Source: Sphingomonas koreensis (lineage in GTDB: Bacteria; Pseudomonadota; Alphaproteobacteria; Sphingomonadales; Sphingomonadaceae). Taken from it: a stretch of DNA of 64,000 nucleotides. The position numbers were made by a program, and so were the translations under genes. The DNA lies in NCBI GenBank assembly GCA_006438735.1, contig RCZF01000001.1, positions 806,001 through 870,000 on the forward strand, written 5' to 3'. Below are positions 1 to 64,000 of the stretch, in pieces; position 1 is the first letter of the stretch, and each line of letters begins with the position of its first letter. Under the pieces are notes generated by a model. The model was not told the origin of the DNA and ran no database searches. It worked only from the letters and a program-made list of their open reading frames with translations.

Positions 1-1051
1 TGGTGACGACGATATCGGCGATATGCTGGCCGGCCTTGATCGGCGCGGCGATCGGGCCCTGATAGACGACCTTGATCTGCATGTTCGGCGTCGAGCCCGA
101 GGGAATCGTTACCGCGATGTCCTGCGGCGCGACGAGCCCGACGGTGGTCGAATCGCCACCCTGCACCTCGGCCTGTTCGACCATCTTGCCCTTGGGGGCG
201 AGCGTCTTGTCCTGCCAGGCGCGGAACCCCCAGTTCATGAAGGCGACCGATTGCTCGATGCGCTGGTTGAAGCTCGTCATCCCGCTCATCATCATCGCGA
301 TGCGGCGGCCGCCCTGTTCGGCCGAACCGACCACCGAGTAACCCGATTCCTCGGTGTGGCCGGTCTTGAGCCCGTCGGCACCGGGCACGCGGCCGAGCAG
401 CGGATCGCGGTTCGCCTGGGTGATCGCATTGCCGCCCATCGTCTGGCCCCAGCTGAAATCGGGCTTGGCGTAGAAGCGCTTGTAGAGATCGGGGAAGTCG
501 CGGATCGTCGCCTCGGCGAGCTTGGTCATGTCGCGCGCGGTGACATAGGTGACGCCGCCGTCCGGCCAGCCATTGGCCGTGCCGAAGTGACTGTTGGTGA
601 GGCCGAGCTTCTGGGCGTTCTCGTTCATGCGCTGGACGAACGCCTGTTCGGTGCCCGACACGCCGTCAGCGATGGCGATGCACGCGTCGTTGCCCGACAG
701 CGTGATAATGCCGAGCAGCAGGTTGGCAACGCTGACGCTCTCCCCGGTCGACAGGAACATGGTCGAGCCCTGGCTGTGCCACTGCTTCCACGCCTCGGGC
801 TGAAAGACGATCTGCTGATCGAGCTTCACGTCACCGCGCTTGATCATGTCGAACACGGTATAGACCGTCATCATCTTGGCGAGCGAGGCCGGCGGCACGC
901 GCTGATCGGGGTTCTTGGCATAGAGCACCGCGCCGGTGTTCATGTCCTGCATGAACGCGACCGTCGCCGGCGTATCGAACGGCGGCGCCTCGGCCATCGT
1001 CGGCGTGGCGATCAGGACGGCGATCGAAGGGACGGCGAACAGTTTCTTCAT
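1..1051 (-). CDS. dacA: D-alanyl-D-alanine carboxypeptidase (penicillin-binding protein 5/6 type), 3' end outside the window
   Basis: Periplasmic serine peptidase that trims the terminal D-Ala from peptidoglycan stem peptides. About 350 residues are visible. After a short signal peptide (MKKLFAVPSI start, cleavage near residue 20) all three penicillin-binding motifs are present: SLAK near residue 56, SGN near 119 and KTG near 229. The later part matches the PBP5-type C-terminal beta domain, so only some tens of residues should be missing beyond base 1. It starts 35 bases after the stop of rlpA and follows a lytic transglycosylase on the same strand, making a cell-wall-remodelling cluster. Serine beta-lactamases share the motifs, but the PBP5-like C-terminal domain argues against that. 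Confidence 0.93.
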   Translation of the reverse strand, partial: MKKLFAVPSIAVLIATPTMAEAPPFDTPATVAFMQDMNTGAVLYAKNPDQRVPPASLAKMMTVYTVFDMIKRGDVKLDQQIVFQPEAWKQWHSQGSTMFLSTGESVSVANLLLGIITLSGNDACIAIADGVSGTEQAFVQRMNENAQKLGLTNSHFGTANGWPDGGVTYVTARDMTKLAEATIRDFPDLYKRFYAKPDFSWGQTMGGNAITQANRDPLLGRVPGADGLKTGHTEESGYSVVGSAEQGGRRIAMMMSGMTSFNQRIEQSVAFMNWGFRAWQDKTLAPKGKMVEQAEVQGGDSTTVGLVAPQDIAVTIPSGSTPNMQIKVVYQGPIAAPIKAGQHIADIVVT

Positions 1052-1086
1052 CGGGTACTCGTTTCCGTTACGCTGGTGGTGAAATT

Positions 1087-2094
1087 TCAATCCTTGCGGA
1101 CGACACGGGCATCGCCATAGCCGCGCTTGGCGACGCCGTCACGCGCGCGATTGGCCGCGGTGCTGTCGGCGAACGGGCCAAGCTCGACGCGCCAGAACTT
1201 GCCGGCGGGAATGACATGGCCGTCGATGCGTCCGGCGAGCGACTTCGCGTTTGCCGCGCTGGAGAAAGCGGCGACCTGGACGGCGTATTTGCCCGCGGCA
1301 ACGACGGGCGGCGGCTTGGCGGCAGGCGGCGCGGCCTTGGTCGCCGCGACGACCGGCTTTGGCGCGGGCGCGACCGTCGCCGCCTTGCCGGGAGCGGGAT
1401 ACGATGCGCCCGGCTTCGCGCTGGAGGGCTTGGACGCGGCGGCGGGCGAAACCGGCATCTTGGCCGGCGGCGTAACGGCGGCGACCGGCGTGCCCGGCAC
1501 TTCGCTCAGCCGCGCACGCAGCCCGGCGAGCAGCACCGCCGGCGAATCGAGCCGCGGCCCTGCCGGCATGCCTTGCTTGAGCGCGACCTGATCGGCCGCC
1601 GGCGGATCGACCTGACGCACGCGCACCGGCGCGACCGCCTTGGCGTCCACCCCGAGCAACTTGGCCGCGCCGACCGACAGATCGATCAACCGATCGGGCC
1701 GATGCGGCCCGCGATCGGTGATCGCCACCAGCACCGTCCGCCCGCTGTCGAGCGCGGTCACCTCGGCGAACGAGCCGAGCGGCAGCGTTCGGCTTGCGGC
1801 GGTGATCGCGTCCGGATCGAACGCATCGCCCGAAGCGGTCCTGTGCCCGCGCAATTCGTCGCCGTACCAGCTGGCGTAGCCGACCTCGTCATAGCGGGAG
1901 ACGGTCGCGCCGGCTTGCGACGTCGCGCTCGGCCCCGCGCCCACGGGCAGATCGGGCGGCGGCGTCTGGTCCTGCGGCGGCGCTGGCACCGACGGCACCC
2001 CTGTGGGCGTCGCCTGATGCGCCAGAACGGCGCTCCCGCTCAGTGTCGTCAGTAAAATCAACGCCCCCCAGGCGCCCTTATTGCGATACCGCAT
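1087..2094 (-). CDS. rlpA: RlpA-type septal ring lytic transglycosylase with SPOR domain
   Basis: 335 residues. An N-terminal signal sequence ends near LAHQ, followed by a Pro-rich linker. A double-psi beta-barrel follows at about residues 70-155, recognised by GYASWYGDELRGHRTASG and the conserved ITDRGPH...DLS stretch. Next come a long Ala/Pro/Lys-rich linker and a C-terminal SPOR domain (about 265-335, beginning YAVQVAAF). RlpA enzymes cleave denuded glycan strands, and SPOR domains bind such strands at the division septum. The start overlaps the end of the upstream mltB-like gene by 17 bases, so the two are probably translationally coupled. It carries no lipobox, so it is likely soluble and periplasmic rather than a lipoprotein. 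Confidence 0.93.
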   Translation of the reverse strand: MRYRNKGAWGALILLTTLSGSAVLAHQATPTGVPSVPAPPQDQTPPPDLPVGAGPSATSQAGATVSRYDEVGYASWYGDELRGHRTASGDAFDPDAITAASRTLPLGSFAEVTALDSGRTVLVAITDRGPHRPDRLIDLSVGAAKLLGVDAKAVAPVRVRQVDPPAADQVALKQGMPAGPRLDSPAVLLAGLRARLSEVPGTPVAAVTPPAKMPVSPAAASKPSSAKPGASYPAPGKAATVAPAPKPVVAATKAAPPAAKPPPVVAAGKYAVQVAAFSSAANAKSLAGRIDGHVIPAGKFWRVELGPFADSTAANRARDGVAKRGYGDARVVRKD

Positions 2095-3127
2095 CCGCCA
2101 GCAGCCCCACCGATAGTGCGTAAAAGTTCGAGCAATTGTAATCGAGGATGACGCGGTAATTGCCGGTCAGCAGATAGGCGGTCTGCCCCGGCCCGTCTGG
2201 CTCGAGCAGCGTCGCCAGCATGTGATCGTTCGCCGGCCAGCCGCGTGCCAGCGGCTGGATACCGAGCGCGCGCCATTCGGCCATCGTTTTCCACTCGCTA
2301 TGCCGCTGAAACACCTTGGCACAGCGCGTCGGCACGGTGCGGCTGGCGATCGCGTCCACGTCGATGCTCGTAGGCGCAGAGACCGCGAAGCCCCACGGCT
2401 GGCCCTTGCGCCAGCCGGCGTTGACGAAATAATTGCCGATCGAGGCGAGCACGTCGGCATCCGAATGCCAGATATCGGCATGGCCATCGCCATCGCCGTC
2501 GGCAGCGAGGCGGAGATAGACCGACGGGAGGAATTGCGGGCCGCCGGTCGCCCCTGCCCAGCTGCCCTCCAGCGTGTCGCGCGAGACGCCCTTGTCCATG
2601 ATCTTGAGCGAATCGATGAACTCGCCTTCGAACAGGCTGCGGCGACGGCCTTCGTAAGCCAGCGTCGCCAGCGAGTTGGGCAGATCGAAATTGCCGGTAT
2701 AGCCGCCGTAATTGGTCTCATGACCCCAGATCGAGACCATGATCGATTCGGGCACGCCGGTTTCCTGTTCGATCCGCGCGAGCTTGCCGCGGTTTTCCTG
2801 ATAGGCAGCCTGGCCGCGCCGGATGCGCGCGGCATCGACATGCTTGGCCTTGTAGGGCGCGAACATCGCAATCGGCGCGTTCGGGCTACCGCCAGGCTGC
2901 GCACGATCGAGCTCGATCACGCGGTCACTCATCGTCAGCGTCGGGAAGACGCTGTCGATCGTGCGCTGCAATACGCCGGCCGATTGCGCCTTGCCGCGCA
3001 ACACTTGAAGATAGCTCTGGAAGCCGTCCTCGCTCTGCGCCGTCGCCGATCCGCCGATCATCGCGCACGCCAGCATGGCGGCGCTAAGCCCCAATGCTCG
3101 TTTCGATTTTGCTGATACGCCCCACAT
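2078..3127 (-). CDS. mltB: Lytic murein transglycosylase, MltB (SLT_2) family
   Basis: 349 residues from the start chosen here (MWGVSAKSK); an upstream start 60 bases earlier is open but would precede the signal peptide with 20 implausible residues. The signal peptide ends at SATAQ. The family hallmark SIMVSIWGHETNYGG carries the catalytic Glu (about residue 137), and the downstream block with GATGGPQFLPS is typical of the SLT_2 fold. It cleaves MurNAc-GlcNAc bonds to give 1,6-anhydro ends. No lipobox is visible, so it resembles soluble periplasmic MltB homologues. It is first in a run with rlpA and dacA and begins about 90 bases from the divergently read tRNA-Ser. No convincing Shine-Dalgarno precedes this ATG, so the exact start is uncertain. 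Confidence 0.9.
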   Translation of the reverse strand: MWGVSAKSKRALGLSAAMLACAMIGGSATAQSEDGFQSYLQVLRGKAQSAGVLQRTIDSVFPTLTMSDRVIELDRAQPGGSPNAPIAMFAPYKAKHVDAARIRRGQAAYQENRGKLARIEQETGVPESIMVSIWGHETNYGGYTGNFDLPNSLATLAYEGRRRSLFEGEFIDSLKIMDKGVSRDTLEGSWAGATGGPQFLPSVYLRLAADGDGDGHADIWHSDADVLASIGNYFVNAGWRKGQPWGFAVSAPTSIDVDAIASRTVPTRCAKVFQRHSEWKTMAEWRALGIQPLARGWPANDHMLATLLEPDGPGQTAYLLTGNYRVILDYNCSNFYALSVGLLADAVSQ

Positions 3128-3220
3128 GCCCCAGTGATGCCACAGCAACGCCGCGACATGAACCCCTTGTCGGCGCAGCGCTTGCACAAATCGGCGCGCG
3201 CGGCATAAGCGGCGGCGTGC

Positions 3221-3310
<90 letters not shown>

Positions 3311-3409
3311 TCGGTTTTTCAACGCGTCACGAGGGCGTGCAAGCCTGGCCATAACAGCCTCAGCCGAACTTAGGCAGACAGCGCGCCGGGTTGCAGCGTC
3401 GCGCTTCGG

Positions 3410-3634
3410 TCATTCAAAACCTGAAGATGCTACAGGGGAAACACCCCGAACTTTGCGAACGAGCAGGAACAGCGTGTAAAGCGTCATCACGAAAGCGCCC
3501 AGCGCAACGATCAACGACAGCGGTCGATGCTCGTCGCTATAGCGGATGCCACTCGAAACGAACATTGTCGGCCAAACCACCATAAAGAAAATGATGTAAG
3601 CCCAAGTCGACTTTACCGAAGATGCCTCAATCAT
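3410..3634 (-). CDS. Small two-helix membrane protein, function unknown
   Basis: 74 residues beginning MIEASSVKSTWAY. The start is supported by AAAGG about 8 bases upstream. The open frame extends much further, but that extension is hydrophilic, atypical and without a ribosome site. Two hydrophobic helices are visible, about residues 10-27 (AYIIFFMVVWPTMFV) and 38-55 (LSLIVALGAFVMTLYTLFLL), followed by a basic tail (VRKVRG). No family is recognised. It lies between tRNA-Ser (opposite strand) and the PilZ gene. Base composition here is lower in GC than in its neighbours, which may mean recent acquisition or weak constraint. Confidence 0.6.
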   Translation of the reverse strand: MIEASSVKSTWAYIIFFMVVWPTMFVSSGIRYSDEHRPLSLIVALGAFVMTLYTLFLLVRKVRGVSPVASSGFE

Positions 3635-3872
3635 GGCGCGACCTTTCGCACGATGGGCACCCAACTCGCCGGACACGCGGTGACGTGGCGCACCATCTAT
3701 CGCTTTGATGTATAGAACATCTTCTAGATTTACAGCAAGAGCGGACCATGTTTGTGGGTTCGAAACCGCACGCTGGAAATCAGCCGCCCGAACCGGCGCT
3801 TTTAACCGCCCTTCGTCGATCGTCCTGTGCGAGACATGGCTCCGGCTCGCCCTCACCTGATGCCCGGCCCGC

Positions 3873-4217
3873 TCAGCCCGCCGGGCGCAGCGTGCCGTCG
3901 AGCGCGACCAGCGTTTCGAAATCGCCGTCGTCGAGGGCGGCGGTAAATTGGCAGCCGGCGCTGAAATCGTCGGACCAGACGACGGTCGCGATGCGTGGGC
4001 CGATCACCGGCAGAGTCAGCCACACCAGCGAGCCGCGCTTGAGCGCCGAATAGGTTTGCAGCCGGACGCCGTGCAGCGACAGATCGACCACGCGGCACAG
4101 CGCACGCGCCAGGCCGCCGCGGCCGATCTTGGCGTCGAGCGAGACCGGCGCGCGCTGGGCACGGCGGCGGCTTGCACCGAGCAATGCTTGAGCAGGTTCG
4201 ATTTCGGCGGCGAGCAT
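3873..4217 (-). CDS. PilZ domain protein (probable cyclic di-GMP receptor)
   Basis: 114 residues, essentially one PilZ domain. The N-terminal RRAQR (R-x3-R) and DLSLHG (D-x-S-x2-G) are the two c-di-GMP-binding signatures, in the right order about 30 residues apart, followed by the barrel strands. Free-standing PilZ proteins usually connect c-di-GMP level to motility, surface polysaccharide or cell-cycle partners. Nothing nearby identifies the partner: it is isolated between a small membrane protein and rpmE. Binding is inferred from motifs only. Confidence 0.85.
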   Translation of the reverse strand: MLAAEIEPAQALLGASRRRAQRAPVSLDAKIGRGGLARALCRVVDLSLHGVRLQTYSALKRGSLVWLTLPVIGPRIATVVWSDDFSAGCQFTAALDDGDFETLVALDGTLRPAG

Positions 4218-4298
4218 TGGTTTTCCCTCACGCTGACATGAGGAAAAACCTAGCTCACGAAGGCTAACGCGCCGTTAACGAACGACGCGTGCCGGGCG

Positions 4299-4529
4299 TT
4301 ACTTCTTGCCGAGCGTAAGGCCGCCGAAGCGCTTGTTGAAGCGCGCGACCTGGCCGCCGGTATCGAGCATCGTGCCGCGGCCGCCGGTCCAGGCCGGATG
4401 CGCCAGCGGATCGATGTCGAGCGTCATCGTGTCGCCTTCCTTGCCCCAGGTGGAGCGCGTCTCGAACACGGTGCCGTCGGTCATCTGCACCTTGATCATG
4501 TGATAATCGGGGTGGATTGCTTTCTTCAC
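4299..4529 (-). CDS. rpmE: 50S ribosomal protein L31 (bL31)
   Basis: 76 residues, [19 protein letters not shown] onward. The start is a GTG with GGAGAAG six bases upstream; no ATG gives a sensible N-terminus. It lacks the CxxC zinc pair of the zinc-binding L31 form. The segment after [11 protein letters not shown] and the FNKRFGG end fit the zinc-free, longer type common in alphaproteobacteria. It is a component of the large subunit at the inter-subunit bridge. It follows fabZ by 86 bases on the same strand, with a terminator-like hairpin in between. Confidence 0.95.
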
Positions 4530-4542
4530 GTCAACTTCTCCG

Positions 4543-4565
4543 AAAAGGCTGGTTTCCGACCAGCC
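4543..4565 (-). terminator. Hairpin plus short U run just upstream of rpmE
   Basis: On the minus strand GGCTGGT pairs with ACCAGCC (7 bp, 5-nt loop) and is followed directly by TTTT. It sits between the fabZ stop and the rpmE ribosome-binding site, which begins a few bases after the T run. It could end part of the long operon transcript or act as a leader structure controlling L31 expression. The T run is short, so termination would be incomplete. Confidence 0.5.
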
Positions 4566-4615
4566 GGAGCCGCGCGCCTTACAGCGGGCGCGGCATCTGA
4601 GCAACCCTGCCCGGC

Positions 4616-5098
4616 TTACGCCTTTGGCGGATCGGCGATCATGGCAGTGAAATTGGCTTCCGCGGCGAGTTGGCCGTCAATCGTGGCGCGCCCGGCGAAT
4701 TTGCACACGCTGGCGCGCTTCTGGACGAATTCGGCTTCGAGCCGCAGCAGCACGCCCGGCTCGACCGGCTTGCGGAATTTCGCGCCGTCGATCGCCATGA
4801 AATAGACCAGCTTGCCCGACCCTGCGAGGCCGAGCGATTGGACCGCGAGGATGCCGGCGGCTTGCGCCAGCGCCTCGACGATCAGCACGCCGGGCATGAT
4901 CGGACGGCCCGGGAAATGACCCTGGAAGAAACTCTCGTTGATCGTCACCGCCTTGATTGCGGTGATCGACTGATCGAGGATGATCTCCTCGACACGGTCG
5001 ACCAGCAGCATCGGGTAGCGGTGCGGCAGCGCCGCCATCACCCGGCCGATGTCCATCGGCCCGGTGCGGCGGTCACCCCCGTCAGTCGTTTCGGTCAC
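4616..5098 (-). CDS. fabZ: 3-hydroxyacyl-ACP dehydratase FabZ
   Basis: Hot-dog-fold dehydratase of fatty acid elongation. The core begins [17 protein letters not shown] and contains the catalytic-histidine segment [17 protein letters not shown]. The active-site Glu lies in the following helix (VEALAQAAG). I use the GTG at 5098, whose first bases overlap the ompH stop as GTGA, giving 160 residues. The ATG at 5056 would give 146 residues and is an equally acceptable mature start. In many Gram-negatives this position is ompH-lpxD-fabZ-lpxA; here fabZ follows ompH directly and rpmE follows fabZ, with no lpx gene. Confidence 0.95.
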
Positions 5099-5763
5099 CG
5101 GCCCTGGGTCTGGGGCTGTCCGGCGGCGGGCGCAGCGGCCGGCGCAGCACCTTGCTGATTTTGCTGGCCAGGCTGCCAATTGGCCGGCGGCGAAATGCTC
5201 ACCGGCGCGGTGACGATCCGATCGAGTTCGGTGGTGACGGCCGAGGTCAGGTCGGCCGACGGATCGGCGACGAAAGTGGCTTGCGGACGCAGCAGCACGG
5301 CGATGTGACGCGCCTTCACGACGTTCGACACGGCGTCGTCCTCATGGTTGGCGATCTGCTCGAGCGCGTAAGCGCGCGCACGACTGACCGGCGCGGACAG
5401 GCGCTGCAGCTCGGCATTCATCGATTCTTCCTTGGCCTGGGCGGCCTTCAGCGCATTCGGATTGGTCTGCTGTGCCGCAGCCAGTTCCTGCTGCGATACA
5501 TTGCCATCGTGGTTCGTATCGAGTGGCGCGACCGTGGTGCGCATTTCCTGCGCCAGCGCCTGCTGCCGCGCCTGCACCTGAGCGATTTGGGTCTTGTAGG
5601 TGGTCTGGATCGACGCCGCGGCGGCTTTCCAGGCGTTGGTGTTGCCGACCGCGGCATCGGGATCGAGCACGGCGACACTTTGCGCGTTCGCCGGCGTCGT
5701 GGCGGCGAGCAGGGCCGGCGCCGAAACGGCGGCGGCGAGAAGGATCTTGGTCAGATAGGTCAT
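5095..5763 (-). CDS. ompH: OmpH/Skp-family periplasmic chaperone with an EF-hand-like loop
   Basis: 222 residues with a signal peptide ending ANAQ (about residue 28), then a largely helical, Gln/Ala-rich body expected to form Skp-type coiled-coil arms. Skp escorts unfolded outer-membrane proteins to BamA, which is the gene immediately upstream (TGATG overlap). Residues 82-93, [12 protein letters not shown], match the canonical 12-residue EF-hand calcium loop at every ligand position, which is unusual for this family. The C-terminal 30 residues are low-complexity Gln/Ala/Pro. The conserved first strand ([10 protein letters not shown]) supports the family call. Confidence 0.88.
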
Positions 5764-8555
5764 CAGTATTGAGCCCCTACGTTGAAGGTTATGAGTTTCT
5801 TATCATCGCCCGGTTGGCTGAGCAGCGCTTTGGCAAGATCGATGCGCAGCGGACCGAAGGGCGAATTCCAATTGACCCCAATGCCGATCGACAGCCGTGG
5901 GCTGGCCGAATTGCCGAGGAATTGTTCTTTGAACGGCGCGATCGAGGTGGTCAGTGCACTATTTGCCGCAACACCATTACAAGCGCCGGAGCCATCGGGG
6001 ATACCGCTCGCGCAGGTTGTTGTCACCGTGCTGCCGTCGGCGAGCGCATAATAATAAAGCGGATTGTTGCTGCCATCGAGCACCGGGCTGACCTTCGGAT
6101 CGACCACGATATTGCCATTTGCGTCGACATGCGTCGGGAAAGTCGCTGTCGGCAACGGCTTCCTCAGACCGAACAGCGCGCCGGCGTCGAGATAAATCGA
6201 CGGCCGCAGCCCTAGCGAGCTGGCACCTGCACCGAGCGGCAGCTCGAGTTCGAGATGGCCGAGATAATAAGCCCGCCCGCCCAGCGCATCGTCGGCGATC
6301 GAATTCTTGTCGGTGACAAGCACCTGTTCGCCGGTGGTCGTATCGGTCGTATAGGGCGTCCGCGTTACGCGCGGGCCGATGCCGCGGATGTCGAAGCCGC
6401 GGAACTGCGGCTCGCCGAGCAGGAAGCGATCGGTGATCCGGATCCTGTCGACGCCGGGCCCCGGATCCTTTTCGAGTGGGGCGATCCAGCCGCCTTCTGC
6501 CTTGGTCGACAGGATGAAGCCGCTGCCGAGGTTCCAATAATGCGCATAATCGGCGCGGGTTTTGATGTAACGCACATCGCCGCCGAGGCCGGCGAAATCC
6601 TGGTTGAAGGTCAGGCGTGTGCCGCCGGTCGGATTGATGCCGTTGTTGAGGCTGCTGTAGATGATCGAATAGCCGACCGCCGACGTCCAGCGATTGCCGA
6701 GCGAATCGCACAAATAGCGGCCGGCTTTGAGTGGATCGCAGGTGCCGCCGGTATAATAGGTGCCCTTGTCCAACCCGACTTCATCGTAGGACAGCTGATA
6801 GCGGCCGGCGAGGGACCAATATTCGGTCAGCGGAATGCCGGCGCGGAGCTGAAAGCCGGTCGATACGTCGCTATAGGTCGTCTCGCGACTGTCGCCGACG
6901 TAGTTGAACGCATTGTAATCGCGGCGGAACAGATCGCCGCCAACGGCCACGCTCTTGTCGAACAGATAAGGCTCGGTGAAGCCCAGCTCGATCGACTTGG
7001 AATAATAGGACCAGCTGACGTTGGCGCGCAGTTCCTGGCCCTTGCCGCGGAAATTATGCTGCGTGATGCCGCCCTGGATGATGAAGCCTTCGAGATCCGA
7101 ATAGCCCGCCGAAAGCTGCAACTCGCCGGTCGATTTCTCTTCGAGATTGGCCTCGAGCACGACACGGTCGGGCGCGGAGCCCGGCACCTGCTTGAGCTCG
7201 AATTTATCCTGGAAATAGCCGAGCGAATTGATCCGATCCGACGAACGCTTGACCTGGAAGGTGTTGAATGCGTCGCCTTCGGCCAACCGCACTTCGCGCC
7301 GCACGACCTTGTCCTGCGTCTGCGTGTTGCCGTTGATGTCGACCCGCTCGACATAGGTGCGCTTGGCCTCGCCGATATGGAAATTGATATCCATCGTCTT
7401 GGCGTCGCGATCGGGCGTGAATTCCGGATCGACATTGGCGAAGGCGTAGCCGAACAGGCCCGCGGTCGAGGTCAGGCTGTCGACCGAATCCTCGACCTGC
7501 TTGGCGTTGTACCAATCGCCCTTATGGAACGGCAGCGTCGTCGCCAGCCGCTTGCCGTCGAAATCGCGAATGTCGCTATCGACAGTGACGTCGCCGAATT
7601 TGTAGCGCGGGCCTTCCTCCACCACATAAGTGATGATGAAGTCCTTCTTGTCGGGCGTCAGTTCGGCGACCGCGGAAGTCACGCGGAAATCGGCATAGCC
7701 TTCGGTCAGATAGAATTGCCGCAACTTCTGCTGGTCATAAGCCATGCGATCCTGGTCGTAGCTCGTGTTCGGGCTCAGGATCGTCAGCAGCCGCGCTTCC
7801 TTGGTCGCCATCTGCTTGAGCAGCTTGCCGTCCTTGAACTCGTGGTTGCCGATGATGTTGATCTGGCGGACCTTGGACTTGTCGCCCTCGCTGATGTCGA
7901 ACACGACGTCGACGCGGTTCTGATCGAGCGACACCATCTGCGGCTGAACATTCGCCGCGAAACGCCCCTCGCGGCGATACAGCTCGAGAATGCGCGACAC
8001 GTCCTCGCGGACCGCGGTGCGCGTGAAGATCTGCCGCGGCGCGAGCTTGATCTCCTTGGTGATCTTGTCCGACTTGATGTGCTTGTTGCCGTCGAGGATC
8101 ACCCGGTTGATCACCGGATTTTCCTTGATCTTGATGATGATATCGCCGGTTTCGACGCCATCGATCGATACATCGGCGAAGAAGCCGCTGGCGTAGAGAT
8201 CGCGGATCGCCTGATCGAGCGATGCGTTGGTGTAATCCTGGCCGACGCGCAGTTTGGTGTAGGACAGCACCGTCGCCGGCTCGATCCGTTGCGAGCCATC
8301 GACGCGCAGCGACTTGACGATCCGCGCCGGCGCCGGCGCGGTGGCCAGCGGCGCTGCGCCAGGCGCATTGGCCGGGGGAGCAGCCTGCGTTGCGGGCCCG
8401 GCCGGCGTCGGGGTCGCTGGCGTTGCCGAAGCAGCAGGCGTCCCGGCCGGCGAGGTCTGGGCGTGGGCAACCGCCGGCAATCCGGAAAGCATGGTCCCGG
8501 CAAGGAGCCCGGCCATCGCCCGCATGCCGAGCCTCGAAACGTTGGTTACTGTCAC
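5763..8555 (-). CDS. bamA: Outer membrane protein assembly factor BamA
   Basis: 930 residues, longer than the roughly 800 of E. coli BamA. A signal peptide (ending AHAQ) is followed by an unusual Ala/Pro-rich spacer (about residues 35-80). Five POTRA-type repeats follow (about 82-430), then the 16-stranded Omp85 barrel. The barrel carries the QFRGFDIRGIGPR segment that contains the conserved RGF lid-lock motif. Late in the barrel a long Gly/Asn/Ser-rich loop (around DANGNIVVDPK to GACNGVAANS) accounts for part of the extra length. The protein ends in an aromatic residue (VGAQY), as expected for an outer-membrane barrel. It inserts beta-barrel proteins into the outer membrane and lies between rseP and ompH. 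Confidence 0.97.
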   Translation of the reverse strand: MTVTNVSRLGMRAMAGLLAGTMLSGLPAVAHAQTSPAGTPAASATPATPTPAGPATQAAPPANAPGAAPLATAPAPARIVKSLRVDGSQRIEPATVLSYTKLRVGQDYTNASLDQAIRDLYASGFFADVSIDGVETGDIIIKIKENPVINRVILDGNKHIKSDKITKEIKLAPRQIFTRTAVREDVSRILELYRREGRFAANVQPQMVSLDQNRVDVVFDISEGDKSKVRQINIIGNHEFKDGKLLKQMATKEARLLTILSPNTSYDQDRMAYDQQKLRQFYLTEGYADFRVTSAVAELTPDKKDFIITYVVEEGPRYKFGDVTVDSDIRDFDGKRLATTLPFHKGDWYNAKQVEDSVDSLTSTAGLFGYAFANVDPEFTPDRDAKTMDINFHIGEAKRTYVERVDINGNTQTQDKVVRREVRLAEGDAFNTFQVKRSSDRINSLGYFQDKFELKQVPGSAPDRVVLEANLEEKSTGELQLSAGYSDLEGFIIQGGITQHNFRGKGQELRANVSWSYYSKSIELGFTEPYLFDKSVAVGGDLFRRDYNAFNYVGDSRETTYSDVSTGFQLRAGIPLTEYWSLAGRYQLSYDEVGLDKGTYYTGGTCDPLKAGRYLCDSLGNRWTSAVGYSIIYSSLNNGINPTGGTRLTFNQDFAGLGGDVRYIKTRADYAHYWNLGSGFILSTKAEGGWIAPLEKDPGPGVDRIRITDRFLLGEPQFRGFDIRGIGPRVTRTPYTTDTTTGEQVLVTDKNSIADDALGGRAYYLGHLELELPLGAGASSLGLRPSIYLDAGALFGLRKPLPTATFPTHVDANGNIVVDPKVSPVLDGSNNPLYYYALADGSTVTTTCASGIPDGSGACNGVAANSALTTSIAPFKEQFLGNSASPRLSIGIGVNWNSPFGPLRIDLAKALLSQPGDDKKLITFNVGAQY

Positions 8556-8616
8556 AGTCCCACCCTAAACGGAATTGCCATGCCGGGAACGGCGAGCATG
8601 CCCTGCCCTAAGCGCT

Positions 8617-9759
8617 TCAACCGATCAACCCGGCGAGATTCTTCCACAGGCCGAATGCGCCGAGATCGTTGAACGTCACCACCACAATCAACGCCAGAAT
8701 CGCCGCCAGCCCGCCACGAAACGCCCATTCCTGGGCGGCGGCACCAAGCGGCCGGCGGCGCACCGCCTCGATCGCATAAAAGAACAGGTGGCCGCCATCG
8801 AGCATCGGCACTGGCAATAGGTTGATGAATCCCAGATTAATCGAGACGACCGCGATCAGCGCGACGAAGGCGTCGAGCCCCAGCGTCATCTGTTCGCCGG
8901 CGATCTGCGCGGTGCCGACGGGGCCGTGGAAATCCTTGAGCGACCGCCGGCCGGTGATCACCTGGCCGATCGTATCGGCCATCATCCGCACCAGTTCGCC
9001 GGTCCGTCGCACGCCGACCACCGGCGCTTCGACCAGACTGACCGTGGCGAAAACGGGCTCGGACGGCCCGATGCCGAGCTGACCGATTTCGAAGGTGTTG
9101 CCGAAGCGATCGCCTTCTTTCACCGCGCCAAATGTCGCCGCGAGCGCGACCGGCTGTCCGGCCCGAACGACTTGGATTTGCGCCGGAGCACCGGGACGAA
9201 TCGCGATATAGCGCGCCAAATTCTCGAAGCGGTCGAACGATCGGCCGTTGATCGAAACGATCCGATCGCCGGCGCGCAGCCCGGCAGCCTGTGCCGCGCT
9301 GCCCGGCATCACGGAGCCGACGGTCGCGGGCGTGCGGACGTCGCCATAAGCGAAGGCAAAGCCGGCAAGGATCAGGATCGCGACGATGAAATTGGTAACC
9401 GGCCCGGCCGCGACGATGATCGCGCGTTGCCACACCGGCTTCGACGGGAAGGTCTGCGCGCGCTCGGCCGGCGGCAGCGCCAACCAGTCGGCGCTCGGCT
9501 CGCTCGCCACGCCCATGTCGCCGGCGAAGCGGACATAACCGCCGAGCGGCAACCAGCCGAATTTCCAGCGGGTGCCGCGCTTGTCGGTATGACCGAAAAT
9601 CTCGCGGCCGAAGCCGATCGAGAACGCCTCGGCCTTCACGCCGAACAGCCGCCCCGCCAGATAATGGCCGAATTCGTGGACGAACACGAGCGGCCCGATC
9701 ACCAGGATGAAGGCGATGATGGTCAGCAGGATGCCGGGGTTCTGACTCAAACGACGCAA
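8617..9759 (-). CDS. rseP: RIP metalloprotease RseP (site-2 protease)
   Basis: 380 residues, inner-membrane zinc protease. HEFGH near residue 28 in the first transmembrane helix is the zinc site. The third ligand lies in the C-terminal LLPVPMLDGGHL (LDG motif). Between them is a single recognisable PDZ domain (about 125-200), whereas E. coli RseP has two. It releases anti-sigma factors and cleared signal peptides by intramembrane cutting, giving envelope-stress signalling, and sits directly upstream of bamA. Its first bases overlap the end of dxr, so the genes are co-transcribed. Confidence 0.96.
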   Translation of the reverse strand: MRRLSQNPGILLTIIAFILVIGPLVFVHEFGHYLAGRLFGVKAEAFSIGFGREIFGHTDKRGTRWKFGWLPLGGYVRFAGDMGVASEPSADWLALPPAERAQTFPSKPVWQRAIIVAAGPVTNFIVAILILAGFAFAYGDVRTPATVGSVMPGSAAQAAGLRAGDRIVSINGRSFDRFENLARYIAIRPGAPAQIQVVRAGQPVALAATFGAVKEGDRFGNTFEIGQLGIGPSEPVFATVSLVEAPVVGVRRTGELVRMMADTIGQVITGRRSLKDFHGPVGTAQIAGEQMTLGLDAFVALIAVVSINLGFINLLPVPMLDGGHLFFYAIEAVRRRPLGAAAQEWAFRGGLAAILALIVVVTFNDLGAFGLWKNLAGLIG

Positions 9760-10904
9760 TCCTCTACACGCGCACGCGCCACCGCCCGGGCTTCTTTGTC
9801 CACCGCGAGAACCGCATCGAGCGAGTCCGGTGCAGCCGGGTCGTAACGCTCCAGCGTATCGGCGACGATTGCGGCAATTTCGAGGAAGCCGATCTGGTGC
9901 GCGAGAAACGCCGCGACGGCGATCTCATTGGCGGCGTTGAGGATCGCCGGCCGCGCGCCGCCGGCCTCGAGTGCCTGGCGGGCCAGCGCGAGCGCGGGGA
10001 AGCGAACCGGATCGGGCGCCTCGAAATCGAGCCGGCCGATCGCGACCAGATCGAGCGGCGCCATCGGCGTGGCCATGCGATCGGGCCAGGCGAGCGCATG
10101 GGCGATCGGCACGCGCATGTCCGACGGCCCCATCTGCGCCAGCATCGAGCCATCGACATAATCGACCATCGAGTGGATGATCGACTGGCGGTGGACGACG
10201 ATCTCGATCCGTTCGTGCGGGACCGGGAACAGCCGCGCCGCCTCGATCAGCTCGAGGCCCTTGTTCATCATCGTCGCCGAATCGACCGAGATCTTTGCGC
10301 CCATCGACCAATTGGGATGCGCGACCGCCTGATCGGGCGTGACGCCGCGCATTTCGGCGAGCGAGCGATCGCGAAACGGCCCGCCGCTCGCCGTCAGCAC
10401 GATCCGCCGCACCCGCTCGGGCCGGGCGAAATCGAAACATTGGTAGATCGCATTATGCTCGGAATCGGCCGGCAGCACGGTCGCGCCGCTCACCCGCGCC
10501 GCCGCCAGCACGATCTCGCCGGCCGATACCAGCGGCTCCTTATTGGCCAGCACCACCGTGCCCCCGCCGGCGACCGCAGCCATCACCGGTTCGAGCCCGG
10601 CGCACCCGACGATCGCCGCCATCGTCCAATCGGCGTCCTGCGCGGCGGCGCATACCGCGTCGCGACCGGCCGCGGTGGCGATTCCGGTGCCCGACAGCCG
10701 CTCGCGCAACGCCGGCAGGCAGCTTTCGTCGGCGACGACGGCGAGCCGCGCGTTGGTGCGGATCGCCGCGGCGGCGAGTTCGCCGACGTTGCAATTGGCG
10801 GTCAGCGCGACGACCTCGAAATCCTCGGGCGCGCGCTCGACGAGATCGAGCGTCGATCGCCCGACCGATCCGGTCGCGCCGAGAATCGTGACCCGCTTCA
10901 CCAT
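9747..10904 (-). CDS. dxr: 1-deoxy-D-xylulose-5-phosphate reductoisomerase
   Basis: 385 residues starting MVKRVTILGATGSVG, the NADPH-binding loop. The metal-binding DSEHNAI and the MNKGLELIEAA segment are intact. It converts DXP to MEP, the committed step of the non-mevalonate isoprenoid pathway, and sits between cdsA and rseP. The start overlaps the cdsA stop by 7 bases and the stop overlaps the rseP start by 13. An open frame continues upstream into cdsA and uppS, but the conserved N-terminus fixes the start here. Confidence 0.97.
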   Translation of the reverse strand: MVKRVTILGATGSVGRSTLDLVERAPEDFEVVALTANCNVGELAAAAIRTNARLAVVADESCLPALRERLSGTGIATAAGRDAVCAAAQDADWTMAAIVGCAGLEPVMAAVAGGGTVVLANKEPLVSAGEIVLAAARVSGATVLPADSEHNAIYQCFDFARPERVRRIVLTASGGPFRDRSLAEMRGVTPDQAVAHPNWSMGAKISVDSATMMNKGLELIEAARLFPVPHERIEIVVHRQSIIHSMVDYVDGSMLAQMGPSDMRVPIAHALAWPDRMATPMAPLDLVAIGRLDFEAPDPVRFPALALARQALEAGGARPAILNAANEIAVAAFLAHQIGFLEIAAIVADTLERYDPAAPDSLDAVLAVDKEARAVARARVEDCVV

Positions 10905-11707
10905 CCGATCAGCGAATACAGCTTCGGAAGCACCACCACCAGCGCCGCCGCGATCGGCGCAACCGGCACCAGGCCGTCGAGCCGATCGAGCACGCCGCCG
11001 TGGCCGGGCAGGATATTGCCGCTGTCTTTCACCCCGGCGCGACGCTTGAGCCAGCTTTCGTAGAGATCGCCACCCTGCGCGACTACCGCCAGCAACGGCG
11101 ACGCGAGCGTCAGCCGCAGCGGCAGGCCGTACGCGGCATGCATGGCTATCCCGAACAGCCCGGCGAGCACGACGCCGCCGCCGAGCCCGGCCCAGGTCTT
11201 GTTCGGGCTGATCGCCGGAGCAAGCTTCGGCCCGCCGATCGCGCGGCCGGCGAAATAGGCGCCGATATCGGTGACCCAAACCAGCGCCATCGTCCAGAAC
11301 ACGAACACGATGCCGTCCTGCTGGTGCCGGATCAGCAGCAGCGAGAGCACCGGCAAGCCGGCGTAGATCGTGCCAAGCGCCAGCGGCGGGCGCTGGCTGA
11401 CGATCACGATGAAGAACGCCGCGCCGATCAGCAGGCCGAGCGCGAAGAAACCGGGGCCCGCCGCCAGCGGACACATGATCGCCAGCGGCACCGAAAGGCT
11501 CAGCTGGGCGAGCCGCTTGGTCTTGGCTGGCGCGGCGAACAGATCGCTCCACTCGGCCATCATCAGCAGCGCGATCACCACCGTCAGCAGCCAGAAGACG
11601 ATGCCGCCGGCCCATAAAGCGATCGCCGCCACCGCGATCAGCACCACGCCGACCAGCGTGCGCAGCGTGAGCTCCGACATGCCCCGGGCCGGGGATGCGT
11701 CGCTCAC
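10898..11707 (-). CDS. cdsA: Phosphatidate cytidylyltransferase
   Basis: 269 residues, integral membrane enzyme with about seven or eight hydrophobic helices. It makes CDP-diacylglycerol from phosphatidate and CTP, the precursor used by PssA further along this window. The C-terminal signature ESWLKRRAGVKDSGNILPGH, followed by GGVLDRLDG, matches the CdsA family pattern including the catalytic Asp residues. It overlaps uppS by 4 bases (ATGA-type coupling) and dxr by 7. Confidence 0.96.
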   Translation of the reverse strand: MSDASPARGMSELTLRTLVGVVLIAVAAIALWAGGIVFWLLTVVIALLMMAEWSDLFAAPAKTKRLAQLSLSVPLAIMCPLAAGPGFFALGLLIGAAFFIVIVSQRPPLALGTIYAGLPVLSLLLIRHQQDGIVFVFWTMALVWVTDIGAYFAGRAIGGPKLAPAISPNKTWAGLGGGVVLAGLFGIAMHAAYGLPLRLTLASPLLAVVAQGGDLYESWLKRRAGVKDSGNILPGHGGVLDRLDGLVPVAPIAAALVVVLPKLYSLIGW

Positions 11708-12453
11708 AGGCCCCCAAACCGCCGCTGGCGCTGGCCGAACGACGCGACCGCGTCACCGAGCGTTTTCTCGTCGAAATCGGGCCACAGCGTGTCGACGAAC
11801 AGCAGTTCGGCATAAGCCGCCTGCCACAACAGGAAGTTCGACAGCCGGTGCTCGCCCGACGTGCGGATGACGAGATCGAGCGGCGGCAGATCGCGCGTAT
11901 CGAGTTGCGCCTCGATCGCCGCCTCGTCGATCGATGCGGGATCGATCCGCCCCGCCTTGGCGTCCTCGGCAAGCGCACGCGCCGCCGCGGCGATTTCCGC
12001 CTGGGCGCCGTAATTGAGCGCGATCACCAGCACCGCGCCGTCGTTCGCCGCGGTGCGCGCGAGCGCCTCATCGACCATCGCGACGAGATCGGGGGCGAAG
12101 CGCTGGTAATCGCCGATCACCCGCAGCCGCACATTCTCGCGTACCAATTCGTCGAGATCGCTGCGGATGAACAACCGCAGCAACCCCATCAGATCGCTGA
12201 CCTCGGTTTCCGGGCGCCGCCAATTCTCCGAAGAAAAGGCATAGAGCGTCAGCACCTCGATGCCCATCGCCCGCGCCGCGCGCGTCACCTTGCGCACCGC
12301 CTCCACGCCGGCGCGGTGCCCGGCGACGCGTGGCAGAAAGCGCTTCTTCGCCCAGCGCCCATTGCCGTCCATGATGATGGCGACATGGCGCGGCAGCGAC
12401 GCGGCGCCGCCGCCGACGATCGTTTCGGGAGCAGTGGCGGGCAGCGGGATCAC
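11704..12453 (-). CDS. uppS: Isoprenyl (undecaprenyl diphosphate) synthase
   Basis: 249 residues, cis-prenyltransferase supplying the lipid carrier for cell-wall synthesis. The catalytic block [13 protein letters not shown] lies near the N-terminus and [15 protein letters not shown], with the substrate-binding Arg/Ser, near the C-terminus. The start is a GTG sharing bases with the frr stop (GTGA), which implies translational coupling. The open frame runs on into frr but that part is only overlap. Confidence 0.96.
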
Positions 12454-13006
12454 TGGCCCATGATTTCCTTTTCCTTGGCGGTGGCCGCGGCATCGATCTC
12501 GGCGATCGTCGCATCGGTCACCTTCTGCACCTCGGTTTCGTGGCGCTTGCGCTCGTCCTCCGAATAGACGCCCTTCTTTTCGTCGGTCTTCAGGCTGTCC
12601 ATGCCGTCGCGGCGGACATTGCGCGCCGCAATCCGCGCCTTCTCCGCATATTGCCCGGCAAGCTTGGCGAGCTCCTTGCGGCGCTCCTCTGTCAGATCGG
12701 GGATCGGCAGGCGCAGCGTGTTGCCGTCGTTGATCGGGTTGAGCCCGAGCCCGGCCGACCGGATCGCTTTTTCCACCGGCCCCACGTTCGATTTGTCCCA
12801 CACCTGCACGCTCAGCATCCGCGGCTCGGGCACCGAAACCGTCGCGACCTGATTGAGCGGCATGTTCGAACCATAGACATCGACCGTGACCGGATCGAGC
12901 AGCGCGGTCGAGGCGCGGCCGGTGCGCAGGCCCTGCAAGTCATGCTTTAGCGCCTCGACGCTGCCGGCCATGCGGCGTTCGAGATCGGCCTTGTCATAGG
13001 CTGGCA

Positions 13007-13010
<4 letters not shown>
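12450..13010 (-). CDS. frr: Ribosome recycling factor
   Basis: 186 residues, normal family length. It splits post-termination ribosomes together with EF-G. The conserved LRTGRAS and the C-terminal helices with [13 protein letters not shown] and VQKVTDATI are clear. It starts [10 protein letters not shown]; the second Met may be the true start. The start overlaps the pyrH stop by 4 bases. Confidence 0.97.
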
Positions 13011-13735
<725 letters not shown>

Positions 13736-13926
13736 GAAACCTTCGGGACTGTCACGGGGCGGCGCGGACCTTAGTAGCGACCCGCCACGCTGCCAAGCGT
13801 TGATGCCGCAGAGGCGGCGTGCAGAAACGGTGCATCGGAGAGCGCGGCAATTATGCGTCGATATCATCCGTTCGCCGACGCAAGCGGGAGCCCTTGGGTC
13901 AAGCTCGGGTCCGCGTTGCCCCACCC

Positions 13927-14019
13927 GTCATGCCGGACTGGTTCCGGCATCCACCGCGCCGCGAACTCTCCCGATTGGAGAGCGCGGCACCGTGGACCCC
14001 GGAACAGGTCCGGGGTGAC
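13927..14019. repeat. Paired palindrome, family A (REPIN-like), in the tsf-pyrH spacer
   Basis: Two hairpin units face each other: GTCATGCCGGAC...CCGGCATCCAC (13927-13955) and GTGGACCCCGGAACAGG...CCGGGGTGAC (13991-14019), separated by about 35 bases. The same doublet occurs at 17214, 49637 and 54405. It occupies much of the 304-base gap between the pyrH start (13735) and the tsf stop (14040). I see no gene in the remainder of that gap. Confidence 0.85.
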
Positions 14020-14039
14020 GACGTAGAGAGCAAGCGCGT

Positions 14040-14972
14040 TCAGTTGTTCTTGATGCCGGCGGTCGCGGCGACCTCGGCGGCGAAGTCGCTCGCTTCCTTC
14101 TCGATGCCTTCGCCGAGCTGGAAGCGGACGTAATCCTTGAGCGTGATCGTCGTGCCGGCTTCCTTGCCGGCCTTGGCGACGACGTCGGCGATCGGCGTCT
14201 TGCTGTCCATCACGAACAGCTGCGACATCAGCGCATTCTCCTTGGCGAACTTTTTGACCGAACCCTCGACCATCTTGGCGACGATCTCGGCCGGCTTGCC
14301 CGATTCGCTGGCCTTTTCGGTGGCGATCGCGCGTTCGCGCTCGATCACGTCCTGGTCGAGGCCGTCCTCGTTGAGCGCCAGCGGGAAGGCCGCGGCGATG
14401 TGCATCGCGATCTGCTTGCCGAGCGGCTCGAGCACATCGGCGCCGGCATCGCTTTCCAGCGCGACCAGCACGCCGATCTTGCCGAGCCCGGGGACCGCGG
14501 CGTTGTGCACATACGGCACCACCGCGCCCTGCGTGACCCCGATCCGCTTGGCGCGGCGAAGCGACTGGTTCTCGCCGATCGTGGCGATGTTGTTGGTCAG
14601 CACCTCTTCGACGCTTCCGCCCGACGGCATCGACGCGGCCCGAAGCGCATCGAGATCGTCGCCCTTGGCGAGCGCGATCTGCGTCACGTCGCGGACGAAA
14701 TTCTGGAACTGATCGTTCTTGGCGACGAAATCGGTCTCCGAATTGACTTCGACCGCAGCGCCGGTGGTGCCCGAAACGGCCACGCCGACGAGGCCCTCCG
14801 CGGCGGTGCGGCTCGATTTCTTCTGCGCGGCGGCCAGGCCCTTGGTGCGCAGCCAATCCATCGCCGCGTCCATGTCGCCGCCATTCTCGGTCAGCGCCTT
14901 CTTGCAATCCATCATGCCCGCGCCGCTCTTCTCGCGCAGGTCCTTGACCGCGGCTGCCGTGATATCGGCCAT
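14040..14972 (-). CDS. tsf: Translation elongation factor Ts
   Basis: 310 residues. The N-terminal UBA-like module ([19 protein letters not shown]) is characteristic. The EF-Tu-contacting core carries [11 protein letters not shown] (the TDFV motif) at about residues 78-88. It exchanges GDP for GTP on EF-Tu. AAAAGGA lies about 8 bases before the ATG. It follows rpsB, the standard bacterial arrangement, with 125 bases and a stable hairpin between them. Confidence 0.98.
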
Positions 14973-15068
14973 GTCTATAGTCCTTTTGGTTCGTGAATAT
15001 GGAGGCGGGCGAGGGAGAGCTTTCGCCCTACCCCGCCCGCATGTCAGTTCGGCGACGGGTCAGGGACC

Positions 15069-15091
15069 CCGGCAAAGTACACCTTTGCCGG
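15069..15091 (-). terminator. Hairpin in the rpsB-tsf spacer
   Basis: CCGGCAAAG pairs with CTTTGCCGG (9 bp, 5-nt loop) seven bases after the rpsB stop on the minus strand. No U run follows, so it is more likely an attenuating or transcript-stabilising structure than a full terminator. It could set the S2 to EF-Ts ratio. Confidence 0.5.
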
Positions 15092-15097
15092 AAACCC

Positions 15098-15991
15098 TCA
15101 GGCGTCGATCTGGCGCTCGGTCTCGGCAGCTGCCTCGGCGACTTCGGCCTCGGTCGGCGCGTTGGTCTCGGTGACCGCCGCGGCCTGCTCCTCGGGCTCG
15201 GCAGCCGGTGCTTCTGCGGCCGGGGCCTCAGCAGCGGGCGCTGCGATTGCGGCTTCGACCGGCGGTTCGGCCATCGCGCCGAAATCCTTGCCGCTCATCA
15301 TCTGCGCGTCCTGGCCGCCACGCGTCGCGGCGATCGCGATCGCTTCGCAATACAGGCGGATCGCCCGGCTGGCGTCGTCGTTGGCCGGCACCGGGAAAGC
15401 GATGCCATCGGGCGAGACGTTCGAATCGAGGATCGCGACGACGGGAATGCCCAGCGTGTTGGCTTCCTTGATCGCCAGCTCTTCCTTGTTGGCGTCGATC
15501 ACGAACATCACGTCGGGAATGCCGCCCATGTCGCGGATGCCGCCCAGCGACAGCTCGAGCTTGTCGCGCTCGCGCGTCAGCTGAAGGACTTCCTTCTTGG
15601 TCAGGCCGACGGTGTCGCCCGAAAGCTGCTCGTCGAGGCTCTTGAGGCGCTTGATCGAGCCCGAGATCGTCTTCCAGTTGGTCAGCATGCCGCCGAGCCA
15701 GCGATGGTTGACGAAATGCTGGCCCGAACGCCGCGCCGCCTCGGCGACGGGCTCCTGCGCCTGGCGCTTGGTGCCGACGAACAGCACCTTGCCGCCCGAC
15801 GCCGCCGACTGCGACACGAAATCGAGCGCGCGCGCGAACAGCGGCACGGTCTGCGACAGATCGATGATGTGGATGCCGTTGCGATCGCCGAAAATATACG
15901 GCTTCATCTTCGGGTTCCAGCGGTGGGTCTGGTGGCCGAAGTGCGCGCCCGTTTCGAGCAATTGCTGCATTGAGACGACAGGTGCCGCCAT
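15098..15991 (-). CDS. rpsB: 30S ribosomal protein S2 with Ala/Glu-rich C-terminal tail
   Basis: 297 residues; the E. coli protein has 241. The conserved body opens [20 protein letters not shown], has HIIDLSQTV and [14 protein letters not shown], and ends about residue 235. The remaining 60 residues are an acidic, Ala-rich, disordered-looking tail with repeated APAAE units. It is a small-subunit protein that often represses its own operon through the 5' leader. AAAGGA lies upstream of the ATG. It heads the tsf-pyrH-frr-uppS-cdsA-dxr-rseP-bamA-ompH-fabZ run. Confidence 0.97.
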
Positions 15992-16018
15992 AGGATCATT
16001 CCTTTCCGGTTAAGCCTC

Positions 16019-16068
16019 TGGGAAGCAGTGATCCGACAACTGCCGAACACCGGTATATGCGCTTCCCA
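16019..16068 (-). promoter_or_regulatory. Long-range stem in the rpsB leader
   Basis: TGGGAAGC pairs exactly with GCTTCCCA (8 bp) across a 34-base interior, ending 28 bases before the rpsB ATG. Conserved structures in rpsB leaders bind S2 for feedback control in other bacteria. Whether this one does is inference. Confidence 0.4.
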
Positions 16069-16118
16069 TGCGGGGTTGAGGCGCGGCGCTTAGCCGAGCC
16101 GGCTCACGAAATCAAGCG

Positions 16119-16150
16119 TTGACAGATGGAACGTTTAAGGAACATATAAC
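16119..16150 (+). promoter_or_regulatory. Possible sigma-70-type promoter for the gene at 16236
   Basis: A perfect TTGACA (16119-16124) is followed after 17-20 bases by the AT-rich ACATATAAC, the only such run in the local sequence. A -10 of CATATA would give an 18-base spacer. The region lies between divergent rpsB and the small membrane protein gene. Confidence 0.4.
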
Positions 16151-16235
16151 GATCGAAACGTGGGAACGGAACGAACCGAGGGCATCGACGTTGCCCCCGA
16201 AGACTTCCGCGCCCCGCATCGAACGGAGATGGGCA

Positions 16236-16451
16236 ATGGCTGCACTTGGTTTCGTCGTTTTCGCTGGCGCTTTCGTCATCACGCTTGCGGTGCTGATCGG
16301 CACGCTGATCCCGGCGTTGCCGCGTATCGCCGAGGCGCTCGCGGGTCTGGTCGAGCCCGCGCCTGCGCCGCGCCTGGTGCTGGCGCGGAGCCGCACGGCG
16401 ATCACTCAGCGACCGCAGCCGCGCCCGTTGCCGTACCGCGAAGCCGCCTGA
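16236..16451 (+). CDS. Small single-pass membrane protein, function unknown
   Basis: 71 residues from MAALGFVVFAG. GGAG lies 8 bases upstream of this ATG. A longer frame beginning with TTG at 16119 is open, but that TTG forms part of a likely -35 box, so the short form is preferred. One strong hydrophobic segment (about residues 3-27, ending LIGTLIPALP) is followed by a basic, Pro/Arg-rich tail (RPQPRPLPYREAA). No family is recognised. Its last 50 bases overlap the end of pssA, which is read from the other strand. Confidence 0.5.
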   Translation: MAALGFVVFAGAFVITLAVLIGTLIPALPRIAEALAGLVEPAPAPRLVLARSRTAITQRPQPRPLPYREAA

Positions 16452-17187
16452 CCCGTCCGTAAGAGCGGATGCTAAACGGGATCGACAGCAGATAAGCCAC
16501 GCACAGCGCGGTTAGCGTGTGCCACGGCGCCGAAAGCAGCGCGGCGCCGATCAGCACCACCACCGCCAGCGCCTCGAAGCGGATATTGGCGCGCAGCTTG
16601 AGTGAGGACCAGCTGTAGGTCGCGACGCTCGACACCATCATCACCGCGACGAAGGCGACCCACGGTGCGACCAGCAACGGCGATCGGAAGATCGCCTCGT
16701 CGCTCCACAGCCAGATGTAGATCGGCAGCATCGCCATCGCCGCGCCCGCCGGCGCCGGAACGCCGGTGAGGAATCCGGCAGATTTGTGCGGTTGCTCGCT
16801 GGTGTCGATATTGGCGTTGAACCGCGCCAGGCGAAGCGCGCAGAACACCGCCAGAATCAAGGCCGAGATCCAGCCGATCCGCGGCAGATAGATCAGCGAC
16901 CACAAATAGGTGATCAGCGCCGGTGCGACACCGAACGAGATCGCGTCGCTGAGCGAATCGAGCTCGGCGCCGAATCGGCTTTCGCCGTGAAGCATCCGCG
17001 CGATCCGTCCATCGAGCCCGTCGAGCACGCCGGCAACCATGATCATCAAGACGGCGCGCTCCCAGTCCGCGCCGATCGCGAAGCGGATGCCGGACAGGCC
17101 GAAACACAAGGCGAGCGCAGTGACCGCGTTGGGCGCCACCGCGCGCAGCGGCAGTCCCCCGACCGGGCGGCGAAGCGGCGGTCTCAT
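16402..17187 (-). CDS. pssA: CDP-diacylglycerol-serine O-phosphatidyltransferase
   Basis: 261 residues, polytopic inner-membrane enzyme. The CDP-alcohol phosphotransferase signature is present as DGRIAR...GAELDSLSDAISFG, with the Asp residues in place. The multi-helix C-terminal half fits the Gram-positive/alphaproteobacterial PssA type rather than the E. coli peripheral enzyme. It makes phosphatidylserine, which the adjacent Psd decarboxylates to phosphatidylethanolamine. A repeat doublet sits in the spacer between psd and pssA. Confidence 0.94.
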   Translation of the reverse strand: MRPPLRRPVGGLPLRAVAPNAVTALALCFGLSGIRFAIGADWERAVLMIMVAGVLDGLDGRIARMLHGESRFGAELDSLSDAISFGVAPALITYLWSLIYLPRIGWISALILAVFCALRLARFNANIDTSEQPHKSAGFLTGVPAPAGAAMAMLPIYIWLWSDEAIFRSPLLVAPWVAFVAVMMVSSVATYSWSSLKLRANIRFEALAVVVLIGAALLSAPWHTLTALCVAYLLSIPFSIRSYGRVRRLRGTATGAAAVAE

Positions 17188-17213
17188 GCCTGGCTACCTG
17201 CGCCGAACGACGC

Positions 17214-17307
17214 CGTCACTCCGGAATTGTTCCGGGGTCCACTGATCCGCAAAATCGAACGGTTCGGAAATGGGGCGTCGTGGATGCCGGAACCAGTCCG
17301 GCATGAC
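17214..17307. repeat. Paired palindrome, family A, in the psd-pssA spacer
   Basis: GTCACTCCGGAATTG...CCGGGGTCCAC (17214-17241) and GTGGATGCCGGAACCAG...CCGGCATGAC (17280-17307). This is the same doublet as at 13927 in reverse orientation, and it lies between two co-directional genes. Confidence 0.85.
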
Positions 17308-17369
17308 GGTGTGAGGGTCATCGCTGTCATCGCGATGTTATACGCCCGACCGAACGGTTTCTTTCCGGC

Positions 17370-18098
17370 TCACTGCGCAATCCCGATCGCGGTCGGCACG
17401 CCGATCCGCCCCAACACCGTCTCGCCGGCGATGCTGCGCTGGCCGAGCACGACCTGCGGTGCGACGCCTTCGGGCAGATAGACGTCCACCCGGCTGCCGA
17501 ACCGGATCAGCCCCACGCGTTGCCCGCTGGCGACGATGTCGCCCGGCTTGACGAACGGCACGATCCGCCGCGCGATCAGCCCGGCGATCTGCGTGAAGCC
17601 AACGCGGCGGCCGTCATGCCCCTCGACGAGGATGTGCTGGCGCTCATTCTCCTCGCTCGCCTTGTCGAGATCGGCGTTGAGGAACTTGCCCGAGATATAC
17701 ACGAGCTGCCGGATCGTCCCCGCGATCGGGGTGCGGTTGATATGCACATCGAACACCGACATGAAGATCGAGACGCGCACCAGCGGCGCCTCGCCGAGCC
17801 CGTTCGGGCCGGCCATCTCGATCGGCACCGGTACGCGCTCGATCATCGTCACCAGCCCGTCGGCCGGCGCGACGATCAGATCGTCGCCCTGCGGCGTGAC
17901 GCGCACCGGATCGCGGAAGAACAGCGCCACCCACAAGGTCAGCCCGATCAGTGGCCAGGTGGCGACGTCCCACACCCAGAGCGACAGCAGCACAAGCACG
18001 CCGGCGATGGCGACATATTTGCGACCCTCGGGGTGCATGGCCGGCACGCGCCATTTGATCGTGGAGGTGCCGACCGGCGGCTTTTCAAGCGATGACAT
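17370..18098 (-). CDS. psd: Phosphatidylserine decarboxylase proenzyme (short form)
   Basis: About 242 residues from [10 protein letters not shown]; another ATG lies 12 bases upstream, and neither has a clear ribosome site. A hydrophobic hairpin near residues 30-65 anchors it. The core contains [21 protein letters not shown], and near the C-terminus [12 protein letters not shown]. The G-S bond in that last stretch is the self-cleavage site that creates the pyruvoyl group. The length fits the 210-240-residue PSD-A subgroup. It is the upstream partner of pssA in phosphatidylethanolamine synthesis. Confidence 0.93.
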
Positions 18099-18226
18099 TG
18101 GCCGAGGCATAACTGTGTTGCCGAGGCAAGACAACGTCGATCGCTCGCCGCCCCCGGTTGATCGTCGCCGCCCTTGCCCCTAGGTGCGTCGGCGACCCCG
18201 CTCTACAATCACGGAAAGAATGCAGC

Positions 18227-19453
18227 ATGGCGAAGATCAAGGTGAAAACCCCGGTCGTCGAAATCGACGGCGACGAGATGACGCGGATCATCTGGCAATG
18301 GATCCGCGAGCGCCTGATCCTCCCCTATCTCGACATCGATCTCGAATATTACGACCTGTCGATCGAGAAGCGCGACGAGACCGACGATCAGATCACCGTC
18401 GATTCGGCGAAGGCAATCCAGAAATACGGCGTCGGCGTGAAATGCGCGACGATCACGCCGGACGAGGCCCGCGTCGAGGAATTCGGCCTCAAGTCGATGT
18501 GGCGCTCGCCCAACGGCACGATCCGCAACATCCTGGGCGGCGTCGTATTCCGCGAGCCGATCGTGATGCGCAACGTGCCCCGGCTGATCCCGGGCTGGAC
18601 CCATCCAATCGTTGTCGGCCGTCACGCGTTCGGCGATCAGTATCGCGCGACCGATTATCGCATCCCCGGCCCCGGCAAGCTGCGCCTGGTGTTCGAAGGC
18701 GACGACGGCACGGTGATCGACAAGGAAGTGTTCCAGTTCCCCGGATCGGGCGTCGCGATGGCGATGTACAATCTCGACGATTCGATCCGCGATTTCGCCC
18801 GCGCATCGATGAACTACGGGCTCAACCTCGGCTGGCCGGTCTATCTTTCGACCAAGAACACCATCCTCAAGGCCTATGACGGCCGCTTCAAGGACATCTT
18901 CGCCGAAGTTTTCGAAAGCGAATTCAAGGACAAGTTCAAGGAAGCGGGCATCGTTTACGAGCATCGCCTGATCGACGACATGGTCGCCAGCGCGCTCAAA
19001 TGGCACGGCGAATTCGTCTGGGCGTGCAAGAATTATGACGGCGACGTCCAGTCCGATCAGGTCGCGCAGGGCTTTGGCTCGCTTGGCCTGATGACCTCGG
19101 TGCTGATGACGCCCGACGGCAAGACGATCGAGGCCGAGGCGGCGCACGGCACCGTAACGCGCCACTTCCGCATGCATGAGCAGGGCAAGGCCACTTCGAC
19201 CAACCCGATCGCCTCGATCTTCGCCTGGACCGGCGGACTCAAATATCGCGGCAAGTTCGATGGCACGCCTGAGGTGACGCAGTTCGCCGAAACGCTTGAA
19301 AAGGTTTGCATCGACACTGTCGAGGGTGGCCAGATGACCAAGGATCTCGCGATCCTGATCGGCCCCGATCAACCGTGGATGACGACCGAACAGTTCTTCG
19401 AGGCGGTCCGCGTCAATCTCGAAAAGGCGATGCACGCCCAAGGGCTGGGCTGA
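18227..19453 (+). CDS. icd: NADP-dependent isocitrate dehydrogenase (homodimeric, eukaryote-like type)
   Basis: 408 residues, [20 protein letters not shown] onward. It oxidatively decarboxylates isocitrate to 2-oxoglutarate in the TCA cycle. Length and sequence ([10 protein letters not shown]-like [29 protein letters not shown]) match the group of mitochondrial and alphaproteobacterial IDHs rather than E. coli Icd. The metal/substrate region DDMVAS is intact. GGAAAG lies upstream of the ATG. The frame is open before this point but the conserved N-terminus fixes the start. The next gene begins 5 bases after its stop. Confidence 0.97.
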
Positions 19454-19458
19454 GCGAT

Positions 19459-21069
<1,611 letters not shown>

Positions 21070-21079
21070 CCATCGCGCG

Positions 21080-22483
21080 TCAGTCGCCGGTCAGGATGCG
21101 ATCGACCAGCTGCTTGACGCTCGGCACGAAGCCATTGGAATAAAACGGGTCTTTCTTGAACTGATAGGCGCCGTGGCCGGCGAACATCAGATTCTGCTCG
21201 ATCGGTCCGCCGTGAGCGATGTCCTGCAGCGTCTTCTGGATGCAGAAGCTGCGCGGATCGGCCAACCGCCCGGTCGAATTGGTCTCGCTGTCCATCCACG
21301 ACGAGAAGGCGCATTGGCTGAGGCAACCCATGCAATCGGCCTGATCCTTGCGGATCGTCGCCTTTTCCTCGGGCGTGACGAACACCAAAGTGTTGTCCGG
21401 CGTCTTCAGCGCATCGACAAAGCCGGCGCCATACCAGCCCCGGGCGCGGAGCAGATCGTTACGCGTCACCCAGAAATTCTTGCCCTTCACGCCGACGTCG
21501 AGCTGGAAGGTATGATCGCCGGCTTCCTGCGTCGAAAACGGGATCTGCCGCTCCGATCGCGCCTCCAGCGCACGCAGGAATCGATTGCGCACCGCGCTCG
21601 AATAAAAGCCGGTCGGGGAGAAGCGGTGCAATAGCACCTCGCCCTCCTCGATGTCGGTCAGCTTCTCTTTCCAGCCCTGCGGGATCGGGCTTTCCCTGGT
21701 CAACAGCGGCCGCGTGCCGAACTGGAAGGCGATCGCTCCGAGCTCGGGATTGTCGATCCAATTGTTCCAATCGCGCAAATACCAGACGCCGCCCGCCATC
21801 ACGATCGGCACGTCATCGGAAATACCGCCCTCGCGCATCGTCTCGCGCAGTTCCTTGACGCGCGGATACGGGTCCTGCGGCTTGAGCGGATCCTCGGCGT
21901 TGGACAGGCCGTTATGCCCGCCGGCAAGCCAGGGGTCTTCATAAACCACCGCCGCGAGCCATTCCGCCGCCTTGGAATAGGCCCGCTTCCACAGCGCCCG
22001 GAAAGCGCGCGCCGAGCTGATGATCGGCAGATAATTGACTTCGTAAGACGCGGCGATCTCGCTGAGCTTGTAGGGCATGCCGGCGCCGCAGGTGACGCCC
22101 GCGACGAGGCCGCGCGTGCGCTCGAGCACGCCGTGGAGCACGCGCTGCGCGCCGCCCATTTCCCACAGCACGTTGATGTTGATCGCGCCCTTGCCGCCGG
22201 CAATGTCGAACGCGCGGCGGACCTGCTCGACGGCACCGTCGATCGCATATTGCACGAGCTCCTCATGCCGCTCGCGCCTGGTCAGCGCGTGATAGACTTG
22301 CGGGATGATCTTGCCGTCGGGATCATAGCTGTCGGCATTGACCGCAGACACGGTGCCGATGCCCCCGGCCGCCGCCCAGGCGCCGGCGCTGGCGTGGTTG
22401 GTCGCGGCAACGCCTTTTCCGCCCTCAACCAGCGGCCAGACTTCTTGGCCGTTATAGATGATCGGCTTCAGGCCTTTGAACAC
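21080..22483 (-). CDS. Nitronate monooxygenase / 2-nitropropane dioxygenase-like flavoprotein with C-terminal Cys motif
   Basis: 467 residues, an FMN TIM-barrel of the NPD family. GGIGTVSAVN near residue 40, GVTCGAGMPYKL near 130 and VIMAGGVWY-like VPIVMAGGVWYL are the phosphate-binding and active-site segments. It is about 100 residues longer than classical nitronate monooxygenases. The extension carries DCMGCLSQCAFSSW (C-x2-C-x3-C) and a later FCIQ Cys, suggesting a bound metal or Fe-S centre. PfaD-type enoyl reductases are the nearest alternative. It converges on the GNAT-nitrilase gene with only 10 bases between stops. Confidence 0.8.
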   Translation of the reverse strand: MFKGLKPIIYNGQEVWPLVEGGKGVAATNHASAGAWAAAGGIGTVSAVNADSYDPDGKIIPQVYHALTRRERHEELVQYAIDGAVEQVRRAFDIAGGKGAININVLWEMGGAQRVLHGVLERTRGLVAGVTCGAGMPYKLSEIAASYEVNYLPIISSARAFRALWKRAYSKAAEWLAAVVYEDPWLAGGHNGLSNAEDPLKPQDPYPRVKELRETMREGGISDDVPIVMAGGVWYLRDWNNWIDNPELGAIAFQFGTRPLLTRESPIPQGWKEKLTDIEEGEVLLHRFSPTGFYSSAVRNRFLRALEARSERQIPFSTQEAGDHTFQLDVGVKGKNFWVTRNDLLRARGWYGAGFVDALKTPDNTLVFVTPEEKATIRKDQADCMGCLSQCAFSSWMDSETNSTGRLADPRSFCIQKTLQDIAHGGPIEQNLMFAGHGAYQFKKDPFYSNGFVPSVKQLVDRILTGD

Positions 22484-22554
22484 GTACGAACCTCCGAAAA
22501 TGATCGATGTGGCAGATATAGCGCACTAGGGCGACGAAGCGAGGAAATACCGAC

Positions 22555-23685
22555 TCAGCCGAAAATGCCGGGCTTTCCCAACGCCTCGGCATAAAGCGCG
22601 GCGTAGCGGGCGATCATCGCCGGCTCGTCATAATCGCTTTTCGCGCGTGCCCGATTGGCCGCGCCGACCGCTTTTCGCGCCCCGGATTCGCGCGCGAGCG
22701 CGGTAATCGAATCGCGCAGCTCGACCTCGTCGACGTGCGGTGTAACATAGGGGTAGTTGGCCATCGACAGCATCCGCGAGACATCGCCGACGTGCGGCGC
22801 CGCGACCGGCAGCCCCGCCGCCATCGCCTCGATCACCGAAATCGGGAATTGCTCGCTGTGCGACGACAGCGCGAAGATATCGAACAGCCCGATATAGCGG
22901 TGCGGATCGGGCAGGAAGCCGGGCAGGTGCAGCTTATCGGCCATGTCCATCAACGCCGCGGTGCTTTCGATCCGCTGCCGTTCGGGCCCATCGCCGACGA
23001 TCACCAGCCGCACCGGCAGCGGCACGCCCCCGGCCGCGCGGACGAGCATCGGCAAGTTCTTCACCTCGCGCAGCCCGGCGAGCGTACCGACGACGATCTC
23101 CCCGGGCTCGCGGTGGAAGCCGGGGATTGCGCCCGCCTCGGGCGTCTCGGCATAGCGCGCGACGGGGACGCCATTGGCGATGCGATAGACGCGCTCGCGC
23201 GGCTGCTTCCATGTCGTCAGCGCGATCTCTTCGAGCGTTTGCGACGGCACCACCAGCGCCTGCGTCGCGCCCAGCGCGATGCGGCGATACATGTTGCGCT
23301 GCGGCTTCAGGCCGTCGGCTTCGTCGGCGTTGAAGCCGTCTTCGTGGTGGACGATCGGCGGCATGCGCTTGCCGAACACCCGGCCTGCCATCACCGCATC
23401 CATCGCGCCCCAATTGTAGGTGAGCACGAGATCGAACCGCCTCATGTATCGTGACAGCGCCTCATAGCGCTGAACCGAGGGCTTGCCGGTGAGCGCGGGC
23501 GGGTCCTGAGCGATTTCATAGCGGATGCCCGGCGCGATCGCATCGCGGGCGCCCAACTGATCGGGCATCGCCGAGACGATGGTGTGCCGCGCGGCATCGC
23601 CGAACGCGTTCATCAGCCGCACCGCACGCGCTTCCTTGCCGCCGAGCGCAAAGGTGGAATGGACGTGAAGAATATGGACCGACAT
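22555..23685 (-). CDS. Glycosyltransferase family 4
   Basis: 376 residues, GT-B fold. The C-terminal donor domain contains LSSHSEQFPISVIEAMAAGLPV, the E-x7-E nucleotide-sugar motif, and VVGTLAGLREVKN marks the start of that domain. The N-terminal MSVHILHVHSTFALGGKEARA is the typical acceptor-domain glycine loop. No transmembrane segment is visible, so it acts on the cytoplasmic face, probably on a polysaccharide or glycolipid. There is no other polysaccharide gene next to it, so the product is unknown. Its start faces the SMP-30 gene across about 130 bases. Confidence 0.88.
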   Translation of the reverse strand: MSVHILHVHSTFALGGKEARAVRLMNAFGDAARHTIVSAMPDQLGARDAIAPGIRYEIAQDPPALTGKPSVQRYEALSRYMRRFDLVLTYNWGAMDAVMAGRVFGKRMPPIVHHEDGFNADEADGLKPQRNMYRRIALGATQALVVPSQTLEEIALTTWKQPRERVYRIANGVPVARYAETPEAGAIPGFHREPGEIVVGTLAGLREVKNLPMLVRAAGGVPLPVRLVIVGDGPERQRIESTAALMDMADKLHLPGFLPDPHRYIGLFDIFALSSHSEQFPISVIEAMAAGLPVAAPHVGDVSRMLSMANYPYVTPHVDEVELRDSITALARESGARKAVGAANRARAKSDYDEPAMIARYAALYAEALGKPGIFG

Positions 23686-23818
23686 GCTGGGTGCGCCGCT
23701 TAGCTCAAGCTTGCCGCGCCGTCACCCGCCCGCGTTGATCCGATCAGTCCGACCTTATCGGATGACGAACCGACACGCGCCGATTATCACGCCCGCTCCA
23801 GTCGAAAAGGAGACCGCC

Positions 23819-24703
23819 GTGCCGCAACCCAGCGTCGATTGTGTGTGGGATCTGGGCGCGCTGCTCGGCGAAGGGCCGCTGTGGCGCGACGGCGCCTTGT
23901 GGTTCGTCGACATCAAACGCCACCACGTCCACCGGCTCGATCCGGCGACCGGCGCGCGCGATACCTGGCAGGCGCCCGATCAGATCGGCTGGGTGCAACC
24001 CACCGCCGACGGCCGCTGGCTTGCGGGACTGAAGACCGGGCTCGCTTGGTTCGATCCCGATCGCGGCGCCTTCACGCCGTGGTTCGATCCCGAGCCCGAC
24101 ATGCCCGACAACCGCCTAAACGACAGCACCGTCGATGCCCAGGGGCGGCTGTGGTTCGGATCGATGGATGACGGCGAGCGATCGGACAGCGGCCGGCTCT
24201 ATCGGCTCGATCCGCACGGCCGCGCGGTCGCCGCCGGGCCGCATTGCCCGATCACCAACGGCCCGGTCGCCAGCCCAGAAGGGACGATCCTCTATCATGT
24301 CGATACGTTGGCGAGGCAGGTTCACCGATATGACGTGTCGCCGTTGGGCGACTTGTCGAACGGCGCGATATTGCTCGAAATTCCCGAAGGCGAAGGCCAT
24401 CCCGATGGCCCGACGATCGATTCGGAGGGGTGCTTGTGGATCGGCCTTTACGGCGGCTGGGGCGCGCGACGGTATTCGCCGGCGGGCGAATTGATGCAGC
24501 ATGTCGCGCTGCCGGTTGCCAACGTCACCAAGATCGCTTTCGGCGGTGAGGATTTGCGGAAGGCCTACGCGACGACCGCGTCGAAACAGCTGGATGCCGC
24601 GGCTCTGGCCGAACAGCCGCTCGCCGGCGGGCTGTTTTCCTTTCGCGTCGATGTTCCTGGGCTGCCGGCATCGAGCGTATCGATCGGCATACCCACGGTT
24701 TAG
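23819..24703 (+). CDS. SMP-30/gluconolactonase/LRE family protein
   Basis: 294 residues, six-bladed beta-propeller lactonase. The first-blade segment LGALLGEGPLW carries the metal-binding Glu, followed by FVDIKRHHVHRL. NDSTVDAQGRLWFGSM and HPDGPTIDSEGCLW contain the Asn/Asp ligands. I chose the GTG because AAGGAG stands six bases upstream and the length then matches the family; upstream ATGs add an unconserved tail. It probably hydrolyses a sugar lactone. The neighbours do not fix the sugar. Confidence 0.9.
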   Translation: MPQPSVDCVWDLGALLGEGPLWRDGALWFVDIKRHHVHRLDPATGARDTWQAPDQIGWVQPTADGRWLAGLKTGLAWFDPDRGAFTPWFDPEPDMPDNRLNDSTVDAQGRLWFGSMDDGERSDSGRLYRLDPHGRAVAAGPHCPITNGPVASPEGTILYHVDTLARQVHRYDVSPLGDLSNGAILLEIPEGEGHPDGPTIDSEGCLWIGLYGGWGARRYSPAGELMQHVALPVANVTKIAFGGEDLRKAYATTASKQLDAAALAEQPLAGGLFSFRVDVPGLPASSVSIGIPTV

Positions 24704-24793
24704 CGCGACGCCGCACGACCAGACGTGTCGATAACAGGCTGAAAGGTGAGCGATTTACCCCTTTGCCGGGAACTTTTCGGCTATGGTCGCGCC

Positions 24794-25453
24794 ATGCTTA
24801 CACCTGATCTTTCCCGCCGTCGGTTCCTCTCGGTCGCCGCGATCGGCGCCGGTGCGCTGATCGTTCCACAGTCGGTTGCGGCCGGCGCCCGGACGTTGGC
24901 GACGATGATGCCGCCCGCCCCGCCCCCCGTCGACAGCGGGCCGACCGCGCCGCTGTTTGCCCGCGCGCAGGCCGCGCTCGCCCAGCACCGCGCACAGATC
25001 GCGCACGACGATGTCGTCGGCATTGCCGATTTCTCCTCGGCCTCGCGCGCCGCGCGGCTCCATGTCGTCGATCTCAAGCGCCGCAGCGTGACGTCGTATC
25101 TCGTCGCGCATGGCCGCGGTTCCGATCCCGCGCACACCGGGTTCCTCCACCGCTTCTCGAACGAGCCCAATTCGAACTGCACGTCCGAAGGCGCGTATCG
25201 CACGAGCGATTATTATGTCGGCGGTCACGGCCATTCGATGCGGCTGCAGGGGCTCGAGGCAAGCAACAGCAACGCCGAATCGCGCGCGATCGTCGTTCAC
25301 GGCGCCTGGTATGTCAGCGACGATATGATCCGCCAGCACGGCATGCTCGGCCGCAGCGAGGGCTGCCTCGCGGTCGCCGAGACCGATCTGCCGGCGGTGC
25401 TTGATCGCCTCGGCCCCGGTCGGTTGATCGTTGCGGGGAAATTCACCGCCTAG
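24794..25453 (+). CDS. Murein L,D-transpeptidase catalytic domain family protein (YkuD_2 type)
   Basis: 219 residues. The N-terminus SRRRFLSVAAIGAGAL is a twin-arginine signal, so the protein is probably exported folded. The C-terminal half contains a conserved His (VHGAWYVS), and GRSEGCLAV supplies the catalytic Cys of the S-x-GC motif. This type is often annotated as a hypothetical or YkuD-like protein, acting in 3-3 crosslinking or lipoprotein attachment of peptidoglycan. The function is inferred from motifs. It is convergent with rutA. Confidence 0.82.
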   Translation: MLTPDLSRRRFLSVAAIGAGALIVPQSVAAGARTLATMMPPAPPPVDSGPTAPLFARAQAALAQHRAQIAHDDVVGIADFSSASRAARLHVVDLKRRSVTSYLVAHGRGSDPAHTGFLHRFSNEPNSNCTSEGAYRTSDYYVGGHGHSMRLQGLEASNSNAESRAIVVHGAWYVSDDMIRQHGMLGRSEGCLAVAETDLPAVLDRLGPGRLIVAGKFTA

Positions 25454-25468
25454 CGCGGGAAAAAGGCC

Positions 25469-25553
25469 GTCATTGCGAGCGACGCGAAGCAATTCAGGGC
25501 CGCGTGCGCGGGCTGGACTGCCGCGCCGCTTCGCTCCTCGCAGAGACGATGAC
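25469..25553. repeat. Paired palindrome, family F, between convergent genes
   Basis: GTCATTGCGAGCGACGCGAAGC (25469 onward) and its near inverse GCTTCGCTCCTCGCAGAGACGATGAC (about 25528-25553) flank about 30 bases. This is the 'GTCATTGCGAGCG' type of dispersed palindrome common in proteobacteria. It could double as a bidirectional terminator for the two convergent transcripts. Confidence 0.7.
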
Positions 25554-25567
25554 CCTGCTGGGGGGTC

Positions 25568-26638
25568 TTATCCCGCCGCCGCTTGCCGGCATTTCATCAG
25601 CGGCTGGATGCGCTTGCCGAACGCATCGACGCCCTCGACGAAATCATCGAAGGTCAGCAGCACACCGCCGGTGCCGGGCACCTCGGCCATCTCGTCGAGC
25701 ATCCGCGCGATGCTTTCGTACGAGCCGACCAGCGTTCCCATGTTGATGTTGACCGCGCCCTCCGGCGCGGCGAGCTGGCGGACGTTGGTGTCCTTATTGT
25801 GTTTGTCGGCGGCGCCCTGCTCCATGAGCCACGAGATCGCCTCGATATCGACGCCGTCGTTATAATGTTTCCACTTCGCCATCGCTTCACCGTCGGTTTC
25901 GGCGGCGATGATCATCACCAACACGAATACCGATACGTCGCGGCCGGTCTTGGCGGTCGCCGCGGCGAGCCGCTCGTTGTTGGACGCGAAGGCGGTCGGC
26001 GTGTTGACGCCCTTGCCGAGGCAAAAGGCGTAATCCGCCCATTTGGCGGAGAAGGCGAGCCCGGCGTCGGATGACCCGGCGCAGATGATCTTCATGTCGC
26101 CTTCGGGCAGCGGCCGGACGCGGCAATCCTCCATCTGGTAATATCGGCCTTTGAAATCGGAGACGCCGGTTTCCCACAACTCGCGCAGGATATGGGCATA
26201 TTCGTCGAGCACGTCGTAGCGATTCCTGAAATGCTCGTCGCCGGGCCACATCCCCATCTGCGAATATTCCGGACGCTGCCAGCCGGTGATGAGGTTCAGC
26301 CCGAAACGGCCGTGGCTGATCGAATCGATCGTGTTGCACATCCGCGCCGCGAACGCCGGCGGCACCAGCAGGGTCGGGCAGGTCGCGTAGATCTTGATCT
26401 TGTCGGTGACGGCGGCGAGCCCGGCCATCAGCGTGAAGCTCTCCATATTATATTCCCAGAACTCGGTCTTGCCGCCGAATCCGCGCAGCTTGATCATCGA
26501 CAGCAGGAAATCGAGCCCATGCTCCTCGGCCTTGAGCGCGATCTGCTTGTTGAGATCGAAGCTCGGTTTGTATTGCGGGCTGTTTTCGGAAATCAGCCAG
26601 CCGTTGTTGCCGATGGGAACGAAGACGCCGACCTGCAT
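25568..26638 (-). CDS. rutA: Pyrimidine oxygenase RutA
   Basis: 356 residues, luciferase-like FMN-dependent monooxygenase that opens the uracil ring to give ureidoacrylate peracid. [20 protein letters not shown] at the N-terminus and [20 protein letters not shown] are characteristic of RutA rather than alkanesulfonate monooxygenases. It is last in the rutB-C-D-A run, 15 bases after rutD, with a gagactc-type ribosome site. It needs reduced FMN, normally from RutF, which is not in this window. Confidence 0.95.
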
Positions 26639-26653
26639 GCTTGAGTCTCCTTG

Positions 26654-27442
26654 TTAAAAGTCGTGGCCGAGCCAGTCGTTGACGGTGCGCTCGAAGCGAT
26701 CGCGCGAAACGATGTTGCAGGCGTGGCCGCCGGGGATCGCCGCAAGCGTCGCGTTCGGCAGGCCGGCGGCAAGCCGCGCGCCGGCGTCGGACGGCACCAG
26801 CATGTCGTCGGGCGAGACGATGACCAGCGTCGGCGTAGCGATCGCTGCCAGCCGGCCGGCGACATCGAAGGCGGCGAGCGCGGCGATGCGCTTTTCCATC
26901 GTCGCCGCGCCGGGGAAATGCGCGAGCTGTTCGGGCAGCTCGGCGTCGAGCGCGGCGCTGTGCGCGGCGGTCCAATTGGCCGGATAGAGGAAGATCGGTT
27001 GCGCGCGCAGATAGGCCTCGGCCCCGGCGTGCCGCAATAACGCGAGCCGCGCATCGAAGCAGCGCCGGAAATGAGGATCGGGTGACGCCCAGCCGTTGAC
27101 GACGATCAGCCGATCGATCCGCTCGGGCGCCTTGAGCGCCAGCGCCAATCCCGCGATGCCGCCCGCGGCGTGGCCCATCACGCGGGCCCGCTCGATGCCG
27201 ACCGCGTCCAGCACCGCCAGCATGTCGTCGGCAAGGTCGTCGACCGATACCGTCACCGGCAAGGCCCGATCGCTGCGGCCGGTGCCGCGATGGTCATAGA
27301 GGATCACCCGGTGGCGTGCGGCGAGCGCCGCCAGATTGGGACCCCAATACCGCGCCGAGCCACCCAGTCCGGCGGACAGCAGCAGCGGCGCGGCGTCGGC
27401 GGGGCCGTGCGTCTCGTAATGAAGCCCCGCCGCGTGCGGCAT
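26654..27442 (-). CDS. rutD: Aminoacrylate hydrolase RutD (alpha/beta-hydrolase fold)
   Basis: 262 residues from [15 protein letters not shown] overlap with the rutC stop. The oxyanion segment SAGLGGSARYW and the FLYPANW and GGHACN stretches match my memory of E. coli RutD. The nucleophile elbow reads GHAAGG, with Ala where hydrolases have Ser. As I recall, E. coli RutD also has Ala there, so this supports the identification rather than indicating a broken enzyme. It speeds aminoacrylate conversion to malonic semialdehyde. Confidence 0.9.
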   Translation of the reverse strand: MPHAAGLHYETHGPADAAPLLLSAGLGGSARYWGPNLAALAARHRVILYDHRGTGRSDRALPVTVSVDDLADDMLAVLDAVGIERARVMGHAAGGIAGLALALKAPERIDRLIVVNGWASPDPHFRRCFDARLALLRHAGAEAYLRAQPIFLYPANWTAAHSAALDAELPEQLAHFPGAATMEKRIAALAAFDVAGRLAAIATPTLVIVSPDDMLVPSDAGARLAAGLPNATLAAIPGGHACNIVSRDRFERTVNDWLGHDF

Positions 27443-27828
27443 CAGCCGATGTGCGCCACGGATGCGATCTCGACCAGGCACTCGGGCTTCACCAGATCGC
27501 ATTTGATGCAATAACGCGCCGGCTTGGCGCCCGGGAAATACTCGGCATAAACCTGGTTGAACGCGGCGTAATCGCCGAGGTCCTTGAGGAAGATGTGGTT
27601 CATCGCGACGTCGGCCAGGCGCGCGCCGGCCGCCTCGAGCGTCGTCTTGATCGTCTCCAGCACATGGCGCGTCTGCGCCGCCGCATTGCCGACATGGAGC
27701 ACCGCCCCGCCCTCGCCGAGCGCCAGCACGCCCGAAACGTATACCGTGTTGCCCGCCTTGGCCGCCGCCGAATAAGGCGCGATCGGCGTCGGGAATTGCG
27801 GCGGGTTGATCGGCTCGAAAGGCATCAT
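27442..27828 (-). CDS. rutC: Aminoacrylate peracid reductase-type RidA protein RutC
   Basis: 128 residues, YjgF/RidA family trimer-forming fold. Conserved features are [20 protein letters not shown] near the N-terminus and the Arg/Glu-containing C-terminal end ([19 protein letters not shown]). It lies between rutB and rutD with 4-base (ATGA) and 1-base (TGATG) overlaps, so its role in pyrimidine breakdown is set by context. RidA paralogues elsewhere deaminate imines. Confidence 0.93.
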
Positions 27829-28559
27829 CGGTCTCCGTCAGGCAATTGGCCGAGGCTGCCGCAGAAATCCGCGACGTTGCTCACCCAGCCAAAGAATTTC
27901 TCGACATTGTAGATCGTCGCCGCCTGGACGAAATCCGGCCCGAGATGGTGCGTCGCATCCTCCAGCATCACGCCGAAATATTCGAGGTGGAAACCGTCGC
28001 GCAGCGTCGATTCGACGCAGACGTTGCTGGCGATGCCGACGAACACGATGGTGCGGATGCCGCGCGCGCGCAGCACGCTATCGAGCTGCGAATTGAAGAA
28101 GGCGCTGTAGCGGGTCTTGTGGACGCGGATGTCGCCGGGCTGCGGCGCCAGCGCATCGACCAGCTCGTAATCCCAGCCGCCGCGCGCGAGCAGCTTGCCG
28201 TGCAGTTCGGGCCTGGCGCGCATCGTCTTCAGCGCGTTGGACTTGTGCCAATTGGGCGAGCCGGGGCCGCCCGCCTCGACATAATCGGCATCCCAGCCGT
28301 TCTGCAGATAGACCACCTGGATGCCCGCGCCGCGCGCCGTTTCCAGCACCTTGGCGATCCGCCCGATCACCCCGGCCGCGCCGGCAATGTCGAAGCCGGC
28401 GAGATCGACGTAACCGCCCTCCGAGGCATAGGCGTTCTGCATGTCGATCACGACGACGGCGGTGGTGGCGGGATCGACCTGGATCGGCTCGGGCCGCGCC
28501 GGCAGCGTCACCGATCTTGGTTTTCGCGTGTGTATCGTTACTCGGTCGTCTGGCTGCAT
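27825..28559 (-). CDS. rutB: Ureidoacrylate amidohydrolase RutB
   Basis: 244 residues, isochorismatase-fold cysteine hydrolase. The catalytic Asp is in [10 protein letters not shown] and the nucleophile in [17 protein letters not shown]. The long insert with [21 protein letters not shown] is typical of RutB. It releases carbamate and aminoacrylate from the ring-opened pyrimidine. It is the first gene of the rut run, reading from about 110 bases beyond tRNA-Asp. No rutE, rutF, rutG or rutR is adjacent. Confidence 0.94.
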
Positions 28560-28670
28560 TCGCCGGCCCCATTTTGCGCCAAACGACCAATGTTCAACAA
28601 TGCGGGCCGGCTGGCAAGGCGCGAAAGACGAGAAATCGGGGGAAATCGCATCGCCATCCCCTGTGAAGAA

Positions 28671-28747
<77 letters not shown>

Positions 28748-28799
28748 TTGGAAGCGTGAGGCGCGGCAACTAGGCGAGCCGCCCGGGGCTGTCAACCGA

Positions 28800-30086
28800 T
28801 CAAGCGACGTCTTCCGGCGACAGCCCCGGCTCAGGCGGCGACGGCCGCACCAGCGTGCCGTGTTCGAACAGGAAGCCGGCGATATCGGGCTTGCCGGCGG
28901 CGCCGATCACGGTCTGGATGATGATCAGCAGCGGCACTGCGAGCAGCGCGCCGGGTGTGCCCCAAACCCAGCCCCAGAAGCTCAATGAAATGAGAATCAG
29001 CAGCGGGTTGATGGTCAACCGGTGGCCGACGATCATCGGCGTCACCGCGTTCGCCTCGAGCAGATGGCAGCCGATCATGATCGCCGGCGGAATCATTGCC
29101 GACCAGATGTCGCTGAACACCATCAACCCGCCAAGCGCCATCAGCAGCGCGGCGATAATCGGCCCGAGATAGGGAATGTAGTTGAACAGCGCGACGATGC
29201 CCCCCCACATCAGCGGATAGGGCATGCCGACCGCCCAGAATGCCCCGGCGACCACCAGGCCGAGCACCAGATTGATCATCGTGATCGTGCCGAGATAGGC
29301 CGAGGTGTCGTCGACCACGTCCTGGATCACCCGCGCCGTCGCCATCGCGCCGCCGAAGCTGGCGCGGCTGGTTATCGTCTTGCGCCGCAGCCGCGTCCAG
29401 CCCGACAGGAAGAAGAACACCACGAGGATGCCGAAGAACACCTGGATGATCACCGCCGGGGCCGAGGTCGCGGTCAATTCGACGATCGAATTGGGCGGCG
29501 TCTGCGCGATCGTCTGCGCCGGATGCGCGCTGCCGGCGACGAGGTGCTGAATCGTGCTGTTCACATATTTCTGCAGGTTCGAATAGAGATCGAGCAGCGG
29601 CGCGATATTGGTCTGGATGCGATCGATCCGCTCGGGCAGGAGCCGGAAGAATTCGGTGGCCGGCACGATGATCGCCGCCAGCGCGATGTTGGCCGCGAAT
29701 ATGAATAGCAGTACGCAGACAAGCGCGGCGAGCGGCGACGGAATGCGGTGCCGTTCCTGCCACTCGAGCACCGGCACCAGCGCGATCGCGATCACCAGAG
29801 CAGCGGTGACCGGCAGGAAGAAGGTCGCGCCGGCCTGAAGCGCGAATGGGGCCCCCATCGCCACGCCCAGCCCGATCATCAGCGTCAGCGATGCGAGCAG
29901 GCGATCACGCCGCAGCGTCACCCGCTCCGTTTCGGCCGGCTCGCCCGCTTCGGGCAGCGGCAGGCCGAACGCACCCGGGGGAGCGGCCGGCGCGCGCGGC
30001 ATTGCCGGCGCCTCGCTTGCCGGGACTGGTCCATCGTCTGCCGTCGTCGCCACCCGGGTTCCTTCCAACCGATACGCTGCATTCAT
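28800..30086 (-). CDS. AI-2E family transporter (UPF0118/PerM type)
   Basis: 428 residues. A hydrophilic Pro/Ala-rich N-terminus (about 60 residues) precedes two helices, a periplasmic or cytoplasmic domain (about 145-225) and a cluster of further helices. The final pore region has LFNYIPYLGPII, NPLLILISLSFWGWVWG and GALLAVPLLIIIQ, which are family signatures. Members are linked to quorum-signal export, Na+/H+ exchange or unknown cargo. No substrate can be assigned. It is divergent from glpK with only 45 bases between starts, so the promoters overlap. Confidence 0.85.
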   Translation of the reverse strand: MNAAYRLEGTRVATTADDGPVPASEAPAMPRAPAAPPGAFGLPLPEAGEPAETERVTLRRDRLLASLTLMIGLGVAMGAPFALQAGATFFLPVTAALVIAIALVPVLEWQERHRIPSPLAALVCVLLFIFAANIALAAIIVPATEFFRLLPERIDRIQTNIAPLLDLYSNLQKYVNSTIQHLVAGSAHPAQTIAQTPPNSIVELTATSAPAVIIQVFFGILVVFFFLSGWTRLRRKTITSRASFGGAMATARVIQDVVDDTSAYLGTITMINLVLGLVVAGAFWAVGMPYPLMWGGIVALFNYIPYLGPIIAALLMALGGLMVFSDIWSAMIPPAIMIGCHLLEANAVTPMIVGHRLTINPLLILISLSFWGWVWGTPGALLAVPLLIIIQTVIGAAGKPDIAGFLFEHGTLVRPSPPEPGLSPEDVA

Positions 30087-30131
30087 CTAGCCGCATTCCT
30101 TCGGCTTGTAATCCCGGCTAGCATCGCGGCG

Positions 30132-31598
30132 ATGAACGACCGCATCCTGGTGATAGACGAGGGCACCACCTCCACCCGCGCGATGCTGTTCGCGCCCGAC
30201 GGCACGTGTCTCGGCAGCGAATCGCGCGATCTCACGCAGCATTACCCCAGGCCCGGCTGGGTCGAGCATGACGCCACCGAGATCTGGGAGCGAACCGCGG
30301 CGTGCGCGCAAGCGATGATCGACAAGGCCGGCGGCGCGGCGGCGATCGCCGCAATCGGCATCACCAACCAGCGCGAGACGCTGGTGTTCTGGGACAAGAC
30401 CACCGGCGCGCCGCTCGCGCCCGCGATCGTCTGGCAGGATCGCCGCACCGCCGCCGCCTGCCGCGACATGCGCGAGCGCGGCCTCGAACCCGCGCTCCAG
30501 CACAAGACCGGGCTGCTGCTCGATCCCTATTTCTCGGCGAGCAAGATCGCCTGGGCGATGGCCAATTGGCCGGCGGTCCGCGATGCCGGCGACGCGCTGG
30601 CGATCGGCACGATCGATTCGTGGCTGATCTGGAAGCTGACCGGCGGGCTCCACATCACCGATGCGACCAATGCCAGCCGCACCGCGCTGATGGCGATCGG
30701 CAGCGGCGCCTGGGACGACGGGCTGCTCGAACTGTTCGATACGCCGCGCGCCGCGCTGCCCGAGATCGTCGACTGCGCCGGCCGTTTCGGCGAGACGACG
30801 CTGTTCGGCGAGGCCATTGCGATTTGCGGCATCGCCGGCGATCAGCAGGCGGCGAGCATCGGCCAGGCCTGCCTCGCACGCGGCGAAACCAAGGCGACCT
30901 TCGGCACCGGCGCCTTCGTGCTGACGCATGCCGGCGCAACGCCGCCGAGCTCGGCCAACCGCTTGCTGTCGACGATCGCGTGGCAGCTTGGCGGCGAGCG
31001 GGCCTATGCGCTTGAGGGATCGGTATTCGTCGCCGGCAGTCTCGTTCAATGGCTTCGCGACACGCTCGGCCTGATCGGTGCGGCGCCCGAAACAGAGGCG
31101 CTGGCGCGCAGCGTGCCTGATAACGGCGGCGTATTCCTCGTCCCCGCACTGTCAGGGCTGGGTGCGCCATGGTGGGAGCCCGACGCGCGCGGCAGCATCA
31201 CCGGCCTGTCCTTTTCGACCGGGCGCGCCCACATCGTCCGCGCCGCATTGGAGGCGATGGCGCACCAGGCCAACGACCTCAAGACCGCCTTCGCCGCCGA
31301 CGGCGCCGATTGGGATTGCCTGCGCATCGACGGCGGCATGGTCGCCAACGACTGGATGGCGCAGGACATGGCCGACATACTCGACCTCACCGTCGAGCGC
31401 CCGCTGTTCGCCGAAACAACCGCACTGGGCGCGGCGATGCTCGCCGGCGTGGGTTGCGGGCTGTTCCCCGATCTCGACGCGGCGGCGGGGATGCGCGGCG
31501 CGGTCGAGACTTTCACGCCATCGATCGACGACGATGTTCGGCAGGCGCGGCTCGATGGCTGGGCAAAAGCGGTGGCCGGCGTGGTGGGCGCTGCCTGA
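30132..31598 (+). CDS. glpK: Glycerol kinase
   Basis: 488 residues, FGGY carbohydrate kinase. It starts MNDRILVIDEGTTSTRAMLF. Glycerol-site segments GITNQRETLVFWDK and WQDRRTA are present. The ATP domain has FGTGAFVLTH and the C-terminal LRIDGGMVANDWMAQDMADI. It phosphorylates glycerol to glycerol 3-phosphate for lipid synthesis or catabolism. There is no glpF, glpD or glpR beside it. Some FGGY kinases take other polyols, but the glycerol motifs are clear. Confidence 0.94.
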   Translation: MNDRILVIDEGTTSTRAMLFAPDGTCLGSESRDLTQHYPRPGWVEHDATEIWERTAACAQAMIDKAGGAAAIAAIGITNQRETLVFWDKTTGAPLAPAIVWQDRRTAAACRDMRERGLEPALQHKTGLLLDPYFSASKIAWAMANWPAVRDAGDALAIGTIDSWLIWKLTGGLHITDATNASRTALMAIGSGAWDDGLLELFDTPRAALPEIVDCAGRFGETTLFGEAIAICGIAGDQQAASIGQACLARGETKATFGTGAFVLTHAGATPPSSANRLLSTIAWQLGGERAYALEGSVFVAGSLVQWLRDTLGLIGAAPETEALARSVPDNGGVFLVPALSGLGAPWWEPDARGSITGLSFSTGRAHIVRAALEAMAHQANDLKTAFAADGADWDCLRIDGGMVANDWMAQDMADILDLTVERPLFAETTALGAAMLAGVGCGLFPDLDAAAGMRGAVETFTPSIDDDVRQARLDGWAKAVAGVVGAA

Positions 31599-31825
31599 CA
31601 GAATAGTCTTGATCGCCCGATCTTCGTCATCACCGCGAAAGCGGATACGAGAACAAGCGCGCGCCTCGGCGGACAGACACCGATCGATCGGCATGACTAT
31701 CTGGCGATTGGTTTGAGTGGCATCGCAAGCATCGCAGGTAGCTCTCATCGCCTTTGACGGCAGTGATGCGATCTTCTATTTGCCGCTGATACGGGGCGGT
31801 TCGTCGCCAGCAGGAATTTAACACC

Positions 31826-32803
31826 ATGAATGACACCGCGTCGGCAGCGCCGGCCAAACAATCGCGTCTCGCCTGGATTTTCGTCGGTCGTGATGGCCTG
31901 CGCGCGGGGTGGAGCTTAGTGCTGTTTTTCGCGCTCCTTTACGGCGTCATTTGGATCGTGGCCCGACTTCCCCATTCCCCGATGCGCGCCGAAGGCGGGA
32001 TCGGCTCGCAGCCGCTGCCCAGCATCGCGATCGAATCGACGTTGGCAGCGATGGTCTTGGTGGTCGCGCTGATCATGTCGTTGATCGAGCGACGGCCGTT
32101 CTGGCGCTACGGCATCCGCAAGCGCAACGTCATCCCCGATTTCGTCAAGGGGATCGGCTCCGGGCTGCTGATGCTCTCGGTGCTGGTCGGGCTGCTCGCG
32201 CTCACTGGCGGCATTGCGTTCGACGGGCTTGCGATCGGCGGCGGCGCGATCCTCACTTATGGCGTGGAATGGCTGATCGCCTTCCTCCTCGTCGGCCTGT
32301 TCGAGGAATTCACGTTTCGCGGCTATCTGCAGTTCACGCTCGCACGCGGCGTCACCGGCATCGTCCGCGCGATCAATCCGAACGCCAAACGCGCGCCCGT
32401 CATCGGGTTTTGGGTTGCGGCCGTGATCTTCTCTATCGTGCTGTTCGCGCTCGTCCACACCGGCAACGGCGGCGAGACTCTGATGGGCATCGTCGCGGTC
32501 AGTCTCGCCGGGATCGTCTTCGTTTTCTCGTTGTGGTGGACCGGCTCCTTGTGGTGGGCGATCGGCTTTCACTGCGCCTGGGATTGGGCGCAGAGTTATC
32601 TTTACGGCGTCGCCGATTCGGGGCTGGTTTCGCAGGGCCATTTGCTCGCCAGCCGTGCGACCGGATCGGCGCTGCTGTCCGGCGGCAGCACCGGCCCCGA
32701 AGGCAGCATCCTCGTCGTCCCCGTCTTGCTCGCAACGATCGTGTTGATCTGGAAGACGGCGCCGCGCCGGGATGCCCCCGGTCTCGAGCAAACCGAGGGT
32801 TGA
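31826..32803 (+). CDS. CPBP family intramembrane glutamic endopeptidase
   Basis: 325 residues with about eight transmembrane helices. The ABI/CPBP motifs are complete: EEFTFRGYL (E-E-x3-R), FALVHTGNGG (F-x3-H) and HCAWDWAQ (H-x3-D). Bacterial members are relatives of Rce1 prenyl-protein proteases; several protect against peptide toxins, but most roles are unknown. AGGAA lies 9 bases before the ATG. The 227-base gap before it, after glpK, shows only a degenerate palindrome and no gene. The M3 peptidase follows 65 bases later. Confidence 0.9.
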   Translation: MNDTASAAPAKQSRLAWIFVGRDGLRAGWSLVLFFALLYGVIWIVARLPHSPMRAEGGIGSQPLPSIAIESTLAAMVLVVALIMSLIERRPFWRYGIRKRNVIPDFVKGIGSGLLMLSVLVGLLALTGGIAFDGLAIGGGAILTYGVEWLIAFLLVGLFEEFTFRGYLQFTLARGVTGIVRAINPNAKRAPVIGFWVAAVIFSIVLFALVHTGNGGETLMGIVAVSLAGIVFVFSLWWTGSLWWAIGFHCAWDWAQSYLYGVADSGLVSQGHLLASRATGSALLSGGSTGPEGSILVVPVLLATIVLIWKTAPRRDAPGLEQTEG

Positions 32804-32868
32804 TCCGCGGCGACCACGCTGCGACGATGGCCGCAACCATCCCGAGTCACACGAAAAGGTCGCCGTCG

Positions 32869-35019
32869 ATGATCCTCAAGTCGCTGCTCCTCGGGGCCAC
32901 CGCCCTTGCCTGCGTCACGACCGTGACGGCAGCCGCGCAAACCAAGCCGGCGGCAACGCGGGTCAATCCGTTCGCCAGCGCCAGCACGCTGCCGTTTCAC
33001 GCGCCGCCGTTCGACAAGATCCGCGACAGCGATTATCAGCCCGCGATCGAGCGCGGCATGGCGATCCAGCTCGACGAGATGAAGGCGATCGCCGCCGATC
33101 CTGCCGCGCCGACCTTCGACAACACGATCGCGGCAATGGAAAAATCGGGCCGCATGCTCGAGCGCGCCGAGCTCGCCTTCTACGGCGTCGATCAGGCCAA
33201 TTCGAACCCCGCGCTCGATGCGGTGCAGACCGCGATCGCGCCAAAGCTCGCGCAGCATAATGACGCGATCTATCTCGATCCGAAACTGTTCGCGCGGGTG
33301 AAGACGCTCTACGACAACCGCGACACGCTCAAGCTCACGCCTGAGCAGTTGCAGGTGCTGTCGCTTTATTACCAGCAATTCGTCCACGCCGGCGCCAATC
33401 TGTCGGATGCCGACAAGGCCAAGCTGCGCACCCTGAACACCGACATCTCGACCCTCGAAACCGCGTTCCAGCAAAAGCTGATCGCCGCCGCCAAGGCGGG
33501 CGCGCTGGTGGTCGACGACAAGGCGAAGCTCGCCGGGCTTTCCGACGGTGAGATCGCCGCCGCCGCCGAGGACGCCAAGGCCCGCCAGCTGCCCGGCAAA
33601 TGGCTGCTACCGCTGCAGAACACCACGCAGCAGCCCGCGCTCGCCTCGCTCGCCGACCGATCGACACGCGAAGCGCTGTTCAACCAGAGCTGGACGCGCG
33701 CCGAAAAGGGCGACGCCAACGATACGCGCGCCGCAGTCGAGGAACTGGCGATGCTGCGCGCCCAAAAGGCCAGTCTGCTCGGTTATCCGAGCTACGCCGC
33801 TTTTGTGCTGTACGATCAGATGGCCAAGACGCCCGACGCCGCGATCAAGTTCATGCAGGCACTGGTGCCCGCGACCGCCGCCGAACAGCAGCGCGAAGCC
33901 GCCGAAATCCAGGCACAGATCGACAAGGACGGCGAGCATTTCGATCTCAAGCCGTGGGACTGGGAACGTTACAGCGATCAAGTTCGCAAGGCCAAATACG
34001 ATCTCGATGAGAATGAGGTGAAGCCTTATTTCGAGCTCCACCGCGTGCTCGAAGACGGCGTCTTCTATGCCGCCAACCAGCTGTACGGCATCACCTTCAA
34101 GAAGCGCACCGATCTGCCGGTCTATCAGGGCGACGTGATGGCCTATACCGTCTACGACAAGGACGGATCGGAGCTCGGCCTGATCTATTTCGATTATTGG
34201 AAGCGCGACAACAAGGCGGGCGGCGCCTGGATGTCGAACTTCGTCACGCAATCGAAGCTGCTCGGCACCAAGCCGGTGGTCTACAACGTCGCCAATTTCA
34301 CCAAGCCGGCGCCGGGCCAGCCCGCGCTGATCAGTTTCGACGACGTGACGACGATGTTCCACGAATTCGGCCATGCGCTGCACGGCCTGTTCGCGAACCA
34401 GACCTATCCGCTCGTCTCGGGCACCAACACGGCGCGCGATTTCGTCGAGTTCCCGTCGCAGTTCAACGAGCATTGGGCGCTCGATCCCAAGGTGCTCGCC
34501 AATTATGCCAAGAATTATCAGACCGGCGCGCCGATGCCGCAGGCGCTGATCGACAAGATCAAGAAGGCGTCGAAATTCAACACCGGCTATACGCTCGGCG
34601 AAACGCTGACGGCGGCGCTGCTCGATATGGATTGGCACACGCTGCCGGCCAGCGCCCCCAAGCAGAACAATGACAATTTCGAAGCGCAAGCGCTGGCGAA
34701 GATGGGGCTCGACATCGCGCACGTCCCGCCGCGTTATCGCTCGAGCTATTTCCTGCACATCTGGGCCAATGGCTACGCTGCGGGCTATTACGCCTATCTA
34801 TGGACGCAGATGCTCGACGACGACGCCTTCGCCTGGTTCGAACAGAACGGCGGGCTGACGCGCGCGAACGGCCAGCGCTTCCGCGATCTCATCCTGTCGA
34901 AGGGTCACACCGAGGACTACGGCCCGATGTTCCGCGCGTTTTACGGCAAGGATCCCGATGTCGGCCCGATGCTCGAGGATTACGGGCTCGCCCCGGCCGC
35001 CCCTGCCCCGGCGCAATGA
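32869..35019 (+). CDS. M3 family oligopeptidase (peptidyl-dipeptidase Dcp-like), exported
   Basis: 716 residues from MILKSLLLGATALACV, a signal peptide ending TAAAQ. An upstream ATG at 32827 would prepend 14 residues; AAAAGG favours the later start. The zinc site is MFHEFGHALHGLFA (HExxH), with the third ligand Glu about 25 residues later in the RDFVEFPSQFNEHW block, as in Dcp and oligopeptidase A. It probably cleaves short peptides in the periplasm. Its neighbour is an intramembrane protease; a functional link is speculation. Confidence 0.93.
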   Translation: MILKSLLLGATALACVTTVTAAAQTKPAATRVNPFASASTLPFHAPPFDKIRDSDYQPAIERGMAIQLDEMKAIAADPAAPTFDNTIAAMEKSGRMLERAELAFYGVDQANSNPALDAVQTAIAPKLAQHNDAIYLDPKLFARVKTLYDNRDTLKLTPEQLQVLSLYYQQFVHAGANLSDADKAKLRTLNTDISTLETAFQQKLIAAAKAGALVVDDKAKLAGLSDGEIAAAAEDAKARQLPGKWLLPLQNTTQQPALASLADRSTREALFNQSWTRAEKGDANDTRAAVEELAMLRAQKASLLGYPSYAAFVLYDQMAKTPDAAIKFMQALVPATAAEQQREAAEIQAQIDKDGEHFDLKPWDWERYSDQVRKAKYDLDENEVKPYFELHRVLEDGVFYAANQLYGITFKKRTDLPVYQGDVMAYTVYDKDGSELGLIYFDYWKRDNKAGGAWMSNFVTQSKLLGTKPVVYNVANFTKPAPGQPALISFDDVTTMFHEFGHALHGLFANQTYPLVSGTNTARDFVEFPSQFNEHWALDPKVLANYAKNYQTGAPMPQALIDKIKKASKFNTGYTLGETLTAALLDMDWHTLPASAPKQNNDNFEAQALAKMGLDIAHVPPRYRSSYFLHIWANGYAAGYYAYLWTQMLDDDAFAWFEQNGGLTRANGQRFRDLILSKGHTEDYGPMFRAFYGKDPDVGPMLEDYGLAPAAPAPAQ

Positions 35020-35023
35020 CGCC

Positions 35024-35749
35024 TCAGGGCGTGTGGAACTCGTCTTCGAGATAGAGATAATCGGACTCGAACTCGCCGAGCCGAGCGAGCTTGGCCAGAT
35101 CGAGGATGCGCGCGCGGCGATCGGCGACTTCGGCGAGACCCTCCTCGCGCAGCCGCCGCAGCGTGCGGTTGACGTGGACGCTGGTGAGCCCGCACGCCTC
35201 GCCGATGTCTTGCTGCGTTAGCGGAAAATCGAACACGCCGTCGCTGGCGAGCCCGACCGCCTGCATCCGTGCATGCGTCTCGCAGATGAAATGCGCGACG
35301 CGGCCGCGCGCATCGAGCCGCCCGATCCGGAAAATCCATTCGCGGTGCAGCGCGGCATCGAGCAGCGTCGAAAACCACAGCATGCGGCCGAGATGCGGGA
35401 AGCGATCGGTGACGGCGGTGAGATTGGTGTGCGGCACCACGGCGATTTCGGCTTCGGTAATCGTCGCGACGTCATGATCGAGCCGCTGTAGCGGATAGCC
35501 GTGCAGATCGATGAAGTCGCCCGGGATATGATAGCACACCAACTGACGGTAGCCGTCGCGCGCATCCATGTAGCGGCACATAAAACCCGACAGCAGTAAG
35601 GTCGAATTATGCACGGCATCGCCGCGCTCGACGATCGTGCGCCGTGCCGGGAGCCGCTCGACGCGCGTGATCGCGCCTTCCAGCGCGGCCTTCTCCTCGG
35701 ATGAGAGCTCGCTGCGGCGGCGCGATCGGAGGAAGTTCTCGGTCAGCAT
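35024..35749 (-). CDS. Crp/Fnr family transcriptional regulator
   Basis: 241 residues from MLTENFLRSRRR. An N-terminal cyclic-nucleotide-binding-like beta roll (about 20-140) is followed by the dimer helix and a C-terminal winged helix-turn-helix, LTQQDIGEACGLTSVHVNRTLRRL. There are no clustered N-terminal cysteines, so an FNR-type iron-sulfur sensor is unlikely; the ligand is unknown. It converges with the M3 peptidase, 4 bases between stops. The acyl-CoA ligase upstream reads in the same direction about 90 bases away, so regulation of that gene is possible but unproven. Confidence 0.9.
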   Translation of the reverse strand: MLTENFLRSRRRSELSSEEKAALEGAITRVERLPARRTIVERGDAVHNSTLLLSGFMCRYMDARDGYRQLVCYHIPGDFIDLHGYPLQRLDHDVATITEAEIAVVPHTNLTAVTDRFPHLGRMLWFSTLLDAALHREWIFRIGRLDARGRVAHFICETHARMQAVGLASDGVFDFPLTQQDIGEACGLTSVHVNRTLRRLREEGLAEVADRRARILDLAKLARLGEFESDYLYLEDEFHTP

Positions 35750-35839
35750 GAACGCTCTACGATCGTCCGCCAAAAAAGGTCCGCTCGCGAAACGATCGCC
35801 GATGCCTGCTTCACCCAGGCGGCATGACCGCATTGGGCA

Positions 35840-37585
<1,746 letters not shown>

Positions 37586-37712
37586 GGCGTTTCTCTCCAC
37601 TCTTGAATGTCGGGTTTGTCTTTATCGCGTCAGTTGGAAACGATAGAGTTGATTCTCGCGTCGCTCAAGGCAATAGGAGGACGCAAGTTTGAATGAAAGG
37701 TATGGAGTAACG

Positions 37713-38948
37713 ATGCACGGCACCGATCCCGGACGCTACGGCTTCGATGCCGATCGGCTGGCGCGGATCGATGCGTTGCTGCAGACGCGCTACATCGACT
37801 CAGGGCTGCTGCCGCACGCGCAATTGCTGATCGGCCTCGACGGCGGCGTCGCGCATTTCGTCAGCCGGGGCACCGCGCGCGAGGGCGGCGCCGCGCTCGA
37901 CGACACCGCGCTGTTCCGCATCGCCTCGATGACCAAGCCGATTACCTCGATCGCGTTCATGATGCTCGCCGAGCAAGGCAAGGTTGCGCTCGATACGCCG
38001 GTGCATCACGTACTGCCCGAGTTGAAGGGCGTCGGCGTTTATGATGGCGGCGGCGCGGGCGTGCCGTTCGTCACCAAAGCGACCGCGCAGCCGATGCGGA
38101 TGATCGATCTGCTGCGCCACACATCGGGCTTCACCTACAGCTTCCAGAACCGCTCGAACGTCGATGCCGCCTATCGCGAGTCGAAGATGGAAAGCTGGCA
38201 CAAGGGCTTGACGCTCGACGAGTTCGTCGAGGCGCTCGGCAAGCTGCCGCTCGAATTCTCGCCCGGCGACGCGTGGAATTATTCGGTGTCGACCGACGTG
38301 CTCGGCGCGGTGGTTCAGCGCGTCTCCGGACAGGAGCTCGACGCCTTCTTCGCCGAGCATATCTTCGCTCCACTCGGCATGAACGATACCTTTTTCCAGG
38401 TGCCCGAGGACAAGCTCGACCGGCTGACCGATTGCTACACCTTCGTCCCCGGCCCGAATGGTCAAAAGGGCGGCCGCGTGATGTACGATCCCGGCGCGAG
38501 CAGCGCCTGGGCGCGGCGACCCAGGCTGCTGTCGGGCGGCGGCGGGCTCGTCTCCAGCACGCACGATTATCATCGCTTCTGCCGGATGTGCCTGAACGGC
38601 GGGGAACTCGATGGCGCGCGGATCGTCGGCCGCAAGACGATCGAGCTGATGACGATGAACCACCTGCCCGGCGGATCGGATCTCGCCAGCATGTCCAAAT
38701 CGCTGTTCAGCGAGGCGACCAATGCCGGCGCCGGCTTCGGCCTCGGCTTCGCGGTGACGACCGACGTCGCCAAGTCGATGATCCCCGGCTCCGTCGGCGA
38801 ATATTATTGGGGCGGGATGTTCTCGACCGCGTTCTTCATCGATCCCGTCGAGCGGATCGACATGGTGTTCATGACGCAGATGTCGCCCAGCAACACCTAC
38901 CCGATCCGCCGCGAGCTGAAGACGCTGATCTATTCGGCGCTGACTTAA
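37713..38948 (+). CDS. Serine hydrolase of the class C beta-lactamase / esterase (EstB) family
   Basis: 411 residues; GGAG six bases before ATG. SMTK (in [12 protein letters not shown]) is the nucleophile motif, and [11 protein letters not shown] supplies the Tyr of the Y-x-N/S motif. GVYDGGGAG and [17 protein letters not shown] are typical of EstB-type enzymes. No signal peptide is seen, so it is probably a cytoplasmic esterase rather than a beta-lactamase. The position beside an acyl-CoA ligase and upstream of the FadB-like gene suggests release of an acid from an ester before CoA activation (inference). Confidence 0.88.
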
Positions 38949-38949
38949 C

Positions 38950-39054
38950 GTTCCCCGGCGGAGGCCGGGGCCCAGTTGCGAAGGTTGCTGTAACAAAGCG
39001 CAGCGCCAACCAACTGCCACCATCGCTACTGGACCCCGGCCTTCGCCGGGGAAC
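38950..39054. repeat. Paired palindrome, family C
   Basis: GTTCCCCGGCGGAGGCCGGGG near 38950 and its inverse CCCCGGCCTTCGCCGGGGAAC ending at 39054 face each other across about 60 bases, between the serine hydrolase and FadB-like genes. The ribosome-binding AAGGAG of the next gene begins immediately after it. Confidence 0.8.
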
Positions 39055-39067
39055 AAGGAGACACAAA

Positions 39068-41098
39068 ATGACCGGCCCGATCACCACCCACCGCCACGGC
39101 GACGTCCTCGTCATCGTTTCGAACAACCCGCCGGTCAACGCGCTCGGCGCCGCGGTTCGGCAGGGGATCGAGGCGGCGATCAAGGAAGGCGTCGCCGACG
39201 ATACCGTCCACGCGGTGGTGATCCGCTGCGACGGCAGGACCTTCTTCGCCGGCGCCGACATCACCGAATTCGGCAAGCCGATGCAAGAGCCAGCGCTCCC
39301 CACCTTGGTCGACATGATCGAGGCTGCCGACAAACCGATCATCGCTGCGATCCACGGCACCGCGCTGGGCGGCGGCTGCGAAGTCGCGCTGGGCTGTCAT
39401 TACCGCATCGCCGTCCCCTCGGCGAAGCTCGGCACGCCCGAGGTGAAGCTCGGCCTGCTGCCCGGGGCCGGCGGCACGCAGCGTATTCCGCGCATCGCCG
39501 GCGTCGCGCTGGCGCTTGAAATGACCGCCAAGGGCGATCCGATCCCGGCCAAAAAGGCGCTCGACGCCGGGCTGATCGACAAGCTCGCCGGCGAGGACAG
39601 CCTGGAGGCCGACGCGATCGCCTTTGCCCGCGAGGTCATTGGCAAGCCGCTCCCGCGCGCCAGCCAGAAGACCGCCAAGCCTGATCCCGAAGCGGTCGAA
39701 GCCTTCAAGAAGGCCAACGCCCGTCGCTTCCGCGGCTTCGACGCGCCCGCCGCCAACATCGCCTGCGTCGAAAAAGCAGCCTCGGGCGTTAGCTTCGACG
39801 AAGGCGTCCAGTTCGAGCGCGCGGAGTTCATGAAACTGATGATGGGCGTGCAATCCGCTGCGCAGCGCCACATCTTCTTCGCCGAGCGCAAGGCGCAAAA
39901 GATCGACGGCATCGCCGACGACATCCGGTTGCGCGACATCAAGCGCGTCGGCGTGATCGGCGCCGGCACGATGGGCGGCGGCATTTCGATGAACTTCCTG
40001 TCGGCGGGCATCCCGGTGACGATCGTCGAGATGCAGCAGGATGCGCTTGATCGCGGAACGGCCACGATCCGCAAGAATTACGAAGCGACCGCCGCCAAGG
40101 GCCGGATGAAGCCCGAGCAGGTCGAGGCGGCGATGGGCGCGCTGAAGCCGACGCTCAGCCTCGACGATCTCGCCGACTGCGACCTCGTCATTGAGGCGGT
40201 CTATGAAAATATGGATGTGAAGAAGGAGATTTTCGGCAAGCTCGACGCCATCTGCAAGCCCGGCGCGATCCTCGCGTCGAACACCTCTTATCTCGACGTC
40301 AACGAGATTGCCGCCAGCACCAAACGACCGCAGGATGTGCTCGGCATGCACTTCTTCTCGCCGGCCAATGTGATGAAGCTGCTCGAGGTCGTGCGCGGCG
40401 ACAAGACCGCCGACGACGTGCTCGCCACGGTGATGGCGCTGGCCAAGAAAATCCGCAAAGTCGCGGTAGTCGCGGGCGTATGCCACGGCTTCATCGGCAA
40501 CCGCATGCTGATGCCGCGCCAAATCGAGGCGATGAAGCTGCTGATGGAAGGCGCGACGCCCGAGCAGATCGACACGGTCCATGTCGATTTCGGCATGCCG
40601 ATGGGGCCGTTCCAGATGAGCGACCTCGCCGGGGTCGACATCGGCTGGCACCGCGACCCGACCCGCATCGAAAGCATCCGCGACGCGCTCGCCGCCGAAA
40701 AACGCTGGGGCCAGAAGACCAAGGCCGGCTTCTACGATTACGACGACAAGCGGACCCCCTCGCCCTCCCCTCGCGTCGCCGAGATCATTGAGGATTTCCG
40801 CAAGAAGACCGGCACGCCCCGACACGAGGTCACGACCGACGAGATCGTCGAGCGCACGCTCTATCCGATGGTCAACGAAGGTGCGCTGATCCTCGCCGAG
40901 GGCAAGGCGCAGCGCGCAAGCGACGTGGATGTGGTGTGGATCTACGGTTACGGCTGGCCGGTCTATCGCGGCGGCCCGATGTTCTGGGCCGACACCGAAG
41001 GGCTCAAGAAGATCGTCGCGGGGCTGGAGAAGCACGGCTTCGACGTCGCGCCACTGCTCAAGGACAAGGCTGAAAAGGGGGAGCGGTTCAGTGGCTGA
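39068..41098 (+). CDS. Bifunctional enoyl-CoA hydratase / 3-hydroxyacyl-CoA dehydrogenase (FadB/FadJ-like)
   Basis: 676 residues. The N-terminal crotonase domain (about 1-190) has NPPVNALG and the oxyanion loop [13 protein letters not shown], plus [17 protein letters not shown] with the catalytic Glu. The NAD domain begins [14 protein letters not shown] (about 295), followed by the C-terminal dehydrogenase helices containing DIGWHRDP. Length is shorter than E. coli FadB (729) and closer to the peroxisomal-like single-chain enzymes. It performs steps 2 and 3 of beta-oxidation. The following ACAD gene overlaps its end by 8 bases. The open frame extends back through the repeat but the start is fixed by AAGGAG and the conserved N-terminus. 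Confidence 0.95.
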
Positions 41099-42245
41099 TC
41101 TCGAGCAATTCCGCGCCGAAACCCGCGCCTGGCTCGATACCAACTGCCCGCCCGAAATGCGCGAGCCGATGCGTTCCGAAAAGGACGCGGTATGGGGCGG
41201 CCGTGACCAGTCCATGCTCACGCCGGCGCAGAAGCAATGGATGGACGCGATGGGCGCACGCGGCTGGACGGTGCCCGATTGGCCGAAAGACTATGGCGGC
41301 GGGGGCTTGAGCGCGGCAGAGTCGAAGATCCTCCGCGAGGAAATGCGCCGCATCCACGCGCGCAATCCGCTCAACAGCTTCGGCATCTCGATGCTTGGCC
41401 CGGCGCTGCTCAAATATGGCACCGAGGAGCAGAAACTCGAACACCTGCCCAAAATCGCGCGCGGTGAAATTCGCTGGTGCCAAGGCTATTCCGAACCCAA
41501 TGCCGGTTCTGATCTCGCCGGTCTGGCAACATGGGCCGAAGATGCCGGCGATCATTATGTCGTCAACGGCCAGAAGGTCTGGACCAGCTACGCCGACAAG
41601 GCCGACTGGATTTTCTGCCTCGTCCGCACCTCGAAGGAATCGAAGCAGGGCGGCATCAGTTTCCTTTTGTTCGACATGGCGAGCGAGGGCGTCTCGACCA
41701 AACCGATCCTGCTGATCTCGGGCTATTCGCCGTTCTGCGAAACCTTCTTCGACAATGTGAAGGTGCCCAAGGCCAACCGCATCCACGAGGAGAACAAGGG
41801 CTGGGACGTCGCCAAATATCTGCTCGGCCACGAACGCGAGATGATCTCCGGCATGGGGCTGGCGAGCACCGGCGGCGATCCATTGGTCGAGGCGGCACGC
41901 GGCGGCGTCGATCCGATCCTGCGCGGCCAGATCGCGCTGTTCCAGGTCCGCGCGCGCGCTTTCGCAATGCAGTCCGAGCGCTTCATCGACGAGCTGAAAG
42001 CGGGGCGCGCGCACCCGGCGCAGCCCTCGATGATGAAATATTATGGCACCGAGCTCAACAAGACCCGCAATGAGCTGATGATGGCGGCCGGCGGCTCCGA
42101 CGCGCTCGAATGGGATAGCGAGCGCTCCTCGGGCGGCCGCGAGGTACGCGGTTGGCTGCGCTCCAAAGGCAATTCGATCGAGGGCGGGACGAGCGAGATC
42201 CAGCTCAACATCGTGGCGAAACGGATTTTGGATTTGCCGAGCTGA
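41091..42245 (+). CDS. Acyl-CoA dehydrogenase, catalytic (alpha-type) subunit
   Basis: 384 residues; GTG start with GGGGGAG upstream, overlapping the previous gene. The flavin/substrate segment [14 protein letters not shown] and [15 protein letters not shown] are intact. The catalytic base appears to be helix-G Glu248 in LLGHERE; the C-terminal [18 protein letters not shown] also keeps a Glu. It is immediately followed by a second, shorter ACAD lacking both glutamates, suggesting an alpha2beta2 enzyme as in steroid side-chain and ring ACADs. Substrate unknown. Confidence 0.92.
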
Positions 42246-42249
42246 ATAG

Positions 42250-42364
42250 CCCTCTCCCCTGAAGGGGAGAGGGTTGGGAGAGGGGCAGTCGAAACCTTAC
42301 ATCTAACGGGCCGGATGCGAGAGACTGCCCCTCTCCCCGGCCCTCTCCCCTGAAGGGGAGAGGG
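42250..42364. repeat. Paired palindrome, family B
   Basis: Two copies of the perfect palindrome CCCTCTCCCC-TGAA-GGGGAGAGGG-type (42250-42273 and about 42341-42364), with GGGAGAGGGGCAGTC and GACTGCCCCTCTCCC inward-facing flanks. It fills the spacer between the two ACAD genes; the ribosome site of the second ACAD lies at its edge. Confidence 0.88.
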
Positions 42365-42372
42365 AGACCAGA

Positions 42373-43500
42373 ATGCCCCTATACCTCAACGACGAACAGA
42401 CGATGCTGCGCGACACCGCCAAGGACTTCGTCGCCGAACACGCCCCCGTCGCACACCTGCGCAAGTTGCGCGACGCCAAGGATGAAACCGGCTTTTCCCG
42501 CGACCTGTGGAAGCAGTTCGCCGAAATGGGCTTCAACGGCATCCTGATCGGCGAGGATGCCGGCGGCCTCGGCCTCGGCCATGTCGAGGCCGGCGTGGTC
42601 CTCGAGGAAATCGGCCGCAACCTCTCCCCCTCGCCCTTCCTCTCGACCGCCGTCGCCGCGGTGGAAGTGCTCAAGGGGACGCCGCATGCCGACCGATGGT
42701 TCTCCGGCATACTTACCGGCGACTCTATCGCCGCGCTGGCCATCGACGAGGGGCCGAAACACCGCGCCGAAATCGCGATGACCGCCGAGCGGGCCGGCAA
42801 CGGCTTCAAGCTGACCGGCGCCAAGCAGTTCGTCACCCACGGCCATGTCGCCGACGTCATCCTCGTCGCCGCACGCACCGCCGGCAGCGCCGACGAAGCC
42901 GAGGGCATCACGCTGTTCGCGGTCGACCGCGACGCCGCCAACCTCACCAACACCCCCGAACGCCTGGCCGATTCGAGCTTGGCTTCACGGCTGCAATTCG
43001 ATGGCGTCGAGGTCGATGCCGATGCGGTCATCGGCGAAGTCGATGCCGGCGGTGGCCCCTTGAAGCGCCTGCTCGCCGCCGGCCGCACCGGCGCGTCTGC
43101 CGAATTGCTCGGCGTCGGCGGCGGCGCGATGGACATGACCGTCGGCTACCTCAAGGAGCGCAAGCAATTCGGCGCGCCGATCGGCAGCTTCCAGGCACTC
43201 CAGCACCGCGCCGCGCACCTCTATTCGGAAATGGAAGTCGCTCGCGCGGCCGTGCTCAAGGCGCAGCAATTGCTCGACGCCGAAGATGCGGCTGCCGATG
43301 AGGCGGTGTCGGTCGCCAAGGCAATGACCGGCCTCGCCACAACCCTCGCGGTGCAGGAAGGCGTCCAGATGCAGGGCGGCATCGGCATGACCGATGAATA
43401 TGACATCGGCTTCTACATGAAGCGCGCGCGCGTGCTGGCGGAGATGTTCGGCGACGCCAATTTCCACGCCGATCAATTGGCGCGCGCGGCGGGATATTGA
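42373..43500 (+). CDS. Acyl-CoA dehydrogenase family protein, probable non-catalytic (beta-type) partner
   Basis: 375 residues. The ACAD fold is evident (FNGILIGEDAGGLGLG; YLKERKQFGAPIGSFQALQH; MQGGIGMTDEYD). Where the partner has HERE in helix G this protein reads AAGRTG. Where classical ACADs have Y-E-G-T at the C-terminus it has FGDANFH, so both catalytic-Glu positions are lost. The EPxAGSD flavin motif is also replaced (LAIDEGPKHR). This is the pattern of the structural subunit in heteromeric ACADs. It follows the alpha subunit on the same strand with a repeat in the spacer. Confidence 0.88.
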   Translation: MPLYLNDEQTMLRDTAKDFVAEHAPVAHLRKLRDAKDETGFSRDLWKQFAEMGFNGILIGEDAGGLGLGHVEAGVVLEEIGRNLSPSPFLSTAVAAVEVLKGTPHADRWFSGILTGDSIAALAIDEGPKHRAEIAMTAERAGNGFKLTGAKQFVTHGHVADVILVAARTAGSADEAEGITLFAVDRDAANLTNTPERLADSSLASRLQFDGVEVDADAVIGEVDAGGGPLKRLLAAGRTGASAELLGVGGGAMDMTVGYLKERKQFGAPIGSFQALQHRAAHLYSEMEVARAAVLKAQQLLDAEDAAADEAVSVAKAMTGLATTLAVQEGVQMQGGIGMTDEYDIGFYMKRARVLAEMFGDANFHADQLARAAGY

Positions 43501-43508
43501 CCCAAACT

Positions 43509-43608
43509 CCCTCTCCCCTTCAGGGGAGAGGGCCGGGGAGAGGGGCAATCTAAGTCACCGCCTTTTGATTTCCCCTCTCCCAAACCCTCTCCCCTGAAGG
43601 GGAGAGGG
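43509..43608. repeat. Paired palindrome, family B
   Basis: A second copy of the CCCTCTCCCC/GGGGAGAGGG element, again two palindromes about 50 bases apart (43509-43532 and 43585-43608). It fills the whole spacer between the second ACAD and the tesB gene, so it must be part of their transcript. Confidence 0.88.
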
Positions 43609-43623
43609 CTTTATAGGAACCCG

Positions 43624-44511
43624 ATGGACAACGCCGCCCCTGACACACCCCCCGCCGAGCTCACGCGCGCGCTGGTCGATCTCCTCACCATCGAGGAGCT
43701 CGACACCGATCTCTATCGCGGGAGCCGCCAGCCCGGCGGCGTCGGCCGGGTGTTCGGCGGGCAGGTGATCGCGCAGGCGCTCCAGGCCGCGCAACGCTCG
43801 ACCGAAGCGCCCAAGACCGCGCACTCGCTCCACGCCTATTTCATGCGCCCGGGCAGCGAGGATTTCCCGATCATCTTCCGTGTCGTGCGCGATTTCGAGG
43901 GCCGCAGCTTCGCCACCCGCCGCGTCATCGCGATGCAGCAGGGCAAGCCGATCCTCAACATGGCGGCGAGCTTCCAGACGCCTGAGGACGGCCTCCACCA
44001 TCAGGATGCGATGCCCGATGTGCCCGGCCCCGATCAGCTCAAGTCCGAAGCCGATCTTCGCCGCGATATGATCGACGAAATTCCCGAGAAATTCCGCCGC
44101 TTCATGCTGCGCGCGCGGCCGATCGAGATTCGCCCGGTCCACCCGCGCTCCTGGTTCCGGCCCGAGCAACGCGAGCCGACGCAATATAGCTGGTTTCGCC
44201 TCGTTTCATCGCTCGGCGACGACGCGACGATGCACCGCGCGATCCTGGCTTATGCCTCGGACATGTCGCTGCTCGGCACCGCGCTATTGCCGCACGGCGT
44301 CAACTGGATGACGCACAATGTGCAGACCGCCAGCCTCGACCATGCTTTGTGGTTCCACGAACCATTCCGCGCCGACGAATGGCTGCTCTACGCCTGCGAC
44401 AGCCCCTGGGCCGGCCATGCCCGCGGCTTCAATCGCGGGCGCATCTTCACCCAGGACGGCCGGCTGGTGGCGAGCGCGACGCAGGAAGGCCTGATCCGGA
44501 TGCGTGAGTAA
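43624..44511 (+). CDS. tesB: Acyl-CoA thioesterase II (TesB family)
   Basis: 295 residues, tandem hot-dog fold. GRVFGGQVIAQALQAAQRS and HSLHAYFMRPG mark the first domain. The second domain has the catalytic Asp in LDHALWFHEPFRADEWLLY and the terminal GRIFTQDGRLVASATQEGLIR. It hydrolyses medium- to long-chain acyl-CoAs and probably relieves CoA trapping in the adjoining beta-oxidation genes. Length is normal for the family (about 285). Confidence 0.94.
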   Translation: MDNAAPDTPPAELTRALVDLLTIEELDTDLYRGSRQPGGVGRVFGGQVIAQALQAAQRSTEAPKTAHSLHAYFMRPGSEDFPIIFRVVRDFEGRSFATRRVIAMQQGKPILNMAASFQTPEDGLHHQDAMPDVPGPDQLKSEADLRRDMIDEIPEKFRRFMLRARPIEIRPVHPRSWFRPEQREPTQYSWFRLVSSLGDDATMHRAILAYASDMSLLGTALLPHGVNWMTHNVQTASLDHALWFHEPFRADEWLLYACDSPWAGHARGFNRGRIFTQDGRLVASATQEGLIRMRE

Positions 44512-44518
44512 TCGCGCG

Positions 44519-45655
44519 TCAGTCGATCGTTTTGCCCGGTTCCCCGGGTTTGCCCATCTTGAAATTCACCCGCTGGACGCAGCCGGTATAGCCGCGCTTC
44601 GACACCGGCTTGGTCGATTGCCGGATCGTCTGAATCGCCTGCGTGCCGAAGACGTCGGCGGGCTCAGCCGCAAGCACCTTGATGTCGCCCGTCTCGCCCC
44701 ACGGCGCGACGTCGAACCGCACGATCGCCCAACCCTCGATCGATCGTTTGCCGAACGGCTCGGGAAAGCTCAGCAAGCCAAGATGGGTCCAGTCACCGGC
44801 ACCCTCGCAATCTGCATCGGCCGGGCGCAGCGCGCCCGCCTTCGGTCCCTCCGGCGCCTGCAGCGGCTCGATCGGGGTGCGGCGGAACGGATAGGTGCAT
44901 CCCGATCGCGCACCTTTCGCGAAACGCGAGCGCTTGATCGACGCGACGCCCTTCGCCTCGAGATCGCGATTGCCGTCCGAAGCGACGACGCGAACATGGA
45001 TCGGCTTGCCGCGTGCGTCGATGTCATACTCTATTGTCGTGAAGCTCCGCGTGCCCGGCGCTTGCGGAATCGTCTCGAAATCGGGCCACACACGAACCAG
45101 TTCGGCCGGCGCATAGGGCGTGAAGCAGGTCGATCCCGGAGGCGGGGTCCGCTCGAAAATATCGCGCTCGTCGCCCCGTTTGACGTGCGGCAGCGCAAAA
45201 TAACGCATCGCCTCGGCCGGCGGCACGGCACTGACCGGCTGGTCGTGGATCGTGAACGCAATGGTGCAGCGCGTCTGCGGCGCCGCCGCGGCAAACCGCC
45301 ATGCGGCAAAAGCGGGCATGACGTCGCTGGCGTCGATCCAACCGGGAACAGCGTCTTGGCCTTCGTGATCGATGTCGATCGGACGGCCATCGCCATCGAT
45401 CGAGAAATGGATGCGATAGAAACCCCGCGCCGGTGACATTTGGTTGCTGCCGTAAGCGAATCCGACCGAGGCCATCGGCGCCTCTTCGCGCGTCGCCGTC
45501 ACCGCGATTCCAGCGCAGTCGACCGCGCCGGGCTCGAAGGTGACGAAACGGTGTCTTTCAAACGCACCGGGCGGCAGCGGACCATCGGCGACTGGCGGGG
45601 GCGGCGCCAGCTGGCCAGCAACCAGCAACGAGGCGAATAAGGCGATGAACGGCAT
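44519..45655 (-). CDS. Secreted protein with three TonB-C-like modules and six paired cysteines
   Basis: 378 residues with a signal peptide (first about 15 residues) and no membrane anchor or proline-rich TonB spacer. Three successive segments resemble TonB C-terminal domains: about residues 75-135 (FYRIHFSIDGDGRPIDI), 200-258 (FTTIEYDIDARGKPIHV) and 305-365 (GWAIVRFDVAPWGETGDI). There are exactly six Cys (47, 130, 177, 253, 283, 359), two per module at spacings of 83, 76 and 76, suggesting one disulfide per module in the periplasm. It is commonly labelled an energy transducer TonB, but without an anchor it cannot transduce energy in the usual way. Function unknown. It converges with tesB. 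Confidence 0.75.
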   Translation of the reverse strand: MPFIALFASLLVAGQLAPPPPVADGPLPPGAFERHRFVTFEPGAVDCAGIAVTATREEAPMASVGFAYGSNQMSPARGFYRIHFSIDGDGRPIDIDHEGQDAVPGWIDASDVMPAFAAWRFAAAAPQTRCTIAFTIHDQPVSAVPPAEAMRYFALPHVKRGDERDIFERTPPPGSTCFTPYAPAELVRVWPDFETIPQAPGTRSFTTIEYDIDARGKPIHVRVVASDGNRDLEAKGVASIKRSRFAKGARSGCTYPFRRTPIEPLQAPEGPKAGALRPADADCEGAGDWTHLGLLSFPEPFGKRSIEGWAIVRFDVAPWGETGDIKVLAAEPADVFGTQAIQTIRQSTKPVSKRGYTGCVQRVNFKMGKPGEPGKTID

Positions 45656-45713
45656 GCTGGCAAACTGCGCCGACCCGGTTACGCTTTCAAGTCAAGATGT
45701 TGTGCAGCAATAG

Positions 45714-46511
45714 TCAAGCCGCGGTCTTGCCGAATTCCTGCCGCGTCACCGGATGGCTCGATGACAGCCCGCCATCGACTACGATCGCCTGGCCGTTGAC
45801 ATAGCTCGCATCGTCGGAGGCAAGGAACAGCGCCACGCGACCGATCTCCTCGGGCTCGCCGCCACGGCGCAGAGGATTGAGCCGGCCGATCCGGTCCTCC
45901 TTGCCGTTCTCGCGGGCGTATTCGTAGGCGCGCACCGTCATGCCGGTTTCGATCAGGCCGGGGCAGATCGCGTTGACGCGCACGCCCGAACCCGACAATT
46001 GCTGCGCGGCGGTCTGCACAAGATTGATCACGCCGGCCTTCGACGCCGAATAAGGCGGCCCGCCCGCGCCCGAACGCAGGCCGGCAACGCTTGCGGTGCA
46101 GACGATCGCACCGCGCCCGCGCTCGATTATCTTCGGCGCGGCGTGTTTGATCGCGAGGAACGGGCCGATCAGGTTCACGCGCAGGATTTCCTGCCACATC
46201 TCCACCGTGCCCTCGAACAGCCCCGGGATGCCGCCCGAAATACCGGCATTGGCGTAGATCACGTCGAGCCCGCCGAACGCTTCGCACGCCAAGGCGACGG
46301 TGCGCGCGACATCGTCCTCCACCCCCGCATCCATCTGCACCGCCTTGGCGACGCCGCCGTCCTTGGCGATCGACTCGGCGGTTTCGTGCACCGCCTCGCT
46401 CTTGTCGGCGACGATCACCTGCCCGCCCTCGGCCGCGAACAGCCGCGCGGTTACGCGCCCGATCCCCGAGCCCGCGCCGGTGACGATGATCGATTTGCCT
46501 GTGAACCGCAT
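45714..46511 (-). CDS. SDR family NAD(P)-dependent oxidoreductase
   Basis: 265 residues, classical short-chain dehydrogenase. The [10 protein letters not shown] nucleotide loop is at the N-terminus, YANAG in the middle, and the catalytic YSASK near residue 158. [13 protein letters not shown]-type and VDGG ends are present. The acidic residue after beta-2 (ADKSE) hints at NAD preference. It is last in the run ACAD / ADH / kinase / SDR / SDR, so a 3-hydroxyacyl or alcohol substrate from that pathway is likely but not demonstrable. Confidence 0.9.
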
Positions 46512-46521
46512 TTCCTTACCT

Positions 46522-46587
46522 CCGTTCGCCCTGAGCTTGTCGAAGGGCGTGGTCCCAACCGTGCTTCGACAAGCTCAGCACGAACGG
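46522..46587. repeat. Paired palindrome, family E
   Basis: CCGTTCGCCCTGAGCTTGTCGAAGG and the inverse CTTCGACAAGCTCAGCACGAACGG (ending 46587) face each other across about 15 bases. This is the widespread 'GAGCTTGTCGAAG' element of alphaproteobacteria, placed between the two SDR genes. Confidence 0.85.
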
Positions 46588-46595
46588 GGCGTTGT

Positions 46596-47360
46596 TCAAA
46601 TCGTCACGCCGCCGTCGATCACGATCGCCTGGCCCGTCATGAACGCGCTCGCCTTCGAGGCGAGGAATACCACCGCGCCGGCGATCTCTTCGGGCTCGCC
46701 GATGCGGCGCAGCGGGGCACCTTTGGTGCTGCGCTTCTCGGTTTCCGGGTCTTCCCACAAAGCGCGGGCGAAATCGGTGCGGATCAACCCCGGCGCGATG
46801 CAGTTCACTCGCACGCCATTCGGCCCGTATTCGACCGCATAGTTGCGCGCGAGCTGGAAGTCCGCCGCCTTGGACACATTATACCCGCCGATCACTGGCG
46901 ACCCGCGCAGCCCCCCGATCGACGAGATGATGACGATGCTCCCCTCGCCGCGCTCGCGCATTTCGGGGGCGACCATCTGGATCAGCCAGTGGTTGGAGAG
47001 AATGTTGTTGTCGAGAATCTTGCGGAACTGCTCGTCGCTGATTCCGGCAAGCGGCCCGTAATAGGGGTTGGACGCGGCGTTGCAGACCAGCACGTCGATC
47101 CGCCCGAACCGCGCCCGCGTCTCGTCGACAAGGTGCTGCAGCGCCGCCTTTTCGGAAATGCTAGCCGCCACCGCGATCGCCATGCCATCACCGTGCTTGG
47201 CATTGATCTCGGCCGCAACCGCGTCGCACGCGTCCTGCTTGCGGCTGGAAATGACGACTCTCGCGCCGTGCACGGCGAGTTCTACCGCTGACGCCTTGCC
47301 GATCCCCCGCGACGATCCGGTGACGATGGCGACTTTGCCCGTAAGATCGAATTGCGACAT
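46596..47360 (-). CDS. SDR family oxidoreductase
   Basis: 254 residues from MSQFDLTGKVAIVTGSSRGIG. It has the catalytic YNVSK, NAASNPYYGP (the NAAS variant of NNAG) and the FMTGQAIVIDGG C-terminus. Arg/Lys after beta-2 (SSRKQD) suggests NADP preference, like DHRS4 and FabG relatives. The ATG has GGGAGCAAG upstream. It follows the kinase gene by 14 bases and is clearly co-transcribed. Confidence 0.92.
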   Translation of the reverse strand: MSQFDLTGKVAIVTGSSRGIGKASAVELAVHGARVVISSRKQDACDAVAAEINAKHGDGMAIAVAASISEKAALQHLVDETRARFGRIDVLVCNAASNPYYGPLAGISDEQFRKILDNNILSNHWLIQMVAPEMRERGEGSIVIISSIGGLRGSPVIGGYNVSKAADFQLARNYAVEYGPNGVRVNCIAPGLIRTDFARALWEDPETEKRSTKGAPLRRIGEPEEIAGAVVFLASKASAFMTGQAIVIDGGVTI

Positions 47361-47374
47361 CTTGCTCCCTCTAA

Positions 47375-48430
47375 TTATTCCGCCCCCGCCTTCACCGCGA
47401 AATCCCAGCTCGCTTGCGCCAGCCGATAGACCTGCGCCGCGGATCGCTCGGCCTGCGCATTCGATGCGGTGCCATCGACGATGCGCTTCTTGATGCCCTG
47501 AACGATCCCGGTCAGCCGGAACAGATTGTAGCTGAAATACCAGTTGAGATCGGGCAAACCTTCGCGCCCCGTTGCTGCGCAATATCGCTGCACCATTTCC
47601 TCGATCGTCGGGATGCCGGTCTGCCCGCCGGTCTTGCCCTTGACGCCCGATCGCCCCTCGGGCTCCGTCACCCAGCTCATCAGGAAATAGGAAAAATCGG
47701 CAAGCGGGTCGCCGAGCGTCGAGAGCTCCCAGTCGAGCACCGCGATCACCTTCGGCTGGTCGGCTGCGAAGATCATATTGTCGATCCGGTAATCGCCGTG
47801 GACGATCGACGTGCGCTCCTGCGGCGGAATCGTCTTGGGCAGCCACTCGATCAGCCGCTCGACCTCGGCCATGTGCTCGGTCTCGCTGGCGCGGTATTGC
47901 TTGGTCCAGCGGCCGACCTGGCGCTCGAAATAATTGCCCGGCTTGCCGTAATCGCCAAGGCCCGCCGCGGCGTAATCCACGCTGTGCAACGCCGCCAGCG
48001 TGTCGCACATCGCATTGTAGATCGCGGTCCGCTCGGCCGGCGCATAGTCGGGCAAGGTGCCGTCCCACAGGTTCCGCCCATCGGCATAGCCCATCACATA
48101 GAACACCGCGCCGATAACGCTCTCGTCGGTGCACAGCCCATAAGGCCGCGCGACCGGAAAGCCGGTCGGATGCAGTCCCGCAATCAGCCGATATTCGCGA
48201 TCGACCGCATGCGCGGAGGGCAGCAACGGCCCGAACGGCTTGCGGCGCAGCGCATAGCTGCCCGAGGGGCTGTCGATGCGGTAGGTCGGGTTGGATTGGC
48301 CGCCGGCGAACTTGGCGTAGGTAAGCGGCCCGCGGAAGCCCGCGACATGCGCCTCCATCCACGCGGCGAGCGCGGCTTCGTCGAGCCGATCCTTGCCTTG
48401 TGCCGCGATGGTGTTGATCTCGCCGGTCAC
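47375..48430 (-). CDS. Phosphotransferase family protein (ACAD10/11 kinase-domain-like)
   Basis: 351 residues, aminoglycoside-phosphotransferase fold. KFAGGQSNPTYRI opens the ATP lobe, the catalytic loop is HGDYRIDNMIF, and the metal-binding Asp is in VLDWELSTLGDPLADFSYF. This is the type fused to acyl-CoA dehydrogenase in animal ACAD10/11 and free-standing as LvaA in Pseudomonas. Those kinases phosphorylate the 4-hydroxyl of 4-hydroxyacyl-CoAs. The matching ACAD (49729) is two genes upstream in the same run. Drug resistance is unlikely. Confidence 0.88.
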   Translation of the reverse strand: MTGEINTIAAQGKDRLDEAALAAWMEAHVAGFRGPLTYAKFAGGQSNPTYRIDSPSGSYALRRKPFGPLLPSAHAVDREYRLIAGLHPTGFPVARPYGLCTDESVIGAVFYVMGYADGRNLWDGTLPDYAPAERTAIYNAMCDTLAALHSVDYAAAGLGDYGKPGNYFERQVGRWTKQYRASETEHMAEVERLIEWLPKTIPPQERTSIVHGDYRIDNMIFAADQPKVIAVLDWELSTLGDPLADFSYFLMSWVTEPEGRSGVKGKTGGQTGIPTIEEMVQRYCAATGREGLPDLNWYFSYNLFRLTGIVQGIKKRIVDGTASNAQAERSAAQVYRLAQASWDFAVKAGAE

Positions 48431-48434
48431 CGTT

Positions 48435-48524
48435 TGTCATCCCCGCGCAAGCGGGGATCCATCTCCCCACCCTTGAACCAAGCACAACCGGCGCGAGATG
48501 CGCCCCCGCCTTCGCGGGGGTGAC
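48435..48524. repeat. Paired palindrome, family D
   Basis: GTCATCCCCGCGCAAGCGGGGATCC (48435 onward) and CCCCCGCCTTCGCGGGGGTGAC (ending about 48524), about 40 bases apart, between the kinase and alcohol dehydrogenase genes. The 'CCCCGCGCAAGCGGGG' unit is a common Sphingomonas-type palindrome. Confidence 0.85.
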
Positions 48525-48539
48525 GGGCGTTGGGCTGGC

Positions 48540-49622
48540 TCACGCGAACACCACCACCGACCTGGTCGCATCACCTTTTCGGAGCTCGTCAAACGCATGG
48601 TTGATCTGCTCCAACGGCAATCGCTCGGCGATGATCGTGTCGAGATCGAGCACCCCGCGCATATAGAAATCGACCAGCCGCGGGATTTCCACCGGAAAGC
48701 GGTTCGCCCCCATCAGCGCGCCTTGCAGTCGCTTGCCGGACAGCAGATCGAGCGCCGACAGCCCGACCTTTTCGGCGAGCGGCATCATGCCGAGAATCGT
48801 CGCCGTCCCGCCGCGCCGCAGCACCTTGACCGCGGTCGCCGCCGATTGCGGCCGCCCGACCGCCTCGATCGCATGATGCACGCCGCCTTTGGTAATCTCG
48901 ACCACCTGATCGGCGCAGGTTTCCGACAGCGCATCCACCGAATGCGTTGCCCCCAGTTTCTCGGCGAGCGCGCGCTTGTCGGCGACCGGATCGACTGCGA
49001 TGATCTTTCCCGCCCCCGCAATCTTCGCCGCGTTGATCGCCGCCAGCCCGACGCCGCCGCAGCCGACCACGCATACGGTCTCGCCAGGCGTCACGTCGGC
49101 GGCGTTGAACACCGCGCCCGCCCCCGTCGTCACCGCGCAGCCGATGATCGCCGCGCGGTCGAGCGGCATGTCACGATCGATCGCGACGCAGGCGTGCTCG
49201 TGGATCAGCATCATTTCGGCATAGGCCGACAGGTTGAGCATCTGATGGACGATTTGCTCCCCCATGCTGAGCCGCGGCGGCTGGCCCTTGGCGCGTTTGG
49301 TATCGGGCGCGATGCACAGCGACATGTGCCCGGTGACGCAGAACTCGCAATGGCCACAATAGGCCGACAGGCAGGTGACGACATGATCGCCCGGCTTCAC
49401 CGTGCGCACCTCGTCCCCCACCGCCTCGACGACGCCCGCCGCCTCATGCCCCGGGATCGTCGGCATCGGATGCGGATAGGCACCATCGACGAAATGCAGA
49501 TCGGATCGGCACACGCCGACCGCCGCGGTGCGGATCAGCACCTCGTGCGGGCCGGGCTTGGCGATCGATACATCCTCGATCGACAGGGGTGTCTTCGCTT
49601 CGAACAGGACGGCTGCTTTCAC
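48540..49622 (-). CDS. Zinc-dependent alcohol dehydrogenase (class III/benzyl-alcohol type MDR)
   Basis: 360 residues, medium-chain dehydrogenase. The catalytic-zinc region is GVCRSDLHF with GHEAAGVVE. The structural-zinc cluster is CGHCEFCVTGHMSLC, all four Cys present. The NAD fold begins VCVVGCGGVGLAAINAA. It oxidises a primary or secondary alcohol; within this run it may act on the hydroxy- or keto-acid chain, but formaldehyde or aryl alcohols cannot be excluded. A family A repeat lies between it and the upstream ACAD. Confidence 0.92.
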   Translation of the reverse strand: MKAAVLFEAKTPLSIEDVSIAKPGPHEVLIRTAAVGVCRSDLHFVDGAYPHPMPTIPGHEAAGVVEAVGDEVRTVKPGDHVVTCLSAYCGHCEFCVTGHMSLCIAPDTKRAKGQPPRLSMGEQIVHQMLNLSAYAEMMLIHEHACVAIDRDMPLDRAAIIGCAVTTGAGAVFNAADVTPGETVCVVGCGGVGLAAINAAKIAGAGKIIAVDPVADKRALAEKLGATHSVDALSETCADQVVEITKGGVHHAIEAVGRPQSAATAVKVLRRGGTATILGMMPLAEKVGLSALDLLSGKRLQGALMGANRFPVEIPRLVDFYMRGVLDLDTIIAERLPLEQINHAFDELRKGDATRSVVVFA

Positions 49623-49636
49623 TCTTCTCTCCCTTC

Positions 49637-49722
49637 GTCACCCCGGACTTGTTCCGGGGTCCACCGCGCCCCGAACGTCGGCGCAAGCGGATGAGTGGAT
49701 GCCGGAACAAGTCCGGCATGAC
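49637..49722. repeat. Paired palindrome, family A, in the ACAD-ADH spacer
   Basis: GTCACCCCGGACTTG...CCGGGGTCCACC (49637-49665) and GTGGATGCCGGAACAAG...CCGGCATGAC (49695-49722). It has the same orientation as the copy at 17214 and fills nearly all of the 106-base spacer. Confidence 0.9.
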
Positions 49723-49728
49723 GATTTG

Positions 49729-51006
49729 TTAGCGCCGCACCATTTCCTTCGCCGCCACCGCCTCGGGCAGATCGGCATACCGCCCGAACTCGTTGCGCGC
49801 GATCGCCCGGTTGTGGACCTCGTCCGGCCCATCGGCGAAGCGCAGCGTCCGCATCGCCGCCCAGGCGTGCGCGAGCCCGAAATCCTGGCTCACCCCGCCG
49901 CCGCCATGCGCCTGGATCGCGTCGTCGAGGATCGACAGCGCCATGTTCGGCGCGGCGACCTTGATCATCGCGATCTCCATCTGCGCCGCCTTGTTGCCGG
50001 CCTTGTCCATCATGTCGGCGGCCTTGAGGCACAGCAGCCGCGTCATCTCGATATCGATCCGCGCCTTGGCGATGCGCTGTTCCCAGATCGAGTGATCGGC
50101 GATCCGCTTGCCGAACGCGACGCGCGTCAGAAGCCGCTTGGCCATCGCCTCGATCGCGGTTTCGGCCACGCCGATCGTGCGCATGCAATGATGGATGCGC
50201 CCCGGCCCGAGCCGGCCCTGCGCGATCTCGAACCCGCGCCCCTCGCCAAGCAGGATATTCTCCACCGGCACCTTCACGTCCTCGAGCAGCACCTCACCAT
50301 GCCCGTGCGGCGCATGGTCATAGCCATAGACCGACAGCATCCGCTCGATCGTCACGCCGGGGCTTTCCATATCGAGGATCATCATCGATTGCTGCGTGTG
50401 GCGGCTTGCCTCGGGGTTGGTCTTGCCCATCAGGATCGCGACCTTGCAGCGCGGATCGCCGACCCCCGACGACCACCACTTCCGCCCGTTTACGACATAA
50501 TAATCGCCCTGCAATTCCATCCGCGTCTGGATGTTGGTCGCGTCGGACGACGCCACCGCCGGCTCGGTCATCAGGAACGCCGATCGAATCTCGCCGTTCA
50601 TCAATGGCCGCAGCCAGCGTTCCTTCTGCTCGGCGGTTCCGTAGCGCAGCAGCACTTCCATATTGCCGGTATCGGGCGCGGAGCAATTGAAGCACTCGCT
50701 CGCCCAGCCGACCTTGCCCATTTCCTCGGCGCACAAAGCATACTCAAGGTTCGTAAGCTGCTCACCCTCGAATTCGAAACTGTCATCGACATGGGCCCGC
50801 CCGGATCGCGGCGGCATGAAGAAATTCCACAGGCCGGCGGCCTTCGCTTTGGCCTTCACGTCTTCGATCACCGGAATGACTTTCCAGCGTTCGCCGTCAT
50901 GCGCCTGGGCGTCATGTTCGGCCTGGCGGGCGCGGATTTCGCGGTCGATGAAGTCCTTCACCCGGTCACGCCAATAGGTCTGCCGATCGGTCAGCGTGAA
51001 ATCCAT
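49729..51006 (-). CDS. Acyl-CoA dehydrogenase, ACAD10/11 (LvaC) type
   Basis: 425 residues. [17 protein letters not shown] is the flavin-binding variant of this subgroup. The C-terminal region reads [17 protein letters not shown], the hallmark of ACAD10/11-like enzymes, in place of the Y-E-G-T of beta-oxidation ACADs. Relatives eliminate phosphate from 4-phosphoacyl-CoAs made by the partner kinase. It is first in the run ACAD / ADH / kinase / SDR / SDR and divergent from a double-TetR regulator 170 bases away, its likely controller. Confidence 0.9.
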
Positions 51007-51144
51007 GCCTCATCCTCCACCATGCCTATTTGACGCCGGGCCTAGACCATACCGCATCTTCGGTAAAGTCGATCCGCCGCCGTTTTGCGCGCACTTGCCG
51101 CATGTTATTGCGCGGTCACGCTCCGGTCATAAAAAGTTCTGTCT

Positions 51145-51157
51145 CTTCGAACCGAAG
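51145..51157. promoter_or_regulatory. Possible operator between the ACAD run and the TetR gene
   Basis: A perfect inverted repeat CTTCG-AAC-CGAAG lies 20 bases before the TetR start in the 170-base divergent spacer. TetR-type dimers typically bind such palindromes. One site only is visible, so the assignment is tentative. Confidence 0.3.
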
Positions 51158-51176
51158 CTGATAATCTGATTTTTGG

Positions 51177-52424
51177 ATGGAGGGGCGAGTGGCGTCAGTG
51201 CGGGAAGAGATCGAGGGCGGAACCAAGCGATTCCGTGCCAAGCGCGACGCGATTCTCGCGGCCGCTGCGCAGGCGATCAACGAGCAGAGCGCGAAAGGCA
51301 TGACCTTCGCCGACGTCGCCCGCCGGGTCGGCCTCAACACCACCAGCGTGACCTATTATTTCAAGCGCAAGGACGATCTCGCCGCCGCCTGTTTCGAAAA
51401 CACGCTCGACACGCTGATGGCAATGCTCGACGAGGCGCTCGACGAGCCGAACCCCGAGGCCCGCGTCGCCCGCTATCTCGCGATCAACATGCAGCGCTTC
51501 GCCCGCATCCAGCGCGGCGAGGAGCAGGAAGTCGCCGTCCTCTCCGATCTGCGCGCGATGGAGGAGCCGTTCAAGGGCCCGCTGCTCGCCGGCTGGCGCG
51601 AGGTATTCCGTAAGACGCGGCGGCTGTGGGGCGCCGACGGCAGCAAGGCGCAGCACGATCTCTACGGCGCGCGCGCGCACGTGCTGCTCGAGAACACCTT
51701 CTGGTTGCCGGTCTGGCTCGAACGCTACGATCCCGATCAATATGGCCGCATCGAGCAGCGGCTGATGGACGTCTTCGCCCACGGCATCGCCGCACCGGGC
51801 CGCGAGTGGACTCCCGAGATGATCGATCTCGATCACGAGGAGGCCGAGCCCAGCCGCGAACAATTCCTGCGTGCCGCCACCCGGCTGATCAACGAGCTCG
51901 GCTATCGCGGCGCTTCGGTGCAGAAGATTGCCAGCGAATTGAACGTCACCAAGGGCAGTTTCTACCATCATCTGGACGCCAAGGACGATCTGGTAATCGC
52001 CTGCTACAAGCGCAGTTTCGACACCATCGCCGACGCGCAGCACCTCGCCGACGATCGCGGCGGCGATTACTGGTCTCGCCTGTCGAGCACGATCGCAACG
52101 CTGCTCGACGTGCAATTCTCCGAACGCGGGCCGCTGCTCCGCACCACCGCGCTTCACGGCCTCCCCCCGCGCGTCCGCCAGCAGATGCTCGACCGCTCGA
52201 ACCGCATCGCGCGGCGCTACGCCGGCACGATGGCCGACGGCATCGCTGAAGGCTCGATCCGCGCGATCGACCCGCTGGTGGCGGCGCAAACGCTGATGGC
52301 GCTGCAGAACGCCGCCTTCGACATGCGCAAATGGGCCAGCACCATGCCGCGCGAAAAAGCGGTGGCGATGTATGCAAGTACGCTGGCGTTCGGGCTGTTC
52401 GACGATCGGGTGCTGCACGACTGA
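51177..52424 (+). CDS. Tandem TetR-type transcriptional regulator (two TetR domains in one chain)
   Basis: 415 residues, about twice normal TetR length. The first DNA-binding domain spans about 23-70 (MTFADVARRVGLNTTSVTYY), with a helical sensor region to about 215. A second complete TetR N-domain follows at about 227-272 (ASVQKIASELNVTKGSFYHH), with its own C-terminal helices. A GTG at 51189, preceded by GGAGGGG, may be the real start; the first four residues are then dropped. One chain could act as an internal dimer or bind two operators. The likely targets are the divergent ACAD/kinase run and other acyl-CoA genes here. Confidence 0.9.
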   Translation: MEGRVASVREEIEGGTKRFRAKRDAILAAAAQAINEQSAKGMTFADVARRVGLNTTSVTYYFKRKDDLAAACFENTLDTLMAMLDEALDEPNPEARVARYLAINMQRFARIQRGEEQEVAVLSDLRAMEEPFKGPLLAGWREVFRKTRRLWGADGSKAQHDLYGARAHVLLENTFWLPVWLERYDPDQYGRIEQRLMDVFAHGIAAPGREWTPEMIDLDHEEAEPSREQFLRAATRLINELGYRGASVQKIASELNVTKGSFYHHLDAKDDLVIACYKRSFDTIADAQHLADDRGGDYWSRLSSTIATLLDVQFSERGPLLRTTALHGLPPRVRQQMLDRSNRIARRYAGTMADGIAEGSIRAIDPLVAAQTLMALQNAAFDMRKWASTMPREKAVAMYASTLAFGLFDDRVLHD

Positions 52425-52514
52425 GGTGGAACTATCCGCATCGCTTGATGCTTTGAAGTCCAGCGGCCCGCGCGCGAATCGCGTCGGTCTTACCCATTTT
52501 AAGGAACTCGGCAC

Positions 52515-53279
52515 ATGAAGACGGCAATCACGACGGCGATGACGGGCCTGGCGCTCGTCGGCCTCAGCGCCTGCTCCAAGCCTGACAACAGCACCGCTGC
52601 GGCAACCGCCAACGTCGCCGATACACCCGCATCGCCGACCGACAGCGCGATGCGCATTCGCGGCACGGCGCAGACGGTTTCGGCCGCTTCGCTGACGGTG
52701 CAGGGCTATGACGGCCAACCCGCCACGGTCTCGCTTGGTGACAAAACCGCTTATGCCTGGGTCGTGCCGTCGAGCCTGTCGACGCTGAAAAACGGCGATT
52801 TCATCGGCACCGCGACGACCGGCGACGGCGCCGATATGAAAGCGCTTGAGGTGGTGATCTTCCCCGAATCGATGCGCGGCACCGGTGAAGGACATTATGG
52901 CTGGCAGATGCCGGCCGCCGTCGCCAATGCCGATCAGCCGGGTGCCGATAGCGCCAGCGCCATGACCAACGGCACCGTCCAGGACGGCGCGATGACCAAC
53001 GGCAGTGTCCAGAATGGCGCGATGACCAACGGCACCGTCCAGAGCGGCGCCGGCGCGGCGGTTCCGGGCGGCGGAACACGTCTGACGATCGGTTACAAGG
53101 GCGGCACGGCCACCGTCATGGTGCCCGACAACGCCCCGATCGTCCGCTTCGAACCGACACAGAAGACGATGCTCGCCAAGGGTCAGAAATTATTCGTCGT
53201 CGCCGCGCCCGGTGCCGGTGGAACGCCTGCCGCGCAGTTCGTCGCGATGGGCAAGGACGGGCTGATGCCGCCGATGTGA
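52515..53279 (+). CDS. Lipoprotein with an internal three-fold decapeptide repeat, function unknown
   Basis: 254 residues. The signal peptide ends in lipobox GLSAC, so Cys20 would be lipidated. Two beta-rich segments (about 45-125 and 185-250) each look like a small OB-like domain (RIRGTAQTVSAASLTVQGYDG; RLTIGYKGGTATVMVPDN). Between them is a low-complexity linker with three copies of a ten-residue unit (AMTNG-T/S-VQ-x-G). The two domains may be an internal duplication. AAGGA precedes the ATG. No family name is recognised with confidence. Confidence 0.8.
   Translation: MKTAITTAMTGLALVGLSACSKPDNSTAAATANVADTPASPTDSAMRIRGTAQTVSAASLTVQGYDGQPATVSLGDKTAYAWVVPSSLSTLKNGDFIGTATTGDGADMKALEVVIFPESMRGTGEGHYGWQMPAAVANADQPGADSASAMTNGTVQDGAMTNGSVQNGAMTNGTVQSGAGAAVPGGGTRLTIGYKGGTATVMVPDNAPIVRFEPTQKTMLAKGQKLFVVAAPGAGGTPAAQFVAMGKDGLMPPM
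52957..53046 (+). repeat. Three tandem 30-bp units inside the lipoprotein gene
   Basis: Units at 52957-52986, 52987-53016 and 53017-53046 differ at a few positions only and encode in-frame copies of A-M-T-N-G-T/S-V-Q-D/N/S-G. Copy number may vary between strains through slippage. Confidence 0.9.
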
Positions 53280-53313
53280 TGGGCAGACGATCGGGGGCTC
53301 CTCCACGACGGCG

Positions 53314-54381
53314 TCAATATCCGTTCAACCGCGCGAAGCGCTCGCGGTGCCATGCGGCTGAGCCCCACATCGTCTCCAGCACCTGCGCGCGCTTCAAGTA
53401 AAAGCCGGCGTCATGCTCGTCGGTCATGCCGATGCCGCCGTGGAGCTGGACCATCTCGCGGCTCACGAGATGCAGCGTATCCCCGGCGAGCGCCTTGGCC
53501 AGGCTCACCGCCTGGTCGACATCCGATCGCCCGGCGTCGATCGCCTCCAGCGCGCCTTCGACCGCGGAGCGCATCAGCTCAAGCTCGGTGAACATCTTCG
53601 CCATGCGGTGCTGCAGCGCCTGAAAGGTCGACAGCGGCTGGCCGAATTGGACGCGTGTCTTGAGGTAATCATTGGTCGTCTCGAACGCATGGTTGGCGAC
53701 GCCGAGCATTTCCGCGGCAGTCGCCGCTGCGGCGAGATCGCACACCCGATCGGTCAGCGCGGCATCGCCGAGCTTGTCGGCGGCGGCACCATCGAAGCGC
53801 ACCTCGGCATGGCTACGCGCATCGACCATCCGCCGCGCGCTGCGTGTCACACCCTTGGCCGCGCCATCGACCAGATACAACCCGTCCGCCGCCGCCACGA
53901 CGAACAACCCGGCGCTATCGCCTTCCGCGACGAACGGCTTGGTCCCGGTGAGCGTGCCGCCCGTGACGGTCGCGCCGATCTTGCGATCGTGCACCGGCCC
54001 TTCGTCGATCGCCAGCGTCGCCACCACCTCGCCGCTGGCGATCCGCGGCAGCCACGCCTGCTTCTGCGCCTCGCTCCCGCCAAGCGCGATCGCCGACGCC
54101 GCCACCGCGGTCGCGGCGAGCGGCGAGGCGGTCAGCGTCCGCCCAAGTTGCTCGAGCACGAGCCCGAGCGACAGATAGCCGAATGCCGATCCGCCGAAAT
54201 CTTCGGGCACGACGATCCCGGCCCAGCCCATCTGCCCGATCTCGCTCCAGGCGGCGGCGTCATAGCCGTGCGCGGGGGCGGCGTTGCGCATCGCGCGAAA
54301 CGCGCTGACGGGCGACTCATTGTCCGCCCATTCGTGCGCCATGTCGCGCAGCATCGTCTGTTCGTCGTTGAGTGCGGCCAT
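53314..54381 (-). CDS. Acyl-CoA dehydrogenase family protein, probable non-catalytic (beta-type) partner
   Basis: 355 residues, similar in plan to the protein at 42373. The fold motifs GIVVPEDFGGSAFGY, YLKTRVQFGQPLSTFQALQH and LHGGIGMTDEHD are present. The helix-G Glu is absent (DLAAAATAAEM) and the C-terminal Glu position reads MWGSAAWH. The flavin motif EPxAGSD is replaced by LAIDEGPVHD. It follows the ACAD at 54523 on the same strand with a family A repeat between them, so the two probably form one heteromeric enzyme. Confidence 0.88.
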   Translation of the reverse strand: MAALNDEQTMLRDMAHEWADNESPVSAFRAMRNAAPAHGYDAAAWSEIGQMGWAGIVVPEDFGGSAFGYLSLGLVLEQLGRTLTASPLAATAVAASAIALGGSEAQKQAWLPRIASGEVVATLAIDEGPVHDRKIGATVTGGTLTGTKPFVAEGDSAGLFVVAAADGLYLVDGAAKGVTRSARRMVDARSHAEVRFDGAAADKLGDAALTDRVCDLAAAATAAEMLGVANHAFETTNDYLKTRVQFGQPLSTFQALQHRMAKMFTELELMRSAVEGALEAIDAGRSDVDQAVSLAKALAGDTLHLVSREMVQLHGGIGMTDEHDAGFYLKRAQVLETMWGSAAWHRERFARLNGY

Positions 54382-54404
54382 CGTAACTCGTCCTCATTTA
54401 TGCC

Positions 54405-54510
54405 GTCATGCCGGACTTGCTCCGGCATCCACCAAGCCCCGCGCGCTGCGTTCTCGGATCAAATTCCTCGCCCGGCGCTACCGTGGACCCCGGAACAAGT
54501 CCGGGGTGAC
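54405..54510. repeat. Paired palindrome, family A, between two ACAD genes
   Basis: GTCATGCCGGACTTG...CCGGCATCCACC (54405-54433) and GTGGACCCCGGAACAAG...CCGGGGTGAC (54483-54510). It has the same orientation as the copy at 13927 and occupies the spacer of an apparent two-gene operon. Confidence 0.9.
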
Positions 54511-54522
54511 GGATAGCCCGCA

Positions 54523-55743
54523 TCACTGATGATCCAGCATCCCCAGGATCCGCTTGGCGACGATGTTGTTCTGGATCTCGCTCGATCCGCCATAGATCGA
54601 CACCGCCTTGCCCCACAGCCACGTCCGCGTTTGCGCGATTTCGTCGGCGCTGAACCCCTCGCCTTCCCAGCCGAGCCCGTTCATCCCCATGATCTCGACG
54701 TTGAGTTCGGCGCGGTCCTGCGTGATCCGCGCGCCGACATTCTTCATGATCGATGTCGCCGCCGACGGCCCCTGGTTCGATTTCGCCTCGATCGCCGCGC
54801 GGCGCAGCGTCAACGCGAAGGCGCGCGCGTCCATTTCGTGCCGCACGATCCGCATCCGCAGATCCTGGTCGGCGATCCGCCCCTGATCGTCGGTCCCGCG
54901 ATATTCCTGGGCGAGGTCATGGACCGGCTTGCCGGCGAACAGCCGCCCCGCCGTCGATCCGCCGCCCGATAAATTCTGCCGCTCATGCTGCAACAGCCGC
55001 TTGCCGATCGTCCAGCCCTGCCCTTCGGCGCCGACCAGGTTCTCCTTGGGCACCTTCACGTCGGTGAAGAACGTTTCGCAGAACGGCGATTGGCCCGAAA
55101 TCAGCCGGATCGGCTTGGTTTCGACACCGGGCGAATCCATGTCGATCAGCAGGAAGCTGATGCCTTCGTGCTTCTTCGATTTGTCGGTGCGCACCAGCGC
55201 GAAGCACTTGTCCGCCCATTGCCCGCCGCTCGTCCACGTCTTCTGCCCGTTGACGAGATAATGGTCGCCGCGATCTTCGGCAAAGGTCTGCAAGCTGGCG
55301 AGATCGGACCCCGCGCCCGGCTCCGAATAGCCCTGGCACCAGCGCACCTCGCCCTTGGCGATCGCCGGGATATGCGTTTGCTTCTGCGCTTCGGAGCCAT
55401 ATTCCAGCAGCGTCGGGCCGAACATCATCACGCCCATCCCGCCGATCGGGTTCCACGCGCCCGCACGCGCCATTTCCTCGGCCAGCACGCGCGCCTCGGC
55501 GCGGCTCAGCCCGCCGCCGCCATAAGCCTTGGGCCAGGTCGGCACGCCCCAGCCCTTCTCGCCCATCGCCTTGCGCCACGCTTCCTCGTCGGCGCTAGGC
55601 TCCGACGGCCCCTCGACCGCGGACATCGCATTGTCCTTGCCTTTCAGGCTCGGCGGAAAATGGGCCGCCAGCCAGCTTCGCGCTTCGGCGCGGAACGCCT
55701 CGATCGGATCGGCCGTGCTATCGACCTCGGCAACGCTCGCCAT
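54523..55743 (-). CDS. Acyl-CoA dehydrogenase, catalytic (alpha-type) subunit
   Basis: 406 residues from MASVAEVDSTADPIEA; GGAGAG lies upstream of the ATG. GYSEPGAGSDLASLQ and NGQKTWTSGGQWADK are the flavin/substrate motifs. The probable base is helix-G Glu254 in LLQHERQ. The C-terminal equivalent of Y-E-G-T reads IYGGSSEIQNN, so the helix-G Glu must serve, as in isovaleryl- and ChsE-type enzymes. The next gene downstream is its Glu-less partner. It is divergent from the GST gene. Confidence 0.92.
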   Translation of the reverse strand: MASVAEVDSTADPIEAFRAEARSWLAAHFPPSLKGKDNAMSAVEGPSEPSADEEAWRKAMGEKGWGVPTWPKAYGGGGLSRAEARVLAEEMARAGAWNPIGGMGVMMFGPTLLEYGSEAQKQTHIPAIAKGEVRWCQGYSEPGAGSDLASLQTFAEDRGDHYLVNGQKTWTSGGQWADKCFALVRTDKSKKHEGISFLLIDMDSPGVETKPIRLISGQSPFCETFFTDVKVPKENLVGAEGQGWTIGKRLLQHERQNLSGGGSTAGRLFAGKPVHDLAQEYRGTDDQGRIADQDLRMRIVRHEMDARAFALTLRRAAIEAKSNQGPSAATSIMKNVGARITQDRAELNVEIMGMNGLGWEGEGFSADEIAQTRTWLWGKAVSIYGGSSEIQNNIVAKRILGMLDHQ

Positions 55744-56058
55744 GACATCTCTCCAGTTTCGAATCTGAATGTCGGGTATGGCTTGATGGCATCGCACACA
55801 TCGCCGCGCAGGAAAAGGGCGTCGCGCACGCTTTCCTACACGCCGGAAATATGCCATGTTCCTGGTATGTTCTTCTGTAGCTACCTTTTCCGAAGCGATA
55901 TATCGTTGGTGCGGGCTCGATAAAATTGCGCGACACCCTCCACTTTCTCCACTTCACCTCCGGCGGGGGGTCGAACAGCGAGCGGTGGCGACGCTTTTAA
56001 TCGCGCGCCTGCTTCCCCATCTCGCGCCCTCGACGACATTCGAAACAGGAGCGCACGC
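55744..56058. other. Divergent intergenic region between ACAD and GST genes
   Basis: 315 bases without a convincing gene; a 68-codon plus-strand frame ending at 56062 lacks a ribosome site and family similarity. It must hold both promoters. The one obvious element is the perfect palindrome CGATATATCG at 55896-55905, in an AT-richer patch. No clear -35/-10 pair stands out. GAAACAGGAG just before 56059 is the GST ribosome site. Confidence 0.5.
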
Positions 56059-56757
56059 ATGATCGATCTGCATTATTGGCCGACGCCGAACGGCCACAAG
56101 ATCACGATGTTTCTGGAAGAAGCCGGGATCGATTACACGATCCTGCCGGTCAACATCGGCCAAGGCGATCAGTTCAAGCCCGATTTCCTGTCGATCGCGC
56201 CCAACAACCGGATGCCGGCGATCGTTGATCACGATCCCGCGGACAATGGCGACCCGATCAGCATCTTCGAATCGGGCGCGATCCTACTCTACCTCGCTGA
56301 CAAGGTCGGGCGGTTCGCCGGTGACGATCTGCGCAGCCGCACCGAAACGATCCAGTGGCTGATGTGGCAGATGGGCGGGCTCGGCCCGATGCTCGGCCAG
56401 AACCATCATTTCAGCGGCTACGCGCCCGAGAAGATCCCCTATGCGATCGATCGCTACGTCAAGGAAACCAACCGGCTCTACGGCGTGCTCGATCGCCGGC
56501 TGGCGGGGCGCGATTTCATCACCGGCGATTATTCGATCGCGGACATGGCGAGCTATCCGTGGATCGTCCCCTACGAGCGCCAGGGCCAGGACCTCGCCGA
56601 TTTCCCCAATCTCAAGCGCTGGTTCGAAGCCGTCAAGGCGCGGCCCGCGACGATCGAGGCCTATCGCAAGGGCGAAGAAATCCGCCCCGCCGACACGCCG
56701 ATGACCGACGAGCAGAAAAAGGTGCTGTTCGGCCAGACCGCCACTACCGGCAGCTAG
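56059..56757 (+). CDS. Glutathione S-transferase family protein (YfcG/Nu-class-like disulfide reductase)
   Basis: 232 residues. The thioredoxin-like N-domain opens IDLHYWPTPNGHKITMFLEE, with TPNGxK in the position used by YfcG and Ure2p-like GSTs. The glutathione-binding RMPAIVDHD and FESGAILLYLAD follow, and the helical C-domain contains GDYSIADMASYPWI. YfcG-type enzymes reduce disulfides with GSH rather than conjugating electrophiles. It starts about 55 bases before the acyl-CoA ligase below, measured from its stop, on the same strand. Confidence 0.92.
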   Translation: MIDLHYWPTPNGHKITMFLEEAGIDYTILPVNIGQGDQFKPDFLSIAPNNRMPAIVDHDPADNGDPISIFESGAILLYLADKVGRFAGDDLRSRTETIQWLMWQMGGLGPMLGQNHHFSGYAPEKIPYAIDRYVKETNRLYGVLDRRLAGRDFITGDYSIADMASYPWIVPYERQGQDLADFPNLKRWFEAVKARPATIEAYRKGEEIRPADTPMTDEQKKVLFGQTATTGS

Positions 56758-56811
56758 CATTTTCGAACATCGCGTATGGCAATCGCGGTGCGGTTGGACT
56801 AGCCGGGGGCG

Positions 56812-58329
56812 ATGACCGCCGAGACGATGCTCGCGTCCGATTTCGCGACGCTACCCGACCTGATCCGCGCTCACGCCGCCGAACGCGGCGCGAAGCCGGC
56901 GCTGGTGATGGACGACGACGCGCTGAGTTATACCGCGCTTGATGCGCTGATGGACCGCATCGCCGCGGCGCTCCAGCGTGACGGCGTCGCCCAGCGCCAG
57001 TCGGTCGCGATCGTCGGCGCGCCGTCGATTCGCTATGCCGCGACCTTCCTCGGCGCGCTCCGCGCCGGTTGCGTCGCCACCCCGCTCGCCCCCTCGGCGA
57101 CCGACGACGCGATCGCCGCCATGATCACCGATTGCGCCGCCCCGATCGTCTTCGTCGACGAGGCGATGGCCGCGCGCCTAGCCGACCAAGCGATCGAGAC
57201 GAAGTTGGTTCGCTTCGCCGAAATCGACGCCTGGCTCGCTCCCGAAGGCGTCGCGCCGGCCCCTGTCGCCATAACCCCCGACGACCCGTTCAACATCATC
57301 TATTCCTCGGGCACCACCGGCACGCCCAAGGGCATCGTTCAGAGCCAGGCGATGCGCTGGGCGCATATTCATCGCAACGCCGGTGCCGGTTTCGGCGACG
57401 CGGTGACGATGATCGCCACCCCGCTCTATTCCAACACCACGCTCGTCTCGTTCCTGCCAACGCTCGGCTGGGGCGGCACCGCGGTGCTGATGGCGAAGTT
57501 CGATGCGCGCCATTTCCTCGAAATGGCCGAGGCGACCCGCGCCACCCACGCGATGCTGGTGCCCGTGCAATACAGCCGCATCATGGCGCTGCCCGATTTC
57601 GACGCGTTCGATCTCTCCAGCTTCCGGCTGAAGACCTGCACCAGCGCGCCTTTTTCCGCCGCGCTCAAGGCCGACGTGGTCGATCGCTGGCCCGGCGCGC
57701 TGGTCGAATATTACGGCATGACCGAGGGCGGCGGCACTTGCGCGCTGGTTGCGACCAGCTACCCCGACAAGCTCCACACCGTCGGTCGCCCGGTCGAGGG
57801 GCATGACATCCGCCTGATCGACGACGACGGCCGCGAGGTCGCGCCCGGCGAAACCGGCGAAGTCGTCGGCCGCTCGCCGGCGATGATGACCGGCTATCAT
57901 GGCCGCGGCGCGGCGACCCGCGACAGCGAATGGTATGACGCCGAGGGCAATCGCTTCATCCGCCACGGCGACATCGGCCGCTTCGACGAAGACGGCTTCC
58001 TGATCCTGATGGACCGCAAGAAGGATTTGATCATCTCGGGCGGGTTCAACGTCTATCCGTCCGATCTCGAAGCCGTGCTGGCGCAGCATCCGTCGGTCGC
58101 CGATTGCGCGGTGATCGGCGTACCATCGGCGGCATGGGGCGAAACGCCGGTCGGCTTCTATGTCGCGCGCGGCGATGCCGATACCGACGCGATCCTCGCC
58201 GAAACCAACGCCCGGCTCGGCAAGACCCAGCGCCTGGCCGCGCTCCACCGCGTATTCGATCTGCCGCGCAGCGCGATCGGCAAGGTGCTCAAGCGCGAAC
58301 TGCGCGACCGGTTGGTGGAAATCGCATGA
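56812..58329 (+). CDS. AMP-dependent acyl-CoA synthetase
   Basis: 505 residues. The P-loop IIYSSGTTGTPKGIV, the EYYGMTEGGG motif, HGDIGRFDEDGFLILMDRKK and C-terminal PRSAIGKVLKREL (catalytic Lys) are intact. It activates a carboxylic acid as its CoA thioester. It shares an ATGA overlap with the thioesterase gene downstream, an unusual pairing of opposite activities that suggests proofreading or control of the acyl-CoA pool. Confidence 0.93.
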   Translation: MTAETMLASDFATLPDLIRAHAAERGAKPALVMDDDALSYTALDALMDRIAAALQRDGVAQRQSVAIVGAPSIRYAATFLGALRAGCVATPLAPSATDDAIAAMITDCAAPIVFVDEAMAARLADQAIETKLVRFAEIDAWLAPEGVAPAPVAITPDDPFNIIYSSGTTGTPKGIVQSQAMRWAHIHRNAGAGFGDAVTMIATPLYSNTTLVSFLPTLGWGGTAVLMAKFDARHFLEMAEATRATHAMLVPVQYSRIMALPDFDAFDLSSFRLKTCTSAPFSAALKADVVDRWPGALVEYYGMTEGGGTCALVATSYPDKLHTVGRPVEGHDIRLIDDDGREVAPGETGEVVGRSPAMMTGYHGRGAATRDSEWYDAEGNRFIRHGDIGRFDEDGFLILMDRKKDLIISGGFNVYPSDLEAVLAQHPSVADCAVIGVPSAAWGETPVGFYVARGDADTDAILAETNARLGKTQRLAALHRVFDLPRSAIGKVLKRELRDRLVEIA

Positions 58330-59102
58330 CACCGCTGAGTGAAATCCTCGCCGCTGCCCGCCCGACCGACACCGGCTTCACGGCGACGATCCCCGCCGAC
58401 TGGATGCAGGGCCGGACGACCTATGGCGGATTGTCCTCCGCGCTCGCCCTTTATGCTGCGCAGCATTCGGAGGCCGATCTGCCGCCGCTGCGATCCGCCC
58501 AAGTGTCTTTCATCGGCCCGCTCGCCGGCGCGGTGACGGTCACCGCGACCAAGCTCCGCCGTGGCCGGAACGCGGCCTTCATCCAATCCGACATCACGTC
58601 GGACGCCGGCCTCGGCTACCGCGCCACCTTCGTGTTCATGGCCGATCAGCCGTCACGCCTGTCGCTCGACGAGGCGGCGGGCCATGATCGCCCTGCCCCC
58701 GCGCCGGACGCCAAACTCTACACTGGACCCGACGAGTTCTTCACCGGCAATTTCAACTTCCTCGACCTGAAGGAGCCCGATCTCGGCCCGGCCGAATTGC
58801 TGCGCTGGGCGCGATTGCGCGATTCGGACGGGCTCGATCCGATGGTCGAGCTGATGGCGGTCGCCGACGCCCTGCCGCCTGCGGCGTTCAAGCTCCTCGG
58901 CAACGTCCACGCGCCAGTCAGTTCGCTGACGTGGATCGTCAACCTGCTGACACCGCGGCCCGCCACGCGCGACGGCTGGTGGCTGCTCCACGCCCGCGCC
59001 GATCAGGCAAAAAGCGGCTGCTCGAGCCAATCGATGGCGATCTGGAACGCCGACGGCCAGCGCGTCGCCGAGGGCATGCAGAGCGTCGCGATTTTCGCTT
59101 AG
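58326..59102 (+). CDS. Acyl-CoA thioesterase, double hot-dog (TesB-like) family
   Basis: 258 residues. The first hot-dog begins at IPADWMQGRTTYGGLSSALA; the second ends DGWWLLHARADQAKSGCSSQ and GQRVAEGMQSVAIFA, with the Asp/Ser/Gln residues expected of the TesB-like fold. It lacks the full TesB length and belongs to the shorter thioesterase-like superfamily. It is translationally coupled to the acyl-CoA synthetase by a 4-base overlap. Confidence 0.88.
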   Translation: MTPLSEILAAARPTDTGFTATIPADWMQGRTTYGGLSSALALYAAQHSEADLPPLRSAQVSFIGPLAGAVTVTATKLRRGRNAAFIQSDITSDAGLGYRATFVFMADQPSRLSLDEAAGHDRPAPAPDAKLYTGPDEFFTGNFNFLDLKEPDLGPAELLRWARLRDSDGLDPMVELMAVADALPPAAFKLLGNVHAPVSSLTWIVNLLTPRPATRDGWWLLHARADQAKSGCSSQSMAIWNADGQRVAEGMQSVAIFA

Positions 59103-59114
59103 CAACGCCCGCCC

Positions 59115-59163
59115 TGCGACAATTTGCGACACTTTCGTCGCTGCCGGACAAACCCTTGCGACA
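59115..59163 (+). promoter_or_regulatory. Direct TGCGACA heptamers upstream of the EF-hand gene
   Basis: TGCGACA occurs at 59115-59121, 59125-59131 and 59157-59163. The first two are exactly 10 bases apart, the third 32 bases further, all on the same DNA face. OmpR-type regulators bind tandem heptamers at this spacing, and an OmpR-type regulator lies two genes downstream. No clear -35/-10 is assignable. Confidence 0.5.
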
Positions 59164-59226
59164 GCCGGAGCCCAGAACAGCCAGGACGGCGGGAACGGTT
59201 CTCGCCCCTGACAAGGACCCTGCCCG

Positions 59227-59847
59227 ATGAAGAAGTTCATTCTCGCGGCCGTTCTCGCCGGCACCGCCCTTAGCGGCGCGGCAATCGCCGGCCAGACTGC
59301 CGCCCCCGCCCCGCCTGCTGCGCCGACGATGCATCATCGCGGCGATCACGGTGATTGGATGGCCAAGCTCGACACCAACAAGGACGGCGTCATCACCCGC
59401 GACGAGGCGATTGCCGCCGCCGACGCGCGCTTCGCCAAGATGGATCCGAACGGCGACGGCCAGATCACCAAGGAAGAAATGCAGGTCAAGCACCAGGCGA
59501 TGCGCGCCAAGTGGCAAGCCAAGCGCGCCGCCGATGGTGATCAGGCGGCCACGCCGCGCACCGGCCCCGACGGCAAGCCTATGGCGGCGCATCACGGCAT
59601 GCGCCACCACCGCGGCGGCCACGGCATGATGATGCAGCGGATCGACGCCAACAATGACGGCACGATCACCCGCGACGAAGCCCGCGCTGCCGCCACGCAG
59701 CGGTTCGACAAGATGGATGCGAACCACGACGGCCGCATCGATCAGGCCGAAATGCAGGCGATGAAGGCCGAGCGCCAAGCCAAGCGCGCCGACATGCGCG
59801 CCAAATGGCAGGCCAAGCGCGCCGCCGAACAGCCGGCCGGCCAGTAA
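59227..59847 (+). CDS. Periplasmic EF-hand protein with four calcium loops and His-rich patches
   Basis: 206 residues; signal peptide ending AIAGQ. Four canonical EF-hand loops lie at about 49-60 (DTNKDGVITRDE), 73-84 (DPNGDGQITKEE), 140-151 (DANNDGTITRDE) and 164-175 (DANHDGRIDQAE). The two halves are clear duplicates, each with the same MRAKWQAKRAA helix. His-rich stretches (HHRGDHGD near 36; HHGMRHHRGGHG near 122) precede each pair and may bind a transition metal. It probably senses or buffers Ca2+ or another cation in the periplasm and sits just before a two-component pair. Confidence 0.9.
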   Translation: MKKFILAAVLAGTALSGAAIAGQTAAPAPPAAPTMHHRGDHGDWMAKLDTNKDGVITRDEAIAAADARFAKMDPNGDGQITKEEMQVKHQAMRAKWQAKRAADGDQAATPRTGPDGKPMAAHHGMRHHRGGHGMMMQRIDANNDGTITRDEARAAATQRFDKMDANHDGRIDQAEMQAMKAERQAKRADMRAKWQAKRAAEQPAGQ

Positions 59848-59862
59848 CACCGGTCACCGGCT

Positions 59863-59901
59863 GCCGGGCGGGCGACTCCTCCACGCCCGCCCGGCTCTTT
59901 T
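59863..59901 (+). terminator. Intrinsic terminator between the EF-hand gene and the response regulator
   Basis: A perfect 12-bp stem, GCCGGGCGGGCG / CGCCCGCCCGGC with a 9-base loop, is followed by TCTTTTCC. It is the strongest terminator-like structure in the window. It lies 16 bases after the EF-hand stop and 16 bases before the response-regulator ATG. Confidence 0.8.
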
Positions 59902-59916
59902 CCTGAAAGGCAGATC

Positions 59917-60651
59917 ATGGCAAGCGACGAGGCGATGGCCGAAACCCCGCACCTGCTGCTCGTCGACGACGAACGCTCGATCCGCGAGCCGCTTGCCAAA
60001 TATCTCGAAAAGCAGGGCTTCCGCGTGACGCAGGCCGGCGATGCCGAAGCGGCGCGCACGCGGCTTGCCGCTTATGCGATCGATCTCGTCATCCTCGACA
60101 TCATGATGCCGGGCGAAGACGGGCTGAGCCTCACCCGCCACATCCGCGAAACCAGCGAAATGCCGGTGATCCTGCTGACCGCGCGCAGCGAGGAAACCGA
60201 CCGCATCGTCGGCCTCGAAATGGGCGCGGACGACTATGTCGTAAAACCCTTCTCGCCACGCGAACTCGCCGCCCGGGTCAAGGTCATCCTGCGCCGCGCC
60301 GCGTCGGGCAATCGGCAGCATGCGCCCGAAACCGGTGCCTACGGCTTCGCCGGCTGGGTGCTCAAGACAGGCGAGCGCGCGCTTGTCGATCGCGAGGGCG
60401 TGTCCGTTCCACTCTCGACCGGCGAATACAATCTCCTGCTCGCGCTGGCGCAGCGCCCGCGCCAGGTGCTGACGCGCGACCAACTGCTCGATCTGACACA
60501 GGGCCGCGAGGCCGCCGCGTTCGACCGCGCGATCGACAACCAGGTCAGCCGGTTGCGCCGCAAGATCGAGGAAGACGCCAAAAATCCCGAGCTGATCAAA
60601 ACGGTGTGGGGCGGCGGCTACACGCTGGCGGCGGACGTGACGCGGCTGTGA
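59917..60651 (+). CDS. OmpR-family response regulator
   Basis: 244 residues. Receiver domain about 10-125: acidic pair LVDDE, phosphoacceptor in VILDIMMPGEDG, the switch Thr in LLTARS and Lys in VVKPFSP. The C-terminal winged helix (about 145-240) ends LIKTVWGGGYTLA, the OmpR/PhoB signature. AAAGG lies upstream of the ATG. Its stop overlaps the histidine-kinase GTG start. It probably regulates the EF-hand gene and itself (see the TGCGACA repeats), though this is inference. Confidence 0.95.
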   Translation: MASDEAMAETPHLLLVDDERSIREPLAKYLEKQGFRVTQAGDAEAARTRLAAYAIDLVILDIMMPGEDGLSLTRHIRETSEMPVILLTARSEETDRIVGLEMGADDYVVKPFSPRELAARVKVILRRAASGNRQHAPETGAYGFAGWVLKTGERALVDREGVSVPLSTGEYNLLLALAQRPRQVLTRDQLLDLTQGREAAAFDRAIDNQVSRLRRKIEEDAKNPELIKTVWGGGYTLAADVTRL

Positions 60652-62003
60652 GCCGGCTATCGATCTGGCCGCGCAGCCTCGCCGGCCAGATGGCGTTGCT
60701 CGTCGCGATCGCGCTGTTCGTCGCGCAGGCGATCAACTTCGGCCTGCTGCTGCGCGAACGTAATCAATTGCGCTTCGAACAAATCACCACGCCGACCGTT
60801 ACGCGGCTGGTCGATGCCGAGGAGCGACTGGCCAGCGGGGCCGCGGCCGATTCGGGGCGCGGCCACGTCCAGCTGCTGCCGACCAATCCCGTCGATCCGC
60901 GGTTGTCGCGTCAGGGCGATGTCGAACAGGGCATCCGCACCGCGCTCGGCAGCGCCGGCTTCACCGTCGGTGCCATCGTCGCCGCGACCCGTCCGCTGCA
61001 GCCGACCGACTGGCAGCCGCATCGCTTCGGCCGTCACCGCGCCGCGCGGCTCAGCCGGTTCGACACCGTTCTCGACGTCGCGGTCGAGATACCGGGCCGC
61101 GGCTGGCTGTCGCTGCGCGCGCCCTGGCCGCGCACCGATCGCTCGCTGATCTGGCGGCTGATCGCGCAGACGCTGATCCTGTACGTCATCGTGCTGCTGC
61201 CGGTGCTGTGGATCGGCCGGCGCATCTCGCGGCCGCTGCAATCGCTGGCGGCTGCCGCGCAGACCTTCACCCCGGGCGATCATGCCGAGCCGCTCACTGA
61301 AACCGGCCCCCGCGACGTGCGCGAAGTGACGACCGCGTTCAATGCGCTCACGCTGCGCGTCACCGCGATGCTCGACGAGAAGGACCGGATGCTCGGGGCG
61401 ATCGGCCACGATCTGCGCACGCCGCTCGCCGCGCTGCGTGTGCGCATCGAATCGGTCGAGGACGATCAGGACCGTGCGCGGATGGCCGACACGATCGACG
61501 AGATGAACCGCACGCTCGACGACATCCTGTCGCTCGCCCGGCTCGGCCGCCCCAGTGAACCGCCGGTCGACGTCGATCTCAGCGCGCTGGTCGATGCCGT
61601 GGTCGAGGATTTTCGCGATCTCGGCGCCGACGTGAGCTTTGCAGACGGCGCGCGGCTGCCGATGAAGCTGCGCCCCTCGCTGATGCGCCGCGCGGTGCGC
61701 AATTTGATCGAGAACGCGATCAAATACGGCGATTCGGCGATCGTCCGGATCGAGCCGGCGGCCGATCTGGTGCGGATCGTCGTGTCGGACCAGGGCCCCG
61801 GCATTCCGCCCGACCGGATCGCCGACGTATTCGATCCGTTCACCCGCCTCGAAACCTCGCGCAACCGCGAGACCGGCGGCATCGGGCTCGGCCTCGCGCT
61901 GGCGCAGGCGATCGTCGACGACGCCGGCGGGCAGATCAGCCTGGAGAACCGCGCCGGCGGCGGGCTCGACGCCGTCATCGCGCTTTCGCGCCTACCGGCT
62001 TAG
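60648..62003 (+). CDS. Sensor histidine kinase (EnvZ-like topology)
   Basis: 451 residues; GTG start overlapping the regulator stop (GTGA). Helices at about 8-30 and 170-192 bracket a periplasmic sensor region of about 140 residues. A HAMP linker follows, then HisKA with IGHDLRTPLAALR (phosphorylated His) and a catalytic domain with NLIENAIKYG, DQGPGIPPD and GGIGLGLALAQ (N, G1, G2 boxes). The sensor contains few acidic clusters, so direct Ca2+ sensing is not evident; the EF-hand protein may be the ligand carrier. Confidence 0.94.
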   Translation: MSRLSIWPRSLAGQMALLVAIALFVAQAINFGLLLRERNQLRFEQITTPTVTRLVDAEERLASGAAADSGRGHVQLLPTNPVDPRLSRQGDVEQGIRTALGSAGFTVGAIVAATRPLQPTDWQPHRFGRHRAARLSRFDTVLDVAVEIPGRGWLSLRAPWPRTDRSLIWRLIAQTLILYVIVLLPVLWIGRRISRPLQSLAAAAQTFTPGDHAEPLTETGPRDVREVTTAFNALTLRVTAMLDEKDRMLGAIGHDLRTPLAALRVRIESVEDDQDRARMADTIDEMNRTLDDILSLARLGRPSEPPVDVDLSALVDAVVEDFRDLGADVSFADGARLPMKLRPSLMRRAVRNLIENAIKYGDSAIVRIEPAADLVRIVVSDQGPGIPPDRIADVFDPFTRLETSRNRETGGIGLGLALAQAIVDDAGGQISLENRAGGGLDAVIALSRLPA

Positions 62004-63121
62004 TGCGCGCCGAACGCGCTTTTCGGGACAAGGGTGATGCGGCAGGCGAGATCGGCCTCGCCGCTGGCGACGACATAGTGATCGCCCGCGTCGGCAATGC
62101 CGGTGGAGAACACGACATTGTCGAGATATTTCAGATCTTCGATCGGCCTGGTCAGCGCCGTCGTGGGCTCGATCAACGCCTCGTGGCTGGTGCGCACGAC
62201 GCGCGACGGATCGTCGCGATCGAGCATCGACCAATAAGTGCGATAGATACCGACCACGCCTGCCGGCTCCACGCCGTGCCACAGGCTGAGCCACCCGTCA
62301 TCGGTGAGGATCGGTGGCGTCCCGCCGCCCATCCGCGCGGTCGCGAGCGTCGCCGAATGCGGGCGGATACCCGGCTTGTCGCAAGGCTTCCAGTGCATCG
62401 CGTCGGGCGAGGTGGCGAGATTGATCGACGGCCCCGCGCGCCACTCGCTGCCTGGCGGATAGGCGAAATAGAGGTCGCCGAGCGGCCGCGTCTGCGCCCA
62501 ATATTTCTCGCCGATCAGCCCTTCGAAGATCAGCATGTCCTTGTTCTGGTGATCGAGCACGATGCCTTCGAGCGTCCAATAGAGCGCATCGGGTGAGCTG
62601 TAGAGCGTGGTCGAATGGCGCTCGGGGCTGACCGAGCAGGTCGTCATCAGGAAACGATCGCCGACGAGGCTGATCCGCGCATCCTCGACGCCGTAGCATT
62701 GGTAGGACGCCGCCGGCGCGACGATCCGATCGTAATGGACGGCGATCACCTTTGCGCCGCTCGCATCGAGCTCGACCGGCAGCAGCCAGGACAGCGACGT
62801 CAATGCCATCACCCGCCAACCTGCGCCGCGCATCATGAACTTTCGCGGATCGGCGGTATCGACCATCTCGAGCGGCCAGGCATCGAGCGTGTAGCCGCCG
62901 TCGAACCACCGGATCGAATGGATCTTGCCGTCGCGGATCGGCTCCTTCAGCGCCTCGGCAACGCGCACCATCAACAGGAGATTGCCGTTGCCGAGCCGCG
63001 TCATGCCGGGATTGAACGCGCCGAGCACATAGGTTTCGGCGTCGATCTTGCCGGCCAGCGGCGATCGCGACAGATCGACGTCGTGCGGCGTGAAGACGAG
63101 CGAATCGAAGAAGAAGCTCAT
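62000..63121 (-). CDS. GH130-type glycoside phosphorylase/hydrolase family protein
   Basis: 373 residues, five-bladed beta-propeller. FNPGMTRLGNGNLLLMVRVAE and YGVEDARISLVGDRF fit the GH130 family (VEDARI carries the conserved Asp). GTPPILTDDGWLSLWHG and [20 protein letters not shown] are later blades. GH130 enzymes phosphorolyse or hydrolyse beta-mannosides; which one cannot be decided by eye. No signal peptide, so cytoplasmic. The start overlaps the SDR stop by 4 bases (ATGA). Confidence 0.82.
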   Translation of the reverse strand: MSFFFDSLVFTPHDVDLSRSPLAGKIDAETYVLGAFNPGMTRLGNGNLLLMVRVAEALKEPIRDGKIHSIRWFDGGYTLDAWPLEMVDTADPRKFMMRGAGWRVMALTSLSWLLPVELDASGAKVIAVHYDRIVAPAASYQCYGVEDARISLVGDRFLMTTCSVSPERHSTTLYSSPDALYWTLEGIVLDHQNKDMLIFEGLIGEKYWAQTRPLGDLYFAYPPGSEWRAGPSINLATSPDAMHWKPCDKPGIRPHSATLATARMGGGTPPILTDDGWLSLWHGVEPAGVVGIYRTYWSMLDRDDPSRVVRTSHEALIEPTTALTRPIEDLKYLDNVVFSTGIADAGDHYVVASGEADLACRITLVPKSAFGAH

Positions 63122-63885
63122 TCGTCGCGCACCCGCGGCACGACGGTCATCTGCTGCACGACGGTGCGCGCCGGCTGCGTCAGCGCGAAATGCGCGGCGA
63201 CCGCGATATCCTCGGCGCGCAGCATTTTCGCGTCGGCGATCAGCTTGCGCTTCTTGTCGTCGGGATAGTCTGCGGCATCCTGGAAATCGGAGCCGGTGAA
63301 ACCCGGCTCGATCAGCGAGACGCGCACGCCCTTCTCGCCCTGTTCGCGGCGCAGCGCCTCGGCAAAGCCGGCGATGCCCGCCTTGATCCCGGCATAGATC
63401 GTCGAACCGCCGCCGAGCACATGCGCCGACATCGATCCGATCAGCACGACGTCACCTTTGATCTCGCCTTTGCCATCGAAACGATCGAGCGCCTCATGCG
63501 CGCTCAGCAGATACCCGGTGAAATCGGTGGCGATCTGATAGCGCAGCGCCTTTTCGTCGGTTTCGCCGAGCGCGTCGGCCGGCACGGCGGCATTGATCAC
63601 GGCGATGTCGAGCCCGCCCAGCCATTCGGTCGCCTCGGTGAAATAGCGTGCGACATTTTCGGGGTCGGCCAGATCGATCGCGGTGCCGGCGCCGTCACCG
63701 ACCTCGGCAATCCGATCGAGCGCATCGCGCAGCGGCTCGGCGGTTCGCCCGCAGATGTGGACCTTGGCGCCTTCGCTCGCCAGCAACACCGCAATGGCGC
63801 GGCCGATCCCGGTCGTTCCACCGGTGACGATCGCCCTGCGCCCTTTGAGCGGCGTCACGGCGGTATGGGCATCGGCTTCGGTCAT
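63118..63885 (-). CDS. SDR family oxidoreductase
   Basis: 255 residues. The nucleotide loop TGGTTGIGRA, a Gly after beta-2 (CGRTAEP), NAAV in place of NNAG, and the catalytic Y-A-G-I-K in TIYAGIKAGIAGF. The short C-terminus lacks the usual D-G-G end, so it resembles YdfG/serine dehydrogenase-like SDRs more than FabG. It is coupled to the GH130 gene, suggesting a sugar-linked substrate. Confidence 0.88.
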   Translation of the reverse strand: MTEADAHTAVTPLKGRRAIVTGGTTGIGRAIAVLLASEGAKVHICGRTAEPLRDALDRIAEVGDGAGTAIDLADPENVARYFTEATEWLGGLDIAVINAAVPADALGETDEKALRYQIATDFTGYLLSAHEALDRFDGKGEIKGDVVLIGSMSAHVLGGGSTIYAGIKAGIAGFAEALRREQGEKGVRVSLIEPGFTGSDFQDAADYPDDKKRKLIADAKMLRAEDIAVAAHFALTQPARTVVQQMTVVPRVRDE

Positions 63886-63923
63886 CGGCGGCTCCGGCTT
63901 GGGGGATACCCCAGCGAGACGCC

Positions 63924-64000
63924 TCAGGCGGTGGCGGGTTCCTTGAGCCGCGCGAGCAAGCGATCGATCGCTGCCACTGCAGCCGGCTCGGACAGCGTCG
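63924..64000 (-). CDS. C-terminal end of an unidentified gene cut by the window edge
   Basis: 25 codons, including a TGA stop 38 bases before the SDR ATG, are open on the minus strand and read ...AAIDRLLARLKEPATA at the end. The spacing and strand suggest membership of the SDR-GH130 operon. Too little is visible to name a family. Confidence 0.45.
   Translation of the reverse strand, partial: TLSEPAAVAAIDRLLARLKEPATA

Follow-up and report, generated by a model that had tools for sequence, protein, structure and literature searches.

The closest described systems to the genes studied here are heteromeric acyl-CoA dehydrogenases (ACADs). In ChsE4-ChsE5 (FadE26-FadE27; 4x28) and Tcur3481-Tcur3483 (6wy8/6wy9), the catalytic Glu is found in the alpha subunit only and the FAD site is split between the subunits, an arrangement whose structural meaning is set out in passages of PMC10925408 and PMC8399759. 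The heteromeric layout is also seen in IpdE1-IpdE2, ScdC1C2, and Scd4AB, the last of which is described as a sphingomonad enzyme in sections of PMC8399759 and PMC12882949, and a large/small subunit layout is seen in the pimeloyl-CoA dehydrogenase PimC/PimD (TIGR03204/TIGR03203). According to excerpts of PMC12543098, Ralstonia CL21 has a PimCD-like pair associated with reduced fitness when linear dicarboxylic acids of C8-C12 are the substrate.

We analyzed a window of 64,000 nucleotides from Sphingomonas koreensis, which contains two such pairs:

41091..42245, plus strand: alpha1, catalytic ACAD subunit with a GTG start, helix-G Glu E248, and EP-x-AGSD; putative isoalloxazine half of the FAD site
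42373..43500, plus strand: beta1, non-catalytic ACAD subunit with RxQF, FQALQH, and QxxGGxG kept; putative ADP half of the FAD site; G237 and F359
53314..54381, minus strand: beta2, non-catalytic ACAD subunit and beta1 paralogue (42.5% identical); A217 and W339
54523..55743, minus strand: alpha2, catalytic ACAD subunit and alpha1 paralogue (50.3% identical); E254

Both pairs (41091+42373 and 54523+53314) consist of adjacent, non-identical ACAD genes, one with the catalytic Glu and the other without it, at the coordinates given in the first-pass annotation. The alphas retain the helix-G Glu and EP-x-AGSD, in which the EP Glu is E135 in alpha1 and E141 in alpha2, and have Gly (Gly365 and Gly385, respectively) at the C-terminal position of the MCAD-type Glu. 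For the betas, neither the helix-G position (G237 in beta1, A217 in beta2) nor the C-terminal position (F359, W339) is a Glu, only the E of EP is retained, and AGSD is lost. The division of catalytic residues between the subunits, as noted at first pass, was thereby confirmed.

The same division was found among relatives, represented by the 94 alphas and 72 betas from related loci that had been collected when motifs were counted. The helix-G Glu was present in 93/94 alphas (the remaining one has a gap), and all 94 carried the Glu of EP as well as Ser and Asp within AGSD. None of the 72 betas had Glu at either catalytic position. All 72 kept the FAD-ADP residues (the RxQF Phe in 71), which the alphas do not conserve, including nine alphas without a visible beta. 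This complement had escaped the first pass. This pattern of loss and retention is not due to chance. The isoalloxazine/Glu half of the FAD site is thus assigned to alpha and the ADP half to beta at the level of sequence motifs. As these complementary motifs are those of the split FAD site known for ChsE4-ChsE5, an alpha2beta2 enzyme is very likely, presumably with two FAD per tetramer. Alpha would provide the flavin ring, acyl-CoA pocket, and catalytic base (the helix-G Glu), while the ADP portion of that FAD would lie in beta. Since beta appears to have lost its own active site, each alpha-beta pair would form a single working site.

If the beta active site had kept a Glu at some other position, this assignment would be contradicted, as the first-pass annotation had pointed out, and we looked for such a residue. 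A near-invariant Glu is indeed present seven residues past the helix-G position (E244 in beta1; 69/72 betas), but we do not take it to be catalytic. Among the eight readable rows of PimD-type betas, the same place is Glu in five, Asp in two, and Ala in one; it is Glu or Gln in the four HIP-cluster betas of ES2-1, and Gln in the homomeric ACADs 4l1f and 4u83 when aligned to beta2. We read the E244-type Glu of the betas as having a probable structural role.

Searches of PDB sequences returned ChsE4 (4x28_A) and Tcur3483 as the top solved relatives of both alphas and Tcur3481 as that of both betas, with ChsE5 (4x28_D) lower. Together with the motif split, these relatives bear out the alpha2beta2-type layout proposed at first pass. 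Beta2 also scored 147.7 bits with the model of IpdE2, whose cut-off is 450. A model of the isolated alpha1 chain, of only fair quality (pLDDT 84.5, but below 50 in the EP-AGSD loop), had Tcur3483 as its top structural match (rmsd 4.4), with ChsE4 at rmsd 4.7. It also matched Fic32-33 (8hk0; Z 27.1, rmsd 4.6, 356 residues aligned), an entry titled as a complex, for which a literature search found no paper and which may be another non-steroid heteromeric ACAD. Despite the shared architecture, the window proteins are ~31% identical or less to ChsE4-ChsE5 and Tcur3481-Tcur3483. Sections of PMC10925408 give Pro91 of ChsE4 as a rule for a large pocket. The alphas have Asn or Gly at the aligned position and a Pro two residues earlier (NP-L/I), and in the alpha1 model helix 75-87 is interrupted before the next helix, 97-109.

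In the alpha tree, the window alphas fall within a 100/100 clade separate from the ChsE4/igr, IpdE, and PimC types; the corresponding clade of the beta tree has a support of 89/95 and is unstarred. The two trees agree, grouping alpha1 with its relatives and beta1 with its relatives in the same way, and likewise alpha2 and beta2. The pairing is real and is of an already known kind, that of heteromeric ACADs. Of 149 genomes sampled from the family, 97 carry an alpha1 orthologue. Literature searches for descriptions of the clade listed steroid papers, unrelated papers, and PMC12543098.

The pairs have the following neighbors:

39068..41098, plus strand: FadB-like enoyl-CoA hydratase/3-hydroxyacyl-CoA dehydrogenase (FadB/FadJ models match below cut-off)
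43624..44511, plus strand: TesB-type acyl-CoA thioesterase, downstream of beta1 (TIGR00189, 284.6 bits, cut-off 292.85)
47375..48430, minus strand: APH-fold kinase, LvaA/ACAD11-kinase-like, with an HGDYRIDN loop
49729..51006, minus strand: LvaC/ACAD11-type ACAD with R-x7-H-x2-R and the DGPDE Asp; sole match in the genome at E 1e-40
51177..52424, plus strand: tandem (double) TetR regulator between the modules, with two TetR_N stretches

The FadB-like gene is directly upstream of alpha1, its stop at 41098 overlapping the alpha1 start by 8 bp, and the two are probably in the same operon. A sigma-70 scan gave no match, which is uninformative. The ACAD at 49729-51006 is assigned to the LvaC/ACAD11 type by its Arg-x7-His-x2-Arg and by an Asp that replaces the C-terminal Glu. 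The helix motif is shared by 23/23 relatives and DGPDE by 17/23, the other six comprising four with ADGP and two with no match to the pattern. An APH kinase plus an ACAD, the R626/H634/R637 spacing, and the catalytic Asp are features in common with LvaA/LvaC and ACAD10/ACAD11, as described in parts of PMC12440821. The neighboring module differs in consisting of two genes with no fusion. An ACAD11-type ACAD was found nearby in 22/80 related loci, including 16 of the 21 sorted as Sphingomonadales by title, and ACAD and kinase were found together in 12/80. The link is largely confined to a single order, so much of it could reflect a gene order passed down by descent instead of a common function. 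The frequent position of pair 1 beside such a module in Sphingomonadales hints at unusual, perhaps hydroxylated, acids. The double TetR protein resembles Mce3R, itself a double-TetR regulator (PMC11667970), in architecture only; a PDB search with it gave single TetR proteins among the matches listed (best 60 of 107), the best at 4.7e-09.

Taken together, we consider it likely that these are two paralogous, obligate-heteromeric, split-site ACADs that are probably not steroid enzymes. Their reaction would be the alpha,beta-desaturation with which beta-oxidation begins, carried out on acyl-CoAs that are poor substrates for ordinary fatty-acid ACADs. Pair 1 is part of a Sphingomonadales beta-oxidation island, often with a FadB-like protein and an LvaA/LvaC (ACAD10/11)-type kinase and ACAD, and these companions make hydroxylated, branched, or dicarboxylic acids the likeliest substrates. 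The recurrent ACAD11-type neighborhood points to a concrete, testable substrate class. A more far-reaching version is possible but rather doubtful: the alpha2beta2 ACADs of this clade, which would be unnamed, widespread, mostly proteobacterial, and distinct from ChsE, IpdE, and Pim, may cooperate with a split ACAD11 (a two-protein 4-hydroxyacyl-CoA kinase and phospho-eliminating ACAD). Both would belong to a conserved sphingomonad island through which gamma-hydroxylated or lactone-derived acids enter beta-oxidation, and some lineages would have an Mce3R-like double-TetR switch.

It is unlikely, in our estimation, that the pairs are instead PimCD-like enzymes acting on medium-chain, linear dicarboxylic acids, as the Ralstonia CL21 pair and the top NCBIfam models (PimC for both alphas, PimD for beta1) might suggest. 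All of these matches are below cut-off, with 274.8 and 283.4 bits for the alphas against 623.85 for PimC and 212 and 141.3 bits for the betas against 652.7 for PimD, less than half of the curated value in each case. Additionally, the alpha tree places the nine PimC-type rows, along with one Croceicoccus row, in a separate 99/95 clade, and two Bradyrhizobium genomes contain an alpha of the window clade alongside an over-cut-off PimC, so both types can occur in one genome. PimCD equivalog identity was rejected on the basis of cut-off and clade.

The first-pass annotation had favored ring or branched-chain acyl-CoA substrates, by comparison with ACADs of actinobacterial steroid catabolism. The step to steroids or rings was not supported here. 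Read in this way, the pairs would dehydrogenate side chains of steroids or bile acids that are scavenged while the rings stay intact, which we regard as improbable. The nearest solved relatives are steroid ACADs, and a CoA ligase at 35840-37600 has as its best model the CasG steroid-24-oyl-CoA synthetase, though below cut-off (449.5 bits against 750). The gene for a double TetR protein sits between the pairs; according to passages of PMC10843139, the regulon of Mce3R includes fadE17 and fadE18. There is also one exception in the alpha tree, a Vibrio steroid-operon row inside the window clade. This Vibrio alfacsensis plasmid pair (alphas 46.6% and 43.0%, betas 35.0% and 40.0% identical to those of the window) adjoins an igr-like operon, so a bulky substrate is still conceivable. 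Its order resembles scd2-scd1 of Pseudomonas stutzeri Chol1 (Scd1AB; parts of PMC8399759), a likeness from gene order only. The plasmid also carries a CoA-transferase/VOC/HIP-type cluster, named by annotation and gene order, whose VOC protein has HsaC as its top NCBIfam model (281.9 bits, cut-off 450).

Against this, the ChsE4/igr clade and the HIP-type clade (each 100/99) both exclude the window alphas; the latter contains HIP-cluster alphas from Novosphingobium ES2-1 and from Vibrio. The HsaC and Ltp2 probes had no match in the genome itself and IpdA only a 29% match, whereas HsaC, Ltp2, and IpdA matched 24, 41, and 16 of the 149 family genomes, respectively. None of nine steroid probes had a match near any of the 80 related loci. 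The alpha1 orthologue was present in 11/16 genomes with IpdA and 86/133 without it (Fisher p 1.0), showing no association across the 149 genomes. The probes were named by annotation and gene order. An NCBIfam check placed the FadD3 family and PRK07855 lipid-transfer (Ltp2-type) models above cut-off and gave no model at E 1e-30 for IpdA and IpdB; the names are supported by an HsaC-like gene directly beside IpdA in 13/16 IpdA genomes (by eye). The Ltp2 probe (E 1e-40) also matches thiolase-like relatives, with identities of at least 56% in 11/41 genomes (by eye). Steroid catabolism as the setting was rejected for the markers tested in the genome, the 80 loci, and the 149 genomes; KstD and KshA, whose families are so broad that a yes/no call would not be meaningful, were left out. 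Since the clade keeps the split-site architecture with no link to steroid genes, layout alone should not be taken to indicate a substrate; genomes with such a gene layout are easily labelled steroid degraders.

A beta is directly downstream of 71/94 alphas. The remaining 23 comprise six that reach the locus end, eight with a same-locus beta beyond the distance rule or behind another alpha, and nine with none in the covered stretch, where a distant or shared beta would be needed because the ADP half is missing. Alpha and beta distances over the 71 pairs were correlated (Mantel r 0.803, 0/2000 permutations), to which shared species history contributes too. The nine solitary alphas might suggest that alphas function by themselves and that betas are in decay. 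This is hardly credible, as the betas are open frames, carry the FAD-ADP residues that even those nine alphas fail to conserve, and track their partners in distance.

Repeats were observed in the intergenic stretches, with no strand assigned:

42250..42364: REP-like palindrome pair, filling the 127-bp alpha1-beta1 gap
43509-43608: a further REP-like palindrome pair, after beta1
54404..54511: REP-like palindrome doublet, belonging to a second family, between alpha2 and beta2 (gap of 141 bp)

The four ACADs (acyl-CoA dehydrogenases) of the window constitute two paralogous pairs, each of a catalytic-Glu subunit (alpha) and a Glu-less partner (beta), since alpha1 and alpha2 are 50.3% identical and beta1 and beta2 42.5%, versus 17.5 to 20.4% between alphas and betas. 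The first-pass annotation had placed these proteins and described their catalytic residues, and we confirmed both. The pairs belong to an island within contig 1 of a draft genome (3.6 Mb in 9 contigs; completeness estimated by the tool at 99.98%), in the following order.

Genes of the island (window coordinates, strand)
35840-37600, minus: CoA ligase
37689-38948, plus: serine hydrolase
39068-41098, plus: FadB-like gene
41091-42245, plus: alpha1
42373-43500, plus: beta1
after beta1, plus: TesB-type thioesterase
after the TesB-type gene, minus: two SDR enzymes, the second named by eye
47375-48430, minus: APH kinase, HGDYRIDN loop
between the APH kinase and the ACAD11-type gene, minus: zinc alcohol dehydrogenase
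49729-51006, minus: ACAD11-type ACAD, with R-x7-H-x2-R and Asp replacing the C-terminal Glu
51177-52424, plus: double TetR (two TetR_N)
53314-54381, minus: beta2
54523-55743, minus: alpha2
beyond alpha2, plus: GST-like gene, CoA ligase, and thioesterase-like gene (GST and thioesterase names by eye)

Upstream of the island (25568-28559, minus strand) are genes that we take, by eye, to be RutA-, RutD-, and RutB-like pyrimidine-degradation genes. Three 30-nt tandem repeats (52957-53050) lie within a small protein at 52515-53279. Of 12 ACAD N-terminal-domain matches genome-wide, 5 are inside the window, and the other 7 are never adjacent to each other. The nearest named match of alpha1 is from a Sphingomonas MAG (82%).

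Motif counts were made across the collected loci. All 94 alphas carry the Glu of EP, the Ser and Asp of AGSD, and the Trp next to it; the helix-G Glu is present in 93, with one gap. All 72 betas (those reaching at least 400 bits with the beta profile; 22 lower-scoring ACADs were put aside as "other") have the RxQF Arg, the FQALQH Gln, and the QxxGGxG residues, 71 have the RxQF Phe, and none has a Glu at either catalytic place. The ADP-side columns are not conserved in alphas, where the QxxGGxG Gln place is E, A, S, D, R, or N, its six commonest letters, in 85/94. In the steroid ACADs ChsE4-ChsE5 and ChsE1-ChsE2, according to PMC10925408, alpha supplies the Glu as well as the binding site of the isoalloxazine, and beta contacts ADP-ribose; two active sites per alpha2beta2 are given in PMC8399759. 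At the sequence level, the pattern of alphas and betas is as predicted by this split-site arrangement, and the complementary motifs bear out the alpha2beta2-type architecture proposed earlier. The ADP-side half, conserved in betas, was absent from that proposal.

A beta directly follows 71 of the 94 alphas. Among the remaining 23, 6 continue past the end of the locus; in 8 the locus includes a beta that is farther away, overlapping, or behind another alpha; and 9 have none. As the ADP half is missing in these 9 solo alphas too, they probably borrow a beta encoded elsewhere. A single beta may also serve several alphas, as suggested by a Caulobacteraceae MAG with four tandem alphas and one beta (L084 9902-16168, locus coordinates) and a Caulobacter MAG with two and one (L068 2674-7488).

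AlphaFold2 modeled beta1 with a pLDDT of 93.0 and alpha1 with 84.5; in the latter, the EP-AGSD loop (residues 136-140) and a second segment (256-260) fell below 50. The top VIA match of the alpha1 model was Tcur3483 (6wy9_A; Z 30.0, rmsd 4.4, 362 aligned), followed by 6wy8_B, Fic32-33, and ACAD11; 4x28_B gave Z 25.7 (rmsd 4.7, 353 aligned). The beta1 model best matched ordinary ACADs (8sgs_A; Z 48.1, rmsd 1.9, 368 aligned), with 6wy8_C slightly below (Z 46.6, rmsd 1.8, 356 aligned) and 4x28_C at Z 45.9 (rmsd 1.8, 357 aligned). The poorly ordered flavin loop of alpha1 modeled alone is compatible with dependence on beta but is no proof of it.

The best NCBIfam model of both alphas was PimC (pimeloyl-CoA dehydrogenase; 274.8 and 283.4 bits, cut-off 623.85), that of beta1 PimD (212 bits, cut-off 652.7), and that of beta2 IpdE2 (147.7 bits, cut-off 450; PimD, 141.3). 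Every score is below its cut-off, so that none of the four proteins qualifies. In a maximum-likelihood tree of 67 rows, with relatives hand-picked from loci, the window alphas fall within a 45-row clade (support 100/100) separate from ChsE4/igr-type (100/99), PimC-type (99/95), and HIP-type (100/99) clades. The alpha1/alpha2 split is old, as they occupy different subclades, each containing members of other orders. In the 57-row beta tree, where the whole window clade has unstarred support (89/95), beta1 and beta2 group with the partners of alpha1 and alpha2 relatives, respectively. Alpha and beta distances correlate over 71 pairs (r 0.803; 0/2000 permutations), to which species history contributes. 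In two Bradyrhizobium genomes, a PimC scoring over the cut-off occurs alongside a window-clade alpha. Enzymes of this kind are already known, and no published description of the clade to which the pairs belong was found in the portions of the literature available. The Croceicoccus marinus plasmid pCME4A9I carries both pairs 1 and 2 along with the ligase, the double TetR, and ACAD11-type genes, and a third pair, PimCD-like in both trees, adjoins its pair-1 orthologue (L001 14352-16637).

The proposal of a steroid substrate was not borne out, neither by these clades nor by the following searches. In the own genome, HsaC and Ltp2 probes had no match, and the IpdA probe matched one CoA transferase at 29% (E 5.1e-10). 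Among 149 control genomes from the family (E <=1e-20 for HsaC, <=1e-40 for Ltp2 and IpdA), 24 matched HsaC, 41 Ltp2, and 16 IpdA; the own genome was not among these positives. Named loci around the best 80 of 594 matches (<=10 kb each side, many shorter at contig ends) were screened with nine steroid probes (IpdA twice, IpdB, EchA20, IpdC, Ltp2 twice, HsaC, FadD3), and in none of them did a gene reach 40% identity over 60% of a probe. An alpha1 orthologue (at least 59% identity) is present in 97/149 family genomes, 11/16 with IpdA versus 86/133 without (Fisher p 1.0); this threshold lies within the range covered by the best value of each genome. Alpha1 is therefore common across the family and shows no relation to this marker. 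Correcting the steroid inference is part of the value of the finding. One steroid-operon row does fall inside the window clade, on a long branch: a pair from Vibrio alfacsensis that neighbors an igr-like operon. Its plasmid pYa108 (L009, L013, L014) carries a set of steroid-type degradation genes, namely, the igr-like operon together with genes for a CoA-transferase, a nitronate monooxygenase, a VOC dioxygenase, and further ACADs, and also an exopolysaccharide/exosortase region; two further V. alfacsensis plasmids carrying the pair are of fish origin.

Pair 1 keeps company with the FadB-like enzyme, the APH kinase, and the ACAD with ACAD11/LvaC marks, the sole genome match at E 1e-40. ACAD11-type genes (at least 40% identity) occur in 22/80 loci, 16 of them among the 21 loci classed as Sphingomonadales, and together with the kinase in 12/80; in six non-Sphingomonadales loci (L033, L040, L041, L044, L053, L074), the gene is within 3 kb of alpha on the same strand. 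In contrast to mammalian ACAD10/11, the window version is two genes, and it recurs near pair 1 in Sphingomonadales. LvaA/LvaC and ACAD10/11 convert 4-hydroxyacyl-CoA to 2-enoyl-CoA via a phosphate (PMC12440821). The kinase and ACAD11-type ACAD might likewise strip a 4-hydroxyl from an acyl-CoA, and the remaining chain might then require a special ACAD, namely, the pair. Alternatively, the pairs may act on linear dicarboxylates, for which their PimCD likeness and PMC12543098 speak; the authors of the latter consider that the Ralstonia pair may be a heterotetramer. The tie of the pairs to the split ACAD11 module is testable, which adds to the value of the finding.

REP-like palindrome doublets of two families accompany the pairs.

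Palindrome doublets (window coordinates)
42250-42364: in the 127-bp alpha1-beta1 gap
43509-43608: brackets beta1 together with 42250-42364
49636-49723: further doublet
54404-54511: in the 141-bp alpha2-beta2 gap

The first family has 20 distinct genome sites by our count, four of them around beta1. Among 69 plus-strand pairs, the alpha-beta gap is 1-28 bp in 27 and at least 130 bp in 12. The double TetR resembles Mce3R in layout, and fadE17 and fadE18 are within the Mce3R regulon. Homologues of the double TetR (at least 40%) occur in 7/80 loci, and a Croceicoccus copy (48%) lies beside pair 2.
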